Source of the DNA: Xenopus tropicalis
Taxonomy: Eukaryota; Chordata; Amphibia; Anura; Pipidae
Direction: 5' to 3'
Length of the DNA: 64,000 nucleotides
Assembly: GCF_000004195.4 (NCBI RefSeq)
Contig: NC_030683.2
Span: 66,762,764 to 66,826,763 of the forward strand
Program-made: the position numbers and the translations under genes
Shown here: positions 1 through 64,000 of the stretch, piece after piece
Numbering within the stretch: position 1 is the first letter of the stretch
Layout: each line of letters starts with the position of its first letter
The notes under the pieces: model-generated
Told to the model about the DNA's origin: nothing
Database searches by the model: none
What the model saw: only the letters and a program-made list of their open reading frames with translations

Positions 1-653
1 GTCGATAACACTTATCACATGCTTTTTTGCTTTAAAAAGTGCGCGAATAATTAAGTACAGATTCATCAAAGTCATTTTGCATGTGTTAAGGCGCATATCG
101 CATGCGCAAAAACACGCAAAGCGTTATTTCTATCGCATTGCATTAATTAGCGAATAGAAATAGTACTAACGCATGATTCACAAACTCATATAAAGCGTTA
201 AACACGCAAAATATTGCTTTAATCTGTGCAAATATTAACACCTACTTGGGGTAGGCGGTATTAAACAACACTGCGGTTCGGGAGCGTTTGACAAGACAAC
301 ATGGAGTTTGCAGTCGGATTTTTTTAAGTATGTGATCGCCCTAGAGTGATGTATCCTCCAGTTTTCAGGGAAATGGTAATTTTCAGAAAGGTTTTTGAAA
401 GTAATGGTTCCTGCATTAATATCGCACGCAGCGAAATATATCGCGCATGGCAGAAAATAATCCACACGGTGGAAAATACTGTATGGAATCGGTCATCGTC
501 AGATAAATAATGCAAAGAACATCACACATCACTTCTTAATTATGAAAAGTGTCCTTTTAGTAAATCGAGCGTTAAGTTGCAAAAAATAAGAAGTGATAAA
601 CGCATGCTATAAATAGCACTCGTTTTATCGACCTTTAGTGAATCGACCCCTAT
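1..653. mobile_element. Long palindromic MITE, copy A (cut by window start)
   Basis: The right end reads ttagtgaatcgacccctatg, a member of the frog 'gtgaatcagcccct' end class, and both flanks are rich in gcatgc/gcgttat palindromes. The central part matches, in opposite orientation, the copy at 59980-60634, including the 'ggggtaggcggta' core. The left terminus lies outside the window. No transposase is visible. Confidence 0.75.
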
Positions 654-1780
654 GTCTAGTATTAAGAAAGTAATGCAACAATGATCCATGATAGGAGCAG
701 GTCTGATCCAAAATCAGAATGGGAAGGTTCCTATACTAAAGAGCCTACACTAGGTCCTGCCTTTTATAGATGTTGCAGAAGCCATATAGCTAAAAGTTAT
801 CCAAAACGTATTCAAAAGCTTAATTACAATCAATATGAATAAATAAATAAGAAGTTTCTCTTTAATGTTCCAAAAAAGGAACTGCTTTAATATCAACTTA
901 ATTTAATTAAAACATCCGCCATCTGAAAAGTATCCATCTGCCAACCCCAAAGCTGGATATATCAGGTACACATGGGGACACATTAGGCATTAACAAGTGG
1001 TACAAGATAGAGCAGGGAAGAGGGTCAATTGAGGAGGACTAGGGACAGTTGAGGCAGGGCTTTACTGTCCTTTATGGATTTGAGAGACAAAACACACCCT
1101 GGTAGCTGCTGACTCACAGTGACAGTATATTTTCCTTAATTCCAGTGCCATTGCAGCAATCTAAAGGGGGCAATGTACCTGACACAACTGGGGGCAATGC
1201 ATTAAAACGTATGTGTAATGGGTTCAGAGAAGATGCATGCGCACTCAACAACAGAACACAGAGTAAAACAGGATTCATAGAGGAACACACCAGTTTTTTG
1301 TTGGGCACACAGGTTAAACAAACAGAGACAGACTATGTGGGAGGGAGGAAATGATACATATAATACTCATTTGGAGGAAATACAATTCCGCAGTCATATT
1401 AGCCTAATCCACCAAGGGATAAAGGAGTATGCGCAAAGGATTGAAGTCCACAAATTGATTAAGTACGGTCACACAAAGGGAATTCCACACAGAGATAGAA
1501 GCATCAGCAAGTTTGCCACCTCTGATATACACATAGAGGCTAGGTACAGAGCCATTTGTTCAGTTCATGTGCACATGGTAAGAAATCTTATGGACAAAGG
1601 ACCCAGAACTGCAATTAAAATGGGAGGGAAAGCTGGGCAGTACTAGGAGTTCTGTGCTATAACGGAACACATTTGCACTTTAACTTGAATCATACGTTTT
1701 TGTGATGAAAATCTTTATTTATCATATGCTCAGTTATTTAGGTCTAAACACAGTATTGATTTGTTTGCTATAGTGGCAAA
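654..1780. other. Intergenic/intronic DNA, nothing recognised
   Basis: No exon of the cysteine-rich gene and no known repeat could be identified. A 103-codon plus-strand ORF at 1335-1646 has no recognisable domain and no coding hallmarks. Confidence 0.4.
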
Positions 1781-1938
1781 TAGTGATGGGCAAAATAATT
1801 TGGCACGTCTCATGAAAATCATCATCAACATTAAAAAATTGTCACCAAAAATTGACAAATTTTTTTGATGCACCACAATTTCGCCGTTTCCCAAAATTTT
1901 TTCGGCAAAGCGAAAAGGGACAGATTCGCTCATAACTA
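1781..1938. mobile_element. hAT-type MITE (TAGTGATGAG family) copy 1
   Basis: Ends TAGTGATGGG and the complement of TAGTTATGAGCGAATCTG. It is flanked by an exact 8-bp duplication gtggcaaa (1773-1780 and 1939-1946). 8-bp target duplications are characteristic of hAT elements. 158 bp, noncoding. Confidence 0.85.
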
Positions 1939-1987
1939 GTGGCAAACTGCCTTACATTTCTGAGTACCAAACAGGTGACCCTGACAC

Positions 1988-2346
1988 TAAGGGGCACATT
2001 CATGAAAACACTAGTTCGAATCCCGAATGGGATAAATTCGTATTGGATACGAAAATTTCTGAAGATCACAAATATCACGAATATGCTTATGAAAAAATCA
2101 TATTAGTCATGATAATATCGTATTGGCGATCCAAAAGTCATAAAATTTTCATACCGAACGATTGTAAACAGCGGGGAAAACCTTTCTGATTTTTTGCGCA
2201 AGCATACAAAAAAGTTGCGCAAGCATACGAAAAAGTTGTGCGAGCACCGAAAAAGTCACGCAAGCGGTGAAAAATTCTACGAAAATGCTCTTGGAACGTT
2301 CGAATGAACGTTCCGAGCATTTGTGTCTTAGTAAATCTGCCCCTAA
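1988..2346. mobile_element. MITE with GGGGC-ATTTACTAAG ends
   Basis: Left end aaggggcacattcatgaaaa and right end cttagtaaatctgcccctaa are imperfect inverted repeats. The interior is A+T-rich with repeated 'gaaaaagt(t/c)gcg' motifs. The same end class occurs at 47621-48217, 50366-50730 and 11084-11237. Confidence 0.65.
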
Positions 2347-2480
2347 ACATTGGAGCCACCTCTTACCTTTCCCACAGACTATAAATTCTAAGTTTCCTCT
2401 AAAGTTGAAGTAGTTTAATAGTGAACTGCCAAGGCTTCATCTTTTGTTCCTTTTTCCTTAACCTGCTTTTTTTCATTTAC

Positions 2481-2624
2481 CTTCCAAGCACAGTCCAGAG
2501 GGAGAAGTCCGTCCAGTTCCAAAACAGTAATATCCTGGTGGACATGGTTTGCACTGTGACTCATTACTGAGACCATAATCACTAGAAAAGGTACCTGATG
2601 GGCAGAGTTCTGGGCGATATGAGC
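2481..2624 (-). CDS. Exon 32, last visible exon of the cysteine-rich gene
   Basis: Phase 1 at both ends, 48 codons. Motifs: ELCPSGTFSS, NESQCKPCPPGYYC (sequon NES), SPSGLCLEG. The donor GAAG|gtaaat and open phase show the gene continues beyond base 1 of the window; no further exon is recognisable in 1-2480. Confidence 0.92.
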
Positions 2625-5600
2625 CTGTGACTGAGAGCAGAAAGCAGTAAGTGTGTATGTGTGTGGCTTCTAAGCAAATTGACATTTTTATAATAGTTGG
2701 CAAACAGAGGAATTATGTACTGTATGAATGTAATTTTACTTACTGCAAAATGTCCCTGGAGGACAGATATCACCATAGGTTGCATTTAAGGGTTTTGTAC
2801 TTTTAGCTCCTCTGGTACAGAAAAATCCAGCACTACATTTACCAGATGGGGCAGAAAGTCCTATATTGCATGAACAGAATAATTATACAAAAGATCACTG
2901 TAAATATACTAAATTGTATGCAAACAAAAGTTGATAATAACATTTTTTAATTTATTTAACATTAAAAAAACAAAAGGAAACAATCAAATATATACTGGCT
3001 ATATCTAAAATTGGCAAGGGTTTCTTATGCATCAGCATGCAATTTAGGGAAAATCTTTAGAGAGAGAGAGTTACATTTCCTACTACAAATAATAATTGCA
3101 ATCATAATTAAAAGAAAACAACTAATTATAAATAACATCTTGGGTCAAGATACTAACTACCAGAATAAACATGCTTTCTATTCCAAAAGGTTAAAACACA
3201 ACTGAAGAGGGTTCTGGGAAAACTGATACTGATATATCTATATATTGATATTTTTTACAAAATATGTTCAAAAAGTTTAACAAACAAATACTTCCTCACC
3301 TGCACTCTCACAATAAAACCCAGGAGGGCAAGTGAGAGGCTCTGAGGTTCCTGTGGGGCAGTAAAATCCGGGTTGACATTTCCCACCTGTGGCAGTAGCT
3401 GGACAGAGACAGTTAGCACTGGTATAATTATCCAGATCAAAGGGTTGAGGAGTCCAAGCAGCATAAACGCAGAACCACCCTAAGAAGACAAGACAGTGTT
3501 CTTTTTGTTTTTGGAAAGAACATTTACTAATAGACACTAGTGGCCAAATTAGAAAGTCTACTAACCCTCAGCACTAAGCAGGCATTATGTAGTTACTGCA
3601 TATATATGTATATCCTAAGAAAATGAAGGGAATTACTTTAGCTCTACTGTTAATATTATTCTTTGGGGGAAGGAGGGTAACAATATTTATTGTGTTATCT
3701 CTATGAATAAAAAGGTACAATAACTTCAATCTTTTTAAAATTTGTAAAATTCTAAAATCATTTATAATTTGTGCAATCTGATATTCTGATATCTAAATCA
3801 TTATTTTTATATACCCTTTACATACAATAAGTATCACTGGAAATTGAAGTATTTCGTATACATTAGCCATAATATGTGTTAAGCTAGTTTCATATATTCT
3901 TAAAGGCAAGATCTTCTAACTGTTTAATTTAATTGACTTACCAGGATCACATTTGCCAGACACCATGCTCAGACCTTCAGTGCCACAATAGTGTCCTGGC
4001 AGACAGGAGAGACAACTATCCAAGCTTTGTGTATTTGGATCAGGGTTATAGAAGCCACGAGGGCAGGGAAATTGAGTTGCATGTTTTGTTCCTGAAATAA
4101 ATAAACAATTGTATTTTGAAAGATATTGTAAAGGCTTCATATACAATATTGCATCATTGATTGTTGTTGGTTGAGAATGCCCTTAATGGTGCTGATAACA
4201 AGTATTACTTGTAGCCCGCTAAGCACGGGAAGCTCAAGGGGCAGTCAACTGTAACTGGAAATTTACCACTAACAACAACTGCATTTTGTTCTCACAATTT
4301 CACATATGAGAAATGTTGCTTAGCATTTCTCCCAATTTTCTTGGGTATAAATTACTTGTTGCTTGAATTTTCTTGAGTTTGAAAATCCCCAAAATGAGTA
4401 GAAAAAAAATGTTCTACAAAAGAAATGCATGAATAAAATGGGAATATTGATACATGTTTTGGTACATCTGCCCTTTAGTGACACACAAATACTCTAGGCT
4501 GGGGGCATTTTTTTCTTTTTTAAATAAAAAAAAAAAAAAGGCACCTGAGGGCCGTCCTAGGCACTAACCCTCTGGTGCCTAAATATATATATATGCTCCT
4601 GATTATGGTATGATTGTAAGGCCCGAAGGCCAAATGTTTGGATCAGCTTGAACAGGGAATGATCCATGAGCATATCAGGTAACCTCACCAAACTTGGGAT
4701 CTTTCAATGTAAGGCCAGCTTAACCCTTGCTCTTTTGGAATTACAGAATGTTATAATTATTTGTTTTGTTTGGTCACAATTGCTTGATGATCATTTATCA
4801 TGTATGATTATTAATCAAGGATGGAAAAATTAAACTGTGAGAAAAGAGAGTTTATTGAATGTTTGCAGCAGTTACATATACTGCCAAAATTAAGTGTGCT
4901 GTGGTGCATGGAAACCATAAGTAGCCACTAAAACAAGGTCTCCATACCACAATGAGCCTATGGTCTATGACAAATAAAGAGCAGCACCATCCACATTGTG
5001 ACTATGTACATAGCCCAGTAAGTTTCCAGTGCAGTTAATAACACGGCCTATTCCTAATTCCTATTGTTCCAACTTTATTGTTTTTTATAGCCTATAGTTT
5101 TTTTCTGATATACAAAATAGGGTGATGTCTTTTATAGATTATAGTTTTTTCTGATGTAGAAAATAAGGTGATGACACCTGCATCCCAGATTATCTATCAA
5201 ACAATTACAATGACAAAATACAGTGTAAGGAATTATCTCAAACCACTTCTGGTTAGAGCCAATGAAAGCATAGGTAAGAATCATCCATTTTTGGGTGATG
5301 CTTTTACCTTCAAGGCATATTAAATGATTCTTTACAAGTTTAATCTGAAGCCATGATTAGCACTGAGCAATTTTTTTCGCCAGACATGGATTTACAACGA
5401 ACTTCCACATTTCACCATCGGTGAATTGTTTTGCAAAACTTCAGCGAAAATCCATCACGAAAAAATTTGTTGCACGTAAAAGAAATTGCAGTCGCGGCAA
5501 AAAAATTGCGCAACAAATGTAAATTTTTGCCTGATTCGCTTATCACTAGCCATGATAAATACACAGTTTGGTTTCTCTAAAAACAGAACAAAGTAAATTA

Positions 5601-8600
5601 ATATCTGAGGTCCTGTACTTGTGTTTGAAACTTTCAAAAAGCCTTATATTTAATAGTAAAATATGCTATAAATGGTTATTGCTGTAATAGTTATTACAGC
5701 ATTTAATTTACTTTTCATGGATATGAAGCAAATATAAATATATTTGCCAATAAAAATTGTTCATAACGACATTAGAATGCAAGAAAAGTAACTATTAATT
5801 GTAGAACTAGGCCAACAGCTGTTTTTAGCTGTTATTTTAATACAGCATGACATAAACAATGTTCTTGCTTTTTTTAATACCATAAACATATAGTTTCTTT
5901 TGGTTCTGGCATCATTGTATTTTAATATGCTTACTAAACATTATCAAATCTTTTCAGTATTTTTATTATATTTTCCATAGCATTTAATGGCTATTTCTAT
6001 TTTTGTGCAAAATACATGTACAGATAAATTCAGAATATTCCTTTTTCAAGTGTATTTGTATGGGTTAGAATGTTGTAGTTTAAGGGGCTGATTTACCAAA
6101 AATGTAATTGACAAATCTTAAATATTACCAGTTATTTTTATGAAAATATATCTAGTACCTTCAGGGCAGTAAAATCCTGAAGGACACTGGAAGACACTGT
6201 AGTCACTTGTATTCCCAGGACAATAGTATCCAGGAGGACATAGAAAGCAATCATCCTGTCGTTGAAGATTGTTATATGTTCCTGCAGGGCAGGATAATGG
6301 TTGGGTACTACCCTGGGGGCAGTAATGCCCAACTGGACACTCTCCTCCATCTCCAGTAAAATCTGTGGAAGATAAAATATAGAGGAGAGAAAGTTAGAAT
6401 AAATATGGAATACAGGGTGAAAAATAAATCCTAAAGTGTTAAATATAAATGTTTAAACATAGATTAACTTGACACAACTCTTAATTCAATAATATAAATA
6501 ATTTCCAGGAGTGATTATGTATCTTGAATTAAATCACCATAGTTGTGATTTGTGCACTTTTTGAAAGAGTAAGAGAACAGCATCTAAAGTGTGCTCTAAC
6601 ATAAATAAGTTGAGTAGGGTGACATCCTTATACTATCAGTCATTAGTGTAGCAAAAAAAAACAAACTTGCAGCTGTACCATAGGATATACTGTAATAGCA
6701 TAGTGGCTATTGCGTATTTTTACAAACTCTTTACAACTTGAAAAATATGAAACAAATATATAATTTTTTAAATGTTATTGCCTTACTTTCTCCAGTGGGT
6801 GCAGGGGAGGAAACTCCAATAGTGCAGTAGAAACCTTTAAAGCAAAGACCCGCAGAAGAAGAAAGAGCCATAGAATCACAATAATAACCTGGGGGGCAGG
6901 GCTTGCACTCTGACTTTAAACTGAGAGATAACCTGCAAAAAGGAAGGAAACAAAGTATAAGACAAACGTTTTCTTAGCCAGAAAAGAGCTACAATGCACT
7001 TTGGAATACTAGGTTTTACCTGTCTGAGAATGTACCAACTGGACATGGAAATGGGACACCAGTGCCTGATGGGCAAAAGTAACCAACAGGGCAAGGACCA
7101 CCAAAATTCTCATTCCCATCACCAATAGGGTTAGGTATGATGGACCCTAAAATAATTAAAAAAAAAATACTTGTTGAATTGAATATCTATAAACTGAATA
7201 TCTTATAAAATTGTTAATCAGCACATAACACTATTACCTGATTTACAGAAATAGCCAGCTTGACATGGACCACTTGGTGCTGAACTGCCCCATTCTTTAC
7301 AAAACATACCTGATATATGAAGAAATAAAAAATGTTTAGTCCCTGATATTTTATTTGTCTTAGTAAATTCAAACAATTATTAATTGTATCTTGTAGGAGA
7401 TTACAGCAACATGTGAAAGTTCACAGCTGAATTTTTTTTGTCTAGAAAATCTGGCATTGCCTTATTTCGCTTACCAATACAGGTAGACTATTTGGTTTAG
7501 TACTTTGACATGTATTGCTGTCTTTTTAAGCCTAGAAAAACTGAGAGGGCTTAGTTCAGTTTTTAACTATATTTCTGATTTTCTCACTCACTTTCATCTG
7601 GTATGGTACCTATGGACTGGAGGAAAGCTGTATTAATTCCTATATTTTAAAAGGGATTAGGATCTCAGCCTGGCATTTATAGGCTAATAAGTTTGACATC
7701 CTAGTGGGCAAGTTGTCTGTAGGCTTGTTAAGGGATCAAATTCAACATTATGTTGGTCTTAGTAAAGTCATTTGCTCATGGATAGGAAACTGGCTACAGG
7801 ATCAGGTACAAAGGGTGGTTATTAATGGTACATTCTCTACTTTGAGTAAGATTCTTAGTGGTGTCCTTCATATTGATGAGTGAGTCTGTGCCGTTTCGCC
7901 TTGGCACGATGCAGGTAAAAAAAAATAATCACGTGTGCATTTTTTTTATGCGCAAGAATTTTTTTTTTGCCGGGCATCATTTTTTTGACGTGCATGACCA
8001 TTTTTTTTGTACTCAAATTTTTCCGCGGAGAATATTTGCGCCCATTTTGCAAAAAACAATCTGCCAATGGCGAAACCTGTATATTTGATGCGAATCCATG
8101 CTTGTCAAAAAATTCACTAGTACTCATCACTAGTATCTCAGGGTTCTGTATTGGGTCCACTTTAATTTGACTTAGTTCATTAATGACTTAGGAGAGGGTA
8201 TTGTACGTATTGTATCAGTGTTTACAGATGAAAACACTACGCAGCCCAATAAATTCCATACAAGATGTGATGTCCTTGCAGCATATTGACTAATTGGCAA
8301 TCTGGGTGGCTAAGTGGCAGATGAGATTCAGTGTTGATAAATGTAAGGTCATGCACCTGGGATGTAAAAATATGCAAGCCCCTTATACCCTTAATTGGTA
8401 AGGGCTTTTAACAGCAAGAGCTGTGAGGTTGTGGAATTCTGTCCGTGAATCACTCATGCTAGCAGATACATTAGATAGCTTCAAGAAGGGGTTGAATGGG
8501 AAGTGACAGAATACAGGGTTAAGGAAGATAACTCATAGTAAAAGTTTATCCAGGAACTTGGAGTCAGGAAGGATTTTTCCCCTCTGCAGCAAATTACAGA

Positions 8601-11600
8601 GCCTTCAGATGGGGTTTTTGCCTTCCTCTGGATCAACCAGCAGTTAGGCAGGTTAAGTATAGACATAAAAGGTTGAACTTGATGGACGTGTGTCCTTTTT
8701 CAACTAACTTACTATGTTACTATGATTGTTTTGGGTATGACGACAAACTTTCTGTAGCCCAACATTAACTTGAAGGGAATACAAATTATATTGGACTGCA
8801 TATTTTTCATTGTAAACACAATATCTTATTTAACTCCAGTGAATTTCTACTCACATATAATTTTGTGGTTCTTTGTAGCTACTAGGTTATTGAAGGAGCT
8901 AAAAGCAACAGTAACACCAAAAAATGAGTTTATTACATTTATTCACATACTTTACATACTATTACCCTGCACTCGTAAAAGGTGTGTGTTTGCTTCATAA
9001 AGACTACTAAGGAAATATTAATAACTGCCGTGTAGCCACGGGGGCAGCCATTCAAGATGTAAAAAAAGAAAAAAGGCACAGGTTACATAGCAGATAACAT
9101 AAAAGCTGTGTATATTTCTATTGTATTCTATAGAACTTATAGAATAATACTAACGTTATAGCCTGTGTGAGTTTAGCCTCAGTACATTGCATTAGTGGGC
9201 AGTTCTTGAAACCATTACCTCTGCTAAAGAGGACTTTATGCATTGTTTGCTAATACAGAGAATGAGCCTGGTCCAAATCATTGTCCTCTCTTCGAGTCAA
9301 AATGCATTCATAATTTTTGCTAATTTTATACATAATCTGAATCTCAGGGATTTGTGATTAAACATGAGAAATCTGACCTGCAGGGTCAACAAATAATTAC
9401 ATGAATTAAGAAAATGTCATAGCTGTTAATTTATACGGTTTTTGTGTATACAAATGTATGCAAATATTATTAGTCAACAGTCTATTTCAATATATAGCTA
9501 TGATATTTAATAACTTGATGTAACCTGGTGGACATGTTTGGCAACCATCAGTTTGACTGAGTCCTGTGATTGGATTGAATGTTCCTGGAGGGCAAGGAAA
9601 CAAGTGGCTTTCAAGACCATCCGGACAGAAATGGCCAGGAGGGCAGACGTAAATATCACCATTAGGGCATGTGTATCCAGTCGGGCAGATGCTACAGATG
9701 GCCATACCTGAGAGAAACAGAAGAATATATTAAGTAGTAAGAAAGTCAGGTGTGTTTTACCATACTCAATAAAAGCATTGTTCATTATTAGTTGCCTTTC
9801 TCATTCAGTCTTCTGGACTAGAAGTAATATAGTGTGACTAGTGTGTTGATGGAGATCCTACCTCATATGTTTTTATTTGTCTCTCAGAAATAAGGATTGG
9901 TAGCTCTAGATAATTGCTTAAAGGGTAACTCCACTGAAATACAACTAAAGTTGTTTAAAAAGTAAACATAATTTTAAGCAACATAAGCAATATACATCAG
10001 TTAAAACATTTTCAGTCTGTTCATGATTTTTAACTGTTTGGAACAGTTACCTAATCCTGGTCCCCTGCTCTCCTGCTGGCTGACTAATTTGAGACTCAAA
10101 AAAAAATGTAACGGTACTCGACTGTCCTAAGCTTGCCTTCAGTCTGCATCCTCAAAATCCCACAATGCCCTGCACATGTGATGTCAATAAGTAAAGTAAC
10201 ATCACAGTGCAATACATTGTGGGTTATGTACATGCTACATGCTGTCTCTAAGCTGTGGAGAAGTTGTTACAGTTTGTAACATCAATGTTTTAGGCCCTCC
10301 TCCACTGACAGGATTACAAATGAAACAGAAAGAGAGAAACTGTTTTGCAGCTGGATTTCAGCATATAAAAATTGTATTGATTCATATTTTTTGAAGGAAC
10401 AGATTACAGTGATGGGTATAATGGGGGTTTCTGTGTTATGAAGGAACAGGGGTGGAAAAGGAGGGTGTGATATCACTCCAACTTGCAGCACAGCAGTAAA
10501 GAGTGGCTGAAGTTTATGAAGAACATGGCTAGCACCATGTGAAACATTATCATGCTAAACCAAGCTTATCAGTCTTACAGCTAAGCATATAGCTAAGCAC
10601 AAGGTATTTTGCAAATCTCTGTTCTCTGTGTAAACTACAGTACCTGTTCTGTTACTATACGTGCCATCAGCACACAGGCTTGGCTCTATGGATCCTTCTG
10701 GACAAAAGTATTTTTCAGGACAGATGTGTCCAGTAATCCCATCTTCTGGCCTAGGACTTGTGGCACCCAAAATGCAATAAAATCCTGAAACAAAAAAAAA
10801 GTGTTATTACCTTTCCTTCTGTCTGGGAGAACACATAAAATAGTAAATAATAGGTTACATACCTGAGTGACACAAGTCACTGGGCTCTGTCAAGGCTGGA
10901 GAATCACAAAATTTGCCAGGGGGACACAGCAGACACCAGTTTTTGTCCTCAGCCGCAGTATACTTATTCCATGTTCCAGGGGGACATGGTTGTTTTATTC
11001 CATTAGAACAAAAATATCCAGGGGGGCAAATATCTCCAAATGGTAAACTCACCTAAACAAAATGCTGAGCCATTTAACCATTGTAGGGGCTGATTACTCA
11101 ATTTTAAAAAATTGAGTAATTTGTCAATTTGTTAAAAACTTCATGACAGGCAAGAAAGTTTAGATGAATTTACAACAAATCAAACTACTGGGATTACTTA
11201 AGGATTCCCTAGTTCAATGTTTGATAAATTAGCCCCATCTAAAGTAGCAGAACTATGTTTAGTCTGAAGCAGATATACTTACAGGAGCTGACATGTTTGA
11301 ACCTCTGGTGCAATAATAACCTTGATGGCAATGTCCTTCTGGCTGTAAAAGCCCCTCTCTACTGCAATACATTCCCAGGGGGCAAAGCTCACAAGACAAG
11401 ACATTTTGGTTTCCAGACACATTAGAAAAAGTACCCTATAACAAATCAAGCAGAAGACACATTATGAATTATATACTGTAGAGTAAAAGTTTTTTTTTTA
11501 ATTTTTGACTGCTTTAAAGAGGTACATTATAGCATCTAGTAATGTGACAGGATTCACTGATTTGATGTGTTGTTTGTTTTTGTCCTTCCAACTGCCAGGA

Positions 11601-14600
11601 AAGGAAATTAGTGGCTACCACATTTATTAATTAAGCAGAATTTGTTTGACTACTTTGAACAGTTCAAGCCAGTTTGCTCTGTGGAGTGATAGCACATGTC
11701 TGTGACTGTGCTATCTGTGCATGCAGAGTGCTAGGTGCAAGGTGTAAAATCAACAGATTTGTTAGCTGGTGTTTTTCTTTAATTACCTGTGAATAGTTAC
11801 ATTTTCACCAGGATTTCCATTCTTTGTTTTAAATCCTTAATAAGAAAAAGGCTGCAATGCCATTGTTGCATGTGCATCTTAAAAGTATAGTAAAGGCTGA
11901 CACTAAAGCAGCAACCAGTGCAATAGCACAAAAATGGATGCAACATGTTGTGCATATTAACTCCATTCCCTAAAACTACTTGCCGTTAAAGAGGCTCCTA
12001 GCACGTCTCTCTAGATTCACTAGGCTCTAGTATGTCCTTCACACCTCCTCTTCAGAATTATGCACAAGTGTGTCTATTGACATAGAGCAGGGATCCCCAA
12101 CCTTTCTTACTTATGAGCCATAGTCGAATGTAAAAAGACTTGTAGAGCAACACAAGCATCATAACAGTTCATAGAGGTGCCAAATAAGGGCTAAATGATA
12201 AGATTGGCTATTAGGTAGCCTCTATGCACACTATCAGCTTATAGGGGGCTTTATTTGGTAGTAAATCTTGTTTGTATTCAACCTAAACTTGCCACCAAGT
12301 CAGGAATTCAAAAATAATTACCTGGTTTGGGGACACTGAGAGCCAATATCCAAGGGGTTGGTGAGCAACAGTCTGCTCACAAGCCACTGGTTGGGGATCA
12401 CTGACATAAAGGAACCCTGGTTCTACCTTTTCCAAAGTTCCTTGTATGGGCTATGTCAGTAGATGCAGCATACATGTGCCCAATGAATCGCATGCAAATG
12501 TCATATAAATGTTTAGCCCTGAAAATAATGCAACCTCCACTCTGATAAACTTTGGATGCAACTGCGTTTTATTTTGAATCACTGGACACAACTGTGACAG
12601 ACGCAAGACAGAACCCAGCTGCAATAATGCTGCTTTGTGACTTGTGCTTGCATTTTTAAATGAGCGCTTATGTCACTGTAAATTACATATGCACTGAATT
12701 AAGGATTTAAATTGCATGATTCTGGCACTGCTGAACCCCTACAGTTTGGATTCAGTGCAGTGAACCCATAAAATCACTTGACTTGGGCTTGGTGTATTTC
12801 TCTAAATCTATATTTTATGTGCAGCCATTCAGGGCTTCAGGGCAGTCCTATCCTAAAGGGGTAGTCCACCTTAAAATTACCTTTTAGTATGATATAGAGA
12901 ATGATATTACAATTACAACTGGTTTTCATTTTTTTCCTGTTTTTTTAATTATTTAGATTTTTTTCAGCAGGGGGCTTGATTAGTAAGATAAGCAATAAAA
13001 TTAAACAAAAAAAAGTATAGCCTCATAGAACATTTGTTTTTAGTCTGTTGGGGGCACTGATTCCCCCCATTTGAAACCTGGAAACAATCAGAAGACAGTG
13101 GCAAATAATTTTCTTCTATTAAAAAAGATATGAAAATACAAAAAACTCTCAGTAATATATTAAGCTTACCGCAAGACATGGATTAGGCATGATGCTTCCA
13201 GCTGGACAAAAATGGCCTTGAGGGCATGGCAAGGATTCAGACATGCTGCTCTGATTACAGAAATGGCCAGCTGGGCATTCTCTGCAACCCGATTGGCCAG
13301 GAAGCTGCAAGATAAACATACTGTATATATTACTGAGTAAAATGCTAGTATACATGTGTATTAAAGGAAAATGGAAGGTGAATACTAAGCAAGCTTTATC
13401 AGAAAGGTCTATGTAAATACATCCATAAGCACTCACTGAAACGCTGCAGAGTCCTCTATTAAAAGAATCACATGATTTCTTGTCTCCTTTTGTGTATACA
13501 TGTACTTTGGTATCTGACTTTTTCTCTCAGAAAAATCCTTCATTCCCGGGGCTAGAGTCTGCACAGCTCTCTGCTAAAATGGCAGCTGCTATCTTAAACA
13601 GATGGAGGGAGCTTCTAGAGCTGTTAACTCAGGTATGCTAAAGCTTTCTGCAGAATAAATATACTGGGCTAGCTTGCACTAATGAGGCTAATCTATTAGC
13701 AGTAAAATGCCAAAATGACTTTCCTTCTCCTTTAAAAATAAGTAAAGAGAAAGTTAAAGGTCAGTATGTAATGCAGGAAATATTGTGGTGGCTGCATGTT
13801 ATCTACTAACAGGCTGAAAGGTTCCTGGCTGGCAGGATTCTTGTCTAAAAGCTCCTTCTGTAGAAAAGAAACCTTCCATGACTTCATGATGAATAGATGT
13901 GGTGGAACCTAAAGGGCAGTAGTATCCAGGCTTGCAGGGTCCGCTGGGGGTATGTCCTTCATGTCCATCACAGTACATCCTAGAATAGGAGAACATTCAT
14001 CATTTTATGATTTCCCTTAATGCAGTCTTTCTCTGGTTTGTTAATAAGGACATTTCTAATGGTCACATATTTGTGGTAACTGGACAAAATGTTAAAATAC
14101 TCATTATGAGTTATCATCTACTATAAAAAAGCAAACAAATGTTTCAAAGTTAGATTTGAGAGTAAATTCATGTTGAGTTTTTGATAAACTGATAATAATC
14201 ATATACTATTGCAAATCTGTTTTCATTAATATTTATGTTGGGGGTTTATACACACTTTTATAGAACAAGTTAATTTTTTTTTTGGTTCACAAGACATAAT
14301 CTTTTTTGTACCTAAATACACTTACCCGGGTGGGCAGGGCAGGCACTGGTCAACTTCTGTCAAGCCAGTTTGGCTACTGTAGGTTCCAGGAGGACACAAA
14401 CTTGGCTGCCCAGAACCAGCTGGACAGAAACTTCCAGCTGGGCACAAACCATTAGATGGGGTCTAAGGCAATGCAGAAAAAGAAGACAGAACAAGATATT
14501 AAGATAGATTAAGAAAATATTCATAAAAGAAGAAAAATAATAGTGTACCTATAGAAATAAATGCTCTGTTTACCTTGGAAGAAGCAACTACAATTTTGAC

Positions 14601-17600
14601 CATATAAAAATCTACCCCCTTGACTTCTGAAATGCTAGCTTGAAAAAATACCTTGGGAAGCTTTTCTTGTTTTCACCGACTATGCTTTGCTTGCCATGTT
14701 TGATTTATCTGGTTTCAGAACAGTGTATGTTCACTTTTTGTATCCCTCCGCAATTTCATTGACATGTTCTATAATGTCTTAAAAGTGGTGAACCACTATT
14801 CGTTGAAACCACTGTCTGGTTGCTTGGGTAAATAAGACCCAAAACCAGACAGTTACTGAAATCTTAAATTGAACAAAAGGTAAATATGTTTATATGAAGA
14901 AGTGCATATTAGAAAACACATTTCATATGAAAAAAAGTGGGCAGGTGGGTGTAAGTATATATAAAATGTATTTCTTGCTGTAGGGGGCTTGGTTCATTAA
15001 CATCCTCTAACACTATTGAAGGCATAGAAACACACATCACTTTTTAAAGAAGCTAAAAGCTTACAAACATTTTCTAAATATTGACAATGTTGTACCCCAC
15101 TGTAATTCAGAAAGTACCCCTATAATTATCTGCTCTCTCAAATATAACTAGTTTTTATATTAATTGCCCATGCTAAAATTTAATTAAACACAAGTAGTCA
15201 GATTGTTCTACTGTATATTCACTGTATTAATGAGGGGCCTATTGTGGTCCTTTTTTGCACTTTGCACACTGTTCCTGGGATCGCAAGTGAGGCTTACCGA
15301 ACTAGAGGTGTTTCCTGGGCAAAAGTATCCTTTCTGGCAGAAACCACTGGTGTTTAGAAGTCCCACTCCAGCACAAAATTGTCCTGCTTCACATGGCCTG
15401 CATTCGGACTCACTAGACAGACGATCACGGTTGCTGTAAGTGCCCTCTGGGCATGGTACTGGATGAGCACTTCCATGCACACAGTAGAACCCCTGTGAAG
15501 AAAAATTTATTTTTTTTTATAAATATATTTCTAAATATAAAATTATTTTTTGTGTACAGGTATGGGGTCCATTATCCAGAAACCCAATATCAGAAACCAA
15601 GAAACCTTTTCTGAATGGGAAAGGCCATCTCCCATACACTTCATTATTATTTATTTGTTATAAAACATAAGATTTATTCTTTTTAATTTGAAAAAGCACT
15701 CACAGGTGGACAGAGCTTGGGCATGAGCATTGATTGGACATCACAAAAGTAACCTGCAGGGCATGGCCAACAAGTTGGTACTCCCTCCATTGACTTAGAT
15801 ACATTCCAGAACGAGCCAGGCTGGCATGGATAGGAGAGTGGAAATCCAGTACCCTGGGGACAATAATAACCCTCTGGACAAAGGCCAGTCTGTTAAAGGA
15901 AACAAGGGTCAAATATATAATTGATTTATTTACAATTCAAAACCCTTATAACAATACAATGTGTGCCTGTTACTTTTACATTTCTGTAGTAAAGAAAATA
16001 AAGGAAAAGTTGATAAATATATTCATTGTGAGTGAGTGTGAGAGAGTGTGAATGTGTGTGAGTGTGTTTTCATGGCTTTTATGAATAGGAATAAGGGTAA
16101 AAAATGAGAGTAAAATCATATATATAGATACTATGGGGCTAGTATGCATATGCCAATATGCATTTTTAGCAGCATTATTAATACTTTCCTGAATGTTGGG
16201 CAGCCAGGAAAGTGAAGAGACACATTTACTATAATATTTGGGGCTTTTTTTTAAAATATAGCAACCTATGGGGATTTGGTTAGAGCAGTCTAATCTAGAT
16301 CTTTTTTATGGTGTGCTGCATTAAGTGAAAGCCCTGAGCTATTACAATCAACTGATTTTTAAGACCTCGAAAAAGAGCACACACTGGGTTAATTTTAAGG
16401 CAATTCAAGTCTAAGGGGGATTTAATAAAAGGTAGTATTCCTTTTCATGTCATGAATAGCATCAGAAAAAAATTGTGAATCAAGTCCAGTTGCATTTAAG
16501 GGTACACTGTAGTGCCACTTTTTCATTAAAATTATTTATTTTTGTTTGTATGAAGCCGTCAGGATCAAGATGTGCTGCGTTTATTTAAGGTTCTTAAAAA
16601 AAGAAAACAATTTATACCCTTTTCTAGTTGATTTGGTATAGAATGAGAACTTTAATTGCGTACCTAGAAAAAAATAGCTTTTTGGGTAAACAGACTTCTT
16701 TTGAAAGACATCAAAGGTACGTGCACATTTCCTCACAGAGCTGTGTGAGCAACACGTGCTCTGAACTATCAGGCAAAAGTACTGTATGAGTCTAAATAAT
16801 TTTTTTTGGACCTAATGGTACATAAGAACTTAGTTATAAATTAAAGTTACACTACAATTTTTTATCAATGGAAGAAGCTTAACCTAAAGTTAAGATTTCC
16901 AAGTAGCCACTACATTATATAATGCTGTTAAAAAGAACCAAATAACATTTTTGCTTTTTGCTCTTTGTATAATTTCCTTTTGAAGCTGAAACATGCACCG
17001 TTGTGTCATTCTTGATTCAGGAACATGATTTAGAGTACTTACTATCTAATACATTTACTAATTCACACAATGTTCAAAACATCATTAAATCAAACTAAAA
17101 TGGTACATTTATCTCTACATCTACTCACAGGGTGAGGAATTCCTGCAGGTTTCTTTCCTTCCTGGTAGCAATAACTACCTTCTGGACAAAGCTGACATTC
17201 TTCAACTCTTCCAAGGCCTGGCTTATCTCCATATGTTCCATTGGGGCATGGATTTGGATATGGATCCTGAAATAAATGTATGGTTTGTTGCCATACAAAA
17301 ATCAGGCCTGAAGACAATATGATATCTATAATATGAAAACCATTGAAGGAAATGGTTGTGTTTGTTTTCTCCTTACAATGTTTCCTGGTGGACAGTAGTA
17401 TCCTTGGGGGCATACACTGACATGGTCTTCAGGAGGAATTGACATTCCTTTTGGGCAATGACTTCCAGCAGGACATACTAGCTGCACCATACGAGCTTTG
17501 CTGGTTTTTTCCTCATTACAGTAGTGACCAGCAGGGCATAGCAAGCATGTAGAGGAGCCTGTGTCCTGCAAAACAATTTAATTATAATAAGTGATCTAAT

Positions 17601-20600
17601 GTTAAAATCCTTCAAAATAACTTCAAATTCAAAGTTTATCCATTGAGGGAGCTGCTTGGTTGATATGTAAACAAGTGTGGAAATAATGAATTCCAGCTGC
17701 ACATTAGCACAAGTACAGGTATAAACAATGTGTGTGTACACACAGAATGTACTCTTTAAAGGAGAACTAAACACATCTTTTTTGTGTCAGTGGCATTGAA
17801 TACTTAATTGCCTATCAATCTTACATCATGAATATTATATTTTATATTGACAATATTCTAAAGCCAGAATTCCATAAGAGATTGTTACTATGCTCCGCTG
17901 TTTCTCACCGAGACTTGAATTTTACTTCCATAGCTGTCATTTGAGATCAGCACTATGTCATTATATCCACCACTGAGTATTAGGTTGCCTTTACCTACAG
18001 AGAAGATGGTACCAAACTCTGCTACCAACAGGAGCTGCATCACCAACCATGAGAAAATTTCAGCAGCCCTGCTGCCAGTCCTGAATCTACAGTGTCTTCA
18101 TGATAGGAAATCCAAGCAGGCTGTCACCAAGCACAAACAGTAGTAGTGTCAGTATCTATAAATCCACAGTGCAGTCACAGGAGAGAACCTCCTTTCTCTT
18201 TCTGCTAAAATTACCTGTGAAGTACTCAATGTCAACCAGGGTTTCTCCTGTGTTGGGCACAGCCTAGGTCCATGCTGATACCATTATGCAGCAGCCAGTG
18301 TCTCAATTTACATTTACACTTACAATGGCCTCAATTACAGCTAAAGAAATACCAAACAAACATAAATATATTTACAATAGTAGAAGTTTAGGCTGGCCAA
18401 AAACATGCTCATAGTCCATTATAACTTTCAACCCAACTAAATTATAGTAGATTGCTCTTGATCCACAAAAGGGAAAAAACTAAATCTTAAGCTGCCACCA
18501 CTTTGTTTTAGTAGAGGAAAATAATTTTTCCTAATTTTAAGAACAATTGGACTAGTACCTGGATCAACTTTGTACTTTTTTAGAATAACCTCTCTACCAT
18601 TATGCCTTCCATCATTCCACATTGAATGTCTTAAAGATAAAGCTAGCCATAAACGCACCGATAATATCATACGAAACCTCGTTTCGTACGATATTCGGTG
18701 TGTGTATGGCAAGTCGGCAATCGGGCCAGTTAAAAGATTTTGATCGGCCCCCATAGAAGGCGCATGACCAAAATCTGCCTTCAGCGCTGAATCGGCAGAA
18801 GGAGGTAGAAATCCTATTGTTTCTACCTCCTTATCTGCCTGTTTCAGCCCTGAAGGTTAGTGGCGGATCTGACGATCTTTCGTGCGACCATCGCAGATCG
18901 CCACGTGTGTGGCCACCTTAAGACAAACACTTTACAGCGCACACAAGACATACTACTTCTCCAGTTCATTACTTACTATTGCACCAAACCTATAACTCAA
19001 GTAACAGTGCCTGTACCACTTTCATCTGTCAACCCACAGTGCATTATTGATGAGCGAAATTTTTCGGCAGGTGGGGATTAGCAATGAAATTCCACATTTT
19101 GCCATTGGCGGATTGTTTCACGAAATAGCTGTAAAAATTAGCTGTGGAAAAAAATCACACATGACAGCCGCGTTTTGCGAATTTTTTGTCATTTCGTGAA
19201 AATGTTCACAGTTTTGCAAATTTTTCAGCGAAACAAAACGGGACAGATCCTTTGATCACTACAGTGCATGTTTAGCTGGGGGTCTGAAGGGGAATCATGC
19301 ATGGGACATAACTAGTTTACTACAGATAATTATTTTCATCAGTGTTTTTTTAGGGAAAGATATTTTGTATATATATATATTGTGCTACTTGTTCATATAG
19401 GTGGAGATAAATAATTGTCACTGGCAGACTAGCACAGGTGCGGTGGGTAGTCTGGGGCAGGCTGATGGATTGACACAGGAGGGAGTAGAAACTGCTTGTG
19501 TGTCCAATAATCCTAAGTGCACCATCCCAGTTCCAGTTGAAGCAAAGTAAAACTATCTTTTACCTACACATTACAGTAGTTACTCACTGAGAAATTTCCA
19601 GTTCCACAAGGCACTGGAGAACCCATTCCAATCTTAGAACAATAGGATCCAGCCGGGCATAGGTCACATTCTCCCACTTCCTGTGCACCTTGCTCTGCAC
19701 GATATGTACCTCTAAAATAAAAAGTGAATAACTTTACATTAGGGAGTTACAAATGTAACTTAAATATAACTACAGGTGTATACAGTACTCACATGGGGCA
19801 CATAGCAGGTTTGGAGCTGCCTATGGGGCAGTATGATCCTACTGGACAGGCACTGCACTCTCCTACACGGACACTCCCCAGTTTGAGATTGAAAGTCCCA
19901 GCTGGACATGGGAACTGTGTACTGGATTGTGACCCTGTGTAGAAGTAGATTAGTCTTTTATAAATAAATTTAGCAAACATTATAAATGTAAAATAAAACT
20001 GGAATATATGTTTGCTCTGAATAAAAAAGAAAAACAAGTTTTGAGCAAAAAAAATGCAAGCAGCAAATACAGTATCAGATTTTATGGTGCAGATATGTGG
20101 TCTGTTATCTGTAATGGTTAAAATCTGGGGTTTGGCCAAGAAAGAAGGTTTTCAATAATATTAATAGTGATGATCAAATTTATTCGCCAGGCATGGATCT
20201 GCAGCAAATTTACGTTTTTGGTTTTTTTTTTGTTGCGCGTCAAATTGGGCAAAAAAAAGGGCATGCCCTATGCACGGGCGGCAAAAAATAGACGGGGGCG
20301 TCAAAAAAAATCGCACAACAAAAGCGTTTCGCAAATTTTTTGAATTTTGAATTTTCTTGTTGTTTCGCGAATTTTATGGCGAAGCGAAACAGGACAGATT
20401 CGCTCATCATTAAATATTAAGTTTACTGAAAAAACAATTCAACATTAATTAAATGTATTTTAAATAGGATTGTTTAGCCACCATTATGGATTTATGCTAG
20501 CATAGGTGGTCACACACAGTTTGATCAAGAATCCAAATGGGCAGTGGGCATACAAGAAGCAGTATAATGCACATAAATGATTGGAATAGCAGGAAGTGAA

Positions 20601-23600
20601 GAGAACCAGAAGCTCCTCTTTACTTCCTCACCTGCACATGCACTAGCTGACATGGCACATTGCCAGGTGAAATTTTCAAACTTGCCCAAGAGTACAGTTC
20701 AAGGATTGGTGGGCCACACCCATATACTTTGTTTCATATGATTTTATCTATTTGTATCTGCGTGTAAATGGCAACCTTTAGTTTTAATCAAGTACACGGT
20801 ACTGTTTTATTATTACATAGAAAAAGGGAAAGAAAAAGAAAAAATTGAATTATTACATTAAAAAACAGCTGTTCTTCCTGTTATTTGGAGTTTCAAGTTT
20901 TAGGGTAGTGCCTGTATTACTTTAAAAAATTGTGTATCTTTACATGTTTTAAAAAAGATATTTATATAAAGTTATATAAATATACATTTTAGGTATTTCC
21001 ATTACTTGCTCAATTATATTTTATACAAATTCATTATGGTTCTTTATCCCCTTGTATGCTGCAGTAACTATTGTTGAGCTATATTCCTTAAAGGAAAACT
21101 AAACCCTACCCCATTATCAGCTTCCCATCCCATCCCCAGGCCTAGGGCGGCATAAATTTTGGGGCTGCATGACGTCCAGCCGCACCTCACATATGGAGCA
21201 CTGGGGGTGCGATCCTGAGGTAGACAACCTATGAGAGCCCAAAAACAAAATCCAGTGCTGTCCCCTCCATTACCCTCCACTGCCCCCACCAAGTGTTTAA
21301 TGGCCCCATCTTCTGTCTTCTGATCCTCTTCTCTAAGGAGCATGCACAGTTGAAACTGATTTAGGACATGTATTCAACTGTACATGCTCCTCCAAGATCT
21401 GTGCCAGCACTCTAACAGAAGAGGATCATGAGACAGGGAAAGATGGCCCCTTTGAACTCTGCTGCAAAACTCTGCAATTTTGCGGCAGGTAAGGACACAT
21501 TCAGACTTCTGAAAAGAATAGTTGCTGTGGGGAGGGGGGCAGTGTAGGGGGGATGGGGGAATTAGGGTTTAAATTCTCCTTTAAACTAAAGTAAAATAAA
21601 GCACATAGTTTACCTGCTCACAGAGCACTAAAAATAAAAGATCTAGTTTGCAATGAAATAAACTACTGCCAACTCTGTACTTTAACAGTATTGCCTTATT
21701 GTCTTATGCCTAATTGGGATATTTAAGTGGTGCATATTGGTTAATAGCTGATAATAGAGTTGTGCACACCAATTTCTTGAAGTTTTTGAAACCCAGACCT
21801 GACCTGGACCTGCAGGGCATTTTTACCCACTTGGACTTGCTACTAGACCCGCAACTGCTTTATCTGCAGCTTGATCCGTGACCCTCTGACACCATTAGTG
21901 CTGATGTTGCAAACTGGAAGTGACATCATCAGAAGTGGGCAGGGAAGAAAAATTATTAGAAAATGTCTAAAAGAGTAAATTATAGCTAATACAAAAAATA
22001 TAAGATAACATAAGAAATATAGATAAGACCTGCAACCTGACGCACAACCTGCAGGCCCACCAACCGGCTTCTATACCTGCATTCAAAAATTCTACCCGCA
22101 ACCCGCAGGTTACCTGCTTCTTATTATATTTATAATAGTTTGATTTTTAAATTATATAGTATTAATTTTATAAATACATTGACTTACCCTCAGGACAGTA
22201 ATAACCTGCACTGCATTTCCCAGAAGGGGCCTCTGCTCCTGCAAAGCAAAACCATCCAGAGGGACATGGATAGCATTCTGTCTCAGATGCCAGATTGGAC
22301 CTGTCGCTCCATGTTCCTGGAGGGCACTTATACTGGGTACCAAGTTTGGTTCCAGCTGGACAATAGTGCCCCTGTGGGCAGGGTACTGGTGGACGATGCC
22401 TTCCTCCTGTTCCTACAAAAAGAAGACTGGTATAAAAAAACACCTAAGGGAAAGAGAGTTTACAATATTAAAATTATGTTTACCTTCTGCTACATTTGTA
22501 TGTGATGAGCAGGACTGTTACCTTCATTTTTTCCAAGACTGACTTTTTTTCCATTGCTACATGCAATTTAAAAATTTTACATTTCTAAACGCACTTTTAT
22601 AGAAACCCCTAAAGCTCATTTACTGCCACAAGTAAAAGTGTGGTACACTAAATTGGATGCACGTACACTAATTTCTAAAAGGCACTTGAGCCCAAAAACA
22701 TGATTCTTGTACCTCCATGTCCTTGTGGGAGGGACTGTGCCCCCCCCTTCCAAATTGCTCTAGTTTTAAATTGTAAAGGGAAATCCATCTACCTACTTTG
22801 CAAGACTCAAACATAGGCCAAAAGTATATTCAGCATAGTACCTATTCATTGCACTCATGTTGGGAATGGAAGATAGCAAAATAAAGATATTACAAGGGAA
22901 ACTAAAGCAGAATAGTGAAATAAGGGGGTAATAAACAAGAAGAGGGAGAATTGCAAATATTGAGGGTTAAAAAGGATGGAAAAAACAGTACAGGACACAA
23001 GTGAGGGATGTGCACCACATACACTGCCAGCGCCGGATTTGTGATCCGGGCGGCCTCGTTGGTCGTCCCCCGCCTCCCCCTGTGCAACCCCCCCCCACAG
23101 CAGCGAGCACATGCGCATGCGTGAACCCCCACAATCCCGCAGCAGCGATCGTAACTGCTGCCCTAGGCCCGGGCCTTTGTGGCCTGTCCACACTGCAGCT
23201 CTTGCCTCCCTCAACCAAAAACATCTTATGATGAGCAAAATGCGATTACTGCACACTTTTTTGATACACGCACCTTTTGATACGACTGTGCCTTTTTTAC
23301 TCTTTTTTTAAAAAAAACTTTAAGGCATGTAAACAACACATCCTTGTAATATAATTACAGGATGAAAATATGAAGTGAGGAGCGAATCTGTCCCGTTTCG
23401 CTTCACGGCAAAATTTGCAAAATGACAAGAAAATTCGCAAAACGCAAACGTTTGTTGCACTACTATTGGTCGCCTGTGTCTTTTTTTGACGCTAATTTTT
23501 TTTTTTTTGCAGAGAATTTTCGCGGAAGTTATGCAAAACAATTTGCCAATGGCAAAATATGGTAATTTTCTATGAATCCATAGTGCAAAAATTATGAACT

Positions 23601-26600
23601 GATTCAGGAATTTTTGCTTACCTGTAACACAGAAGAATCTGGCAGGACATATGTCACACTGAGATGTGTGAAAAATACTGTAGCTATCACTGAAAGTTCC
23701 TGCTGGACAGGCATTGTCAGAGGAGGTAGGTGATCGAGATCCCACTGGGCACACATATCTAGCATATTAGAAACAAATCAATGCATATACATGGCCCACT
23801 TAATACCAATTTAATGCTGGCTGAATCAAGAAAAAAAAATAAATGTACATCAGTCTACATGTTTTGCGGAATATTATACCCACCCTGGGAAACATTCAGA
23901 ATCTGGCTGAGACAAGCCTGCATGAGTGCACGCTCTTCCTGCCATACAAAGCATGCAGTCTCCAGGTTCATCTTGCCCTTCAAGAGGATTATAGGTGCCT
24001 GGTGGGCATGGGACTGGTTGACTATTATTTGACATGCAGTAAAATCCAACAGGACACAAAACACATTGCTCGATTCCTGAAACATGCAAATGTAACATCC
24101 ATTTTATGGGCAGTATTTTGTATGCAAGGCTTCATAGAGGTATGCAGAAGAACTGGGAATAAAAGGTAAAAGTAAGAATACAAGCCAATTTGAACAAATG
24201 CAATATGAAATTGAGAGAGGCGCTTAAGAGGTGACATGATAACTATGTATAAATATATAAGGGGATCATATAATAACCTCTCTAATGTTTTATTTACCAG
24301 TAGGTCCTTCCAACGGACACGAGGGCACCCACTCCATTTAGAAGAAGGGAGGTTCCATTTAAATATTCGGAAAGGATTTTTTACAGTGAGAGCTGTAAAG
24401 TTGTGGAATTCCCTCCCCGAATCAGTTGTGCTGGCTGATACATTATATAACTTTAAGAAGGGGCTGGATGGATTTTTAGCAAGTAAGGGAATACAGGGTT
24501 ATGGGAGATAGCTCTTAGTACAAGTTGATCCAGGGACTGGTCCGATTGCCATCTTGGAGTCAGGAAGGAATTTTTTCCCCTCTGCGGCAAATTAGAGAGG
24601 CTTCAGATGGGGTTTTTTGCCTTCCTCTGGATCAACTAGTAGTTAGGCAGGTTATATATAGGCATTATGGTTGAACGTGATGGACGTATGTCTTTTTTCA
24701 ACCCAACTTACTATGTAAATTACCTTACCCTTTCCAAGTGTTTGGTTGTGTAGAATGGAAGAATGCAATTGTCAAATTAATTACCATATTAAACTTTATT
24801 TGTATAGTGTATTATACAGAATCTCCATGATTTATTTGGTAACTGGTGTGGTGCTGAGAGATTGGTGAAATTCTAATGTAATGTCATTATACAAAAAGGG
24901 ATCTTGTTTTTAGCCTAGGCCTTTTAGTTTGACATCTATGGCACGAAACCTTTGGAGGACTTAATAAGGCATTCTGATAAACATTTTAAACCGCAATAAA
25001 ATGGGTTTGTGGCAATCTTGCCAAACAAGTTGTAGGTTATGTCAATATTATTATTGCATATGAGGCATCAGACTATTAAAAAAGAACGAATACGTTCATA
25101 TTTTCATATATTCATAATTTGAGAGCTACCAAGATGCTAATCTTGATTTAAACTTGAAATGTAATTTACCTTTTATGCTACTTTCTTTTTGAGATTTATG
25201 CATATTTTCTATTTATAATATATATTGTCTTGTACCCAAGATGGTGTAAGTTGTAAGTTTAACCCATCAAACTAAAAAATGTTTGCAAGGGTTTTACAAA
25301 ACTTCTGAACCAGCTTGCAGTTTTTAGAATCTTATCTCCAAATGTTGGATATCTTGGGTATCGAGATTCATCAGTATAAATTACAGAGTCCTCTAAACAA
25401 TGTGATAGTCATATGCAGTATGAATAGAATGACATAGAACTATGTGACACGTGGATATCCTAGAATTACACTTTAGTCAGTACAAATATATTGGCTGAAT
25501 TTTATGGCTCATTAAAGCTCATTTAAAGTACATTGATGTTAGAAAGCCATATATTTTCAAAAATATATTGACCCATTTTGAATTTGACTGAACTGTAAGT
25601 TGAGAGTTGTTATACGATCAGCAAAAACTTGCTAAATTTAGCAAATGTATGCAACTTGTTTGTTTGTAGTAACACTTATTTGTAAGACTGTTACCCATTC
25701 TGATTGTTTTACTGCTGTGAGAGTAAGGAATCTTAATAAAACTATACCTATTTGGTACTGGTGTTCAGGGAATATGAGGCTTTCTCCAAATCAGTTGTAT
25801 ATTCATGCATATAAAAGAACTTGTCTGTATTTTATTTTGCTATGCAGGTATGGAATTCATTATCCGGAAACACATTTTACAGAAAGTTCCAAATTATGGG
25901 AAGGCTTTCTCCTATAGACCCTGTTTTAATCAAATTAAATTTTTTAAATATGATTTTCTCTTCAATAATAATACAGTACCTTGTACTTGATCCGAACTAA
26001 TAAATAATTGATCCTTAATGGAGGCAAAATAATTTTACTGGGTTTAAAATTTAGTGGTGAGCACAGCTTTCCCTTTTTTGTTACAGTATATATTGATATT
26101 TATATCATTTCTCCCAAGGAAATGCCCCTAAAGTTAAAGAGCACAGCATATTGAAAAATTGTCTGGCATACATAACAAAGGAAACTTGGCTTCATTGTGC
26201 TGTAGGTAATATTTTTTTACATATATTATACTTCTCATCAACCACAGTCACCCAACAAACAGAAATCTGCATGTAAACAAAAATAATGACAATAACCTCT
26301 TATGAAGAAAACTATTTCTTTTCCAACTATAACTATAACTACAACTTTTCCAATTGTAACTAAGACTACAGTTTTCAGGGAGAAGTAAAGGGTTTATTCT
26401 AATAATACACTTTTAAGCTAAATGGCAATTTGTTAGTGACTTGCAAAATGCCCCTTAGCAGCAACATATCACAATGGTATGCACAAGGCCCATGACAGCA
26501 ATGCATATCAGTGTTTTGCAGAAGATGCCATGGACTTATATGTCTACTCTATTAGTTCCAAATTTGATATACTACAAAAAAATGGGAAAATACAGTTAAA

Positions 26601-29600
26601 TAGTGCAATGGCTTCAACAATCACAAGGTGGCGATGTTTCTCCTTCTATGTTGAAGAGTAGCTACTAAGCCTGTATTTATATGTCTTATGACAAATCTTA
26701 TGCAGCATTTATTACTTTTACTAAAAACACATTAAAATAAACCTTTTATTACACATTGAGTGAACTGCATTTGAAGCACTTTGCTTTACTGTATTAATTT
26801 AAAGTATATATACAGTATACAGTATATTTTTTTTTTTTCAAATTTTGCAGGCTAGATTCTTTGTGTATTTTAAAAAAGCTAGATTCTCCACAGAAGTTGT
26901 ACTAAAAAGAAAATGCACAGCTGGAGCTTTGAGATTTAATTATGCATTGTATTAAACTAAAAAACATAATTTATCCCTGCTTGTATTGACTGCTCTAGGT
27001 CTTTTCTCAATGTCGGCTTTTTAAACAAACATTGCTCTTAACTCTACAGCTATTTTACCAAGCAATTTAAAAATCCCAAATCATCACTACATTGTAAAAC
27101 CATTACTCACTTACTTGAAGCACCAATATAATTAGTGAAAGTCCCAGGAGGGCAGTCTTGCTCACGGCTGATTCCGGAAGGGCAAAATTTACCTCTGGTA
27201 CATGGAAATCCTGAGACTGAAGAGCCTAAAGAAAAGAGGATATATAATATTCATAGCACTGTATCAAAATTAGTAGCACAAAGCTGTCTATTTGGAGGCT
27301 TGCAGACTGAATATGACCCTTAAATAGATTGTACTGGCTGTAGTATGTTAAGGGGTCCATAGACTTCTTTGTACATAATCATTATTTCCCCTGTCGAGCT
27401 CCATGTCAATACTCACTGGGATAGCCCAACCCCTATGCTTCCATCAGATGGACCCTCTCAAATCTTGTTTAACAGATAAACTCCACTGGCATCTTTTGTT
27501 CTGCTCCTATTGTAAGCAAAGTTTTCTTTTTACCCTTGGGAAACTGTTAGGCCTGCCCGTAAGGCATCCTAGGGATAGGGTTTTTCATTTTTTTCCCTAG
27601 CATATACTTCAGCTTGGAGCCTTTTGTGTTTTCAGCTCCTAGATTAGGTAGGACACTGGTGAGTTGGTCTTCCTGTGTTTAAGATGCCTTTACTCACTGA
27701 TCCTATGCTAACTGCCACCTCCCTCGCCCATCTGCAAAAATAAAAGTGGGTGTAGGGGCCACATACACCACTGCAACTGGACGCCTTTAGTGCAGGCTTG
27801 GAGGCCACATGGATGGGGGGAAAGCAATGCTGTAATGCTGTCAGAGCATTTGGTGGCAAGTGCTTTTCCCCCCATCCATGTGGCCTCCCAGCCTGAGTTA
27901 GGGCAGCAACAAGACATCCTCGGCACTCATCTGTTATCAATATATACAGAACATTAAGACATTTTGTGCATTAAGCTACCAAGAAACACCATCCCCTTTA
28001 AACAAAATAGGGATTGTCCATATTTTGCAATATACAGCTGGCCAGTCCTACACTCACTTTTATCTGATTCATTAAGAATTCTACTGCTTCATTATGCATT
28101 TAACATTAAACAAATGACTAGCTTTCAAAGTTGAAACACCCAAATGGTTGCCCTTTTATTGGCTCCACTGGGATCACCTGACTGTAGCTGGAAAGGGTGG
28201 AAGCTACAACATGAGCTGGCCACTGCTCCTGCATAAACTATAGCAAACAAGAAAAAGTGGTGAGCACAAAGTTCCCTTGTTTGCTATAGTGTAAAATTAG
28301 TTTTGGGCCTGCACCTTGCTGCTTCCTTTTACTTTTTGTGTTTCCTTAGTTCCTTATGCAGGGGATATACATATGTTTCTTTTAGTTGAAGAAAGGTTCA
28401 TGGCCAGCTGCCTTCCTCAACAGATTTTCCTAAGGTAAGGTATTGGGGTGGGGATGGGAAATGGATATTTATCTCAAATTTTAGTAAACATGCCGGTTGG
28501 GCCCTTGCAGGAGGCACTAACACCAATTATCCAATTGGCCTCTGTGTAACCTCAGCAATTGCTTTTGGTTACCCAGTGTCGGACTGGGCCCACGGGGCAC
28601 AGGGAAAAATCCGTGTGGTCCCCAGCCTTTGTGGGCCCCGCCAGCCCAATCTCACTGACAGTGGGCTTAAGGGTGTTAGGGGGGTCTGTCCATGCTGCAC
28701 TTACTTGTCCCTTGTGGAATTATTGTCCAAGAAATTTCGTACTATGGCGATTGGTCGTTTAGTCAATCAGCCAGGTAAGAAAATTTTGGATGGTTAACAA
28801 TAAAACCTTCAGAAGTAATGTATATCTGGCAATATCCTTGGGGGATCTACAAAGCATTTCCAGGTCCCTTTGGTACAATTGGTGTCTGCTGACTATTTCA
28901 TGAGAACATACTATGATGTTATTTTTAGGGCTTTATCCTACAATTTCAGTCTGAAAAGTTGCGCGAGAAAAAAAAGTCCTGCAACACCCCCGTATCACAA
29001 ATTTGTCCCCATCCCATTATTGTATTACTTAAAAACATATATATTTATATAAACCCCAAAAATAAATAATATAGTAGGTTAATTTACCAACGCAGAACTT
29101 TGCACCTGGGCAGTAACTGTTTGCAGCAGCAGCATATGACATTAGTGCAAAAATTCATGTTTGAAGGGCAATCCCTCTATATAATTCCTTGCCCGTTTGT
29201 CTTTTCTGTGTGAACTCCAGGGAGCACTATTATTTTGTCTGCTCTCCAGCTGACTGATTGCTATGGCTTACTGTCCAGGTACAAATAGACAGTCAATATG
29301 AAATCCCAAATGCAGTTATTAATGGGCACAAAATCATTTGGAATTTTGCCAAATATATGTTTATATATCTAATGTCTAATGTACCCACTACTTTAATTTA
29401 TAAAGATATTAGAAGTCACCAAATAGTTACATGACCATATCATACAGGTTGCTTAACTCCAAACTGACTTCTAATAGCATTATACATTTTAGTAGGCGGT
29501 ACATTATTCATTATAATCTACAGCTCTTTGTGTTTACATATCTCTTCAGGAAGCTCTCTCCCTTCCCTGTAGGTTCTTTTCAACCTTGCCTACTCTACAT

Positions 29601-30408
29601 TCCCAGTGCTTTTCAAAGATTGTAGTAATATTATAGTATTCATTGCCTATTATTTTAACCCCGCCAACACTCCCAATAAGTTCAATCCGAGCCAATTCAT
29701 CTTCAAGCACCTACCCCCAGTCTTTTTGAGATTATATCAAATTTCTCTCTTGAAGTCAATTGAAATTTTTTTTAGAATCTTAATATTACCCATTACCTAG
29801 AAAAAATGACAAAATCAGAAGAAAGAGAAGGTCTAGGAAGGTGCCACCAGCAGTAAAAGAAAACCTTGAGGGGAAAACCTAGGAGAGACACTTGGCAGGC
29901 CCAGGACTAGAGAGCAGCTCTGGCAGCCAGTAAGAAATTAACAGAACGGGGGGGAACCATTAGTGACACTCAGCGGATGTTGGACGTCAGATCAGTGGTG
30001 GAGTGATGGTGTGGTGGCATTTCTCTTTAACATTATAAACAGATTGTTTTGATGCAGGAACGCACCATTTTTTAGGATATATTACTCAAGAGCCATTAAT
30101 ATCCTGCAAAGTATATCTTTATAAATGGTGCTTAGTTCTTAAAGGTGACATACACATAGCACCAGGGTAAATGTCTGCTTTTTGCAGCAAGTAGTGCTGT
30201 TTTCATGTAAGTGGCTCAGCAAAAGCTGGATAAAAGAGTTCTGGGAGTGAATGGCTATCTTAGGTATCCTTTAATGATCTTGAAGAGAAGGTCGGCATTG
30301 GTGATACTCCTGTGTAATTTCTATGTCATTTCATGTTATGTCAGTGGCTTTCCATCTGTCATGTCTTACTGTTGCCTTAGGCAAGCCCTGTAGAACTGAG
30401 AGCTCTTC

Positions 30409-30450
<42 letters not shown>

Positions 30451-33400
30451 CCGCACTCCAAGGCTCAATATTCTGCGGGGTGCATAGCCAAAATTATGTA
30501 TATACAGAAAATAATAATCATCATGAGGGCCAGAAGGTAGATAATGATGAGGTATATTATGTATGTCAGTTCAGTCCTAATAGTAGAGAGGTGAGGAATA
30601 CCATTATGAAGTATTGGGATGTGATATACACTGATGAACAATTAAAGTCCAAAGTAGGCAGAAGACCAAAATTCAGCTACTCAAGGGGAAGAAATTTGAA
30701 AGAAATTCTGAGCCCCACTGACCCAAGGGATAAATATGCAACACATAGTTACACACATTTCCTAAGCGCGCGCCCCGGTATATACAGGTGCACAGGGTGT
30801 GTGATGTGCAATTGTCTAATACTGGGGACACAGTTCACACATCCACATACTGTAAAAACATATAGGATCAGGCAACGTATGACATGTGAATCGGTCAATG
30901 TGGTATACTGTACATCAGTGCTGTCCAACTTCTGTGGTACCGAGGGCCGGAATTTTTCTTGCCTACATGGTGGAGGGCCGATAATGGAAGCCAGTTTTGG
31001 CCACTCCCCTTTTTTAAACCACACCCACTTCAAACTACACCCATGCTATCACAAGAGCTTTTAAGACCATCCCCACATTAATGGTGGCAACACAGCAAAA
31101 ACCCAATGGTTGGTGCTCACTGAAGGGATATCACCCTTCATTTATATATGAAAGAATTATATTATGTCATACACTTAAATCGATATGCCTCCTCCTCTTC
31201 TGTGGATAGCACAGCAACCCCCCAGCATATAATTACACCCCTTGGGGACCATATAATGACTATTTCCAAATGCCAAACTCCAGGAACAAACCCCTGCCAG
31301 GTTCACCTTCCACAGGCAGCATAGGGCAGGGAGAGTATGGCACACACAGGCAGCATAGGAAAGGCAGAGTATGGCACACACAGGCAGCATAGGGAAGGCA
31401 GAGTATGGCACACACATGCAGCATAGGGGAGGCATAGAGCAGGCAGAGTACTGCTTGCCCTACCCCTCCTGTGTGTGCCATACTCTGCCTGCCCTCCCCT
31501 GCCTATGTGTGCCATACTATGCTTGCCCTCCCCTTCCTATTTGTGCCATACTATGCTTGCCCTCCCCTGCCTATGTGTGCCATATTATGCTTGCCCTCCC
31601 CTGCCTATGTGTGCCATACTATGCTTGCCCTCCCCTTCCTATGTGTGCCACACTATGCTTGCCCTCCCCTTCTTATGTGTGCCATACTATGCCTGCCCCC
31701 CTGCCTATGTGTGCCATACTATTCCTGCCCACCCCTGCCTATGTGTGCCATACTATTCCTGCCCTCCCCTGCCTATGTGTGCCATACTATGCTTGCCCTC
31801 CCCTGCCTATGTGTGCCATATTATGCTTGCCCACCCCTGCCTATATGTGCCATACTATGCTTGCCCTCCCCTGTCTATGTGTGCCATACTATTCCTGCCC
31901 ACCCCTGCCTATGTGTGCCATACTATTCCTGCCCACCCCTGCCTAAGTGTGCCATACTATGCCTGCCCTATTGCACACACAGGCAGCATACAGTGACACA
32001 ATGCTGGATGTGTCAGAGGAAATGTCTGAGGTGTGAACAGGGGAACAATGTGGGTGATTACAGCCAGAGCCTGAGGTGTGAACACTGCAGGGGGAAAACA
32101 ATGAAGGCATTAAAAGGTGTGAACAGTACAGGGGATTACATGATTAAACAATACAGGGGGATTACAGCCTGAATCTGAGGTGTGAGCAATGCAGGGGGGC
32201 AGTTAATCTCAGTACTGATACCATTTAAAGGTAATACACAAAGGTAAGCCATCAAAGCAGCCAGACAGGTGGGGGGCCACACAGAGGGGGGTCGCAGGCC
32301 GCCAGTTGGACAGCCCTGCTGTACATCCTAAAATGTCCATGCGGATTACTGTACTGCGGTAAGACTGTCAGGCAACTAAAGGAAAGAATAGGCATGCACC
32401 GAGCAAGCATTAGGGCCGCCCTGGATCCAGAGCGGGCGACTAAAATCAAAAAAATGGAGGAGCATAAGCAAGATATTGCCCAGCAACCGGTTGCTAAGCA
32501 CTGGGCTGAGGCAAAACACAATGCCTCCTCCTTTCGGTGCATGCCGATAGAGCAGATTGAGCTACATCCGAAGGGAGGCGATAGTGGTAAAAGGCTTCTC
32601 AAGAGGGAGGCCTTTTGGATTAGTGAATTAAATTGCGTGTATCCTCAAGGTTTAAATGGAAGTTTGAATTTGAGTTGTTTTCTTACATAGATAAGCAAGC
32701 TTCTAAATATTGATCAGAGATATGTTTTGTATATAACTTTGTAGTATTTCCTGAATGTGTCATATATGATTTTAATGAATATTTTATTGATATACATTTT
32801 TTGAGATGGTATTATAAAAAGGCATTTTTTTCTACAGGGTATCTCATGAATGAACTTTTTAACATGGACACTGAGCTCACATGTGAGCTCACCGATGCAC
32901 TAGTGACACCGTATGGTGAGAATGTACACTGCACTTTATAATTTTATAATTGTATTTTATGGTATTGCACTTTGATTATTTATAACAAATTATTTATAAC
33001 AAATACTTTATATCATGCGATTATTTATAATATGCGATTATTGCACTATGTTGGAGATTTTATAGAATCACTTATGTCATGATATAATGATATATATTTT
33101 TTTGAATGGATATACACATGCACAGATAATGGCCACACATTGGACTATTCAAATTTGTACACATATAACAGCATTGGTTAATTGCATAATGGTCAGATAA
33201 TGGGGATTGGGCACTTATTTCCACTTGTTAGAGTGTAATGGTATTTAGATGTGATGTGATACAATATTGTTTTTTATCCTTGAGAAAGGTCCTAATGAGC
33301 TGCACTCACCAGGACTTGGCAAAAATATAGTAAGTTTATTTAAGCAAAGAGATCCAACGTTTCGAGCACTAACTGTGCTCTTCCTCAGGAAGAGCACAGT

Positions 33401-33735
33401 TAGTGCTTGAAACGTTGGATCTCTTTGCTTAAATAAACTTACTATATTTTTGCCAAGTCCTGGTGAGTGAAGCTCTTTTTTCTTGCTATATATATATATA
33501 TATATAACATGAAATAATCTGTGGCCGGCACACCCGTAAAATTCTAAAAAATCTTTTTATTGATAAAGGTCCTAATGAGGACCGAAACGTTGGTTCTGAA
33601 CAATGAGTCTTCAATAAAAAGATTTTTTTGAATTTTACGTGTGTGCCGGCCACAGATTATTTCATGTTAAATACTCGAATTTTGGCTGTGCACCCCATAG
33701 AATACTAAAGCCTTGGGGTGCAGACACCATCAGGA

Positions 33736-33771
<36 letters not shown>

Positions 33772-36700
33772 AATTGGGACATTTCAGTCCCAAGTGGAAC
33801 CTTTCTCGAGGCCCTCAAAAAAAAGTTCCCATTGGGACCGAAATGTAACATTGGCTCTATGTACCAACTGTACACTTGTTTTTACACTAAAATTCTCAAG
33901 TGTTGCTGATCCTTTTGTGTCGTTTTTGTTGTTTACCGAGTACCATAGTAGTAACGTTTTTAAAGTAGTGTGTCACTCTATGGATATATATATATATATA
34001 TACAGGATTTAAATTATTTGAACAAAAGGTAAATTTTATTACAAAATGTGAAAAAGGACAAACAATAAATATAGATCTAAAAATGGCACAAATAGAGCTG
34101 GAATAAATTAGAAGATGGTGAAAAGGGAGGCAATTTTCTCTAAATATTTAATCATGCATTTGATAGATACAGAGTGTTGCAGTTTTTTGGTTACAGTAAT
34201 GTCATATAATTAATAACCCGGCATTAATAATAATGCAACACAATGAGTATCACAGGAAAGCTTGGTTTCTTCTGCTGCAACCTATAACTGCACAGATGAA
34301 AAGTGTAATTATGATAATGTAGAAAAATGAACACAATTACCTTCCTGGCAGAACAGTCCTTCTGAGCAGACTCTGCAGCTGCCTCTATGCCCTTGTCCAG
34401 GTTGGTCATTGTATGTTCCAGCAGGGCAAGGATAGGCATGAGAACTTCTAGTGCCAATGGGACAATAAAAGCCTTTTGGGCATAAAGTGTCAACTCCTGG
34501 AGTCTGTGCTGTTCCTTCTAAGCAATAGTACCCTACATATATGGAATGAAAAAAAAAGAAAAAAACTAAAATAAAAACACAAGGAACCCTATTAACTTTG
34601 TAAGATCATTTAAAATAATTGTTCACAACTGATATAAAGAAAGATAAGCATACCTGCAGGGCACAGGGTGCATTGACTCTGTTGATAAAGTCCTTCCTTT
34701 TCAGAGTAGGAGCCTGCTGGGCAGGGTATTGCAGCAACACCATCTAAACAGAAGTGACCTGAGATAGTACAAAAAAATGTAAAATGTTGCATCAGTAAGC
34801 AAAAACAATAAACCATTAACTGAAAATGAAAACACGATTGTGGCTAATACTGCTTAAAGAGAATATTCATCTTTGTTTGTTGTTCTATAACATAAAGTAC
34901 TAAAAGTGAACTTAAACGTGAACCACCCCTTTAACTGAAAATGTTGTGCATCACAAACTATGCTTTCAGGAATTGCCCCAGTAGACAATACAGAATAGTT
35001 CAAGACTGCCTGGTATAATTAGAAGATCATTATTAATATATTCAGTGCCATATAAAATGGTAACACATTTATTCCTAGATATCTAATGGCAGTTTGATTG
35101 CTAGGATGTATTGCCTATAGGTGATTGGGAGCCATCTGTATTACCACATTGGTTTTAAAAAAACAAATTACATTGCATCTATTTTGCACCTACTGTATAT
35201 ACTCGAGTATAAGCCTAATTTTTCTGCACCCAAAATGTGCTGAAATAGTCACCCTCGGCTTATACTCGAGTCAGGTGTCATGGGTACCTCCAGACTAGCA
35301 CCCTTTGCGTGCAAATTAGGCCGCCTGCAACCAGACCCTCCAGTGCCCTGGCCCACTCCCAGTCGCAATGCTTATTTCCCCTTACATGACCTCTGGGAAC
35401 AGGTCTGCTGCCAGTTTGCCAATGCGCAATGAGCGTGATGCTGGCATCTTTCGCGCTGGACACAGAGGTGCGGGCAGGTGCGGGCGCGTACGGGAGAGAG
35501 GGAGTGGTTGCTTCATCTACCATCCTCACCTGTCCCATTCTGCACTAGACATTACACTTTATGTTCTATAAAAACTATATATAGTTTTGAAGGATTTTAA
35601 CTTTTTGTGTTTTAGCTTTGTTGCTGATTGAGCTAAAGGGGTAGTACTCTTAAGGTATCATTGTTGATACTATATTGTTTTTGTTGATCCTCTTCTCCAT
35701 TTTACAGAGCTAGTTTACTGTTTTTTTGTTTTTTTTTAAATACATTTTTAAAAACATATACCCCACTGATGCCTCAATTAATGTAATTTTATCAGTATTT
35801 ATTTTGATTATTGAAACTTAGCTGTAGCTGCTGCATTTCCCACCCTAGGCTTATACTCGAGTCAATAAGTTCTTCCAGTTTTCTTAGGTAAAATTAGGTA
35901 CCTCGGCTTATATTCGGATCGGTTTATACTCGAGTATATACGGTATATGAAACACAGATGGTGTAGATGGTGTAGATCAGTTGGCTTTCACTGCAGAGAG
36001 CAACAGCAAATAGGTCAGCGTGTGACCAAACAAATTACTTTAGGCAAGGTGCATAGTTAGAGGCTCAAACCTCATGGAGCCAGTCCTAGAGACTCTCCTA
36101 TAGCAACTTGGTTGAAGGCAGTGAGAAAATGAATAGACTGGCTCAGACATCTGGTCCCAGATGAACCGCATCAGCTGGCCAGACCAGGGAGATCTGGCTT
36201 AGTCCGTCTCCACTGCATCGGGACACCAGGCAGGCAGCAAGCAGGGGCCAACAGCCAGCACAAGAAGATCTCACAGACAACCAGGGGATAAGGCTCATGG
36301 ACGGTTAGGGCTATCAGCGATATACAGCAGCATCCATTTTACAGTTTTTCCAAGGTAGCTCCGGGGGAAGAGGAAGGGGGGGGGGGGTGGTTGATTGGTG
36401 TCCAAAGAGGTGTTTGCTTGCTGTTCAATGACAGCAAATTTAAGTGGGGACAATTTGTTGATTCTGACATGAGTGCTGGAACAAACCCTTGTTTCAAGAA
36501 GTTCACCCTGAACAAAGGATAGCTATACAAAAAAGAGAGAATCTAGTGAGGCTAGGGAAAATGCTCCCCTGACTAAATGAGTTCCCTAATAGAAAGAAGG
36601 CCATGTTGTCGATTGGGGGTTTTAGGGATGGTTTCCACCTGGGAGGAATGTGGTAGTGGTTAGTAATTTGAAGAAGCTAAAATCTTTGAATGACAACAAG

Positions 36701-39700
36701 TGATTGGCCAAGGAGATGATGGAAAAAGAAGTCCAACTGGGTTGTATGGAAGGTCTGTTCCAGGACCTGGCCATCTCCAACATTAAGGTATCCACTTTGT
36801 TTAGCTCCTAAAAAAAATACCCAGACAATTCTACTTGATTCAACATTTGTGGTATTCCAAAGGGTACAGTAAGTAAATATATCAACAAGAAGCAAAAAGA
36901 TCACACTAAAACAATTGAAGTTGCTCCTGGGTAAACGTAATTTTGCTTGTAGGATCATGCCCATGGATGGGTCTGCACAGGGTGAAAAGTAGGCCACCTT
37001 AGTGGGTAGTTGGGGCTTGGTTCTTAGGATGTACATTAGATTTCCATTTGTACCTTACATGTCCATGATCATTTAAATCACTGGCCACTCCTACGTTTAT
37101 CTGCTGAAAGGAGACCCAGGGTCTGGGATGATAGTGTTATGTTGAAGTTTGCTATTGAAAAGGGTGGTAGTTGAAAACCCTAAGCAGGGTGGGCCACCTA
37201 ACAGGGTAATATTGTGTGAGGGTGGACATTACTTAGGAAAGTACCCCATAAAGTACTTTATAAAGGCAATGAGGCTATATTGTTTCCAATTATGGTCCCT
37301 TTTCCTGAGTCTCTTTATTGTGTGGTACAACATCATCCCAAGACAGGTGGACATGACTTGGCCTTTTCAATATAGGCATTTGAGACAGTGTGGTAGTGAT
37401 GTGCGGGCCTACACATTACTATAATGTGAAATTCACCCTCAAGGTGTAGGGGAATATGCTTGCTTGAAGGGCTCCAAGCACGCATAGTATGGTGGTCCTT
37501 GCAAGTCTGCTAGTGCGATGTTATGGATGGTATGAAAAGGTATGGTTAACCCCTAAGGTAGGTAACCATGGTAATGACTCATGGATATAACGTATGATAT
37601 TCCATCATAGTGGTGATTACTGGACAGTGTTCTGCATTTCCACTGAACTAGAGATTGTGGCTAGCTGCCATTGCTTGTAGGAATGGCAGACTGATATGGG
37701 TACCAGGGTTGTTCATTTAATGTTATACCTATTATAAGATGTTATGTAAATGGTTACTTTTCAATGTCAAATTTCTATAATGTTTGCAGTGGTTATTTAC
37801 TATGCTTTAGTTTGTTGTTTATAACTACTGTGTTGTGAATAATACAAGTTGTGACCAGTACCATCCAAACTGATTTTGTCACATATTTTATTAACAGCTG
37901 GTAAGGTGGATAAGCTGAAATGAGGCTGAGATGCAAAAGTCTGATAAGGTCTATGCCATTAGAAATATTTTGTTTATGGTATAGGATTAGCACTAAACAA
38001 AAGAATGAAACCTTTATTGTATAATATTATATTTTAGTCTTACAGTAACACAGGTAATAAAACATTTCCCCCTGCATTGTTCTGTCACCCCACTACATCT
38101 GTGTGTCCCTTTGGGTATTTGGAACATCTGCTAACATTGTCTGTGCTGGAACTGCTACTGAATTATCTACAGAGTTTATAAACTTAATCCTAAAGCTCCC
38201 TGAGGGGATGGTTTGCTCTGTGTAACCCTTTCCTTGCCATGTGTATTTGATAAACTGGAACTTAATAGGTTTTCCCCTCTGTTCACATACTATTATTGGA
38301 ATTAATATTGCCTATATTTTGAGAGGTATAGGCCCTGTGGTGTTATAAAAAGTGTGTACACAATAGAGAAAATAACTTGTGTTTCCATAGAAACTAAATG
38401 TGCTTCTATTCCAGACAGATTCTAATTTTGCAGTTATCACTTGCCATCCATTTTATTATGCATCTGCTATGCAAACGCATGTGTGCTGTCAATGTCTTAC
38501 AGACCTTGAGACATCAGTGCTTGATAGTTTGCTGTATCTAAGAGTTACACAGCTATTTTGTCTGCTTCCATAGTTCTTATTTTGAATCATACAAAATTGT
38601 TTACTAAACATCTGCCTTACTAGGGACAACATAGTAACATAGTAAGTTGGGTTGAAAAAAGACATATGTCCATCACGTTCAACCATAAAAAGGGACAATG
38701 TTTTTGGTTTAAAAATAAAACTACCTAAATCTAGCTGATTAAAATGTTCATACTTCCAAAGGTGCTATATGTCCTCTGGCACTCCCCTGTATTTATACCA
38801 AAGAAAATGTTCTCCCTGTTAAACTTACAGTTCAGCAAATGTATCTGGAGTACCTCCAGACTGTGCATGCACCTAACTACCCTCATGAGACCTAGAGATG
38901 GGGGGGGGGGGGGGGGGGAATGGCACTTCCAGAACTATACAAACCACTGTATATTGACCCTGAACTGTGAGCATGAGGGGCTTGGAAGGAAGATCTGGGA
39001 GCTCTCCTAGATGACCAGTGGGAATGGGTACTGACTACCCCAAAACTTGTCTCATTCTCATCTCATACAGGCATAGCCTACTTCAACTGTATGTGATACA
39101 TAGAGCCTACTATACTGTACAGAGACTTCATGCTATGAAAATACTAACTTCACATCTGTGTTTGAGATTGACTTGTACATACGATATCGAGCTGCCTGAT
39201 TATAAAACAATACTGGCAGGAAATTACTGGGTGGCTTACAATTGCTATCCAAGGCTGGGGTACAGGAACCTGAATGAATCTTTGTACAATCACACAAAAG
39301 TGTTTATTCTGAAAGTTATGTTCCATGCCAGGAGAATACTCACCCTGCACTGGAAAAAACAGACATCTCCCAAAGCCCAAGAATGGAAAAAAAGCTATGG
39401 ATGATACAGCTACACTAGAGAGAACCATTCTGAATAAGAAAGGCAAAATGTTAACCTTTATGCAAATCTGGCACCAATGGACAGACCCACCATCACTGCA
39501 GTAGCCCCTTAGCAAAAAATTGACACGTACCTGGCCAATGCTGCCTCTGAAGGGCTCACACTTACTCCCTTTTCCCCAATACTAACATGGGTACCTACGG
39601 ACTGTAACCATATTAGTACTAATACCTACCATATGCCAATGCACAAGTGTACCTGTCTTTCTTTTTTTTTTTTGTTTAATAAGTTTTATAGAAAAAAAAA

Positions 39701-42700
39701 CTACCTTGGTTACAGTAGTTGGGGGTAGTATAGGGAGCTGCCATACATCCCTGATGTGTACACTAATCTGATAATAATGCAGAATGTATGCATTCCCTCA
39801 TTCCCTCAGTTATGCAATGCTGTTGTACCAGCTACGAGAGGATCACGGGTAGTGTTGTTTTGGTTTCACTTGACACCTGTTTATAAATCAGCTATATCAT
39901 TTTCCCTGGTTATCAATGGCATCCTTTACATACAAGAAGGTATTTCCCTGCCCACCCCGCTGACTGGACAAAATGATAGCATAGGACATCAATCTTAATT
40001 ATAAAGCTTCATACCTACCCCCAGAGCACATCTCTTTTTCTCTTCTGTCTGGACGCTAACTGACTGAAGTGTACAGGTCTTTCTAGCTTAAATGCATTGT
40101 TTTGGCTGGCTGGTGACCAAGTCAAGCAGGGAAAAGCTAGAAAGACCTGTACACTTCAGTCACCAGGCACCTGCCTGGTGCTAGGTGCATTTGTTTGAAG
40201 CGTGTGAAATTGTTTTTTCTTTTTTAATGTGTTTTTACCTATCAGTAAATTAAATTGCTAGTCTTTTCTGCTTAACCTGAAGGTAGGTATAGGTTTTAAA
40301 AGGGAAGTAAACAATATATACAGGGAAGCTATTATATCTACCTGGTGGAAAAGAAACATCATTATGATGTTGTTTCTTGTGGTAAATTTATCGGGTGATA
40401 AATCATATTGTTTTAAATATTTTGCCTGGTGGTAAATTTGTCACATGTTACAAATTACTTGTGTAATTAGCATATGTAAACGCATTATTATATGTGTTTT
40501 TTCTTGTCTGTTCCTTAACAGATATGTAAATGAGATAGTCCAGAAGCCCAGAAAGCCTAATAAAAGAAAATAGCAGGTGGGCAGGCACGTGTTTAATTTT
40601 ATTTATGTTTCAAAAAAAGTTAATAATATTATTTACACTCACAGTGTGTCTACCCCTAGAAGGTCTAAAGACAAAATTCTGTGTGGCTTGTAAGGCTCCA
40701 TCTTTGACCAATTCAAACTTGTTTCTTTCATGTACTGTATGCAAAAAATATCTGTATAAGATATGGCTTAGCTAGTGGACATAATGTCCTAGATAAAAGA
40801 AGCTGTTGAGCAAGGAGTCAAGGAAGCTTCAATATCTAAATCACCTAAGAAAGAAAGGAAGGAAGGAGTAGTGGAAGAACAGTTGTCAAGAGATATCTCT
40901 CCAGTCAGAGTTTTTAGTAGGAGAAATTTAAAAAAAAGTACTAGAAAGTGTTTCCTCTTTTGATTTTTCTTTAGTAGAACTTCTGAAGCGGTCAGAAAAG
41001 AGTTACAGTTACCAGAGGAGGTAGCGTTTCAACCCTCAACTAGAAATCACTGCAAGTTCTTAAAGAGGAAAAGATTCACCATCCCATTACATTAAACTGT
41101 TAAAGAGATCATTTTTAAATGAGTGGAAGAAAGCAGGGAAGTTTGCAATACAGAATAAAATGTTGAAGTTTTAGATGCTTCTGTTGAAAGCCTGTCCAAA
41201 AGAACTGTATTGCTGGTGGACGATGCTTTAGCTTTTTATCATCTTATGGATAGAAAAATAGGAGCTGCCCTCAAATACAACTTAAATAGTTGTTTACAGC
41301 TACATTAGCTGTGTGTAGACCAGTCATTGCACTCATGCCTGTATCCAGAATGTTGCATTACTGGGTAAATGATATTGAAAGAGCTCCTGTCTTGAGAGGA
41401 AACTTCGGGTGACTTTGTGACATTGCAGCTACATGTATGCCATCCCACTGGCAATCTACATACTAGCCGGTGGGATGGCATTGCGGGGAGATTAGTCGCC
41501 CACGGCAACGAAGATTTGTCGTGGGGTGACTAATCTCCCCGCGTGCCACTGCCCTAAGGGCAATTGTATTATCTGTTTCAGCAAGGAGAGCCTCCTGGCT
41601 AAGGTCTAGATGGTGGATAAGGCATCTAAAACAATCTATGCAATATTCCATTTAAAATGTGGGAAAAATATGTTTCTTCCACAAGAGAAAGGGACTAAGT
41701 TTCAATCAGCTACTAGGGTTAGTACAGACAGTCCTTTAGATACAAAAATTTCTTTAGAGAGCAAAGGTCATATTAAGAAGATACAAAATTAAGCTCTTGG
41801 AGAGAAGGGCAAAGTTCTCTGTTTATTGGCAACAAAGCAAGAGGTATAACAGCTAAGACCTAGAGGATAACATTCTGACTCCCTACCCCAAGTCCAAAAG
41901 ATTTCATGTAGATTATCAAAGTTTGTAAGAATCTGGCCAAATTCAATTTCAGTTTTGTGGATACCAGATCGAGGCTGCCTCGACAATGCCTTCCTAAGTC
42001 ACAAATTCTACTAAACAGGCATATGAGATGGGCATATTGTTTGACTGGGGGGGGGGGTTTGGCTGGTTTTGGATCTGAGAAGAATCAATCATTTCCAATT
42101 AAAGAAATCATTCAAGATGGAGTCTTGCAGTAGTAGTGGTTGTTATCCATAGACCGAAAAGACGCTTACTTCCACATACTGTACTGATTGCAAAGGCACA
42201 TTGGGAGTTTTAAGATTAGTTGTAAACAAACATTTCCATTTCCATTCCAAGCCTTCCGTTTTTTTTTTTCTAAACCAAAGACACCACAGAAGAAGTACAA
42301 TTCTCTCGATTTAGTGCAATATATATCAGTATATCTGAAAAGGACTGAAGAGTGGAGACATATTTTTTTTTTTGGAATTCCTAAAGGGAGTTAAAAAGGA
42401 AAACTGCGGTGATAATTACAATCTGCAGATGGATTGTAGAAATTAGAAAGCATAAATGGTCAAAGGAAAGCAGTGCCCTGGTGGGTTAAAGGCATACTCC
42501 ACTAGAGCTACTAGTTTATCTTGGGCTATTCAAATCGATGTGTCTCCAAAGAAGGTATGCAAGGCTGCAGCATGGAGATCCTTCTCCACTTTCCTTGGCA
42601 TTGCAACTTGTATGTAAAGTCAACATTGGCTTTTGGCAAACTGCCTTAAAAACATTTGATTCTGTTAACCAGTAAAATAATATTTTAGTATAGTATAATT

Positions 42701-45700
42701 TTTTTTTGTCTTATATCACAACTTCTAAATCAGCAGTCAGCTCATGTGCTCACCAGTATATGCTACCTGCAGTTTGGTTTCTATCACCTTACTAGACCTA
42801 GCTTTTTATTATTTATACTATTAGACTGCAATGGACATAAGACAGAGACATCTAACAGTTTTTGTGGACAGCTCTGCATATAATCTAGCACTATAAATAA
42901 GAGATGGTTATTACTATTATTATTTTCTGTAATGAAACAGTACTTTGTATTGGATGGAACTAAGATACCATAAGCCCATACTGGTCTCAAGCAAATACCA
43001 TTTGCCCTGTTTATATAGATAATTTTTTATTATTGATTTTTTTTAAACCTGACAAGCTTTTTATTTTTTGAAAAATTGTGATTGTGAACCCATGCAAATA
43101 AATGTAAGTGAGATAAAGAACTCACTTTTTAAAATAGTTTTACCCCGACCCAACCCTCAAAGTATAATATATTTGCCTCTTAGTGACTGATAATTGGTGA
43201 GTAAAAGGACAGAAGTTACTGTGTAATACAAAAAAGTTTAATATTTATTAAACATTGGTAAAACATGGAACTTGATAATTTATTTAAAATTTACATTTAC
43301 ATTTGATACTTGTTGCCTTGTAATTTATACATTTAGACTGTAATTCATTTAATAATCTGGGTTGTGCTACAGTTAATTCATTGCTTGAGGAGTGGCAAGC
43401 AGTAACTCACACTGAGTATACCAGTATCATCAAGTGTTTTTCTAACTCCATACTACCCAACTTCTGCAACAAATGTTACTAGCCAAAATATCCTCACACA
43501 ACACAGAAACTCGTAATATACCTATCACTGTAATCCGTATAAATACCAATTTTATGAGTTAAGATCCAGATGCAAAACAGTTCTATAAAATTATGTTTAC
43601 TTTTCAAAAAGCTTAAATTTTGTTGGGGTGGAGTTGCCCTTTAATGTGGATTTGAGGTATTTTCAGGAACTCAAAACAGGACACCTTCTCTTTGGTATTT
43701 ATATATACCTCTGTTATTGGCCCATAGGTAGACCACACCCTACCACACTTTGATATAGTGTTTGGGAAGGGATGGTTCTTCCGTCTTGGCCTGCAGGATT
43801 TGATCTGTGTGGATGCTCCAGGAAGCCTGGGATCCACACCTGCCCAGAAGTGATTGGCCCTAAGCGAATTTATACCCTAAGGGATATATTTATCATGCTG
43901 TGTAAAAAGTGGAGTAAAGCATTACCCAGAGCAACCAAATAGATTTTAACAGTTAGAAAATAAAATCAAAGCATCTGATTGGCTGTTATATACAACATCA
44001 CCGGTGATGTTTTACTCCACTTTTTACACAGCATGATAAATATACCCCTTCGTGAAGTCGGGGATCCTGGGAAAAAAGACTGGCAATAATAGGATATCTT
44101 CTGTTATAGCATGTTTAGGAATGTGTGGCAGAATTATTTAGTAAGAGCAGTTTCTGGTTCCAACTAGGAGGTAAGAGAATTAGTTTATTTTACAAGCTCT
44201 GCATCCTTGTTGTAGGGACCACAGTTAAAACACAGGTGTCAGGCTAGTTCCTTTTCCCCTAAACCACCATCGGCTGTTTGGGATCCGGTTCAATAAGGTG
44301 GACAACATAAGGACTAAATACTATTTTCCCTGTACTCTCCACAGTGGTGCAGTACTGTTTTAATTCATCATCCATTGAGACTGCCTTGCTTCTACACCTC
44401 ATGTGCTGTGAGTATATTGTCTGAACCCTGCAACATCATCTTTTGTCTGAACAAATAAATCAGTTGTTTTGCAAGAGCTTCTGGCATCCATCTACGTCTT
44501 TAATTTACAATATGTGCTTACACGTTGCAGTGGGAGGTGTAGTTATACAACACCCTCAGTGTAGTAACTTCCACATTGCGAAGGCCCATCCTGGGAAAAG
44601 GGGAGTGCCTTGTACCCCATGCTCTACCTATAGCTGGACATTTTAAGCCAAATAGAGGTTACAGCTATATAGTACCACATATAAACTAAAATTTTACCTT
44701 TTATTTATCTAGTAGAGGCATTTTAGCAGCAATGTGCAGTATTATTCTAGGTTTGAGTTAACATACCTGGTGGACAAAGCTGGCATCCCTGAGGTTCAAC
44801 CCTGTAAAAACCTGGTTCGCAGGAAATCACTTCACCATCTGTTCGCTGCACCTCTGTCATTCCCAAGCTAGACGTGCCATTATTGCAAATACATGAATTG
44901 CTCTTTACTGGTTGATCATTCAAAACAATATCAGGGTAAAACCAGTTATATGTGTGTGGGCAATAACTTCCTACAAAAAGAGAGACTAATTAATCACATT
45001 GTTTTTTTCCAGATTTATGTTAAGAACACATGGTTTTATATATATAGGTAACCAGAGTCCTGTGCCTAGGGTGGATGGCAGCTTTAAGGATACAGTACAT
45101 CTGATAGGTGCCTAATGGTCTTGCTAACTAGCCTTACTACTTACTACTACTACTTACTATTTACTACTTACTAGCTTTTGAAGGACTAACCTGATGGCCA
45201 GCTATACCTACTAGGACCTCCTGCATCCACAGTGCAGAATAAATCTCCCAGGCACTGCTAGGCAAGGCCAACCTTACTAAACTGTAACTATATAACAATA
45301 TTCACCTTATTAAAATCTTTTTATTTTATATTTTGAATCAGATTCAATTCCATGGGAAAAAACATGTTTCCTGACATACAGTATTCTCTATTGGGATGTG
45401 TGCAATTGAATTTAGTGATTAGGTTATTCTTTTACCAAATTGAACCCAACATTTTATCTCAAATGTTATTTCCTTAGGTTCCAATTTGGTGTCACATAGT
45501 TTATAAGTAGTGATGAGTGAATTTTTTTTTTCACCAGGCATGGATTCTCAGCGAATTTCGCGTGTCAAAAAAGTCAAAAATAGGTGCAGATGTTTCGCTC
45601 ATGAATATAAGACTTTAGTCCCTGTATTTCTTATGGTGTGTTCTGCATTAACCATTTTCCTTATGGATAATTACTCCCAATTAATGGGCAAAAGGCAACT

Positions 45701-48700
45701 TTAAATCTACATTTTACATAGAACTCTTTTGGTAAGCATAATGTTTTTTCTAAGGAAAAGCAATGTTCAAGAATGTAACTGTGTAATCAATTTAATTTTA
45801 ATGATAGGCATCAGCCCCTTCTCAACACTTATATTTTGCTTGTTACACAATTCATTGGAGTCATGGCTATTGCACGTTAGAAGCAGAAGTGGTTATATTA
45901 TCCTTTGCAAGATGCCTAGGGTGGCACAGAGATCTCACAGGGGGGGTTTGAATACCATGCATCACTCACAGGTAATATGCAGAGGGAAACAAACTTACTA
46001 GCACTCATATCCATGTCATGGTTTAATTATGGCATAGAACACCGGCAAATTCAATATTATATATTTTTTTTATAGGGTTCTGAAATTCGAAGAAGCTCTG
46101 TCAGTATCACAAATTACTGCTCTATAAAGGCCCTTTGCTTATTTTTATCAGTAGGATCGCTTTGCATATAGTTGTGAATAGAGTGTACTGCATACTGTAT
46201 TACAACATTTATTTTGAAAATTACTGTGCCAAAATTTAATCCTTTAAAGGAAAAATTTTCTTTGGTTTTGTTGCCAGAGAATTTATAATTTTATTGTAGA
46301 ATTGTTATTTTTCTTTACTCCCATAACTTTTTAGAGCTATATCTAGATAGTTTATATTAAAAGCAAACACTGTAAGATACAATTTATTGCACCAATTGAT
46401 AGTGTCTAGCATTAAGTAAAGCTAAATAGTTTAGCAAATATGATTTGTTCCTTAACTTATATCGTCCTTTTGTAGATATAAAACAACATACATTAGCTTT
46501 TTCTGCAGAGCTTTACCTAGTCCACCTGAATCTCATTAGAACCCTATTAGGAAAATACAGACATAATACAATACAATACAATACAAGGCAGAAGTGAAAA
46601 TAACAGGCACATAAAGAAATGGGTGCTGTATTTAAATGGATGTATGGTTTAATACAAGTTTCAGCTTTCACAGTGTTTTTAGATTGCATCATTTTTCTAC
46701 CAGCCTACCAGGGGTGCACACAGACAACAATGTTATACTTCAGTCTAATCAGTCTTACTAAAGGAGAGAAAGGGCTATGGATTCCAAACTGCTTAAATGT
46801 TGATAGATGTGTGCCTGCATCTGCTCTAAGTGTGATCCCTGGCAGTCATTTTAATGAGAACATCTCTGCACATCAGATCATTTTCCTTTTCCTGACAGTT
46901 TGTGTTTTTCCTCCTCTGAAGTAACGCTTCACTATTTAATGAGAGGGTCTAATTACCAACTTCATTTGCTTGTTGCCAGGGCCTGTAAATACTTGATTTT
47001 CTCATTATATGTCACCTACTTAGTGTGGATAAAGAAGGTTTAATTCTATTGCTGTGTATTATTTCTATGAAGTAAATCAATTTGTTAAATATTTAGGGTT
47101 TGATTTATTAAAATAATGTAATTTATTTACCAAGCGGACATGATGGCTACTGTTAATTATAAAAATTCTAAGGAACAGATATATCAAAATGTGAGATTAG
47201 ATCTTGAAACTAAAAAACTCACCCACGTTCTATTCACTCCTATGGGATTTTAAGAAGCGCATTTATCAGTTGGTGAACTGATAAATATGCTTCTAAATAA
47301 TGATGTCAGTTCACTAAACACTTTCCTGACATTCATTTAAACACACATACATATTATACAAACTATATAATAAGTAATAACTGAGGGTCACCTTCTAGAC
47401 ATGGTTGACATTTGGGTAAATCCACTGTAGAAAAAAACCCTGGAGGGCATTTGACACACTGAGAATGATCCTGAGTGGGCTCTTGTCCTGGTGGACATAA
47501 CTAAATGAGAGATTGTAGAATCATAAGTAGAGGTAATAGGTAAGTCACAGACCCAGGAAAGCAGAGTATATATTATTTTATTATGACACTAATAAGAGGT
47601 ATAAGCAGTATAACAAATGCTAGGGGGCCCATTTACTTACTCACGAACCGGCCGAATGCGTCCGATTGCGTTTTTTTCGTAATGATCGGTATTTGGCGAT
47701 TTTTTTCGGAAAATTATTGAGACTTTTTCGTTGCCATCCGAATGTTGCGCAAAATCTGGCGATTTTTTTCGTAGCGTTAAAACTTGCACAAAAAGTCGCG
47801 CCTTTTTCGTAGCCATTCCGAAAGTTGCACAAAATGTTGCGATTTTTTCGTAACGTTCGGATTCATTCAAGCTTCAGTATGGTGACTTTTCTTGGGCCAG
47901 GTTGGAGCTGCAGGGTGCCATTGAGTCCTATGGGAGGCTTCCAAAATCATGCTAAGTCTGAAAGTTTCGGCCGCCGCTTACGAGCGCTCAATACGAAAAA
48001 GTCGCGACAAGATACGAGCGAATCGTAATGGCTACGAAAAACTTGCGTTTTTTCGCGAAAATCGTATTGGTAACGAAAAAGTCGCGACAATTTCCGAAAA
48101 AAGTCGTAAAGGCGCCGAAAAAATCGCAAAAAAAACGAAAGTCGCAAAATGTTCGTTTTCCAATCGGAATTTTTCCAATTCAGATTCGAATTCGTGTCTT
48201 AGTAAATCAGCCCCTAGGAGTTACTTACATTGATACATTTGACAAAGAAACATGCTGGTAAAGTGCAACTATTTAAGATAAACTAAAATATACTAAATTC
48301 AATCCTTATACACGAGTAAAATAATTGACTGTGTGCAAGTTTTAATTCACTTTTCACAAAGGAGGCTATGGCAACCTCCAGTGAAGTTTCAAATACTGCT
48401 TAGAAGACGTTTAAAGAAACATATAGAAAAAAATCTTTTTACCTTCCAGTCATGTCCATCTGGGCATACAAATCCATAGGGGCAATCAGAACAGTCCAAT
48501 TCCCCTTCCAGAGAATACTGACCAGGTTTGCAACGAATTAAATAGCCAGAATTAGGGTCACAAGAATACCCTGAAGGGCAAGGTCTACAGGATGATCCAG
48601 ATTCTATACTTATAAAGCCAGGAGAACATGTCTGTTGAATAAACAAATGCATATGCTTTACATGCATGCATCACACCTACTGTATTAGAAAAGCATTTTT

Positions 48701-49924
48701 TTCTGTCTTTACCTGGCAGTCACTGATGTTGCTTTTAGCTGGAAAGGGATTTACTGTACCAGTTGGACATTTTTGTGGAGCTGCAGATCCGCCTGGACAA
48801 CTAGAATAACACATTAGAGGGTTAAGATATTAACATGCATTGATTTACATCATTGTTGACTACATCATTCATTATAAACCTGGAATGCTGATACTTTCTT
48901 CCACAAACCTACAGAGACACTGGTTAGGGACGAACAGGCAGGGATTGAAATTCCTCCTTTGAAGGTGATGGTGTGAGGGGGGCAGGGGGCCCAGGACAAT
49001 TAGATGGTCCCAGTTGAATGACCTCTTAAGGAGATCTATACACTGGAGGAATGGAAAGAGGCACAGCTGGCAAACCCCCCTCTTTAACAGGCAGTGAGGA
49101 CCAGCTGGGTACTGGTATGCCCTGGGGTTCATTATGCAGTATGCAGTGGTGGTCCTACTAAGGATCAAATGGCCCAGACAACAGCACGGTTGATGTTGAC
49201 TTATGTTCCAAATTGTTGCCACTATAAGAACCTGAACCATACATGGTAGTTGCAACATTGCATTGGAATGTCCCAGTCTGTTTGATGGAATCAGAGCAAA
49301 ATTATGCTGTAAGCACATACATTAGGAGCAATGGAAATTGTGTGTATTTCAGACTGTGCCTGACTGTGCAGCACCAATCGCCTGACTGCACTGTGACTGT
49401 GCCTGACCATACAGTATCTTAATAAAAAATTTGGCCAGCGACTAAGCCTGTGTTTTAGATTTCGGCCCCCTTATGTGATTGAGTTTGACACCCCTGCTTT
49501 AAGGGGTGGAATATGAATAAATTATGCTACTGAGTTTCACTATATTACTTTATAAGTGAAACCTTTTTACTTGAAAACACATTAGAAAAAAACCTTAATT
49601 AGATTCCACAAAGCAATCAACAATTTAAACACAACAGTATTATATAAATTGTTAAAATCAAGAAAACATGCAGCATAATATTAAATTATTTTCCAGGAAC
49701 AATAAAAAGACATTGAAAACTAAAGGTCACCTAATTATATAGTGGTTGGATACATTACATGTAGGGCTTTCTCCTAATACAAGTTTTAGAAACTTTTCAC
49801 ACTTACAAAAATCCAGTGTGACACTCCCAGCAGCTGCCAGTTGCATAGAAAGTGCCCGATGGGCAATGAATAAGACAGTCAGTCTCACAGTTCAGCTGAC
49901 ACATAGAGGACAAGCAGAAAACAC
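2481..49924 (-). CDS. Giant cysteine-rich repeat protein, 32 internal exons (partial at both ends)
   Basis: Thirty-two exons can be joined from high to low coordinates on the minus strand: 49807-49924, 48713-48800, 48443-48631, 47392-47500, 44767-44970, 34654-34758, 34341-34532, 27115-27225, 23884-24076, 23622-23758, 22188-22412, 19793-19934, 19588-19711, 17377-17565, 17129-17266, 15704-15889, 15298-15492, 14326-14462, 13811-13979, 13170-13304, 11283-11435, 10863-11052, 10644-10784, 9525-9707, 7238-7309, 7020-7146, 6787-6932, 6159-6362, 3942-4091, 3300-3479, 2744-2860, 2481-2624. They sum to 4,893 nt (1,631 codons), all GT-AG, frame kept throughout with no stop. Nearly every exon carries CPxGxYC, CPxGTY/F, CxxCPxG or SGxCxxGYYC motifs, as in ephrin-receptor-like/GCC2-GCC3 cysteine-rich modules (family knowledge). 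At least ten NxS/T sequons suggest an extracellular, glycosylated product (inference). No transmembrane, kinase, EGF or CUB segment is visible. Initiator, signal peptide and C-terminus lie outside what I can identify. SCUBE and SVEP1 contain similar but far fewer modules, so no symbol is assigned. Confidence 0.9.
2744..2860 (-). CDS. Exon 31 of the cysteine-rich gene
   Basis: Phase 1 at both ends, 39 codons. Reads SAPSGKCSAGFFCTRG, LNATYGD (sequon NAT), ICPPGTFC. Joined to exon 32 it gives CPPGTFCSSY. No ORF in the correct frame was long enough to be flagged. Confidence 0.9.
3300..3479 (-). CDS. Exon 30 of the cysteine-rich gene, with unusual insert
   Basis: Phase 1 at both ends, 60 codons. 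Begins WFCVYAAWTPQPFDL, an aromatic insert, then NYTSANCLCPAT (sequon NYT), and returns to GGKCQPGFYCPTGT, TCPPGFYCESAG. The layout (aromatic insert followed by CxC) parallels exon 5. Confidence 0.92.
3942..4091 (-). CDS. Exon 29 of the cysteine-rich gene
   Basis: Phase 1 at both ends, 50 codons. Motifs: FPCPRGFYN, SCLSCLPGHYCGTEG, VSGKCDPG. Acceptor tttcag, donor CTG|gtaagt. Confidence 0.93.
4092..5357. other. Intron between exons 28 and 29, left part
   Basis: A+T-rich intron sequence without recognisable coding. An A-rich run and an (at)n tract lie near 4530-4600. No RNA gene seen. Confidence 0.4.
5358..5548. mobile_element. hAT-type MITE (TAGTGATGAG family) copy 2
   Basis: Ends TAGCACTGAGCAAT and gcttatcacta, flanked by the exact 8-bp duplication gccatgat (5350-5357 and 5549-5556). 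Contains the family's 'cgccagacatggatt' subterminal block. Confidence 0.87.
6159..6362 (-). CDS. Exon 28 of the cysteine-rich gene
   Basis: Phase 1 at both ends, 68 codons. Motifs: ECPVGHYCPQGS, LSCPAGTYN, DCFLCPPGYYCPGNTS, FQCPSGFYCPEG. The visible 70-residue ORF here is in the wrong frame; the motif-rich frame has no nearby ATG. Confidence 0.92.
6787..6932 (-). CDS. Exon 27 of the cysteine-rich gene
   Basis: Phase 2 in, phase 1 out. Reads LSLSKSECKPCPPGYYC, SSAGLCFKGFYCTIG, ending APTGE. Together exons 26 and 27 (273 nt) make one in-frame 91-codon block. Confidence 0.9.
7020..7146 (-). CDS. Exon 26 of the cysteine-rich gene
   Basis: Phase 1 in, phase 2 out. Reads PCPVGYFCPSGT, FPCPVGTFSD and splits an arginine codon with exon 27. 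The intron to exon 27 is only 87 bases. Confidence 0.9.
7238..7309 (-). CDS. Exon 25 of the cysteine-rich gene (micro-exon)
   Basis: Only 72 nt, phase 1 at both ends. Reads MFCKEWGSSAPSGPC then QAGYFCKS. This is exactly one SGxCxxGYFC unit. Acceptor tcag, donor CAG|gtaata. Confidence 0.9.
7585..8727 (+). mobile_element. CR1-like LINE fragment, reverse transcriptase remnant
   Basis: Decayed plus-strand reading shows DWRKAVLIPIF, then NWLQDQVQRVVINGTFS, KILSGV, QGSVLGP and WQMRFSVDKCKVMHLG, all familiar CR1/L2-group reverse-transcriptase landmarks, broken by stops and frameshifts. The 3' part (about 8390-8727) matches the LINE tail at 24213-24718 and ends in 'ttactatgttactatg'. A hAT MITE (7871-8132) interrupts it. 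Dead copy in an intron of the cysteine-rich gene. Confidence 0.82.
7871..8132. mobile_element. hAT-type MITE copy 3, nested in the LINE
   Basis: Ends TATTGATGAGTGAG and actcatcacta. Flanks gtccttca and gtatctca are both near variants of the 8 bases expected in the LINE's SGVPQG codons, so they are a decayed 8-bp target duplication. ORFs of 76-101 codons here are fortuitous. Confidence 0.8.
8728..9524. other. Intron between exons 24 and 25, right part
   Basis: No repeat family or coding segment recognised; A+T-rich single-copy-looking sequence. Confidence 0.35.
9525..9707 (-). CDS. Exon 24 of the cysteine-rich gene
   Basis: Phase 1 at both ends, 61 codons. Motifs: CSICPTGYTCPNG, VCPPGHFCPDG, FPCPPGTFN, GCQTCPPG. 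The donor is CCAG|gttaca, off-consensus. It is chosen because it gives CPPGMFC with exon 25 in phase, and the reading frame otherwise runs into intron-like sequence. Confidence 0.87.
9918..10548. mobile_element. Probable T2-type MITE (TTAAAGGG end)
   Basis: Begins ttaaagggtaactccactg. The 3' part (about 10464-10548, 'gtgatatcactccaactt') is shared with the element at 62378-62840. TTAA/TTAAAGG ends are typical of Xenopus T2-family MITEs (family knowledge). The right terminus is not clear. Confidence 0.5.
10644..10784 (-). CDS. Exon 23 of the cysteine-rich gene
   Basis: Phase 1 at both ends, 47 codons. Motifs: FYCILG, ICPEKYFCPEGS, SLCADGTYSNRTG (sequon NRT). Glycine of CPxG is replaced by K (CPEK). 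Only 78 bases separate it from exon 22. Confidence 0.92.
10863..11052 (-). CDS. Exon 22 of the cysteine-rich gene
   Basis: Phase 0 in, phase 1 out. Motifs: ICPPGYFCSNG, QPCPPGTWN, WCLLCPPGKFC, DLCHSG. The exon begins GTGAG after cctaaac-side acceptor sequence, so the AG|GT border could be mistaken for a donor on the other strand. Confidence 0.92.
11084..11237. mobile_element. Short MITE with GGGGCTGATT ends
   Basis: Left taggggctgattactcaatt, right gataaattagccccat, imperfect inverted ends, about 154 bp, in the intron between exons 21 and 22. A lone end of similar type (ggggctgatttaccaa) occurs at about 6084. Confidence 0.6.
11283..11435 (-). CDS. Exon 21 of the cysteine-rich gene
   Basis: Phase 0 at both ends, 51 codons. 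Reads GTFSNVSG (sequon NVS), SCELCPLGMYC, PEGHCHQGYYCTRGS. No long ORF marks it in the correct frame. Donor CCT|gtaagt. Confidence 0.9.
12088..12403. mobile_element. hAT (Charlie-like) MITE with CAGGGATCCCCAACC ends
   Basis: Terminal inverted repeats CAGGGATCCCCAACC and ggttggggatcactg. Flanked by 8-bp near-duplication acatagag/acataaag. About 316 bp, no transposase. Confidence 0.87.
13170..13304 (-). CDS. Exon 20 of the cysteine-rich gene
   Basis: Phase 0 at both ends, 45 codons. Reads LPGQSGCRECPAGHFC, LPCPQGHFCPAGS, NPCLA, joining to GTFSN in exon 21. Donor GCG|gtaagc. Confidence 0.92.
13361..13735. mobile_element. T2-family MITE (TTAA ends)
   Basis: Left ttaaaggaaaatggaaggt, right actttccttctcctttaa. 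It carries the 'ggcagctgctatcttaaac' interior common in Xenopus repeats. It lies in the 506-bp intron between exons 19 and 20 and makes up most of it. Confidence 0.75.
13811..13979 (-). CDS. Exon 19 of the cysteine-rich gene
   Basis: Phase 2 in, phase 0 out. Reads MYCDG, TPSGPCKPGYYCPLGS, a cysteine-free linker (TTSIHHEVMEGFFSTEG), then SCQPGTFQP. Donor CCT|gttagt. The linker replaces the usual CPxGxxC unit. Confidence 0.9.
14326..14462 (-). CDS. Exon 18 of the cysteine-rich gene
   Basis: Phase 0 in, phase 2 out. Reads GLCPAGSFCPAGS, SLCPPGTYSS, QCLPCPPG, joining to MYCDG in exon 19. No long ORF flags this exon; frame and both splice borders were read directly. Confidence 0.9.
15298..15492 (-). 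CDS. Exon 17 of the cysteine-rich gene
   Basis: Phase 0 at both ends, 65 codons. Motifs: GFYCVHG, VPCPEGTYSN, ECRPCEAGQFCAG, TSGFCQKGYFCPGNTS. It ends with a sequon (NTS). Donor TCG|gtaagc. Confidence 0.92.
15556..15660. repeat. Xenopus 'gtatggggtcc-attatccagaaaccc' repeat fragment
   Basis: Matches the very common frog interspersed repeat recognised by 'attatccagaaaccc' and 'gaaaggccatctccc'. A fuller copy is at 25846-26055. It occupies half of the 211-bp intron between exons 16 and 17. Confidence 0.7.
15704..15889 (-). CDS. Exon 16 of the cysteine-rich gene
   Basis: Phase 0 at both ends, 62 codons. Motifs: LCPEGYYCPQGT, YPCQPGSFWNVS (sequon NVS), CWPCPAGYFC, KLCPP, continuing into GFYC of exon 17. 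The 70-residue ORF seen over it is in a wrong frame. Confidence 0.9.
15890..17128. other. Intron between exons 15 and 16
   Basis: Contains a short (gt/ga)n tract at about 16027-16066. No coding or named repeat recognised in the rest. Confidence 0.4.
17129..17266 (-). CDS. Exon 15 of the cysteine-rich gene
   Basis: Phase 0 at both ends, 46 codons. Reads NPCPNGTYGDKPGLG, ECQLCPEGSYCYQEG. A sequon (NGT) falls inside the CPxGTY motif. Only 110 bases separate it from exon 14. Confidence 0.92.
17377..17565 (-). CDS. Exon 14 of the cysteine-rich gene
   Basis: Phase 0 at both ends, 63 codons. Motifs: TCLLCPAGHYCNEE, LVCPAGSHCPKG, SVCPQGYYCPPGN. Three successive CPxGxxC units without the intervening CPxGTY unit. 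Confidence 0.92.
17756..18160. mobile_element. T2-type repeat, copy 1 (plus orientation)
   Basis: Starts ttaaaggagaactaaacac. From about 17870 to 18150 it is the reverse complement of 58345-58625 ('cctgctgccagtcctgaatc', 'ggaaatccaagcaggctgtc'), so the two are members of one dispersed family. Right terminus unresolved. Confidence 0.65.
18638..18920. mobile_element. MITE with TAAAGCTAGCCATA/TGGCCACCTTA ends
   Basis: Left taaagctagccataaacg and right cgtgtgtggccacctta are imperfect inverted repeats. Two internal palindromes are present, 'tcatacgaaacctcgtttcgtacga' region (18668-18694) and a 'aggaggtagaaatcc...tttctacctcctt' stem (18800-18832). Confidence 0.65.
19045..19261. mobile_element. hAT-type MITE (TAGTGATGAG family) copy 4
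   Basis: Ends TATTGATGAGCGAAA and tttgatcacta, exact 8-bp duplication cagtgcat at 19037-19044 and 19262-19269. Lies in the intron between exons 13 and 14. Confidence 0.88.
19588..19711 (-). CDS. Exon 13 of the cysteine-rich gene
   Basis: Phase 2 in, phase 0 out. Reads GTYRAEQG, ECDLCPAGSYC, PVPCGTGNFS. No long ORF marks it, but borders (ttttag acceptor, TCA|gtgagt donor) and frame fit both neighbours. Only 81 bases separate it from exon 12. Confidence 0.87.
19793..19934 (-). CDS. Exon 12 of the cysteine-rich gene
   Basis: Phase 1 in, phase 2 out. Reads QFPCPAGTFNLKLGS, ECSACPVGSYCPIGSSKP and AMCP, joining to IGTYR in exon 13 where most modules have PGTY. Donor CAT|gtgagt. Confidence 0.9.
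20165..20412. mobile_element. hAT-type MITE (TAGTGATGAG family) copy 5
   Basis: Ends TAGTGATGATCAAA and gctcatcatta, exact 8-bp duplication aatattaa at 20157-20164 and 20413-20420. Carries the 'ccaggcatggat' and 'gcgaagcgaaacagg' blocks shared with the other copies. Confidence 0.88.
21088..21584. mobile_element. T2-family MITE (TTAA ends)
   Basis: Left ttaaaggaaaactaaaccc, right gggtttaaattctcctttaa, about 497 bp. A 91-codon minus-strand ORF inside it is incidental. Confidence 0.78.
21585..22187. repeat. Intron sequence with X. laevis/tropicalis 'cagacctgacctgga' repeat
   Basis: From about 21765 to 22110 there is a repeat rich in 'acccgcaacc' and 'gacctgcaacctgac' wording known from many frog introns. 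Exact limits are not seen. Confidence 0.4.
22188..22412 (-). CDS. Exon 11 of the cysteine-rich gene
   Basis: Phase 1 at both ends, 75 codons, the longest exon. Motifs: PVPCPQGHYCPAGT, YKCPPGTWSD, ECYPCPSGWFCFAG, APSGKCSAGYYCPEG. It contains a full three-part unit (CPxGHYC, CPPGTW, CxxCPxG plus SGxC). Confidence 0.93.
23018..23225. repeat. GC-rich interspersed repeat (GCCGGATTTGTGATCCGGGC)
   Basis: A strikingly GC-rich island in A+T-rich intron. It starts 'gccagcgccggattt' and includes 'cctaggcccgggcctttgtg'. Overlapping ORFs on both strands are side effects of base composition. Probably a hAT-derived repeat; family unnamed here. Confidence 0.5.
23363..23607. mobile_element. hAT-type MITE (TAGTGATGAG family) copy 6, decayed
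   Basis: Left end gaggagcgaatctgtcccg and the interior 'cgtttcgcttcacggcaaa' match the family. The right end is degraded and no target duplication is clear. It ends only about 15 bases from the donor of exon 10. Confidence 0.65.
23622..23758 (-). CDS. Exon 10 of the cysteine-rich gene
   Basis: Phase 2 in, phase 1 out. Reads YVCPVGSRSP, NACPAGTFSD, QCDICPARFFCVTG. The glycine of the CPxG motif is replaced (CPAR). Only 125 bases separate it from exon 9. Confidence 0.9.
23884..24076 (-). CDS. Exon 9 of the cysteine-rich gene
   Basis: Phase 1 in, phase 2 out. Motifs: QCVLCPVGFYC, PVPCPPGTYN, DCMLCMAGRACTHAG, ECFPG. The donor is GG|gtgggt. A second possible donor nine bases further does not restore frame, whereas this one yields CFPGYVCPVG across the junction. 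Confidence 0.88.
24213..24718 (+). mobile_element. CR1-like LINE 3' fragment
   Basis: An open plus-strand reading gives RRLRGDMITMYKYIRG, then QRTRGHPLHL, GRFHLNIRKGFFTVRAVKLW and NSLPESVV, matching the conserved C-terminal region of CR1-group ORF2 proteins. It is followed by a 3' UTR ending 'caacccaacttactatgtaa'. The 5' part is missing, as is usual for LINE copies. It lies in the intron between exons 8 and 9. Confidence 0.88.
24719..27114. other. Intron between exons 8 and 9, remainder
   Basis: A+T-rich sequence with no exon. Only the repeat at 25846-26055 is recognised. Several 60-90-codon ORFs lack domain features. Confidence 0.4.
25846..26055. repeat. Xenopus 'attatccggaaac' interspersed repeat
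   Basis: Reads gtatggaattcattatccgg, then 'gggaaggctttctcc', 'agtaccttgtacttgatcc' and 'ggaggcaaaataattttac', in the order typical for this abundant frog repeat. Confidence 0.72.
27115..27225 (-). CDS. Exon 8 of the cysteine-rich gene
   Basis: Phase 1 at both ends, 37 codons. Reads SSVSGFPCTRGKFCPSG then DCPPGTFTNYIGAS. It is isolated between a 7.1-kb and a 3.0-kb intron. Donor TCAA|gtaagt. The exon was short enough to have no ORF of its own in the correct frame. Confidence 0.88.
27800..27889. repeat. Perfect-stem inverted repeat
   Basis: Arm ggaggccacatggatggggg is complementary to ccccatccatgtggcctcc, each extending into 'aaagca'/'tgctttt', about 27-bp stem with a 35-base loop. Could be a MITE core or a foldback; function unknown. 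Confidence 0.8.
28560..28690. repeat. hAT-type end 'cagtgtcggactggg'
   Basis: The segment starting at about 28575 matches the frequent frog repeat end 'cagtgtcggactgggcc'. The other end is not found, so limits are approximate. Confidence 0.4.
30410..30444. repeat. (GT)n microsatellite
   Basis: A run of about 15 gt dinucleotides directly before the Penelope-like reading frame. It supplies the start of a spurious long ORF. Confidence 0.95.
30916..32318. mobile_element. Non-autonomous hAT element inserted in the Penelope copy
   Basis: Ends CAGTGCTGTCCAACT and agttggacagccctg, with an exact 8-bp duplication ctgtacat at 30908-30915 and 32319-32326. 1,403 bp with no transposase; about half is a 34-bp minisatellite. 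The target duplication falls inside Penelope endonuclease coding sequence, so it inserted after that element. Confidence 0.9.
31314..31985. repeat. 34-bp minisatellite arranged as an inverted array
   Basis: Right arm (about 31465-31965) has around 15 copies of a 34-bp unit (tgtgtgccatactatgcttg + ccctcccctgccta). The left arm (about 31314-31430) has three to four units of the same period in reverse complement. Because 34 is one more than a multiple of 3 and the unit lacks stops, all three plus frames stay open (173-233 codons); these are not genes. Confidence 0.92.
33303..33469. repeat. Near-perfect 83-bp-arm palindrome
   Basis: Arm cactcaccaggacttggcaa... reads outward to 'gtcctggtgagtg', mirrored about position 33386. 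The right arm includes gaagagcacagttagtgctt followed by gaaacgttgg, a stem-loop plus GAAAC as in a degenerate hammerhead. Confidence 0.9.
33506..33668. repeat. Second palindrome with hammerhead-like core
   Basis: Arms aacatgaaataatctgtggc and gccacagattatttcatgtt extend to about 60 bp each. The loop holds 33568-33593: ggtcctaatgagg then accgaaacgttgg. That resembles CUGAUGAG...CGAAAC but has A in place of the catalytic-core G. Confidence 0.8.
34341..34532 (-). CDS. Exon 7 of the cysteine-rich gene
   Basis: Phase 1 at both ends, 64 codons. Motifs: YYCLEG, LCPKGFYCPIGT, YPCPAGTYN, CRVCSEGLFCQEG. A longer reading in another frame over the same DNA is a shadow. Confidence 0.92.
34654..34758 (-). 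CDS. Exon 6 of the cysteine-rich gene
   Basis: Phase 1 at both ends, 35 codons. Reads HFCLDG...IPCPAGSYSEKEGLYQ then CTLCPAG, a textbook module. The next exon supplies YYC to complete CPAGYYC. Donor CAG|gtatgc. Confidence 0.92.
35191..35945. mobile_element. DNA transposon-like element with ACTCGAGTATA ends
   Basis: Left tactgtatatactcgagtat and right atactcgagtatatacggta form inverted ends. 'cggcttatactcgagtca' recurs internally at about 35255 and 35848. Middle is GC-rich (35280-35540) and A+T-rich after. No transposase frame. About 755 bp in the intron between exons 5 and 6. Confidence 0.72.
36570..37450 (+). mobile_element. Ngaro-like (DIRS-order) retroelement remnant
   Basis: Broken plus-strand reading shows GGFRDGFHLGG, NLKSLND, LAKEMMEKEVQLGCMEGLF and, after frame changes, ITGHSYVYLLKGDPG, VILCEGGHYLGKYPIK and LFIVWYNIIPR. 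These parallel the reverse-transcriptase start and the GHSxV / GGND-type hydrolase segment found in Ngaro elements (family knowledge). Many stops. A decayed fragment, not a gene. Confidence 0.6.
37451..38631. other. Intron between exons 5 and 6, unassigned part
   Basis: No repeat or coding recognised except possible continuation of retroelement 3' sequence to about 37700. Confidence 0.35.
38632..38695 (-). mobile_element. Very short CR1-like LINE 3' tail
   Basis: The complement reads 'gatggacatatgtctttttt' and 'caacccaacttactatgtta', identical in kind to the ends of the LINE copies at 8640-8727 and 24660-24718. A 5'-truncated copy of only about 60 bp. Confidence 0.8.
38744..39515 (+). mobile_element. 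L1-like LINE ORF2 C-terminal remnant
   Basis: Plus frames give MFILPKVLYVLWHSPVFIPK, then a W-rich stretch, and downstream LILISYRHSLLQLYVIHRAY, TVQRLHAMKI and ARRILTLHWKKQTSPKAQEW, resembling the post-RT region of L1/Tx1 ORF2. A frameshift near 39010 and a G-run of about 18 bases at 38900-38918 break it. Confidence 0.72.
40061..40162. repeat. Inverted repeat with 29-bp arms
   Basis: Arm tgactgaagtgtacaggtct + ttctagctt matches the complement of aagctagaaagacctgtaca + cttcagtca, with a 44-base loop. Perfect as read. Confidence 0.88.
40760..42640 (+). mobile_element. DIRS-like retroelement remnant
   Basis: Fragments on the plus strand: a capsid-like stretch with DDALAFYHLMDRKIGAAL and ATLAVCRPVIALMPVSR; RT-like DRKDAYFHI and FPFQAF; and a tyrosine-recombinase-like end LKAYSTRATSLSWAI...VCKAAAWRSFSTF. 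The order (gag, RT, recombinase) and the HSTR-like motif fit DIRS elements. A short palindromic repeat (about 41430-41565) is inserted in it, and large parts are missing. Confidence 0.65.
41430..41570. repeat. Frog 'gggagattagtcgcc' hairpin repeat
   Basis: Contains gcggggagattagtcgccca and gtgactaatctccccgc as inverted arms, a hairpin repeat frequent in Xenopus. A related, weaker copy is near 61538-61610. Confidence 0.7.
43878..44050. mobile_element. MITE with about 40-bp near-perfect inverted ends
   Basis: Left aagggatatatttatcatgc-tgtgtaaaaagtggagtaaa, right the complement of aaggggtatatttatcatgc-tgtgtaaaaagtggagtaaa. Central 'attggctgttatatacaaca' resembles 53920-54072. About 173 bp. Confidence 0.88.
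44767..44970 (-). CDS. Exon 5 of the cysteine-rich gene, with unusual insert
   Basis: Phase 1 at both ends, 68 codons. Starts SYCPHTYNWFYPDIV, an aromatic, cysteine-poor insert, then CICNNGTS (sequon NGT), a polar stretch, and returns to the usual pattern with SCEPGFY...GCQLCPPG. The insert resembles that in exon 30 in layout. The upstream intron is short (2.4 kb) and the downstream one is 10 kb. Confidence 0.88.
45508..45603. mobile_element. hAT-type MITE (TAGTGATGAG family) copy 7, short
   Basis: Left tagtgatgagtgaatttttt with the family 'caccaggcatggatt' block; right gatgtttcgctcatga. Flanks tttataag/aatataag are a possible decayed duplication. Only about 96 bp, internally deleted. Confidence 0.7.
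45604..47391. other. Intron between exons 4 and 5, remainder
   Basis: A (aatac)n microsatellite at about 46565-46586. Otherwise no repeat or exon recognised; the 101-codon plus ORF at 46619-46924 has no domain. Confidence 0.35.
47392..47500 (-). CDS. Exon 4 of the cysteine-rich gene
   Basis: Phase 0 in, phase 1 out. Reads LCPPGQEPTQDHSQCVKCPP then GFFSTVDLPKCQPCLEG. Donor GAAG|gtgacc is weaker than consensus but gives an exact in-frame join to GSYCPH in the next exon. Confidence 0.85.
47621..48217. mobile_element. Long MITE with GGGGC..ATTTACT ends
   Basis: Left tagggggcccatttacttac, right cttagtaaatcagcccctag. Interior is full of 'aaaaagtcgc' and 'tttttcg' runs. Several ORFs of 60-94 codons on both strands are compositional. 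It fills most of the intron between exons 3 and 4. Confidence 0.78.
48443..48631 (-). CDS. Exon 3 of the cysteine-rich gene
   Basis: Phase 0 at both ends, 63 codons. Motifs in order: TCSPGF, CRPCPSGYSC, RCKPGQYS, CSDCPYGFVCPDGHDWK. This is a complete CxxCPxGYxC module plus the start of the next. Donor AAG|gtaaaa. Confidence 0.9.
48713..48800 (-). CDS. Exon 2 of the cysteine-rich gene
   Basis: Phase 2 in, phase 0 out. It reads CPGGSAAPQKCPTGTV...SNISDCQ, the second half of a YCPxG-CPxGT module with one sequon (NIS). The donor is CAG|gtaaag. At 88 nt it is one of the two shortest exons. The join to the neighbours restores GFFCPGGS and DCQTCSPG. Confidence 0.85.
49430..49502. repeat. hAT-type end 'gagtttgacacccctg'
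   Basis: The stretch 'gtttgacacccctgctt' is the common hAT end class. The partner end is not clear; it may lie near 48880. Low-confidence fragment in the intron between exons 1 and 2. Confidence 0.4.
49807..49924 (-). CDS. Exon 1 (of those visible) of the cysteine-rich gene
   Basis: Phase 1 in, phase 2 out; acceptor after a pyrimidine tract ending cttag, donor gtaagt. The translation (about residues 1-40 of the visible protein) has a dense cluster MCQLNCETDCLIHCPSG, then CWECHTGFF, and completes FFC with the next exon. The close CxxxCxxxCxxxC spacing differs from the later modules, so this may be the edge of a different domain. Earlier exons must exist because it starts mid-codon. Confidence 0.85.
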
Positions 49925-50365
49925 CTAAGGAATTTAAAAAGAGAGCCATTACATCTTTATAGTCTAGAGAAATGTCATCCATAAGCTTTCATAAATCCCA
50001 TTACCTTCCTCATTCTGTTCTGTCTCATTATACCTAATATTTTTCAGAATCCCTCCAATTGTCCTTGCTCTCCTCACTGTTCATTTCTATTTCATCCTCC
50101 AGAGTTAATCCATCATTTAAAAAAAGATGTATTGCTCTAGTGGTTGGTTGTGCCACAGGCTGTGCCACTTATTACTGCCCTTGGGGAATTTTCTCCCCTG
50201 AAAGCCTAAGAAAATTTCATACTTCAAAGACACCGGTTTCTTACTATTTTACTGAAAGAAATAGGCTTTTGACATTTAAAGTATTGTAGCTGCATAGTAA
50301 GGAACAGTATGTGTAACAAGAGCTCTTCAATTAAACTAGGGTAATGATATTTATCATTATTACAG
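49925..50365. other. Sequence upstream of first visible exon
   Basis: The acceptor of exon 1 sits at 49925 (cct-aagg on the plus strand). No earlier exon or promoter could be recognised here. Confidence 0.4.
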
Positions 50366-50730
50366 TAAGGGGCTCATTTACCATCAATTTTTTTTACAAT
50401 GCTTCTAAACGACTAAAAATCTGAATTCGACCATTCACCAGGTTAAACTTTGAGTTCATGTTCAAGTCCATGGCAAAGGTCCCTTCCTTGAAGAATTTTC
50501 TTTTGCCTCAGATTTTCTACACTGGGTTTTGTCCAAAAACACAATTTTTTAGAATTGTTGCACGAAAATTCGAAGTCAGGATTTGCGCTGCGACAATTCG
50601 AAAAAGTTGAGTTTTTTCAACTTTCTCACAGCTACTTTTCCTATCGGATTTCTTTAGTAAATGTTGGACATTTGGGAAAAGAGTTTAGTCAAGTTTAAAA
50701 AAATGAGAATTTTTAGTAAATCTGCCCCAA
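50366..50730. mobile_element. MITE with GGGGCTCATTTACC ends
   Basis: Left taaggggctcatttaccatc, right ttttagtaaatctgccccaa, imperfect inverted ends, about 365 bp, noncoding. Confidence 0.7.
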
Positions 50731-51262
50731 AATGTTGCACAGAGAAACAGAATATTTTTGAGAAATGTTTTATTCAAAGGTGTTGAACAAGCACATATTG
50801 TGGCTTATTTTCACCACAAGAGGGGGCTCTTGTAGTGAAATTTTTTTGTTTGTAATCCTACTAATTCGAAGAGCCTATATGTAAAACACTGTTTTATATT
50901 AGTAAAGGGTTTCATGAAGCAAATACTTTTCTTATAGAATGCACAATTGGACAAAAGCCCACTCTTTAGCTCATAAGAGGCACTGTGGTCACACACAAAC
51001 CAAGGCACATTTACATGCTAGGTTACATCAGCCTATGAATAGACAGAGCTGAGTTTCATCTTTTACATTTCAATCAGTTACAATTAGAGCTGCATAACTT
51101 CCTTATAATTTCTGAGAAAGTACAAAATGGAGGCTAAAAAAAAAACCTGATGTTTACTAATATATTTATTCTAGTTTGGTAAGATTCTTAAATAGGTCTG
51201 TTGCTTACATATTTGTACTAATGGTGTAGTTTTCTTTTAAAGAGTTAAAATGTAATTCATAT

Positions 51263-51303
<41 letters not shown>

Positions 51304-52565
51304 TATACTCACAGTAGACAAATTAAATAAAAATATAATATATACTTTACGAATTGCCATTGAATACCACTGTCTACATATGGCACACATGAGCATACCC
51401 AAACCACATTTTTAAAGTGCTTGAAACTTCACCCCATAGATTTGCACTGAAATTCCCTGCCAAATAAATGAAATATGTGCTTAGAAAAGGGTACTGATGC
51501 CCAAGTGAAGCATACCTAACTGAACAAAAATAGACATAGGCGGCATAGTCTACATATCTTTTTATAAAAAACATACTCTGTAATGATAAAAAAATAACAA
51601 CATATAACAGTTGAATAATTTATTAAAATAATAAATCATGTGCCCTTTCAAACAAAGTGTTTGCTATTACTGATCTGAGGAATTAATAGAGTGTATTTCA
51701 GTTTCACCTTTCTGTAAGAAAGTAGGTCACCTCTTCTATGAAATGACCTAATCTATAACAACAACAAAAACAACAAGCCCAGTTCACTATTTTACACTAT
51801 TGCTTAAATCAATAGATTTTAGGTTCTGTGTCTGGTCTTTAACTATTTATCCTTCTGGGATTAATCTTCTACTTTTTCTGGTTTCTAATATTTCTATTAA
51901 ACCTCTGAGGCATGCAATATACTGCTTTACTGCTGGTGTTTTCTCTCTTAGATAAAGTTGAGCAAGAAACTGCCTATTTTCCTATGATTCTGCTGTCCCA
52001 AATATTTCATTATACCATACCAAAATTAAACAAGCCTTACCTTGTACAAAATAATGACAGATGTAAAATATAATTGTTTTTCTTTCTTCATTTGTCATTC
52101 CTGCTTAAGATATTGCAGAATCTCAAAAAGAAGAAAATATGCTTAAAAAGAAATAGCTTTAGATAGACTTGGCATATATTTGCATCAGCATTCAGGTAAC
52201 TTCAAAAGAAAAATCAATACAAACTATCTTGTAGCGTGCATTCTGAAAGATCTAAGCAAGAATAATACATTGCTTTTAAGTGTAATAAGATCAGGCTTTG
52301 ACTGTGTAACAAAATCCCAGGTAATTTTTATGGCTAGTGAAAGCAAGTAACCTTTATACCAGAACGTAAATGAGAAAACAACCTGATCGTTTTACCTCTG
52401 AGTACTCTATCTTCAGACATTAGATATGCCCCAATACTGCCAATTAATCTGAATTATTGATTACAGCTAAACTGATATGTGGTGTTACATGCAAAGTAAA
52501 AAAATGAAATAGCATGGTATCAGATTTATGCATGATGTCACATATTTATATTGAAGCATATATAC
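50731..52565. other. Unassigned A+T-rich DNA
   Basis: Contains a (ta)n tract at about 51266-51308. No gene, exon or named repeat seen. Confidence 0.4.
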
Positions 52566-52576
52566 TTCCTAACTAG

Positions 52577-52636
<60 letters not shown>

Positions 52637-52648
52637 CTAGTTAGGAAA
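52566..52648. repeat. (TA)n flanked by inverted arms
   Basis: About 28 ta units lie between ttcctaactagcctata and its exact complement tataggctagttaggaa. The whole 83 bases is one palindrome. Confidence 0.92.
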
Positions 52649-53919
52649 CTCACATCAGGCAGCAGCTCCCCACAAGTTACCAAGGGCGCCCAAAATCCAG
52701 AACTGTAAATTTGGCGGAAACTAGGAATATTGCATCAATGCAAAGCCTGCCTTATGGCGGCTCAGGGCATTGAATTGCCCCTGTGTATATAAATATATAT
52801 GTATATAGGTGAGTAAGAAAAGGTGCAATTCAGCATAGCCATTTGCTACAGGCTTTAAGATACATACCAAAGATGCTGTGCACACCTCTTAATAAGAAAA
52901 GCTTGTATTAGTGATGTGTTAAAAACACAGAAAATACTGGCATCATTAAAACATTCTTACAATGTTTCTAGGCTTGTATCATGACATGTATAATGGTAAA
53001 GCTATTTAAAGCTTTACCAAAGCATCCTAAAAACATCATCCTTGAATTTAAAAAAATCTGTAATTTATTACTAAATTAATTAGACAGATGCAAGCTTCTG
53101 ATTGTGATGGCAATGGGCTAATAATGCCAATAAAGGTGTCTTTAGTGAAGTGTAATTAGGCATGATGTAGAAGGGAAAGGAAACCAACACACAAAAAAAA
53201 CTGTGAATCAGAAACTGTTTGTTAGGAAAAACCCCATATAAAGTATCAAAACATATTAGCTAGATCTGCTTTTTCAACCTTTTTGTTCCTAATATTTCTG
53301 ATGTAGAACTACCTTTATAAAAAGTCATTGATATTACTTACACTAAGGTAATGTTGTCAAGGATGTTGAAAGGCTGGGATTTAAGAACAATTTTAGTATT
53401 TTGACAAAAGCTCCATTACTATATCAACAATATGTTAAACATTTTTCACTTTTTGAAATTACTCAGGTTTTTTTAAGCAGTAATTCCAGCTAAAAATATC
53501 AAACTAATACAGACTAATACCTTGATGGTATTCTTTCCAAGTGAGAAAAAAGAGAGACACCTTCAATAAGAAAAACTGTTGTGGCAGGAAGTCATTCATG
53601 GGAGTCTAAGAAAATTAACAATTATTGTGCATTATTGCCCTTCGTGTTAACCACATCTTGATTGAAGGTCTCTGACACCTTCTTATAAATCAATAATGAA
53701 AGGCATCTAATGGAAAAATCCTATGGATTAATGTATGTAAACAGAACTCAAGCCATAGTTTAAAACAAAAAAAGCTGTGTATAATAAAAAGAAGTGACAC
53801 CACAAGTCATCACTAGCTTTAGCCCTTTCTGGGACCATTACTTGTCTTTGGACAGTATTCTCTTAATCTGGTTTTGTCTGAAATTCCATATAGTAATTCT
53901 TCCTGTCTTACACAGACAT
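52649..53919. other. Unassigned A+T-rich DNA
   Basis: No feature recognised beyond scattered short A/T runs. Confidence 0.35.
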
Positions 53920-54072
53920 TAAGGGTAATATTTATTAACATTAGAGATAAACATCATTGGTAATTGCCCGTAGCAGCCATTCAGCAATTAAATTTAAACG
54001 ATCACTTACAAGTTAGACACAAGCAAAGATCTGATTGGTTGCTATGGGTGATGTTAATAAATATGCCCCTAA
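53920..54072. mobile_element. MITE with AAGGGTAATATTTATTAACATT ends
   Basis: Left taagggtaatatttattaac, right gttaataaatatgcccctaa. Contains 'gatctgattggttgctatgg'. Related in design to 43878-44050. Confidence 0.78.
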
Positions 54073-54309
54073 ATGTTTACATTATGTAGAAAATTTTTAT
54101 TCACATAAGGAAGCCCTGAAGCTATAAACGCGGGGGATGCACGACAAAGGATTCGAATGACCAGCAGCCAGATTACACTGGTTTATGTTTAAAGATTGGA
54201 AAAATCAGATGCAGCTGTGATTGGGTGAGAAGCAGTAAGTTAAGGAGGGGGAAAGCTGGGCCTGGGGGTGGAGAAAGATAGGGATATGATGTCACAAAAG
54301 GAATTCACT

Positions 54310-55900
54310 TCCTGTCTTCTGAACAGGTAGAATCATGAGGCAGAGCTTTCTCTGTAATATAATGTTATTAGCTGCAGTATATACACACTAACTCCTCACT
54401 ATACTGCTGGCTTTGGGGGTAGAACTATTTGGGCAGGCTGTTTGTTAGGCTCTTGCTGTTTGTTTGCAGTTTTACAGCAGTTAATCTCACCGTAGTCACT
54501 CAGGCAGCATGGAAGTCAGCCTGGGCCCAAAAATGTACCCTCTCTTTTAAACAGGAATCCAGGCTGGGACATTGAGCTGCAGCTACTCATTACAGTATAC
54601 AGAGAACTATAGTTGGAGTATACAGAGAGCTGTAGTTGGAGTATACAGAGAGCTGTAGTTGGAGTATACAGAGAGCTGTAGTTGGAGTATACAGAGAGCT
54701 ATAGTTGGAGTATACAGAGAGCTATAGTTGAGTATACGGAGAGCTGTATTTGGAGTATACAGAGAGCTATAGTTGAGCATACAGAGAGCTGTAGTTGGAG
54801 TATACAGAGCTGTAGTTGGAGTATACAGAGCTGTAGTGGGAGTATACAGAGAGCTGTAGTTGGAGTATACAGAGAGCTATAGTTGTAGTATACAGAGAGC
54901 TGTAGTTGGAGTATACAGAGAGCTGTAGTTGGAGTATACAGAGAGCTTCAGTCAGAGTATACAGAGAGCTGTAGTTGGAGTATACAGAAAGCTGTAGTTG
55001 GAGTATACAGAGAGCTGTAGTTGGAGTATACAGAGAGCTATAGTTGGAGTATACAGAGAGAGCTGTAGTTGGAGGTGGGGCTCAGTTGGTAATAAGGCAA
55101 AGCCTGAATTAAGTAACTTTCCTGGGCTTTGTTTTACTAACACTACGTATTATACAGTAGTTCTATAGATATAATCATTTCATTCAGCAGCCTGCTGTCA
55201 GAGTTTGACCTCTAAATTTACTGGGCCTTATCCAGTTGCGGATGTCATCTATCTATATATTATTAACCCATGCAGAACCTGCCAGATAGCCATCTAGTTA
55301 TTTGGACAACATTCCTGTAGAGGCTACACTTTGTCACTCAGGCTGTGTACCTAGGGCAGAAGTAGTTCTAGTGTGTTTCGGCACACACACACATATATAT
55401 GTGAGGGAGGAGGGGATTACAGTACAATTGCCCCTGTGAGTGTATCATGGACCATGTACACACCTCTCTCTTTTACATAATGTTATTAGTTGCAGTATAT
55501 ACAAATTTACTCCTCATTATACTACTAGCATTGGGGGTAGAACTATTTGGGCAGGCTGCTCAATAGCCGTTTCCTTGTTGTTGTTACAGCAGTTAATTGC
55601 ACTGTAGTCACTCGGGCAGCAGGGGAGTCAGCCTGGGTCCAAAAAGGCATCCTCTCTATTAAATATAGAAATCCAGGCTGCGACACTGAGCTGCTGCTAC
55701 TGCAACTCATCAGAGTACACAGAGAGCAGTAGTTTGAGTTTACAGAGAGGAGCTTAGTCAGGAAGAGGGCAAAGCCTGAATACAGTAACTTTCCCAGGCT
55801 TTGGTTTAAGATGTCTGTACATTGCATGGTATTTCTATAGATATAGTTCTCGATTTAGCAGCCTTTAGTAGGATCCTTACCTCTAATTTATTGAGTCACA
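54310..55900. repeat. Tandem duplication (about 1.1 kb offset) containing minisatellite
   Basis: 54350-54600 and 55472-55720 share long blocks ('gggggtagaactatttgggc', 'cagtcagcctggg'-like text), and 55080-55215 matches 55745-55880 ('aaagcctgaat...taactttcc', 'tttctatagatata'). The minisatellite lies between the two blocks in the first copy. A pair of LTRs or a local duplication are both possible. Confidence 0.7.
54595..55075. repeat. 24-bp minisatellite
   Basis: About 20 units of gtatacagagagctgtagtt + ggag, with some 18-23-bp variants. 24 is a multiple of 3, so frames stay open and give repetitive ORFs on both strands. The second member of the duplication has only two degenerate units at about 55713-55750. 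Confidence 0.95.
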
Positions 55901-56769
55901 GATTTCAGGTCATGCTCAGAGGACAATCCGCTGCTACTGCAGACAGAACCTACATATAGTATGTCATATACCTACATATAGTAATCCTCTATTAGTACAA
56001 CTAGTAGGAGTCCAGATACCGATGGGTAAGTATAAAAAACAGAGCCTGCCTATTGTAGCTTAGTTGGGATGCAACCGACTGTTAGCGAGGCAGGTGCTTG
56101 ATGGGCTTGGGTCCCGCAGGAGTGTTGACAATTGGCTGCCTGGTTACACTTGCCCACCCAACCCCTAACGGTTGGGTGGCTGGCATGCCAGGTAGTCCAT
56201 GAAGGCGGATGGTGGTTGATTACTGGCAAGCATTCCCTCTGAAAAAAGGTTTGTATAAGAAAACCACAGCGCCTGTGAAAATACCAAACGCTTAGCACAA
56301 TGTTGCTTGCAGTTTCAGGGCACTCAGCTTGCAATTGGGGGGTAGATACAATTTCACCATATCTGTGCAATTATATAGAATTAGCAACCCCAAGATTATA
56401 TGATAGAGGCCTGCTTACTGTAGCTTCCATTTGCGCGGGGGGAAGTAGACATAGGTTTATTGTGTGTATATGTGTATGTATATATATATATATATGTATG
56501 TATATATATGTATATTTAAGCTGATCACATAGCTCCCTGGCACAATGCTAGCCTTTAATTCATAGAACTTATTTTTAAAATTTTCTGGGCAGAAAGCAGT
56601 TCCCCACTGTCCGTATATGATTTGATCACCTGGGGGGAGGGCGATCAAGGAGTAAGCATACAAGCAGGCAAGAAACTAATAGCTCCCATTCTCGACAAGA
56701 TTATTATTTCTTTCTTTCTGTGGCTAGTTGTCACTACAGTGACTATAATATCAAAGCCTAAGAAAAAGT

Positions 56770-57790
56770 GGTTGGTTGGCCTTTTCCCTTAGCTGGGCCC
56801 TTATGAGCTAGGCTTGCAAGGTTGGATGGAGGTCTCTGCACAAAGGGATGGGCTGTGGCAAAAAGCACAGTAGTCTGTATGGGAGCAGCAACAGGAGCAG
56901 TTTGGCCTTACCCTCAAAGCTGGGCATTCACAACGTGGAAGGGCTGCTACGGAAGCAGCATGGTGGAGTGGTTGGTTGGCCTTACCCTCAGAGCTGCGGT
57001 AGTGTGTACAGGAGCAGCGAGTGTACGGGAGCAGCAACAGGAGCAGTTTGGCCTTACCCTCGGAACTGGGGTCTCTGAGCTGGGTCTCCACATGCATAGA
57101 ACGGCTGCTACGGAAGCAGCGTGGTGGAGTGGTTAGTTGGCCTTACACTCAGAGCTGGGGTAGAGTTACGGGAGCAGCGAGTGTACGGGAGCAGCAAGTG
57201 TACGGGAGCAGCGATAGGAGCAGTTTGACCTTTTCCTCGAAGCTGGGCATCCACAACGTGGAAGGGCTGCTATGAAAGCAGCATGGTGGAGTGGTTGGTA
57301 GGCCTTACCCTCAGAGCTGGGTCTCCATATGTGTGGAAGGGCTGCTACGGAAGCAGCATGGTGGAGTGGTTGGTTGGCCTTACCCTCAGAGCTGGGGTCT
57401 CTGAGCTGGGTCTCCACATGTGTGGAAGGGCTGCTATGGAAGCAGCATGGTGGAGTTGTGGTTGGCCTTACCCTCAGAGCTGGGGTCTCTGAGCTGGGTC
57501 TCCACATGTGTGGAAGGGCTGCTATGGAAGCAGCATGGTGGAGTGGTGGTTGGCTTTACCCTCAGAGCTGGGGTCTCTGAGCTGGGTCTTCACAGTATGG
57601 ATGGGCAGCTACTGGACCAGTATGGCAAAGTGGTTGGATGACCTTACCCTCTGAGCTAGGCAAGTACAGCCGGAGGGAGGTCTCCACAGAGAGGACAGGC
57701 AGCTATGGAGCAGCTTGGTAAGTGGTTGGTTGATCTTACCCTCTGAGCTAGGCGTGTACAGCTGGAGGGCATGGTAAGTGGTTGGTTGAC
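56770..57790. repeat. 88-bp minisatellite
   Basis: Units built from 'ttggccttaccctcagagct', 'gggtctccacatgtgtggaa' and 'gggctgctatggaagcagca'. Spacing of 'tctccacatg' is 88-89 bases in the regular part (57322-57590). Earlier units vary and carry extra 'gtgtacgggagcagc' inserts. ORFs of 70-113 codons on both strands are a by-product. Confidence 0.92.
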
Positions 57791-58344
57791 TTGTGCTCCA
57801 TTGTTATTAATAGAAGTGCAAGTTTGGTATCCAGGATGGAATCAGATTGCCTTTGAAAAGCCGTGTTTGCATCCTAGTCTACCACATGGGCAGAATACAT
57901 GGTAATTTGCAGCAAAATAATGCTACAAATTTTTAGTCTCTTGGCCAATAGAATGCTCCAGTGGTTTTTGTTTTTTATGCTCATCAAATCCTCTAGTTGA
58001 GAACTATTTGGGCTGATATGCCAGGCATCCTAGTGGGAAGTTTTGCTTTGCTGTAACGTGTCCAAAAAATATACATCCATAGCTGGCCATGTTGGTAATT
58101 GCACATGGTCATGGATTTAAAGGTATTTCAATAAAGGAAAGTATTTATTTATGTTTTGCATACATATGATATTTAAAAAAAAAAATGTTTTATAACATAG
58201 TTATAAATTTATGGTGGGGACGAACCCAACTGAAGGTTTTCAGTTGGGCTCGTTGTGGCGGTAGGACCTTGCCAGAGTACTGCACAGGAAATTTTAGAAG
58301 AGGGAGAAAGGAGCTTCTCTCCTTTGACTGCACGGTGGGTTGAT

Positions 58345-58625
58345 TGATACAGACGCTACTACTGCTTGTGCTAAGTGACAGCCTGCTTGGATTTCCTATC
58401 ATCGAGGCACTGCAGATTCAGGACCGGCAGCAGGGCTGCTGAACTTCTCTCATGGTGGGAGATGCAGCTCCTGCTGGTAGCAGAGTTTGGGGCCATCCTC
58501 TCTGTAGGTAGAGGCAGCCTAATACTCAGTGGTGGATATAATGACATAGTGCTGATCTCAAGTCTTCAGTAAGGAACAGCAGAGCATAGTAGCGATCTCT
58601 TATGGAATTCTGGCTTTGAATATTG
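58345..58625. mobile_element. T2-type repeat, copy 2 (minus orientation)
   Basis: Reverse complement of 17870-18150, e.g. 'gacagcctgcttggatttcc' and 'gtggatataatgacatagtg'. Together the two show this is a dispersed repeat, not a gene. Confidence 0.75.
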
Positions 58626-59979
58626 CCTTGGGGTGAGGCTGGCAAGGTCCTATTTATTTGATAACATGTAAATAAATGCTGTGGCCTCTTTTTTACCCAT
58701 TTCCGGCTCCTGGTGTTTTATTAATGTATGTAACAATGGGGTTCAGAGGGATGGCTGAAGGCGAAGGGAAATTGAGGAGTCCCCTTGTCATGTACACAAC
58801 AATCACATGCAGCTTGTTTCTGTTTATGATTCTGAACGCAATAAAAATTTTAGAGCCTGCTACTTGCTTGTTTGTTTACAAATTATTCTCTTGGAAATCC
58901 TAGAATGCTTTATTCTTTAATACAAAATCACTTTGTGGAAGATTCAGATTAACATTTATTCAAAGCAAATGATGGCAGAGTTAATAAAAATAAAGAGCAT
59001 TACTAAATGGATAACAAACTGGACTGATACATCGTAGAGTTTTTGCCTCATAAGTACAAATTGTATTAATGTGTTTAGAACAGATTGTTGTTTTCTACAT
59101 TCTCTCTGTAACATAATGTAGGATGTACATTTATCCAGAAAATTCCCAAAATAGAACAAAAGAGCAAAACTTGACATTCACAATAAGCAGCATGTTACAT
59201 ATTTGCAGGGTGCACCTTTGAATTTATTTATAAAGAGGTAACCCATTGTAATTTTAAGATAATGATCTAAACATTTAGTCAAATGTGTATATTCAAAATA
59301 TAGCAAGCTGTAGACATATAACAGGTTGGTACATACAGAATCTGCCTTAATAAAATATATAACATCAATCAGCCCACCCCTTTAACCTTTAAGCATTTCT
59401 AAAAATATACATATACTTACCACAACACTTTCAGGTTAATGGCACGTGGAACATTTTGAGGTGCAACAAAATGCTATGGGATGTGTTCATTCAAGAAGCA
59501 GCTAGATATTGAAACATCACAATACCCCATTCTTTAAAGAATAGTTATAGTTATAGTCTTATAGTTAGCTTATAGCTACCTAAATATAGATTGTTCCCTC
59601 TCCACAAATCATTTAGTTTTTTGCTCTAATAAAAAGATTTGAAAAGGAGCAGGGCTTGCTGAAAAATTAACATTAACAGGGGGTGGATTAGGGGACATGG
59701 TTGGCTTTAACTTTGAGTGCCTAGAAAAACTGTAAAATATTGGATTTCTATATGAATTAAATAAAAGTGAGTGGAGGTCTGGTCAGAACATGAATGACTT
59801 TCCAGTTGTAGTTTAAAAAGGGGCATGTTAAGTAGTTGTCAAAATGCCTTAATGTCTATATTCACAAGTTGGTATTGAAAATTTATGTTTTTTAAGTTCT
59901 GCATTTGTTACAGCTAAAAAAAAAAAAATGGCACTTGTGCAAGGTGCATTGTAGTTTTATTACTGTATACTGTAGATAT
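58626..59979. other. Unassigned A+T-rich DNA
   Basis: No exon or named repeat identified. Confidence 0.35.
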
Positions 59980-60634
59980 AGAGCGATATTTATAGCATGA
60001 GTTAAAAATTTTTATTGCTTCTTATTTTTTGCGACTTAATGCACAATTCACTAAAAGGACAGATGTCATAATTAAGACGCAATGTTCTTTGCATTATTTA
60101 ACTCGCAATGAGTGTTTTTCTTGCATTAATTCCCGCCGCGTGCCTTATTTCCCACTGCGCGTGATATATTTCGCTGCTTGCTATATTAGCGCACGATTTT
60201 ACGCATGTAAACATTACTTTCCGAAAAACTACTTTTCTGAAAATTACCATTTCCCTGAAAATTGGAGGATGCATCACTCTAGGACCAACACATACTTGAA
60301 AAAATCCCACTGCAAAGTCCATGTTGTGTTGCCAAAAGCTCACGAACCACAATTTTCTTTAAGTACCGCCTACCCCAAGTAGGTGTTAGTTTTCGCAGAG
60401 ACTAATGCATTTAACGTTTCATATGTGTTTGTGAATCATGCGTTAGTATTATATCTATGCGAGAATTAACGCAATGCGAGGTAAATAACGCATGCGTTAT
60501 TGCGTTTTTTTCGCATGCAATATGCGTCTTAAAGCATGCAAAATTATTTGATGAATCAGTACTTATTTATCGCATGCTTTTTTATGCAAAAAAGCATGCA
60601 ATAAGCGTTATCGCACTTTAGTGAATCAGCCCCT
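59980..60634. mobile_element. Long palindromic MITE, copy B
   Basis: Right end tttagtgaatcagcccctat. Opposite orientation to copy A at 1-653. Both share the central block, whose translation contains SENYHFPENW and TYLKKS in each. Flanks are rich in gcatgc and gcgttat palindromes. No transposase domain. Confidence 0.8.
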
Positions 60635-62377
60635 ATATGTTTAGGCAAGAACATCGTTTCTGGGATGAAAGCTTTCCTACATCACTACTATTTCTGGGAC
60701 ATGGCCAAAAGGAGCCATTGTGGCCAAATCTTCCCACTATAACAAATGGACACAGACACATATTGGGAAGAAAAAGGCTACAACTTTATTAACATATCAA
60801 TTTTTTATATAAATTAACATATCAATTTTTAATATGCCAACTGCTGCGAGTAAAACAGGCACGAACAAACATAACTTAAAACAGGAGTCATAAGCAGCCG
60901 GGAGTTCAACCAAAGCCATGGGCAACCTCGGTCCCGTGACTAAACTTGTGGATCCACCAAAAACAGACCTGGACATGTACAAAAACCGCCAAATAAAGCT
61001 GTGACAATAAATTCATATCTGCAATATAAAAACCAATTAACATACATTGCATTAATATAACATAAATGCCAATGAACATTGAACAATCAAGGATGGGTGG
61101 GTGGGATGAAGCTGCAAGTCCCGGACCTCCCTGAGGCAAACTGGTTCAAACCAGTCCCCGTTCAGTCACCTTAACCCCAAGTAGCTGATTGCCCAATAAT
61201 CAAGTAATTACCTCACACCTGAACTAATGAGTCCCCATTGGTCCGCTGGCCATGGCCCACAGCCAGCTTAATACAGCAGGCTGCTGGGCAAACTTAACTT
61301 TCAAAAGATTGTTGTCTGTCAACTAATGGCCAGAACTTTGTCCAAATTGTTATTTTTCTGACTTTAATCCTACAGTTCAAATTTTATGCTCCTTCTCCCC
61401 ATTAAACAACACTTGAATTAATAATTTGTTGCAATGATTTATTATTTACTGTTTACTTATTAAAGGGGGAAGCATGGTAAAAAAAAAAAGTAATATTTTT
61501 CTGAAGGTGGGAACTCTGTGCTAGTTTGGAAAATGAAGCAGCATGTATGCATTCCCATCTACTTCACTGCCAATGGAATGGCATTTGGGAAGATTAGCTG
61601 CCTGTGGGCCTTTTAACCTTTGATCTGGTAGGAATAGCAATAGCCCCACATTATGGTCATACAAGATCTGCAAGATATAACTACAAAAAATATTTCTGAA
61701 AGTTAGGGTTATAGCTTGGTCTGAACAATAAAATAATGCTGTATAAGGGGGAAGAAGAATATATCAGAAGAAAAGTGAACAGTGATGCAAAAATGACAGA
61801 ATTACTAACATTCATTTATTGCTTACTCCTAAGTAGCACAGACAGCTTGTTCTCACTCAGACTTAAACACCAAGAAACTATTGTAGTTCATTCATAGCAG
61901 TAAGAAAAACATAGCAGCTGCAACCTGCCCTACTAAAATTGAGGTGTTTTACTTTTTATCTATTCTTTGTTTAGTCTTCTGTGAAATTGTTTTCCCGTTA
62001 TTGATTTATTTTATCATCATTTTTAGCAATATGATGTTATGGCTGTATAGTGAAAGGGAACTACTTGCTTTGTTCTTCATCATATAAACCAATAAGGCTT
62101 AAATTGCACACCTTTTTCTGCATGTGTAATATACACTGCCTTAACCTTGAGAGGGTTGGATATACCAAAGTAACACATTGGACCCCTGAATCCTATACCT
62201 AGCTTTGTAAGAGAACTGTGCACTGAAATTCTGTCACCCTGATTTATGTTGGATTGGAGTACTGTAGCACAGGAAGGCTTGTATCATGTGAGTGCATATG
62301 CTCTTTTACATTTTTAATAAATTAATAGCAATATTACGGTAGTGTATTCACCCCTTGTATGTTAATTTTTTAGAACT
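60635..62377. other. Unassigned, partly repetitive DNA
   Basis: A segment around 60770-61320 is less A+T-rich ('gtcccggacctccctgaggc', 'tggttcaaaccagtccccg') and may be part of a retroelement. No coding recognised. A weak copy of the 'gggaagattagctgcc' repeat is near 61590. Confidence 0.35.
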
Positions 62378-62840
62378 TTAAGGGATCCTGTCATGATTTT
62401 TATGGTGTATTTTTTATTTCTAAATTACACTGTTTACATAGCAAATTCACTCTAATGTTTAAAAAGTTATTCCTGAACCAACAAATGTTTTTTGTTGTTG
62501 TAATATAAGTGTGTAAGCAGCCACCCCAGTGCATTGTGCCTGCACTACATATTATAACTGCTTTCAGATAACCTCTTGTTTTTCCTACTCAGTGTAACTG
62601 GAAGAATCCCAAGCTGTACTTGGATTTTTTACTTAAGAGTATCTTCCACTTTTAACAATACAGGTGCCAGGGAGCTGCTATCTTGCTATTTTCCTATTGT
62701 TCTCCTGATCGACTGCTTGGGGGGGGGGGGGGGGGGGAGGTAGGGGAGTGATATCACTCCAGCTTGCAATGCTATTGTAAAGTGTGATTGAAGTTTATCA
62801 GAGCACAAGTCACATGGCTGTGGCACCCTGGGTGCTGGAT
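62378..62840. mobile_element. Probable T2-type MITE
   Basis: Starts ttaagggatcctgtcatgat and shares 'gtgatatcactccagcttgc' with 10464-10548. Contains a run of about 20 G at 62718-62737. Right end not resolved. Confidence 0.5.
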
Positions 62841-63452
62841 GGTTTGGTGGCACTGCCAGTGACATAGAGTTATGTGTTATAAATTGGATAAAAACCAATA
62901 AAAATTTGCCGGATGTTGATGTTATTAATAGGGCAGAAAGATAAACATTTAGAAAGGCCAGTATTTTTTACAAAAAAATGGTGGCAACCTTAGCTGCGAA
63001 GTTAAAAAAAGAAAAAAAATGCTTTTTTAACTGAAAAAGTCAATTATTTTTTTTACTAACAAACTAACATTAGCATTCAGACTTTAGGCCTATTAGTTAT
63101 TAATGCTGTATGTGGCACCTCCCTATATTCAAATATTACCCTCCGCGTATGGGTGAACATTGTTTTGCATTATTTTGTGTCATTGTTAGAGATACATTTA
63201 TTGCAGGTCATAATATGGGTTCATTATGGAGGGGATGTATTAAATGGTAGAATTTGAATTGTTGTATTTTGTGTAGCCACTTTATATCCAGAAGCACTGC
63301 TTCCTATAGTCTTTTATTTACATAAAATAAATAACCATTTGACAATAAAATGTCAGTATAGCAGGTTAATTGATAGCAGGTAAATTTTTTTAGGTAAGGT
63401 ATTTTGTATGTGCACATTATGTACTAATCCAATTTACCTCAAGAAATAATAT

Positions 63453-63753
63453 TTAAAGGACAAGGAAAGGCAAAGTCACCTGGGCTGGTGCCCCTTCCTG
63501 CTTCGTTTAGCTGCGACTATGTGATAGGTGCATGCGCAGTAGAGTGAGAAGCCGACTTCTCTGTTAAAGTTCGGCCTCTCACTCTACTGCGCTCGCGAAC
63601 CAGGAAGAAGTAAGCGCTGCAGCTACCCCGGGCTGGTGCTGTTCTCTCCCAACAGGGGCACCAGCCTGGGGTAAAAGGAAGGCGATTAAAGTCACTTGGG
63701 GGTGCCTAACATTTTTGCACCCCCAAGTGACTTTGCCTTTCCTTGTCCTTTAA
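63453..63753. mobile_element. T2-family MITE with long inverted ends
   Basis: Left ttaaaggacaaggaaaggca-aagtcac, right the complement with TTAA at both borders. Inside are two further inverted pairs: gcgcagtagagtgagaagcc/ctcactctactgcgc and ccgggctggtgc/gcaccagcctgggg. 301 bp. Confidence 0.9.
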
Positions 63754-64000
63754 CAAGGTTATCAGAATGCAATAAGATGATGGCAGTTTTCCAATACAGG
63801 TAGCGATTGAAATATCACCTTAAATTTACAATGTGTAAATTAAAAAAAAAAAAAAAAATTGTATGTATGCCACTGATTAGGTCCTCAAACTAAATCATAA
63901 ATACTTATATTATTAATTGAAAGTAAGAAAAAAGAGGTGAATTTAATATCAGATCATTCTGTGCCTCCCCCTGGGTAAGTCTTACTACAATAAATAAAGG

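Follow-up and report, generated by a model that had tools for sequence, protein, structure and literature searches.

The 64,000 nucleotides of Xenopus tropicalis DNA analysed here (the window) carry a minus-strand gene of 32 exons, running from 49924 to 2481, in which all 31 introns (78 bp to 10 kb) are bounded by GT-AG, the phases are consistent and no stop codon interrupts the reading frame (Table 1). Exons were assembled by a script that chained open segments by splice sites and by cysteine-, glycine- and proline-rich composition, giving 38 exons before curation; six of these (starts 63665, 57518, 45220, 39006, 31498 and 28237) were discarded manually as low-complexity, repetitive or lacking module sequence, and one acceptor was shifted manually by 9 nt, from 27216 to 27225. 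The curated chain comprises 1,630 codons and one partial codon, reproducing the 32 exons, 1,631 codons and in-frame junctions given in a preliminary description of this DNA. The start of the last exon was then moved from 2624 to 2630, an acceptor 6 nt upstream that is used in an annotated X. tropicalis protein (P0007), bringing the model to 1,632 codons.

On the minus strand of the window there are 42 copies of the motif CP.G.[YF], and on the plus strand one; 100 dinucleotide shuffles gave a minus-strand mean of 0.53 and a maximum of 3 on either strand, which bears out the richness in CPxG-type motifs given in the preliminary description. The window part contains 53 CxxGxxC units, and in a first, shorter window model of 1,359 aa Pfam placed PF07699 (Ephrin_rec_like) in 10 stretches (E 1e-9), the sole family above its cut-off. 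Every one of the 32 exons aligns to a Leptodactylus model, P0254 (1,623 of 1,630 aa, 67% identity; lowest exon 25/67), and no insertion of 9 residues or longer precedes model residue 1626 in any of seven tetrapod orthologues examined.

Table 1. Coding exons and tandem repeats in the window
Feature	Position	Strand	Support or remark
first visible exon	49807..49949	-	probable start 49949 and signal peptide; else 49924-49807 if spliced from upstream
coding exon	48713..48800	-	Leptodactylus match
coding exon	48443..48631	-	Leptodactylus match
coding exon	47392..47500	-	Leptodactylus match
coding exon	44767..44970	-	Leptodactylus match
coding exon	34654..34758	-	Leptodactylus match
coding exon	34341..34532	-	Leptodactylus match
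coding exon	27115..27225	-	Leptodactylus match; acceptor shifted 9 nt
coding exon	23884..24076	-	Leptodactylus match
coding exon	23622..23758	-	Leptodactylus match
coding exon	22188..22412	-	Leptodactylus match
coding exon	19793..19934	-	Leptodactylus match
coding exon	19588..19711	-	Leptodactylus match
coding exon	17377..17565	-	Leptodactylus match
coding exon	17129..17266	-	Leptodactylus match
coding exon	15704..15889	-	Leptodactylus match
coding exon	15298..15492	-	Leptodactylus match
coding exon	14326..14462	-	Leptodactylus match
coding exon, weak donor gttagt	13811..13979	-	Leptodactylus match
coding exon	13170..13304	-	Leptodactylus match
coding exon	11283..11435	-	Leptodactylus match
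coding exon	10863..11052	-	Leptodactylus match
coding exon	10644..10784	-	Leptodactylus match
coding exon, first one in P0007 (XENTR_v10018612)	9525..9707	-	P0007 comparison
coding exon	7238..7309	-	P0007 comparison
coding exon, skipped in P0007	7020..7146	-	Leptodactylus match
coding exon, skipped in P0007	6787..6932	-	Leptodactylus match
coding exon	6159..6362	-	P0007 comparison
coding exon	3942..4091	-	P0007 comparison
coding exon	3300..3479	-	P0007 comparison
coding exon	2744..2860	-	P0007 comparison
last coding exon in window, acceptor 6 nt upstream	2481..2630	-	P0007; gene runs past window
minisatellite, 34-bp unit x 15	31452-31969		gives long Cys- or Tyr-rich false ORFs
minisatellite, 23-bp unit x 21	54594-55074		gives long Cys- or Tyr-rich false ORFs
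minisatellite, 88-bp unit x 4	57310-57657

Apart from the gene and the minisatellites listed in Table 1, the intron 34340-27226 holds a plus-strand ORF of 151 codons (32235-32687) with a GIY-YIG endonuclease domain (Pfam E 7.7e-5), presumably the remnant of a Penelope-like retroelement. This was the one match above cut-off when 10 of the 40 window ORFs were submitted to Pfam, and Rfam at its gathering threshold returned nothing in the window.

Ends of the coding sequence

P0007, the X. tropicalis protein XENTR_v10018612, begins at exon 9707-9525, is letter-identical to the window over 84 + 216 + 47 = 347 residues, and extends some 2,380-2,400 codons past it. It lacks two conserved in-frame exons, 7146-7020 and 6932-6787, which together measure 273 nt, a multiple of three; their absence reflects either exon skipping or an error in the gene model. 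Because six longer frog models (P0121, P0123, P0125, P0249, P0254 and P0255) span 4,605-4,993 residues, other frog models being shorter, the window represents about one third of the protein, and about 3,200 codons are implied outside it.

The preliminary description had left both ends open. This holds for the 3' end, where P0007 continues past the window, and probably not for the 5' end: an in-frame ATG at 49949 (MALFLNSLGVFCLSSMCQ...) opens a signal-peptide-like stretch at the position of the signal peptide in bird orthologues, so that the reading frame is probably closed there, although the hydrophobic stretch could alternatively be the translated polypyrimidine tract of a splice site. When a signal-peptide exon was sought upstream, a single weak candidate emerged (61047-60969), and looser limits brought four, including the in-exon ATG at 49949. 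Just 5' of the first exon, positions 50032-50005 of the minus strand read RYNETEQNEEG, resembling the RYNETERNEGG at the N-terminus of the Leptodactylus model; because of this resemblance we take the region around 50032-50005 as conserved, and it may be transcribed, as a leader or an extra exon.

Orthologues across animals

When the window protein was used as query, 7,984 candidates sharing most words with it were scored and 1,245 proteins were retrieved at E<=1e-5, of which the best 120 were listed. Identities were taken from global alignment of the window protein joined to the rest of P0007, and are given for the window part: 65-69% with four frogs; 54-57% with alligator, lizard, chicken and pigeon; 48-58% with Panthera, Peromyscus and ferret (ferret 48% over 1,038 aa); 53% with paddlefish and 50% with pikeperch; 40-41% with a shark and a cyprinid; and 39-43% with starfish, crinoid and amphioxus. 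The protein of the jakobid Andalucia aligned to none of the 1,630 window residues, and 1,447 residues of the remainder aligned at 38%. Given these identities, the match of all 32 exons in Leptodactylus and the lack of insertions of 9 residues or longer ahead of residue 1626 in the seven tetrapods, we identify the window gene, on these sequence comparisons, as an orthologue retained throughout vertebrates and not a frog novelty.

By the same alignments, the exons make up the first third, from the 5' end, of the X. tropicalis gene orthologous to Gm9195 / si:ch211-286b4.4. The first of these names ("Predicted gene 9195") labels a Peromyscus entry, and the second labels entries from fish other than zebrafish. 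Loci so named are colinear in modules, cupredoxin-like ectodomain, transmembrane helix and first tail segment; they are uncharacterised, and are often labelled zonadhesin-like, SCO-spondin-like, MEGF6 or NOTCH3-like.

Domain plan of the predicted protein

The C-terminal part of P0007 retrieved 125 proteins (best 120 listed) and the equivalent part of the Andalucia godoyi protein retrieved 86; among the latter, the rows from P0273 onward, mostly with less than 40% query coverage, are disregarded apart from P0275 and P0086, which are profile matches, and P0281 (68% coverage, no profile match) was also excluded. Profiles that we built for this family matched, among 292 retrieved proteins, the ectodomain in 174, the first tail segment in 124 and the C-terminal cytoplasmic domain in 111. 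From these comparisons the predicted product is a giant membrane protein. Its long array of cysteine modules, of ephrin-receptor/TNFR-like type, is followed by a cupredoxin-like domain, a single transmembrane helix and a tail in the cytoplasm, and by a pseudo-zincin domain that is missing from the mammalian models examined. The impression that it consists almost wholly of modules therefore describes the window part and not the orthologues, which add the cupredoxin-like ectodomain, the helix and a long cytoplasmic part. The view of it as a little-described surface protein of great length, composed mainly of ephrin-receptor-like modules, was borne out by the 10 stretches of PF07699.

Long animal orthologues reach 4,000-5,000 residues with roughly 90-140 CxxGxxC units; five models, from three frogs, alligator and chicken, have 113-139 of them, a cyprinid has 125, starfish 91, ferret 87 and Andalucia 31. 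Beyond the window, P0007 itself has the cupredoxin-like ectodomain, a single transmembrane helix, the conserved tail and, at residues 2513-2665, a pseudo-zincin domain that scores 173 bits with the profile. By hydropathy alone, 25 of 26 listed proteins have a transmembrane-like peak beside the ectodomain (the sole peak in 21, with an extra N-terminal peak in three, two adjacent peaks in one); the sequence of P0086 stops ahead of this position. No type-1 copper site was seen in the cupredoxin-like domain. The zincin-like domain departs from the HExxH active site of catalytic zincin peptidases in that the catalytic Glu is absent from all 86 domains listed (a crude pattern found the motif in 93 of 111), 20 of the 86 having H-x3-H. 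Within the first tail segment lies the conserved motif LEDFNVRTLYDKLEDQ. Profile searches of the PDB with two domains of the family gave no convincing match. For gene identity and protein layout together, our confidence is very high.

Mammalian models

Nineteen mammalian models were counted, P0043 being omitted as an isoform of P0035. The cupredoxin-like ectodomain is present, whole or in part, in 17 of them, the first tail segment in 16 and the pseudo-zincin domain in none. In strict global alignment 13 of the 19 are 48-60% identical to the window part, and the other six do not extend there; at most 1,038 of the 1,630 window residues are aligned (ferret). Mammalian matches at 31-33% had been considered a separate paralogue, a reading rejected because those BLAST figures were out of register. 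Besides the pseudo-zincin end, these 19 models are missing some or all of the modules at the N-terminus. The suggestion that the gene was lost or reduced in mammals fails as to loss, given the 17 ectodomains, and stands as to reduction, both at the zincin-like end and in the window residues retained. All 19 models are without the pseudo-zincin end, and most retain the parts proximal to the membrane; this absence represents either domain loss or systematic truncation of the models. Cercocebus was the only primate noticed among the matches listed, its model stopping about where the ectodomain would begin, and no human or ape names were seen among those matches.

Some models are fused to other genes: P0214 (Ovis) and P0220 (Sagmatias) to a P-type ATPase gene, one of them being named potassium-transporting ATPase alpha chain 2, and P0162, P0166 and P0179, from fish, to a gene named sodium channel beta-3. 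Such fusions hint at the neighbouring genes.

Taxonomic distribution and age

Named carriers comprise (i) among vertebrates, mammals, birds, reptiles, frogs, a newt, bony fishes, sharks and a sawfish, and (ii) elsewhere, echinoderms, amphioxus, molluscs, oomycetes, metamonads, a jakobid, Chromera, apicomplexans and, by BLAST only, a ciliate. Two proteins, Stylonychia P0253 and Eimeria stiedai P0272, have a BLAST match and no match to the ectodomain profile. The cupredoxin-like part was found in oomycetes, metamonads, alveolates, molluscs, echinoderms and amphioxus as well. In the Andalucia protein (P0223) a signal-peptide-like start leads into modules, ectodomain and helix; a long stretch, charged and coiled-coil-like, comes next, and the C-terminal domain scores 71 bits. 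The first tail segment went undetected by its profile, and the predicted domain plan is nearly that of the animal orthologues. Oomycetes, metamonads and alveolates have at least the modules, the cupredoxin-like domain and the helix in common with them. A further named protist with the C-terminal domain is Chilomastix, and several environmental proteins have it too; the profile did not find it in rows from oomycetes, apicomplexans, Chromera, Barthelona or Aduncisulcus. Names of insects, nematodes, Dikarya or land plants do not occur among the matches listed (best 120 of 125, and 86), the search being restricted by its use of shared 5-letter words and by limits on length.

In a tree built from 43 ectodomains, namely 42 of the 174 profile matches and P0253, three groups hold together with support of 100/99 or better: vertebrates, animals (two environmental rows included) and oomycetes. 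Mammals fall beside sauropsids; metamonads are not grouped, the deep forks are weakly supported and there are eight long branches. Because the layout is common to mammals, starfish and some single-celled flagellates, the protein probably dates to early eukaryotes, and vertical descent from an early eukaryote is likely, as the simplest reading and not as proof.

Proposed function and alternatives

Our best explanation, to which we give an even chance, is that the membrane-anchored Gm9195-type protein forms an extracellular surface fibre of ciliated or flagellated cells. The module array would form a rod, rich in disulphides and projecting from the membrane, whose extended length in frogs is put at roughly 200-300 nm, taking TNFR-type modules as the basis of the estimate; the cupredoxin-like domain would form a rigid collar above the membrane, and the cytoplasmic tail would dock the fibre within the cell. 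That the fibre is held at the surface is suggested because the helix and long tail anchor the protein; the cilium is suggested as its site because the named carrier lineages have cilia or flagella at some life stage. More tentatively, the fibre may stand on the membrane of the cilium or flagellum and have a part in drag, adhesion or the sensing of mechanical force, in the manner of a flagellar hair anchored in the membrane. For this ciliary role, argued from which lineages carry the gene and nothing else, our confidence lies between low and evenly balanced, and the portions of the literature that were searched yielded no data on localisation to the cilium. Possible, though doubtful, is the full proposal: a cilium-surface fibre inherited from the last common eukaryote ancestor, a membrane-anchored counterpart of algal flagellar hairs kept in vertebrates, combining modules, cupredoxin-like collar, transmembrane helix, coiled coil and pseudo-zincin domain, and overlooked because of its zonadhesin and SCO-spondin labels.

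The same architecture could also belong to a general apical or pericellular coat or adhesion molecule of epithelia and protist surfaces, acting in feeding, mucus or pathogen contact and having no link to the cilium. The P-type ATPase fusions of P0214 and P0220 (adjacency only) and the absence of several flagellated groups from the named carriers lean toward such a coat, and the fact that the named carriers are flagellated or ciliated lineages, by their life cycles, leans away from it; we regard it as possible, though doubtful. A signalling receptor, in which the modules would bind ligand like ectodomains of the TNFR superfamily and the tail would relay through coiled coil and pseudo-zincin domain, draws on the match of P0254 to TNFRSF9 in the PDB (E 1.2e-3) and on the tail motif LEDFNVRTLYDKLEDQ in a segment conserved across 124 of 292 proteins; it is unlikely, as the unit counts of the tetrapod models (113-139 in five; 87 in ferret) would far exceed what ligand binding needs and Pfam found no known signalling domain in P0125 or P0203. 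A secreted extracellular-matrix protein of modules only is what the window part by itself would suggest, and secretion had been proposed from it, but the helix and cytoplasmic part of the orthologues and of P0007 leave this very improbable. Least credible, to the point of being negligible, is a pseudogene or chance assembly of repeats, in favour of which nothing was found and against which stand 1,632 codons without a stop, GT-AG borders throughout, the Leptodactylus match of every exon and the shuffles.

A protein of more than 4,000 residues whose layout extends from a jakobid to frogs and partly to mammals, and which is misnamed and scarcely mentioned in the open literature searched, is rare. 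If the surface fibre we favour is ciliary, the protein would be a candidate molecule for uncharacterised surface fibres of motile cilia, directly testable in the multiciliated skin of frogs; whatever its role, proper naming would keep it from being tallied under zonadhesin, SCO-spondin, MEGF6 or NOTCH.

Comparison with known systems

Zonadhesin, SCO-spondin, MEGF6 and NOTCH3 are characterised by VWD, MAM, TSP1 or EGF domains, none of which Pfam found in the long orthologues P0125 and P0203. Because PF07699 alone was above cut-off there (some other rows carry precomputed PF07562 or PF26010), these names, including the NOTCH-like label, are judged misnomers as applied to this family, and no well-characterised named family of equal length, the BLAST result that would have overturned the preliminary description, appeared. 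SVEP1, SCUBE and ELAPOR1 carry a few ephrin-receptor-like modules, and SVEP1 and SCUBE are characterised by CUB, sushi, VWA, pentraxin or EGF domains, which were likewise not found in P0125 or P0203; ELAPOR1 corresponds to a TNFR-like match below cut-off with the first window model. In the PDB, the best rows for the whole 1,630 aa were alcohol dehydrogenases (E 0.005), taken as spurious.

In the portions of the open literature searched, Gm9195 has one passing mention, among open-chromatin elements of inner hair cells and not enriched in hair cells (excerpt of PMC12528612), si:ch211-286b4.4 has none, and no description of the protein was found. Of the excerpts on possible settings, one reports that the flagellar membranes of zoospores contain numerous proteins that are uncharacterised, and cysteine-rich ones, with none from the Gm9195-type family named there (PMC12223298), and another describes vane filaments of choanoflagellates whose components remain uncharacterised and which proteinase K did not remove (PMC9671500).

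The apicomplexan CRMPs are likewise large proteins with ephrin-receptor-like modules; according to the sections available they have multiple (9) transmembrane domains and EGF-like/Kringle domains (PMC9815656), unlike the present family, with one helix beside the ectodomain (25 of 26 by hydropathy). The Chlamydomonas mastigoneme protein MST1 forms a long extracellular flagellar fibre and contains cysteine-rich ephrin-receptor-like modules (PDB 8tx1; partial text of PMC11015965); it matched one 360-aa piece of the window protein at E 1.2e-10, with no match to 822 aa, 1,630 aa or P0254. The same text gives MST1 a poly(proline) helix at its C-terminus and Ig domains at its N-terminus; no proline run was seen by eye in the C-terminus of P0007. 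Unlike MST1, the Gm9195 / si:ch211-286b4.4 family combines a cupredoxin-like domain with a transmembrane helix and a cytoplasmic tail.
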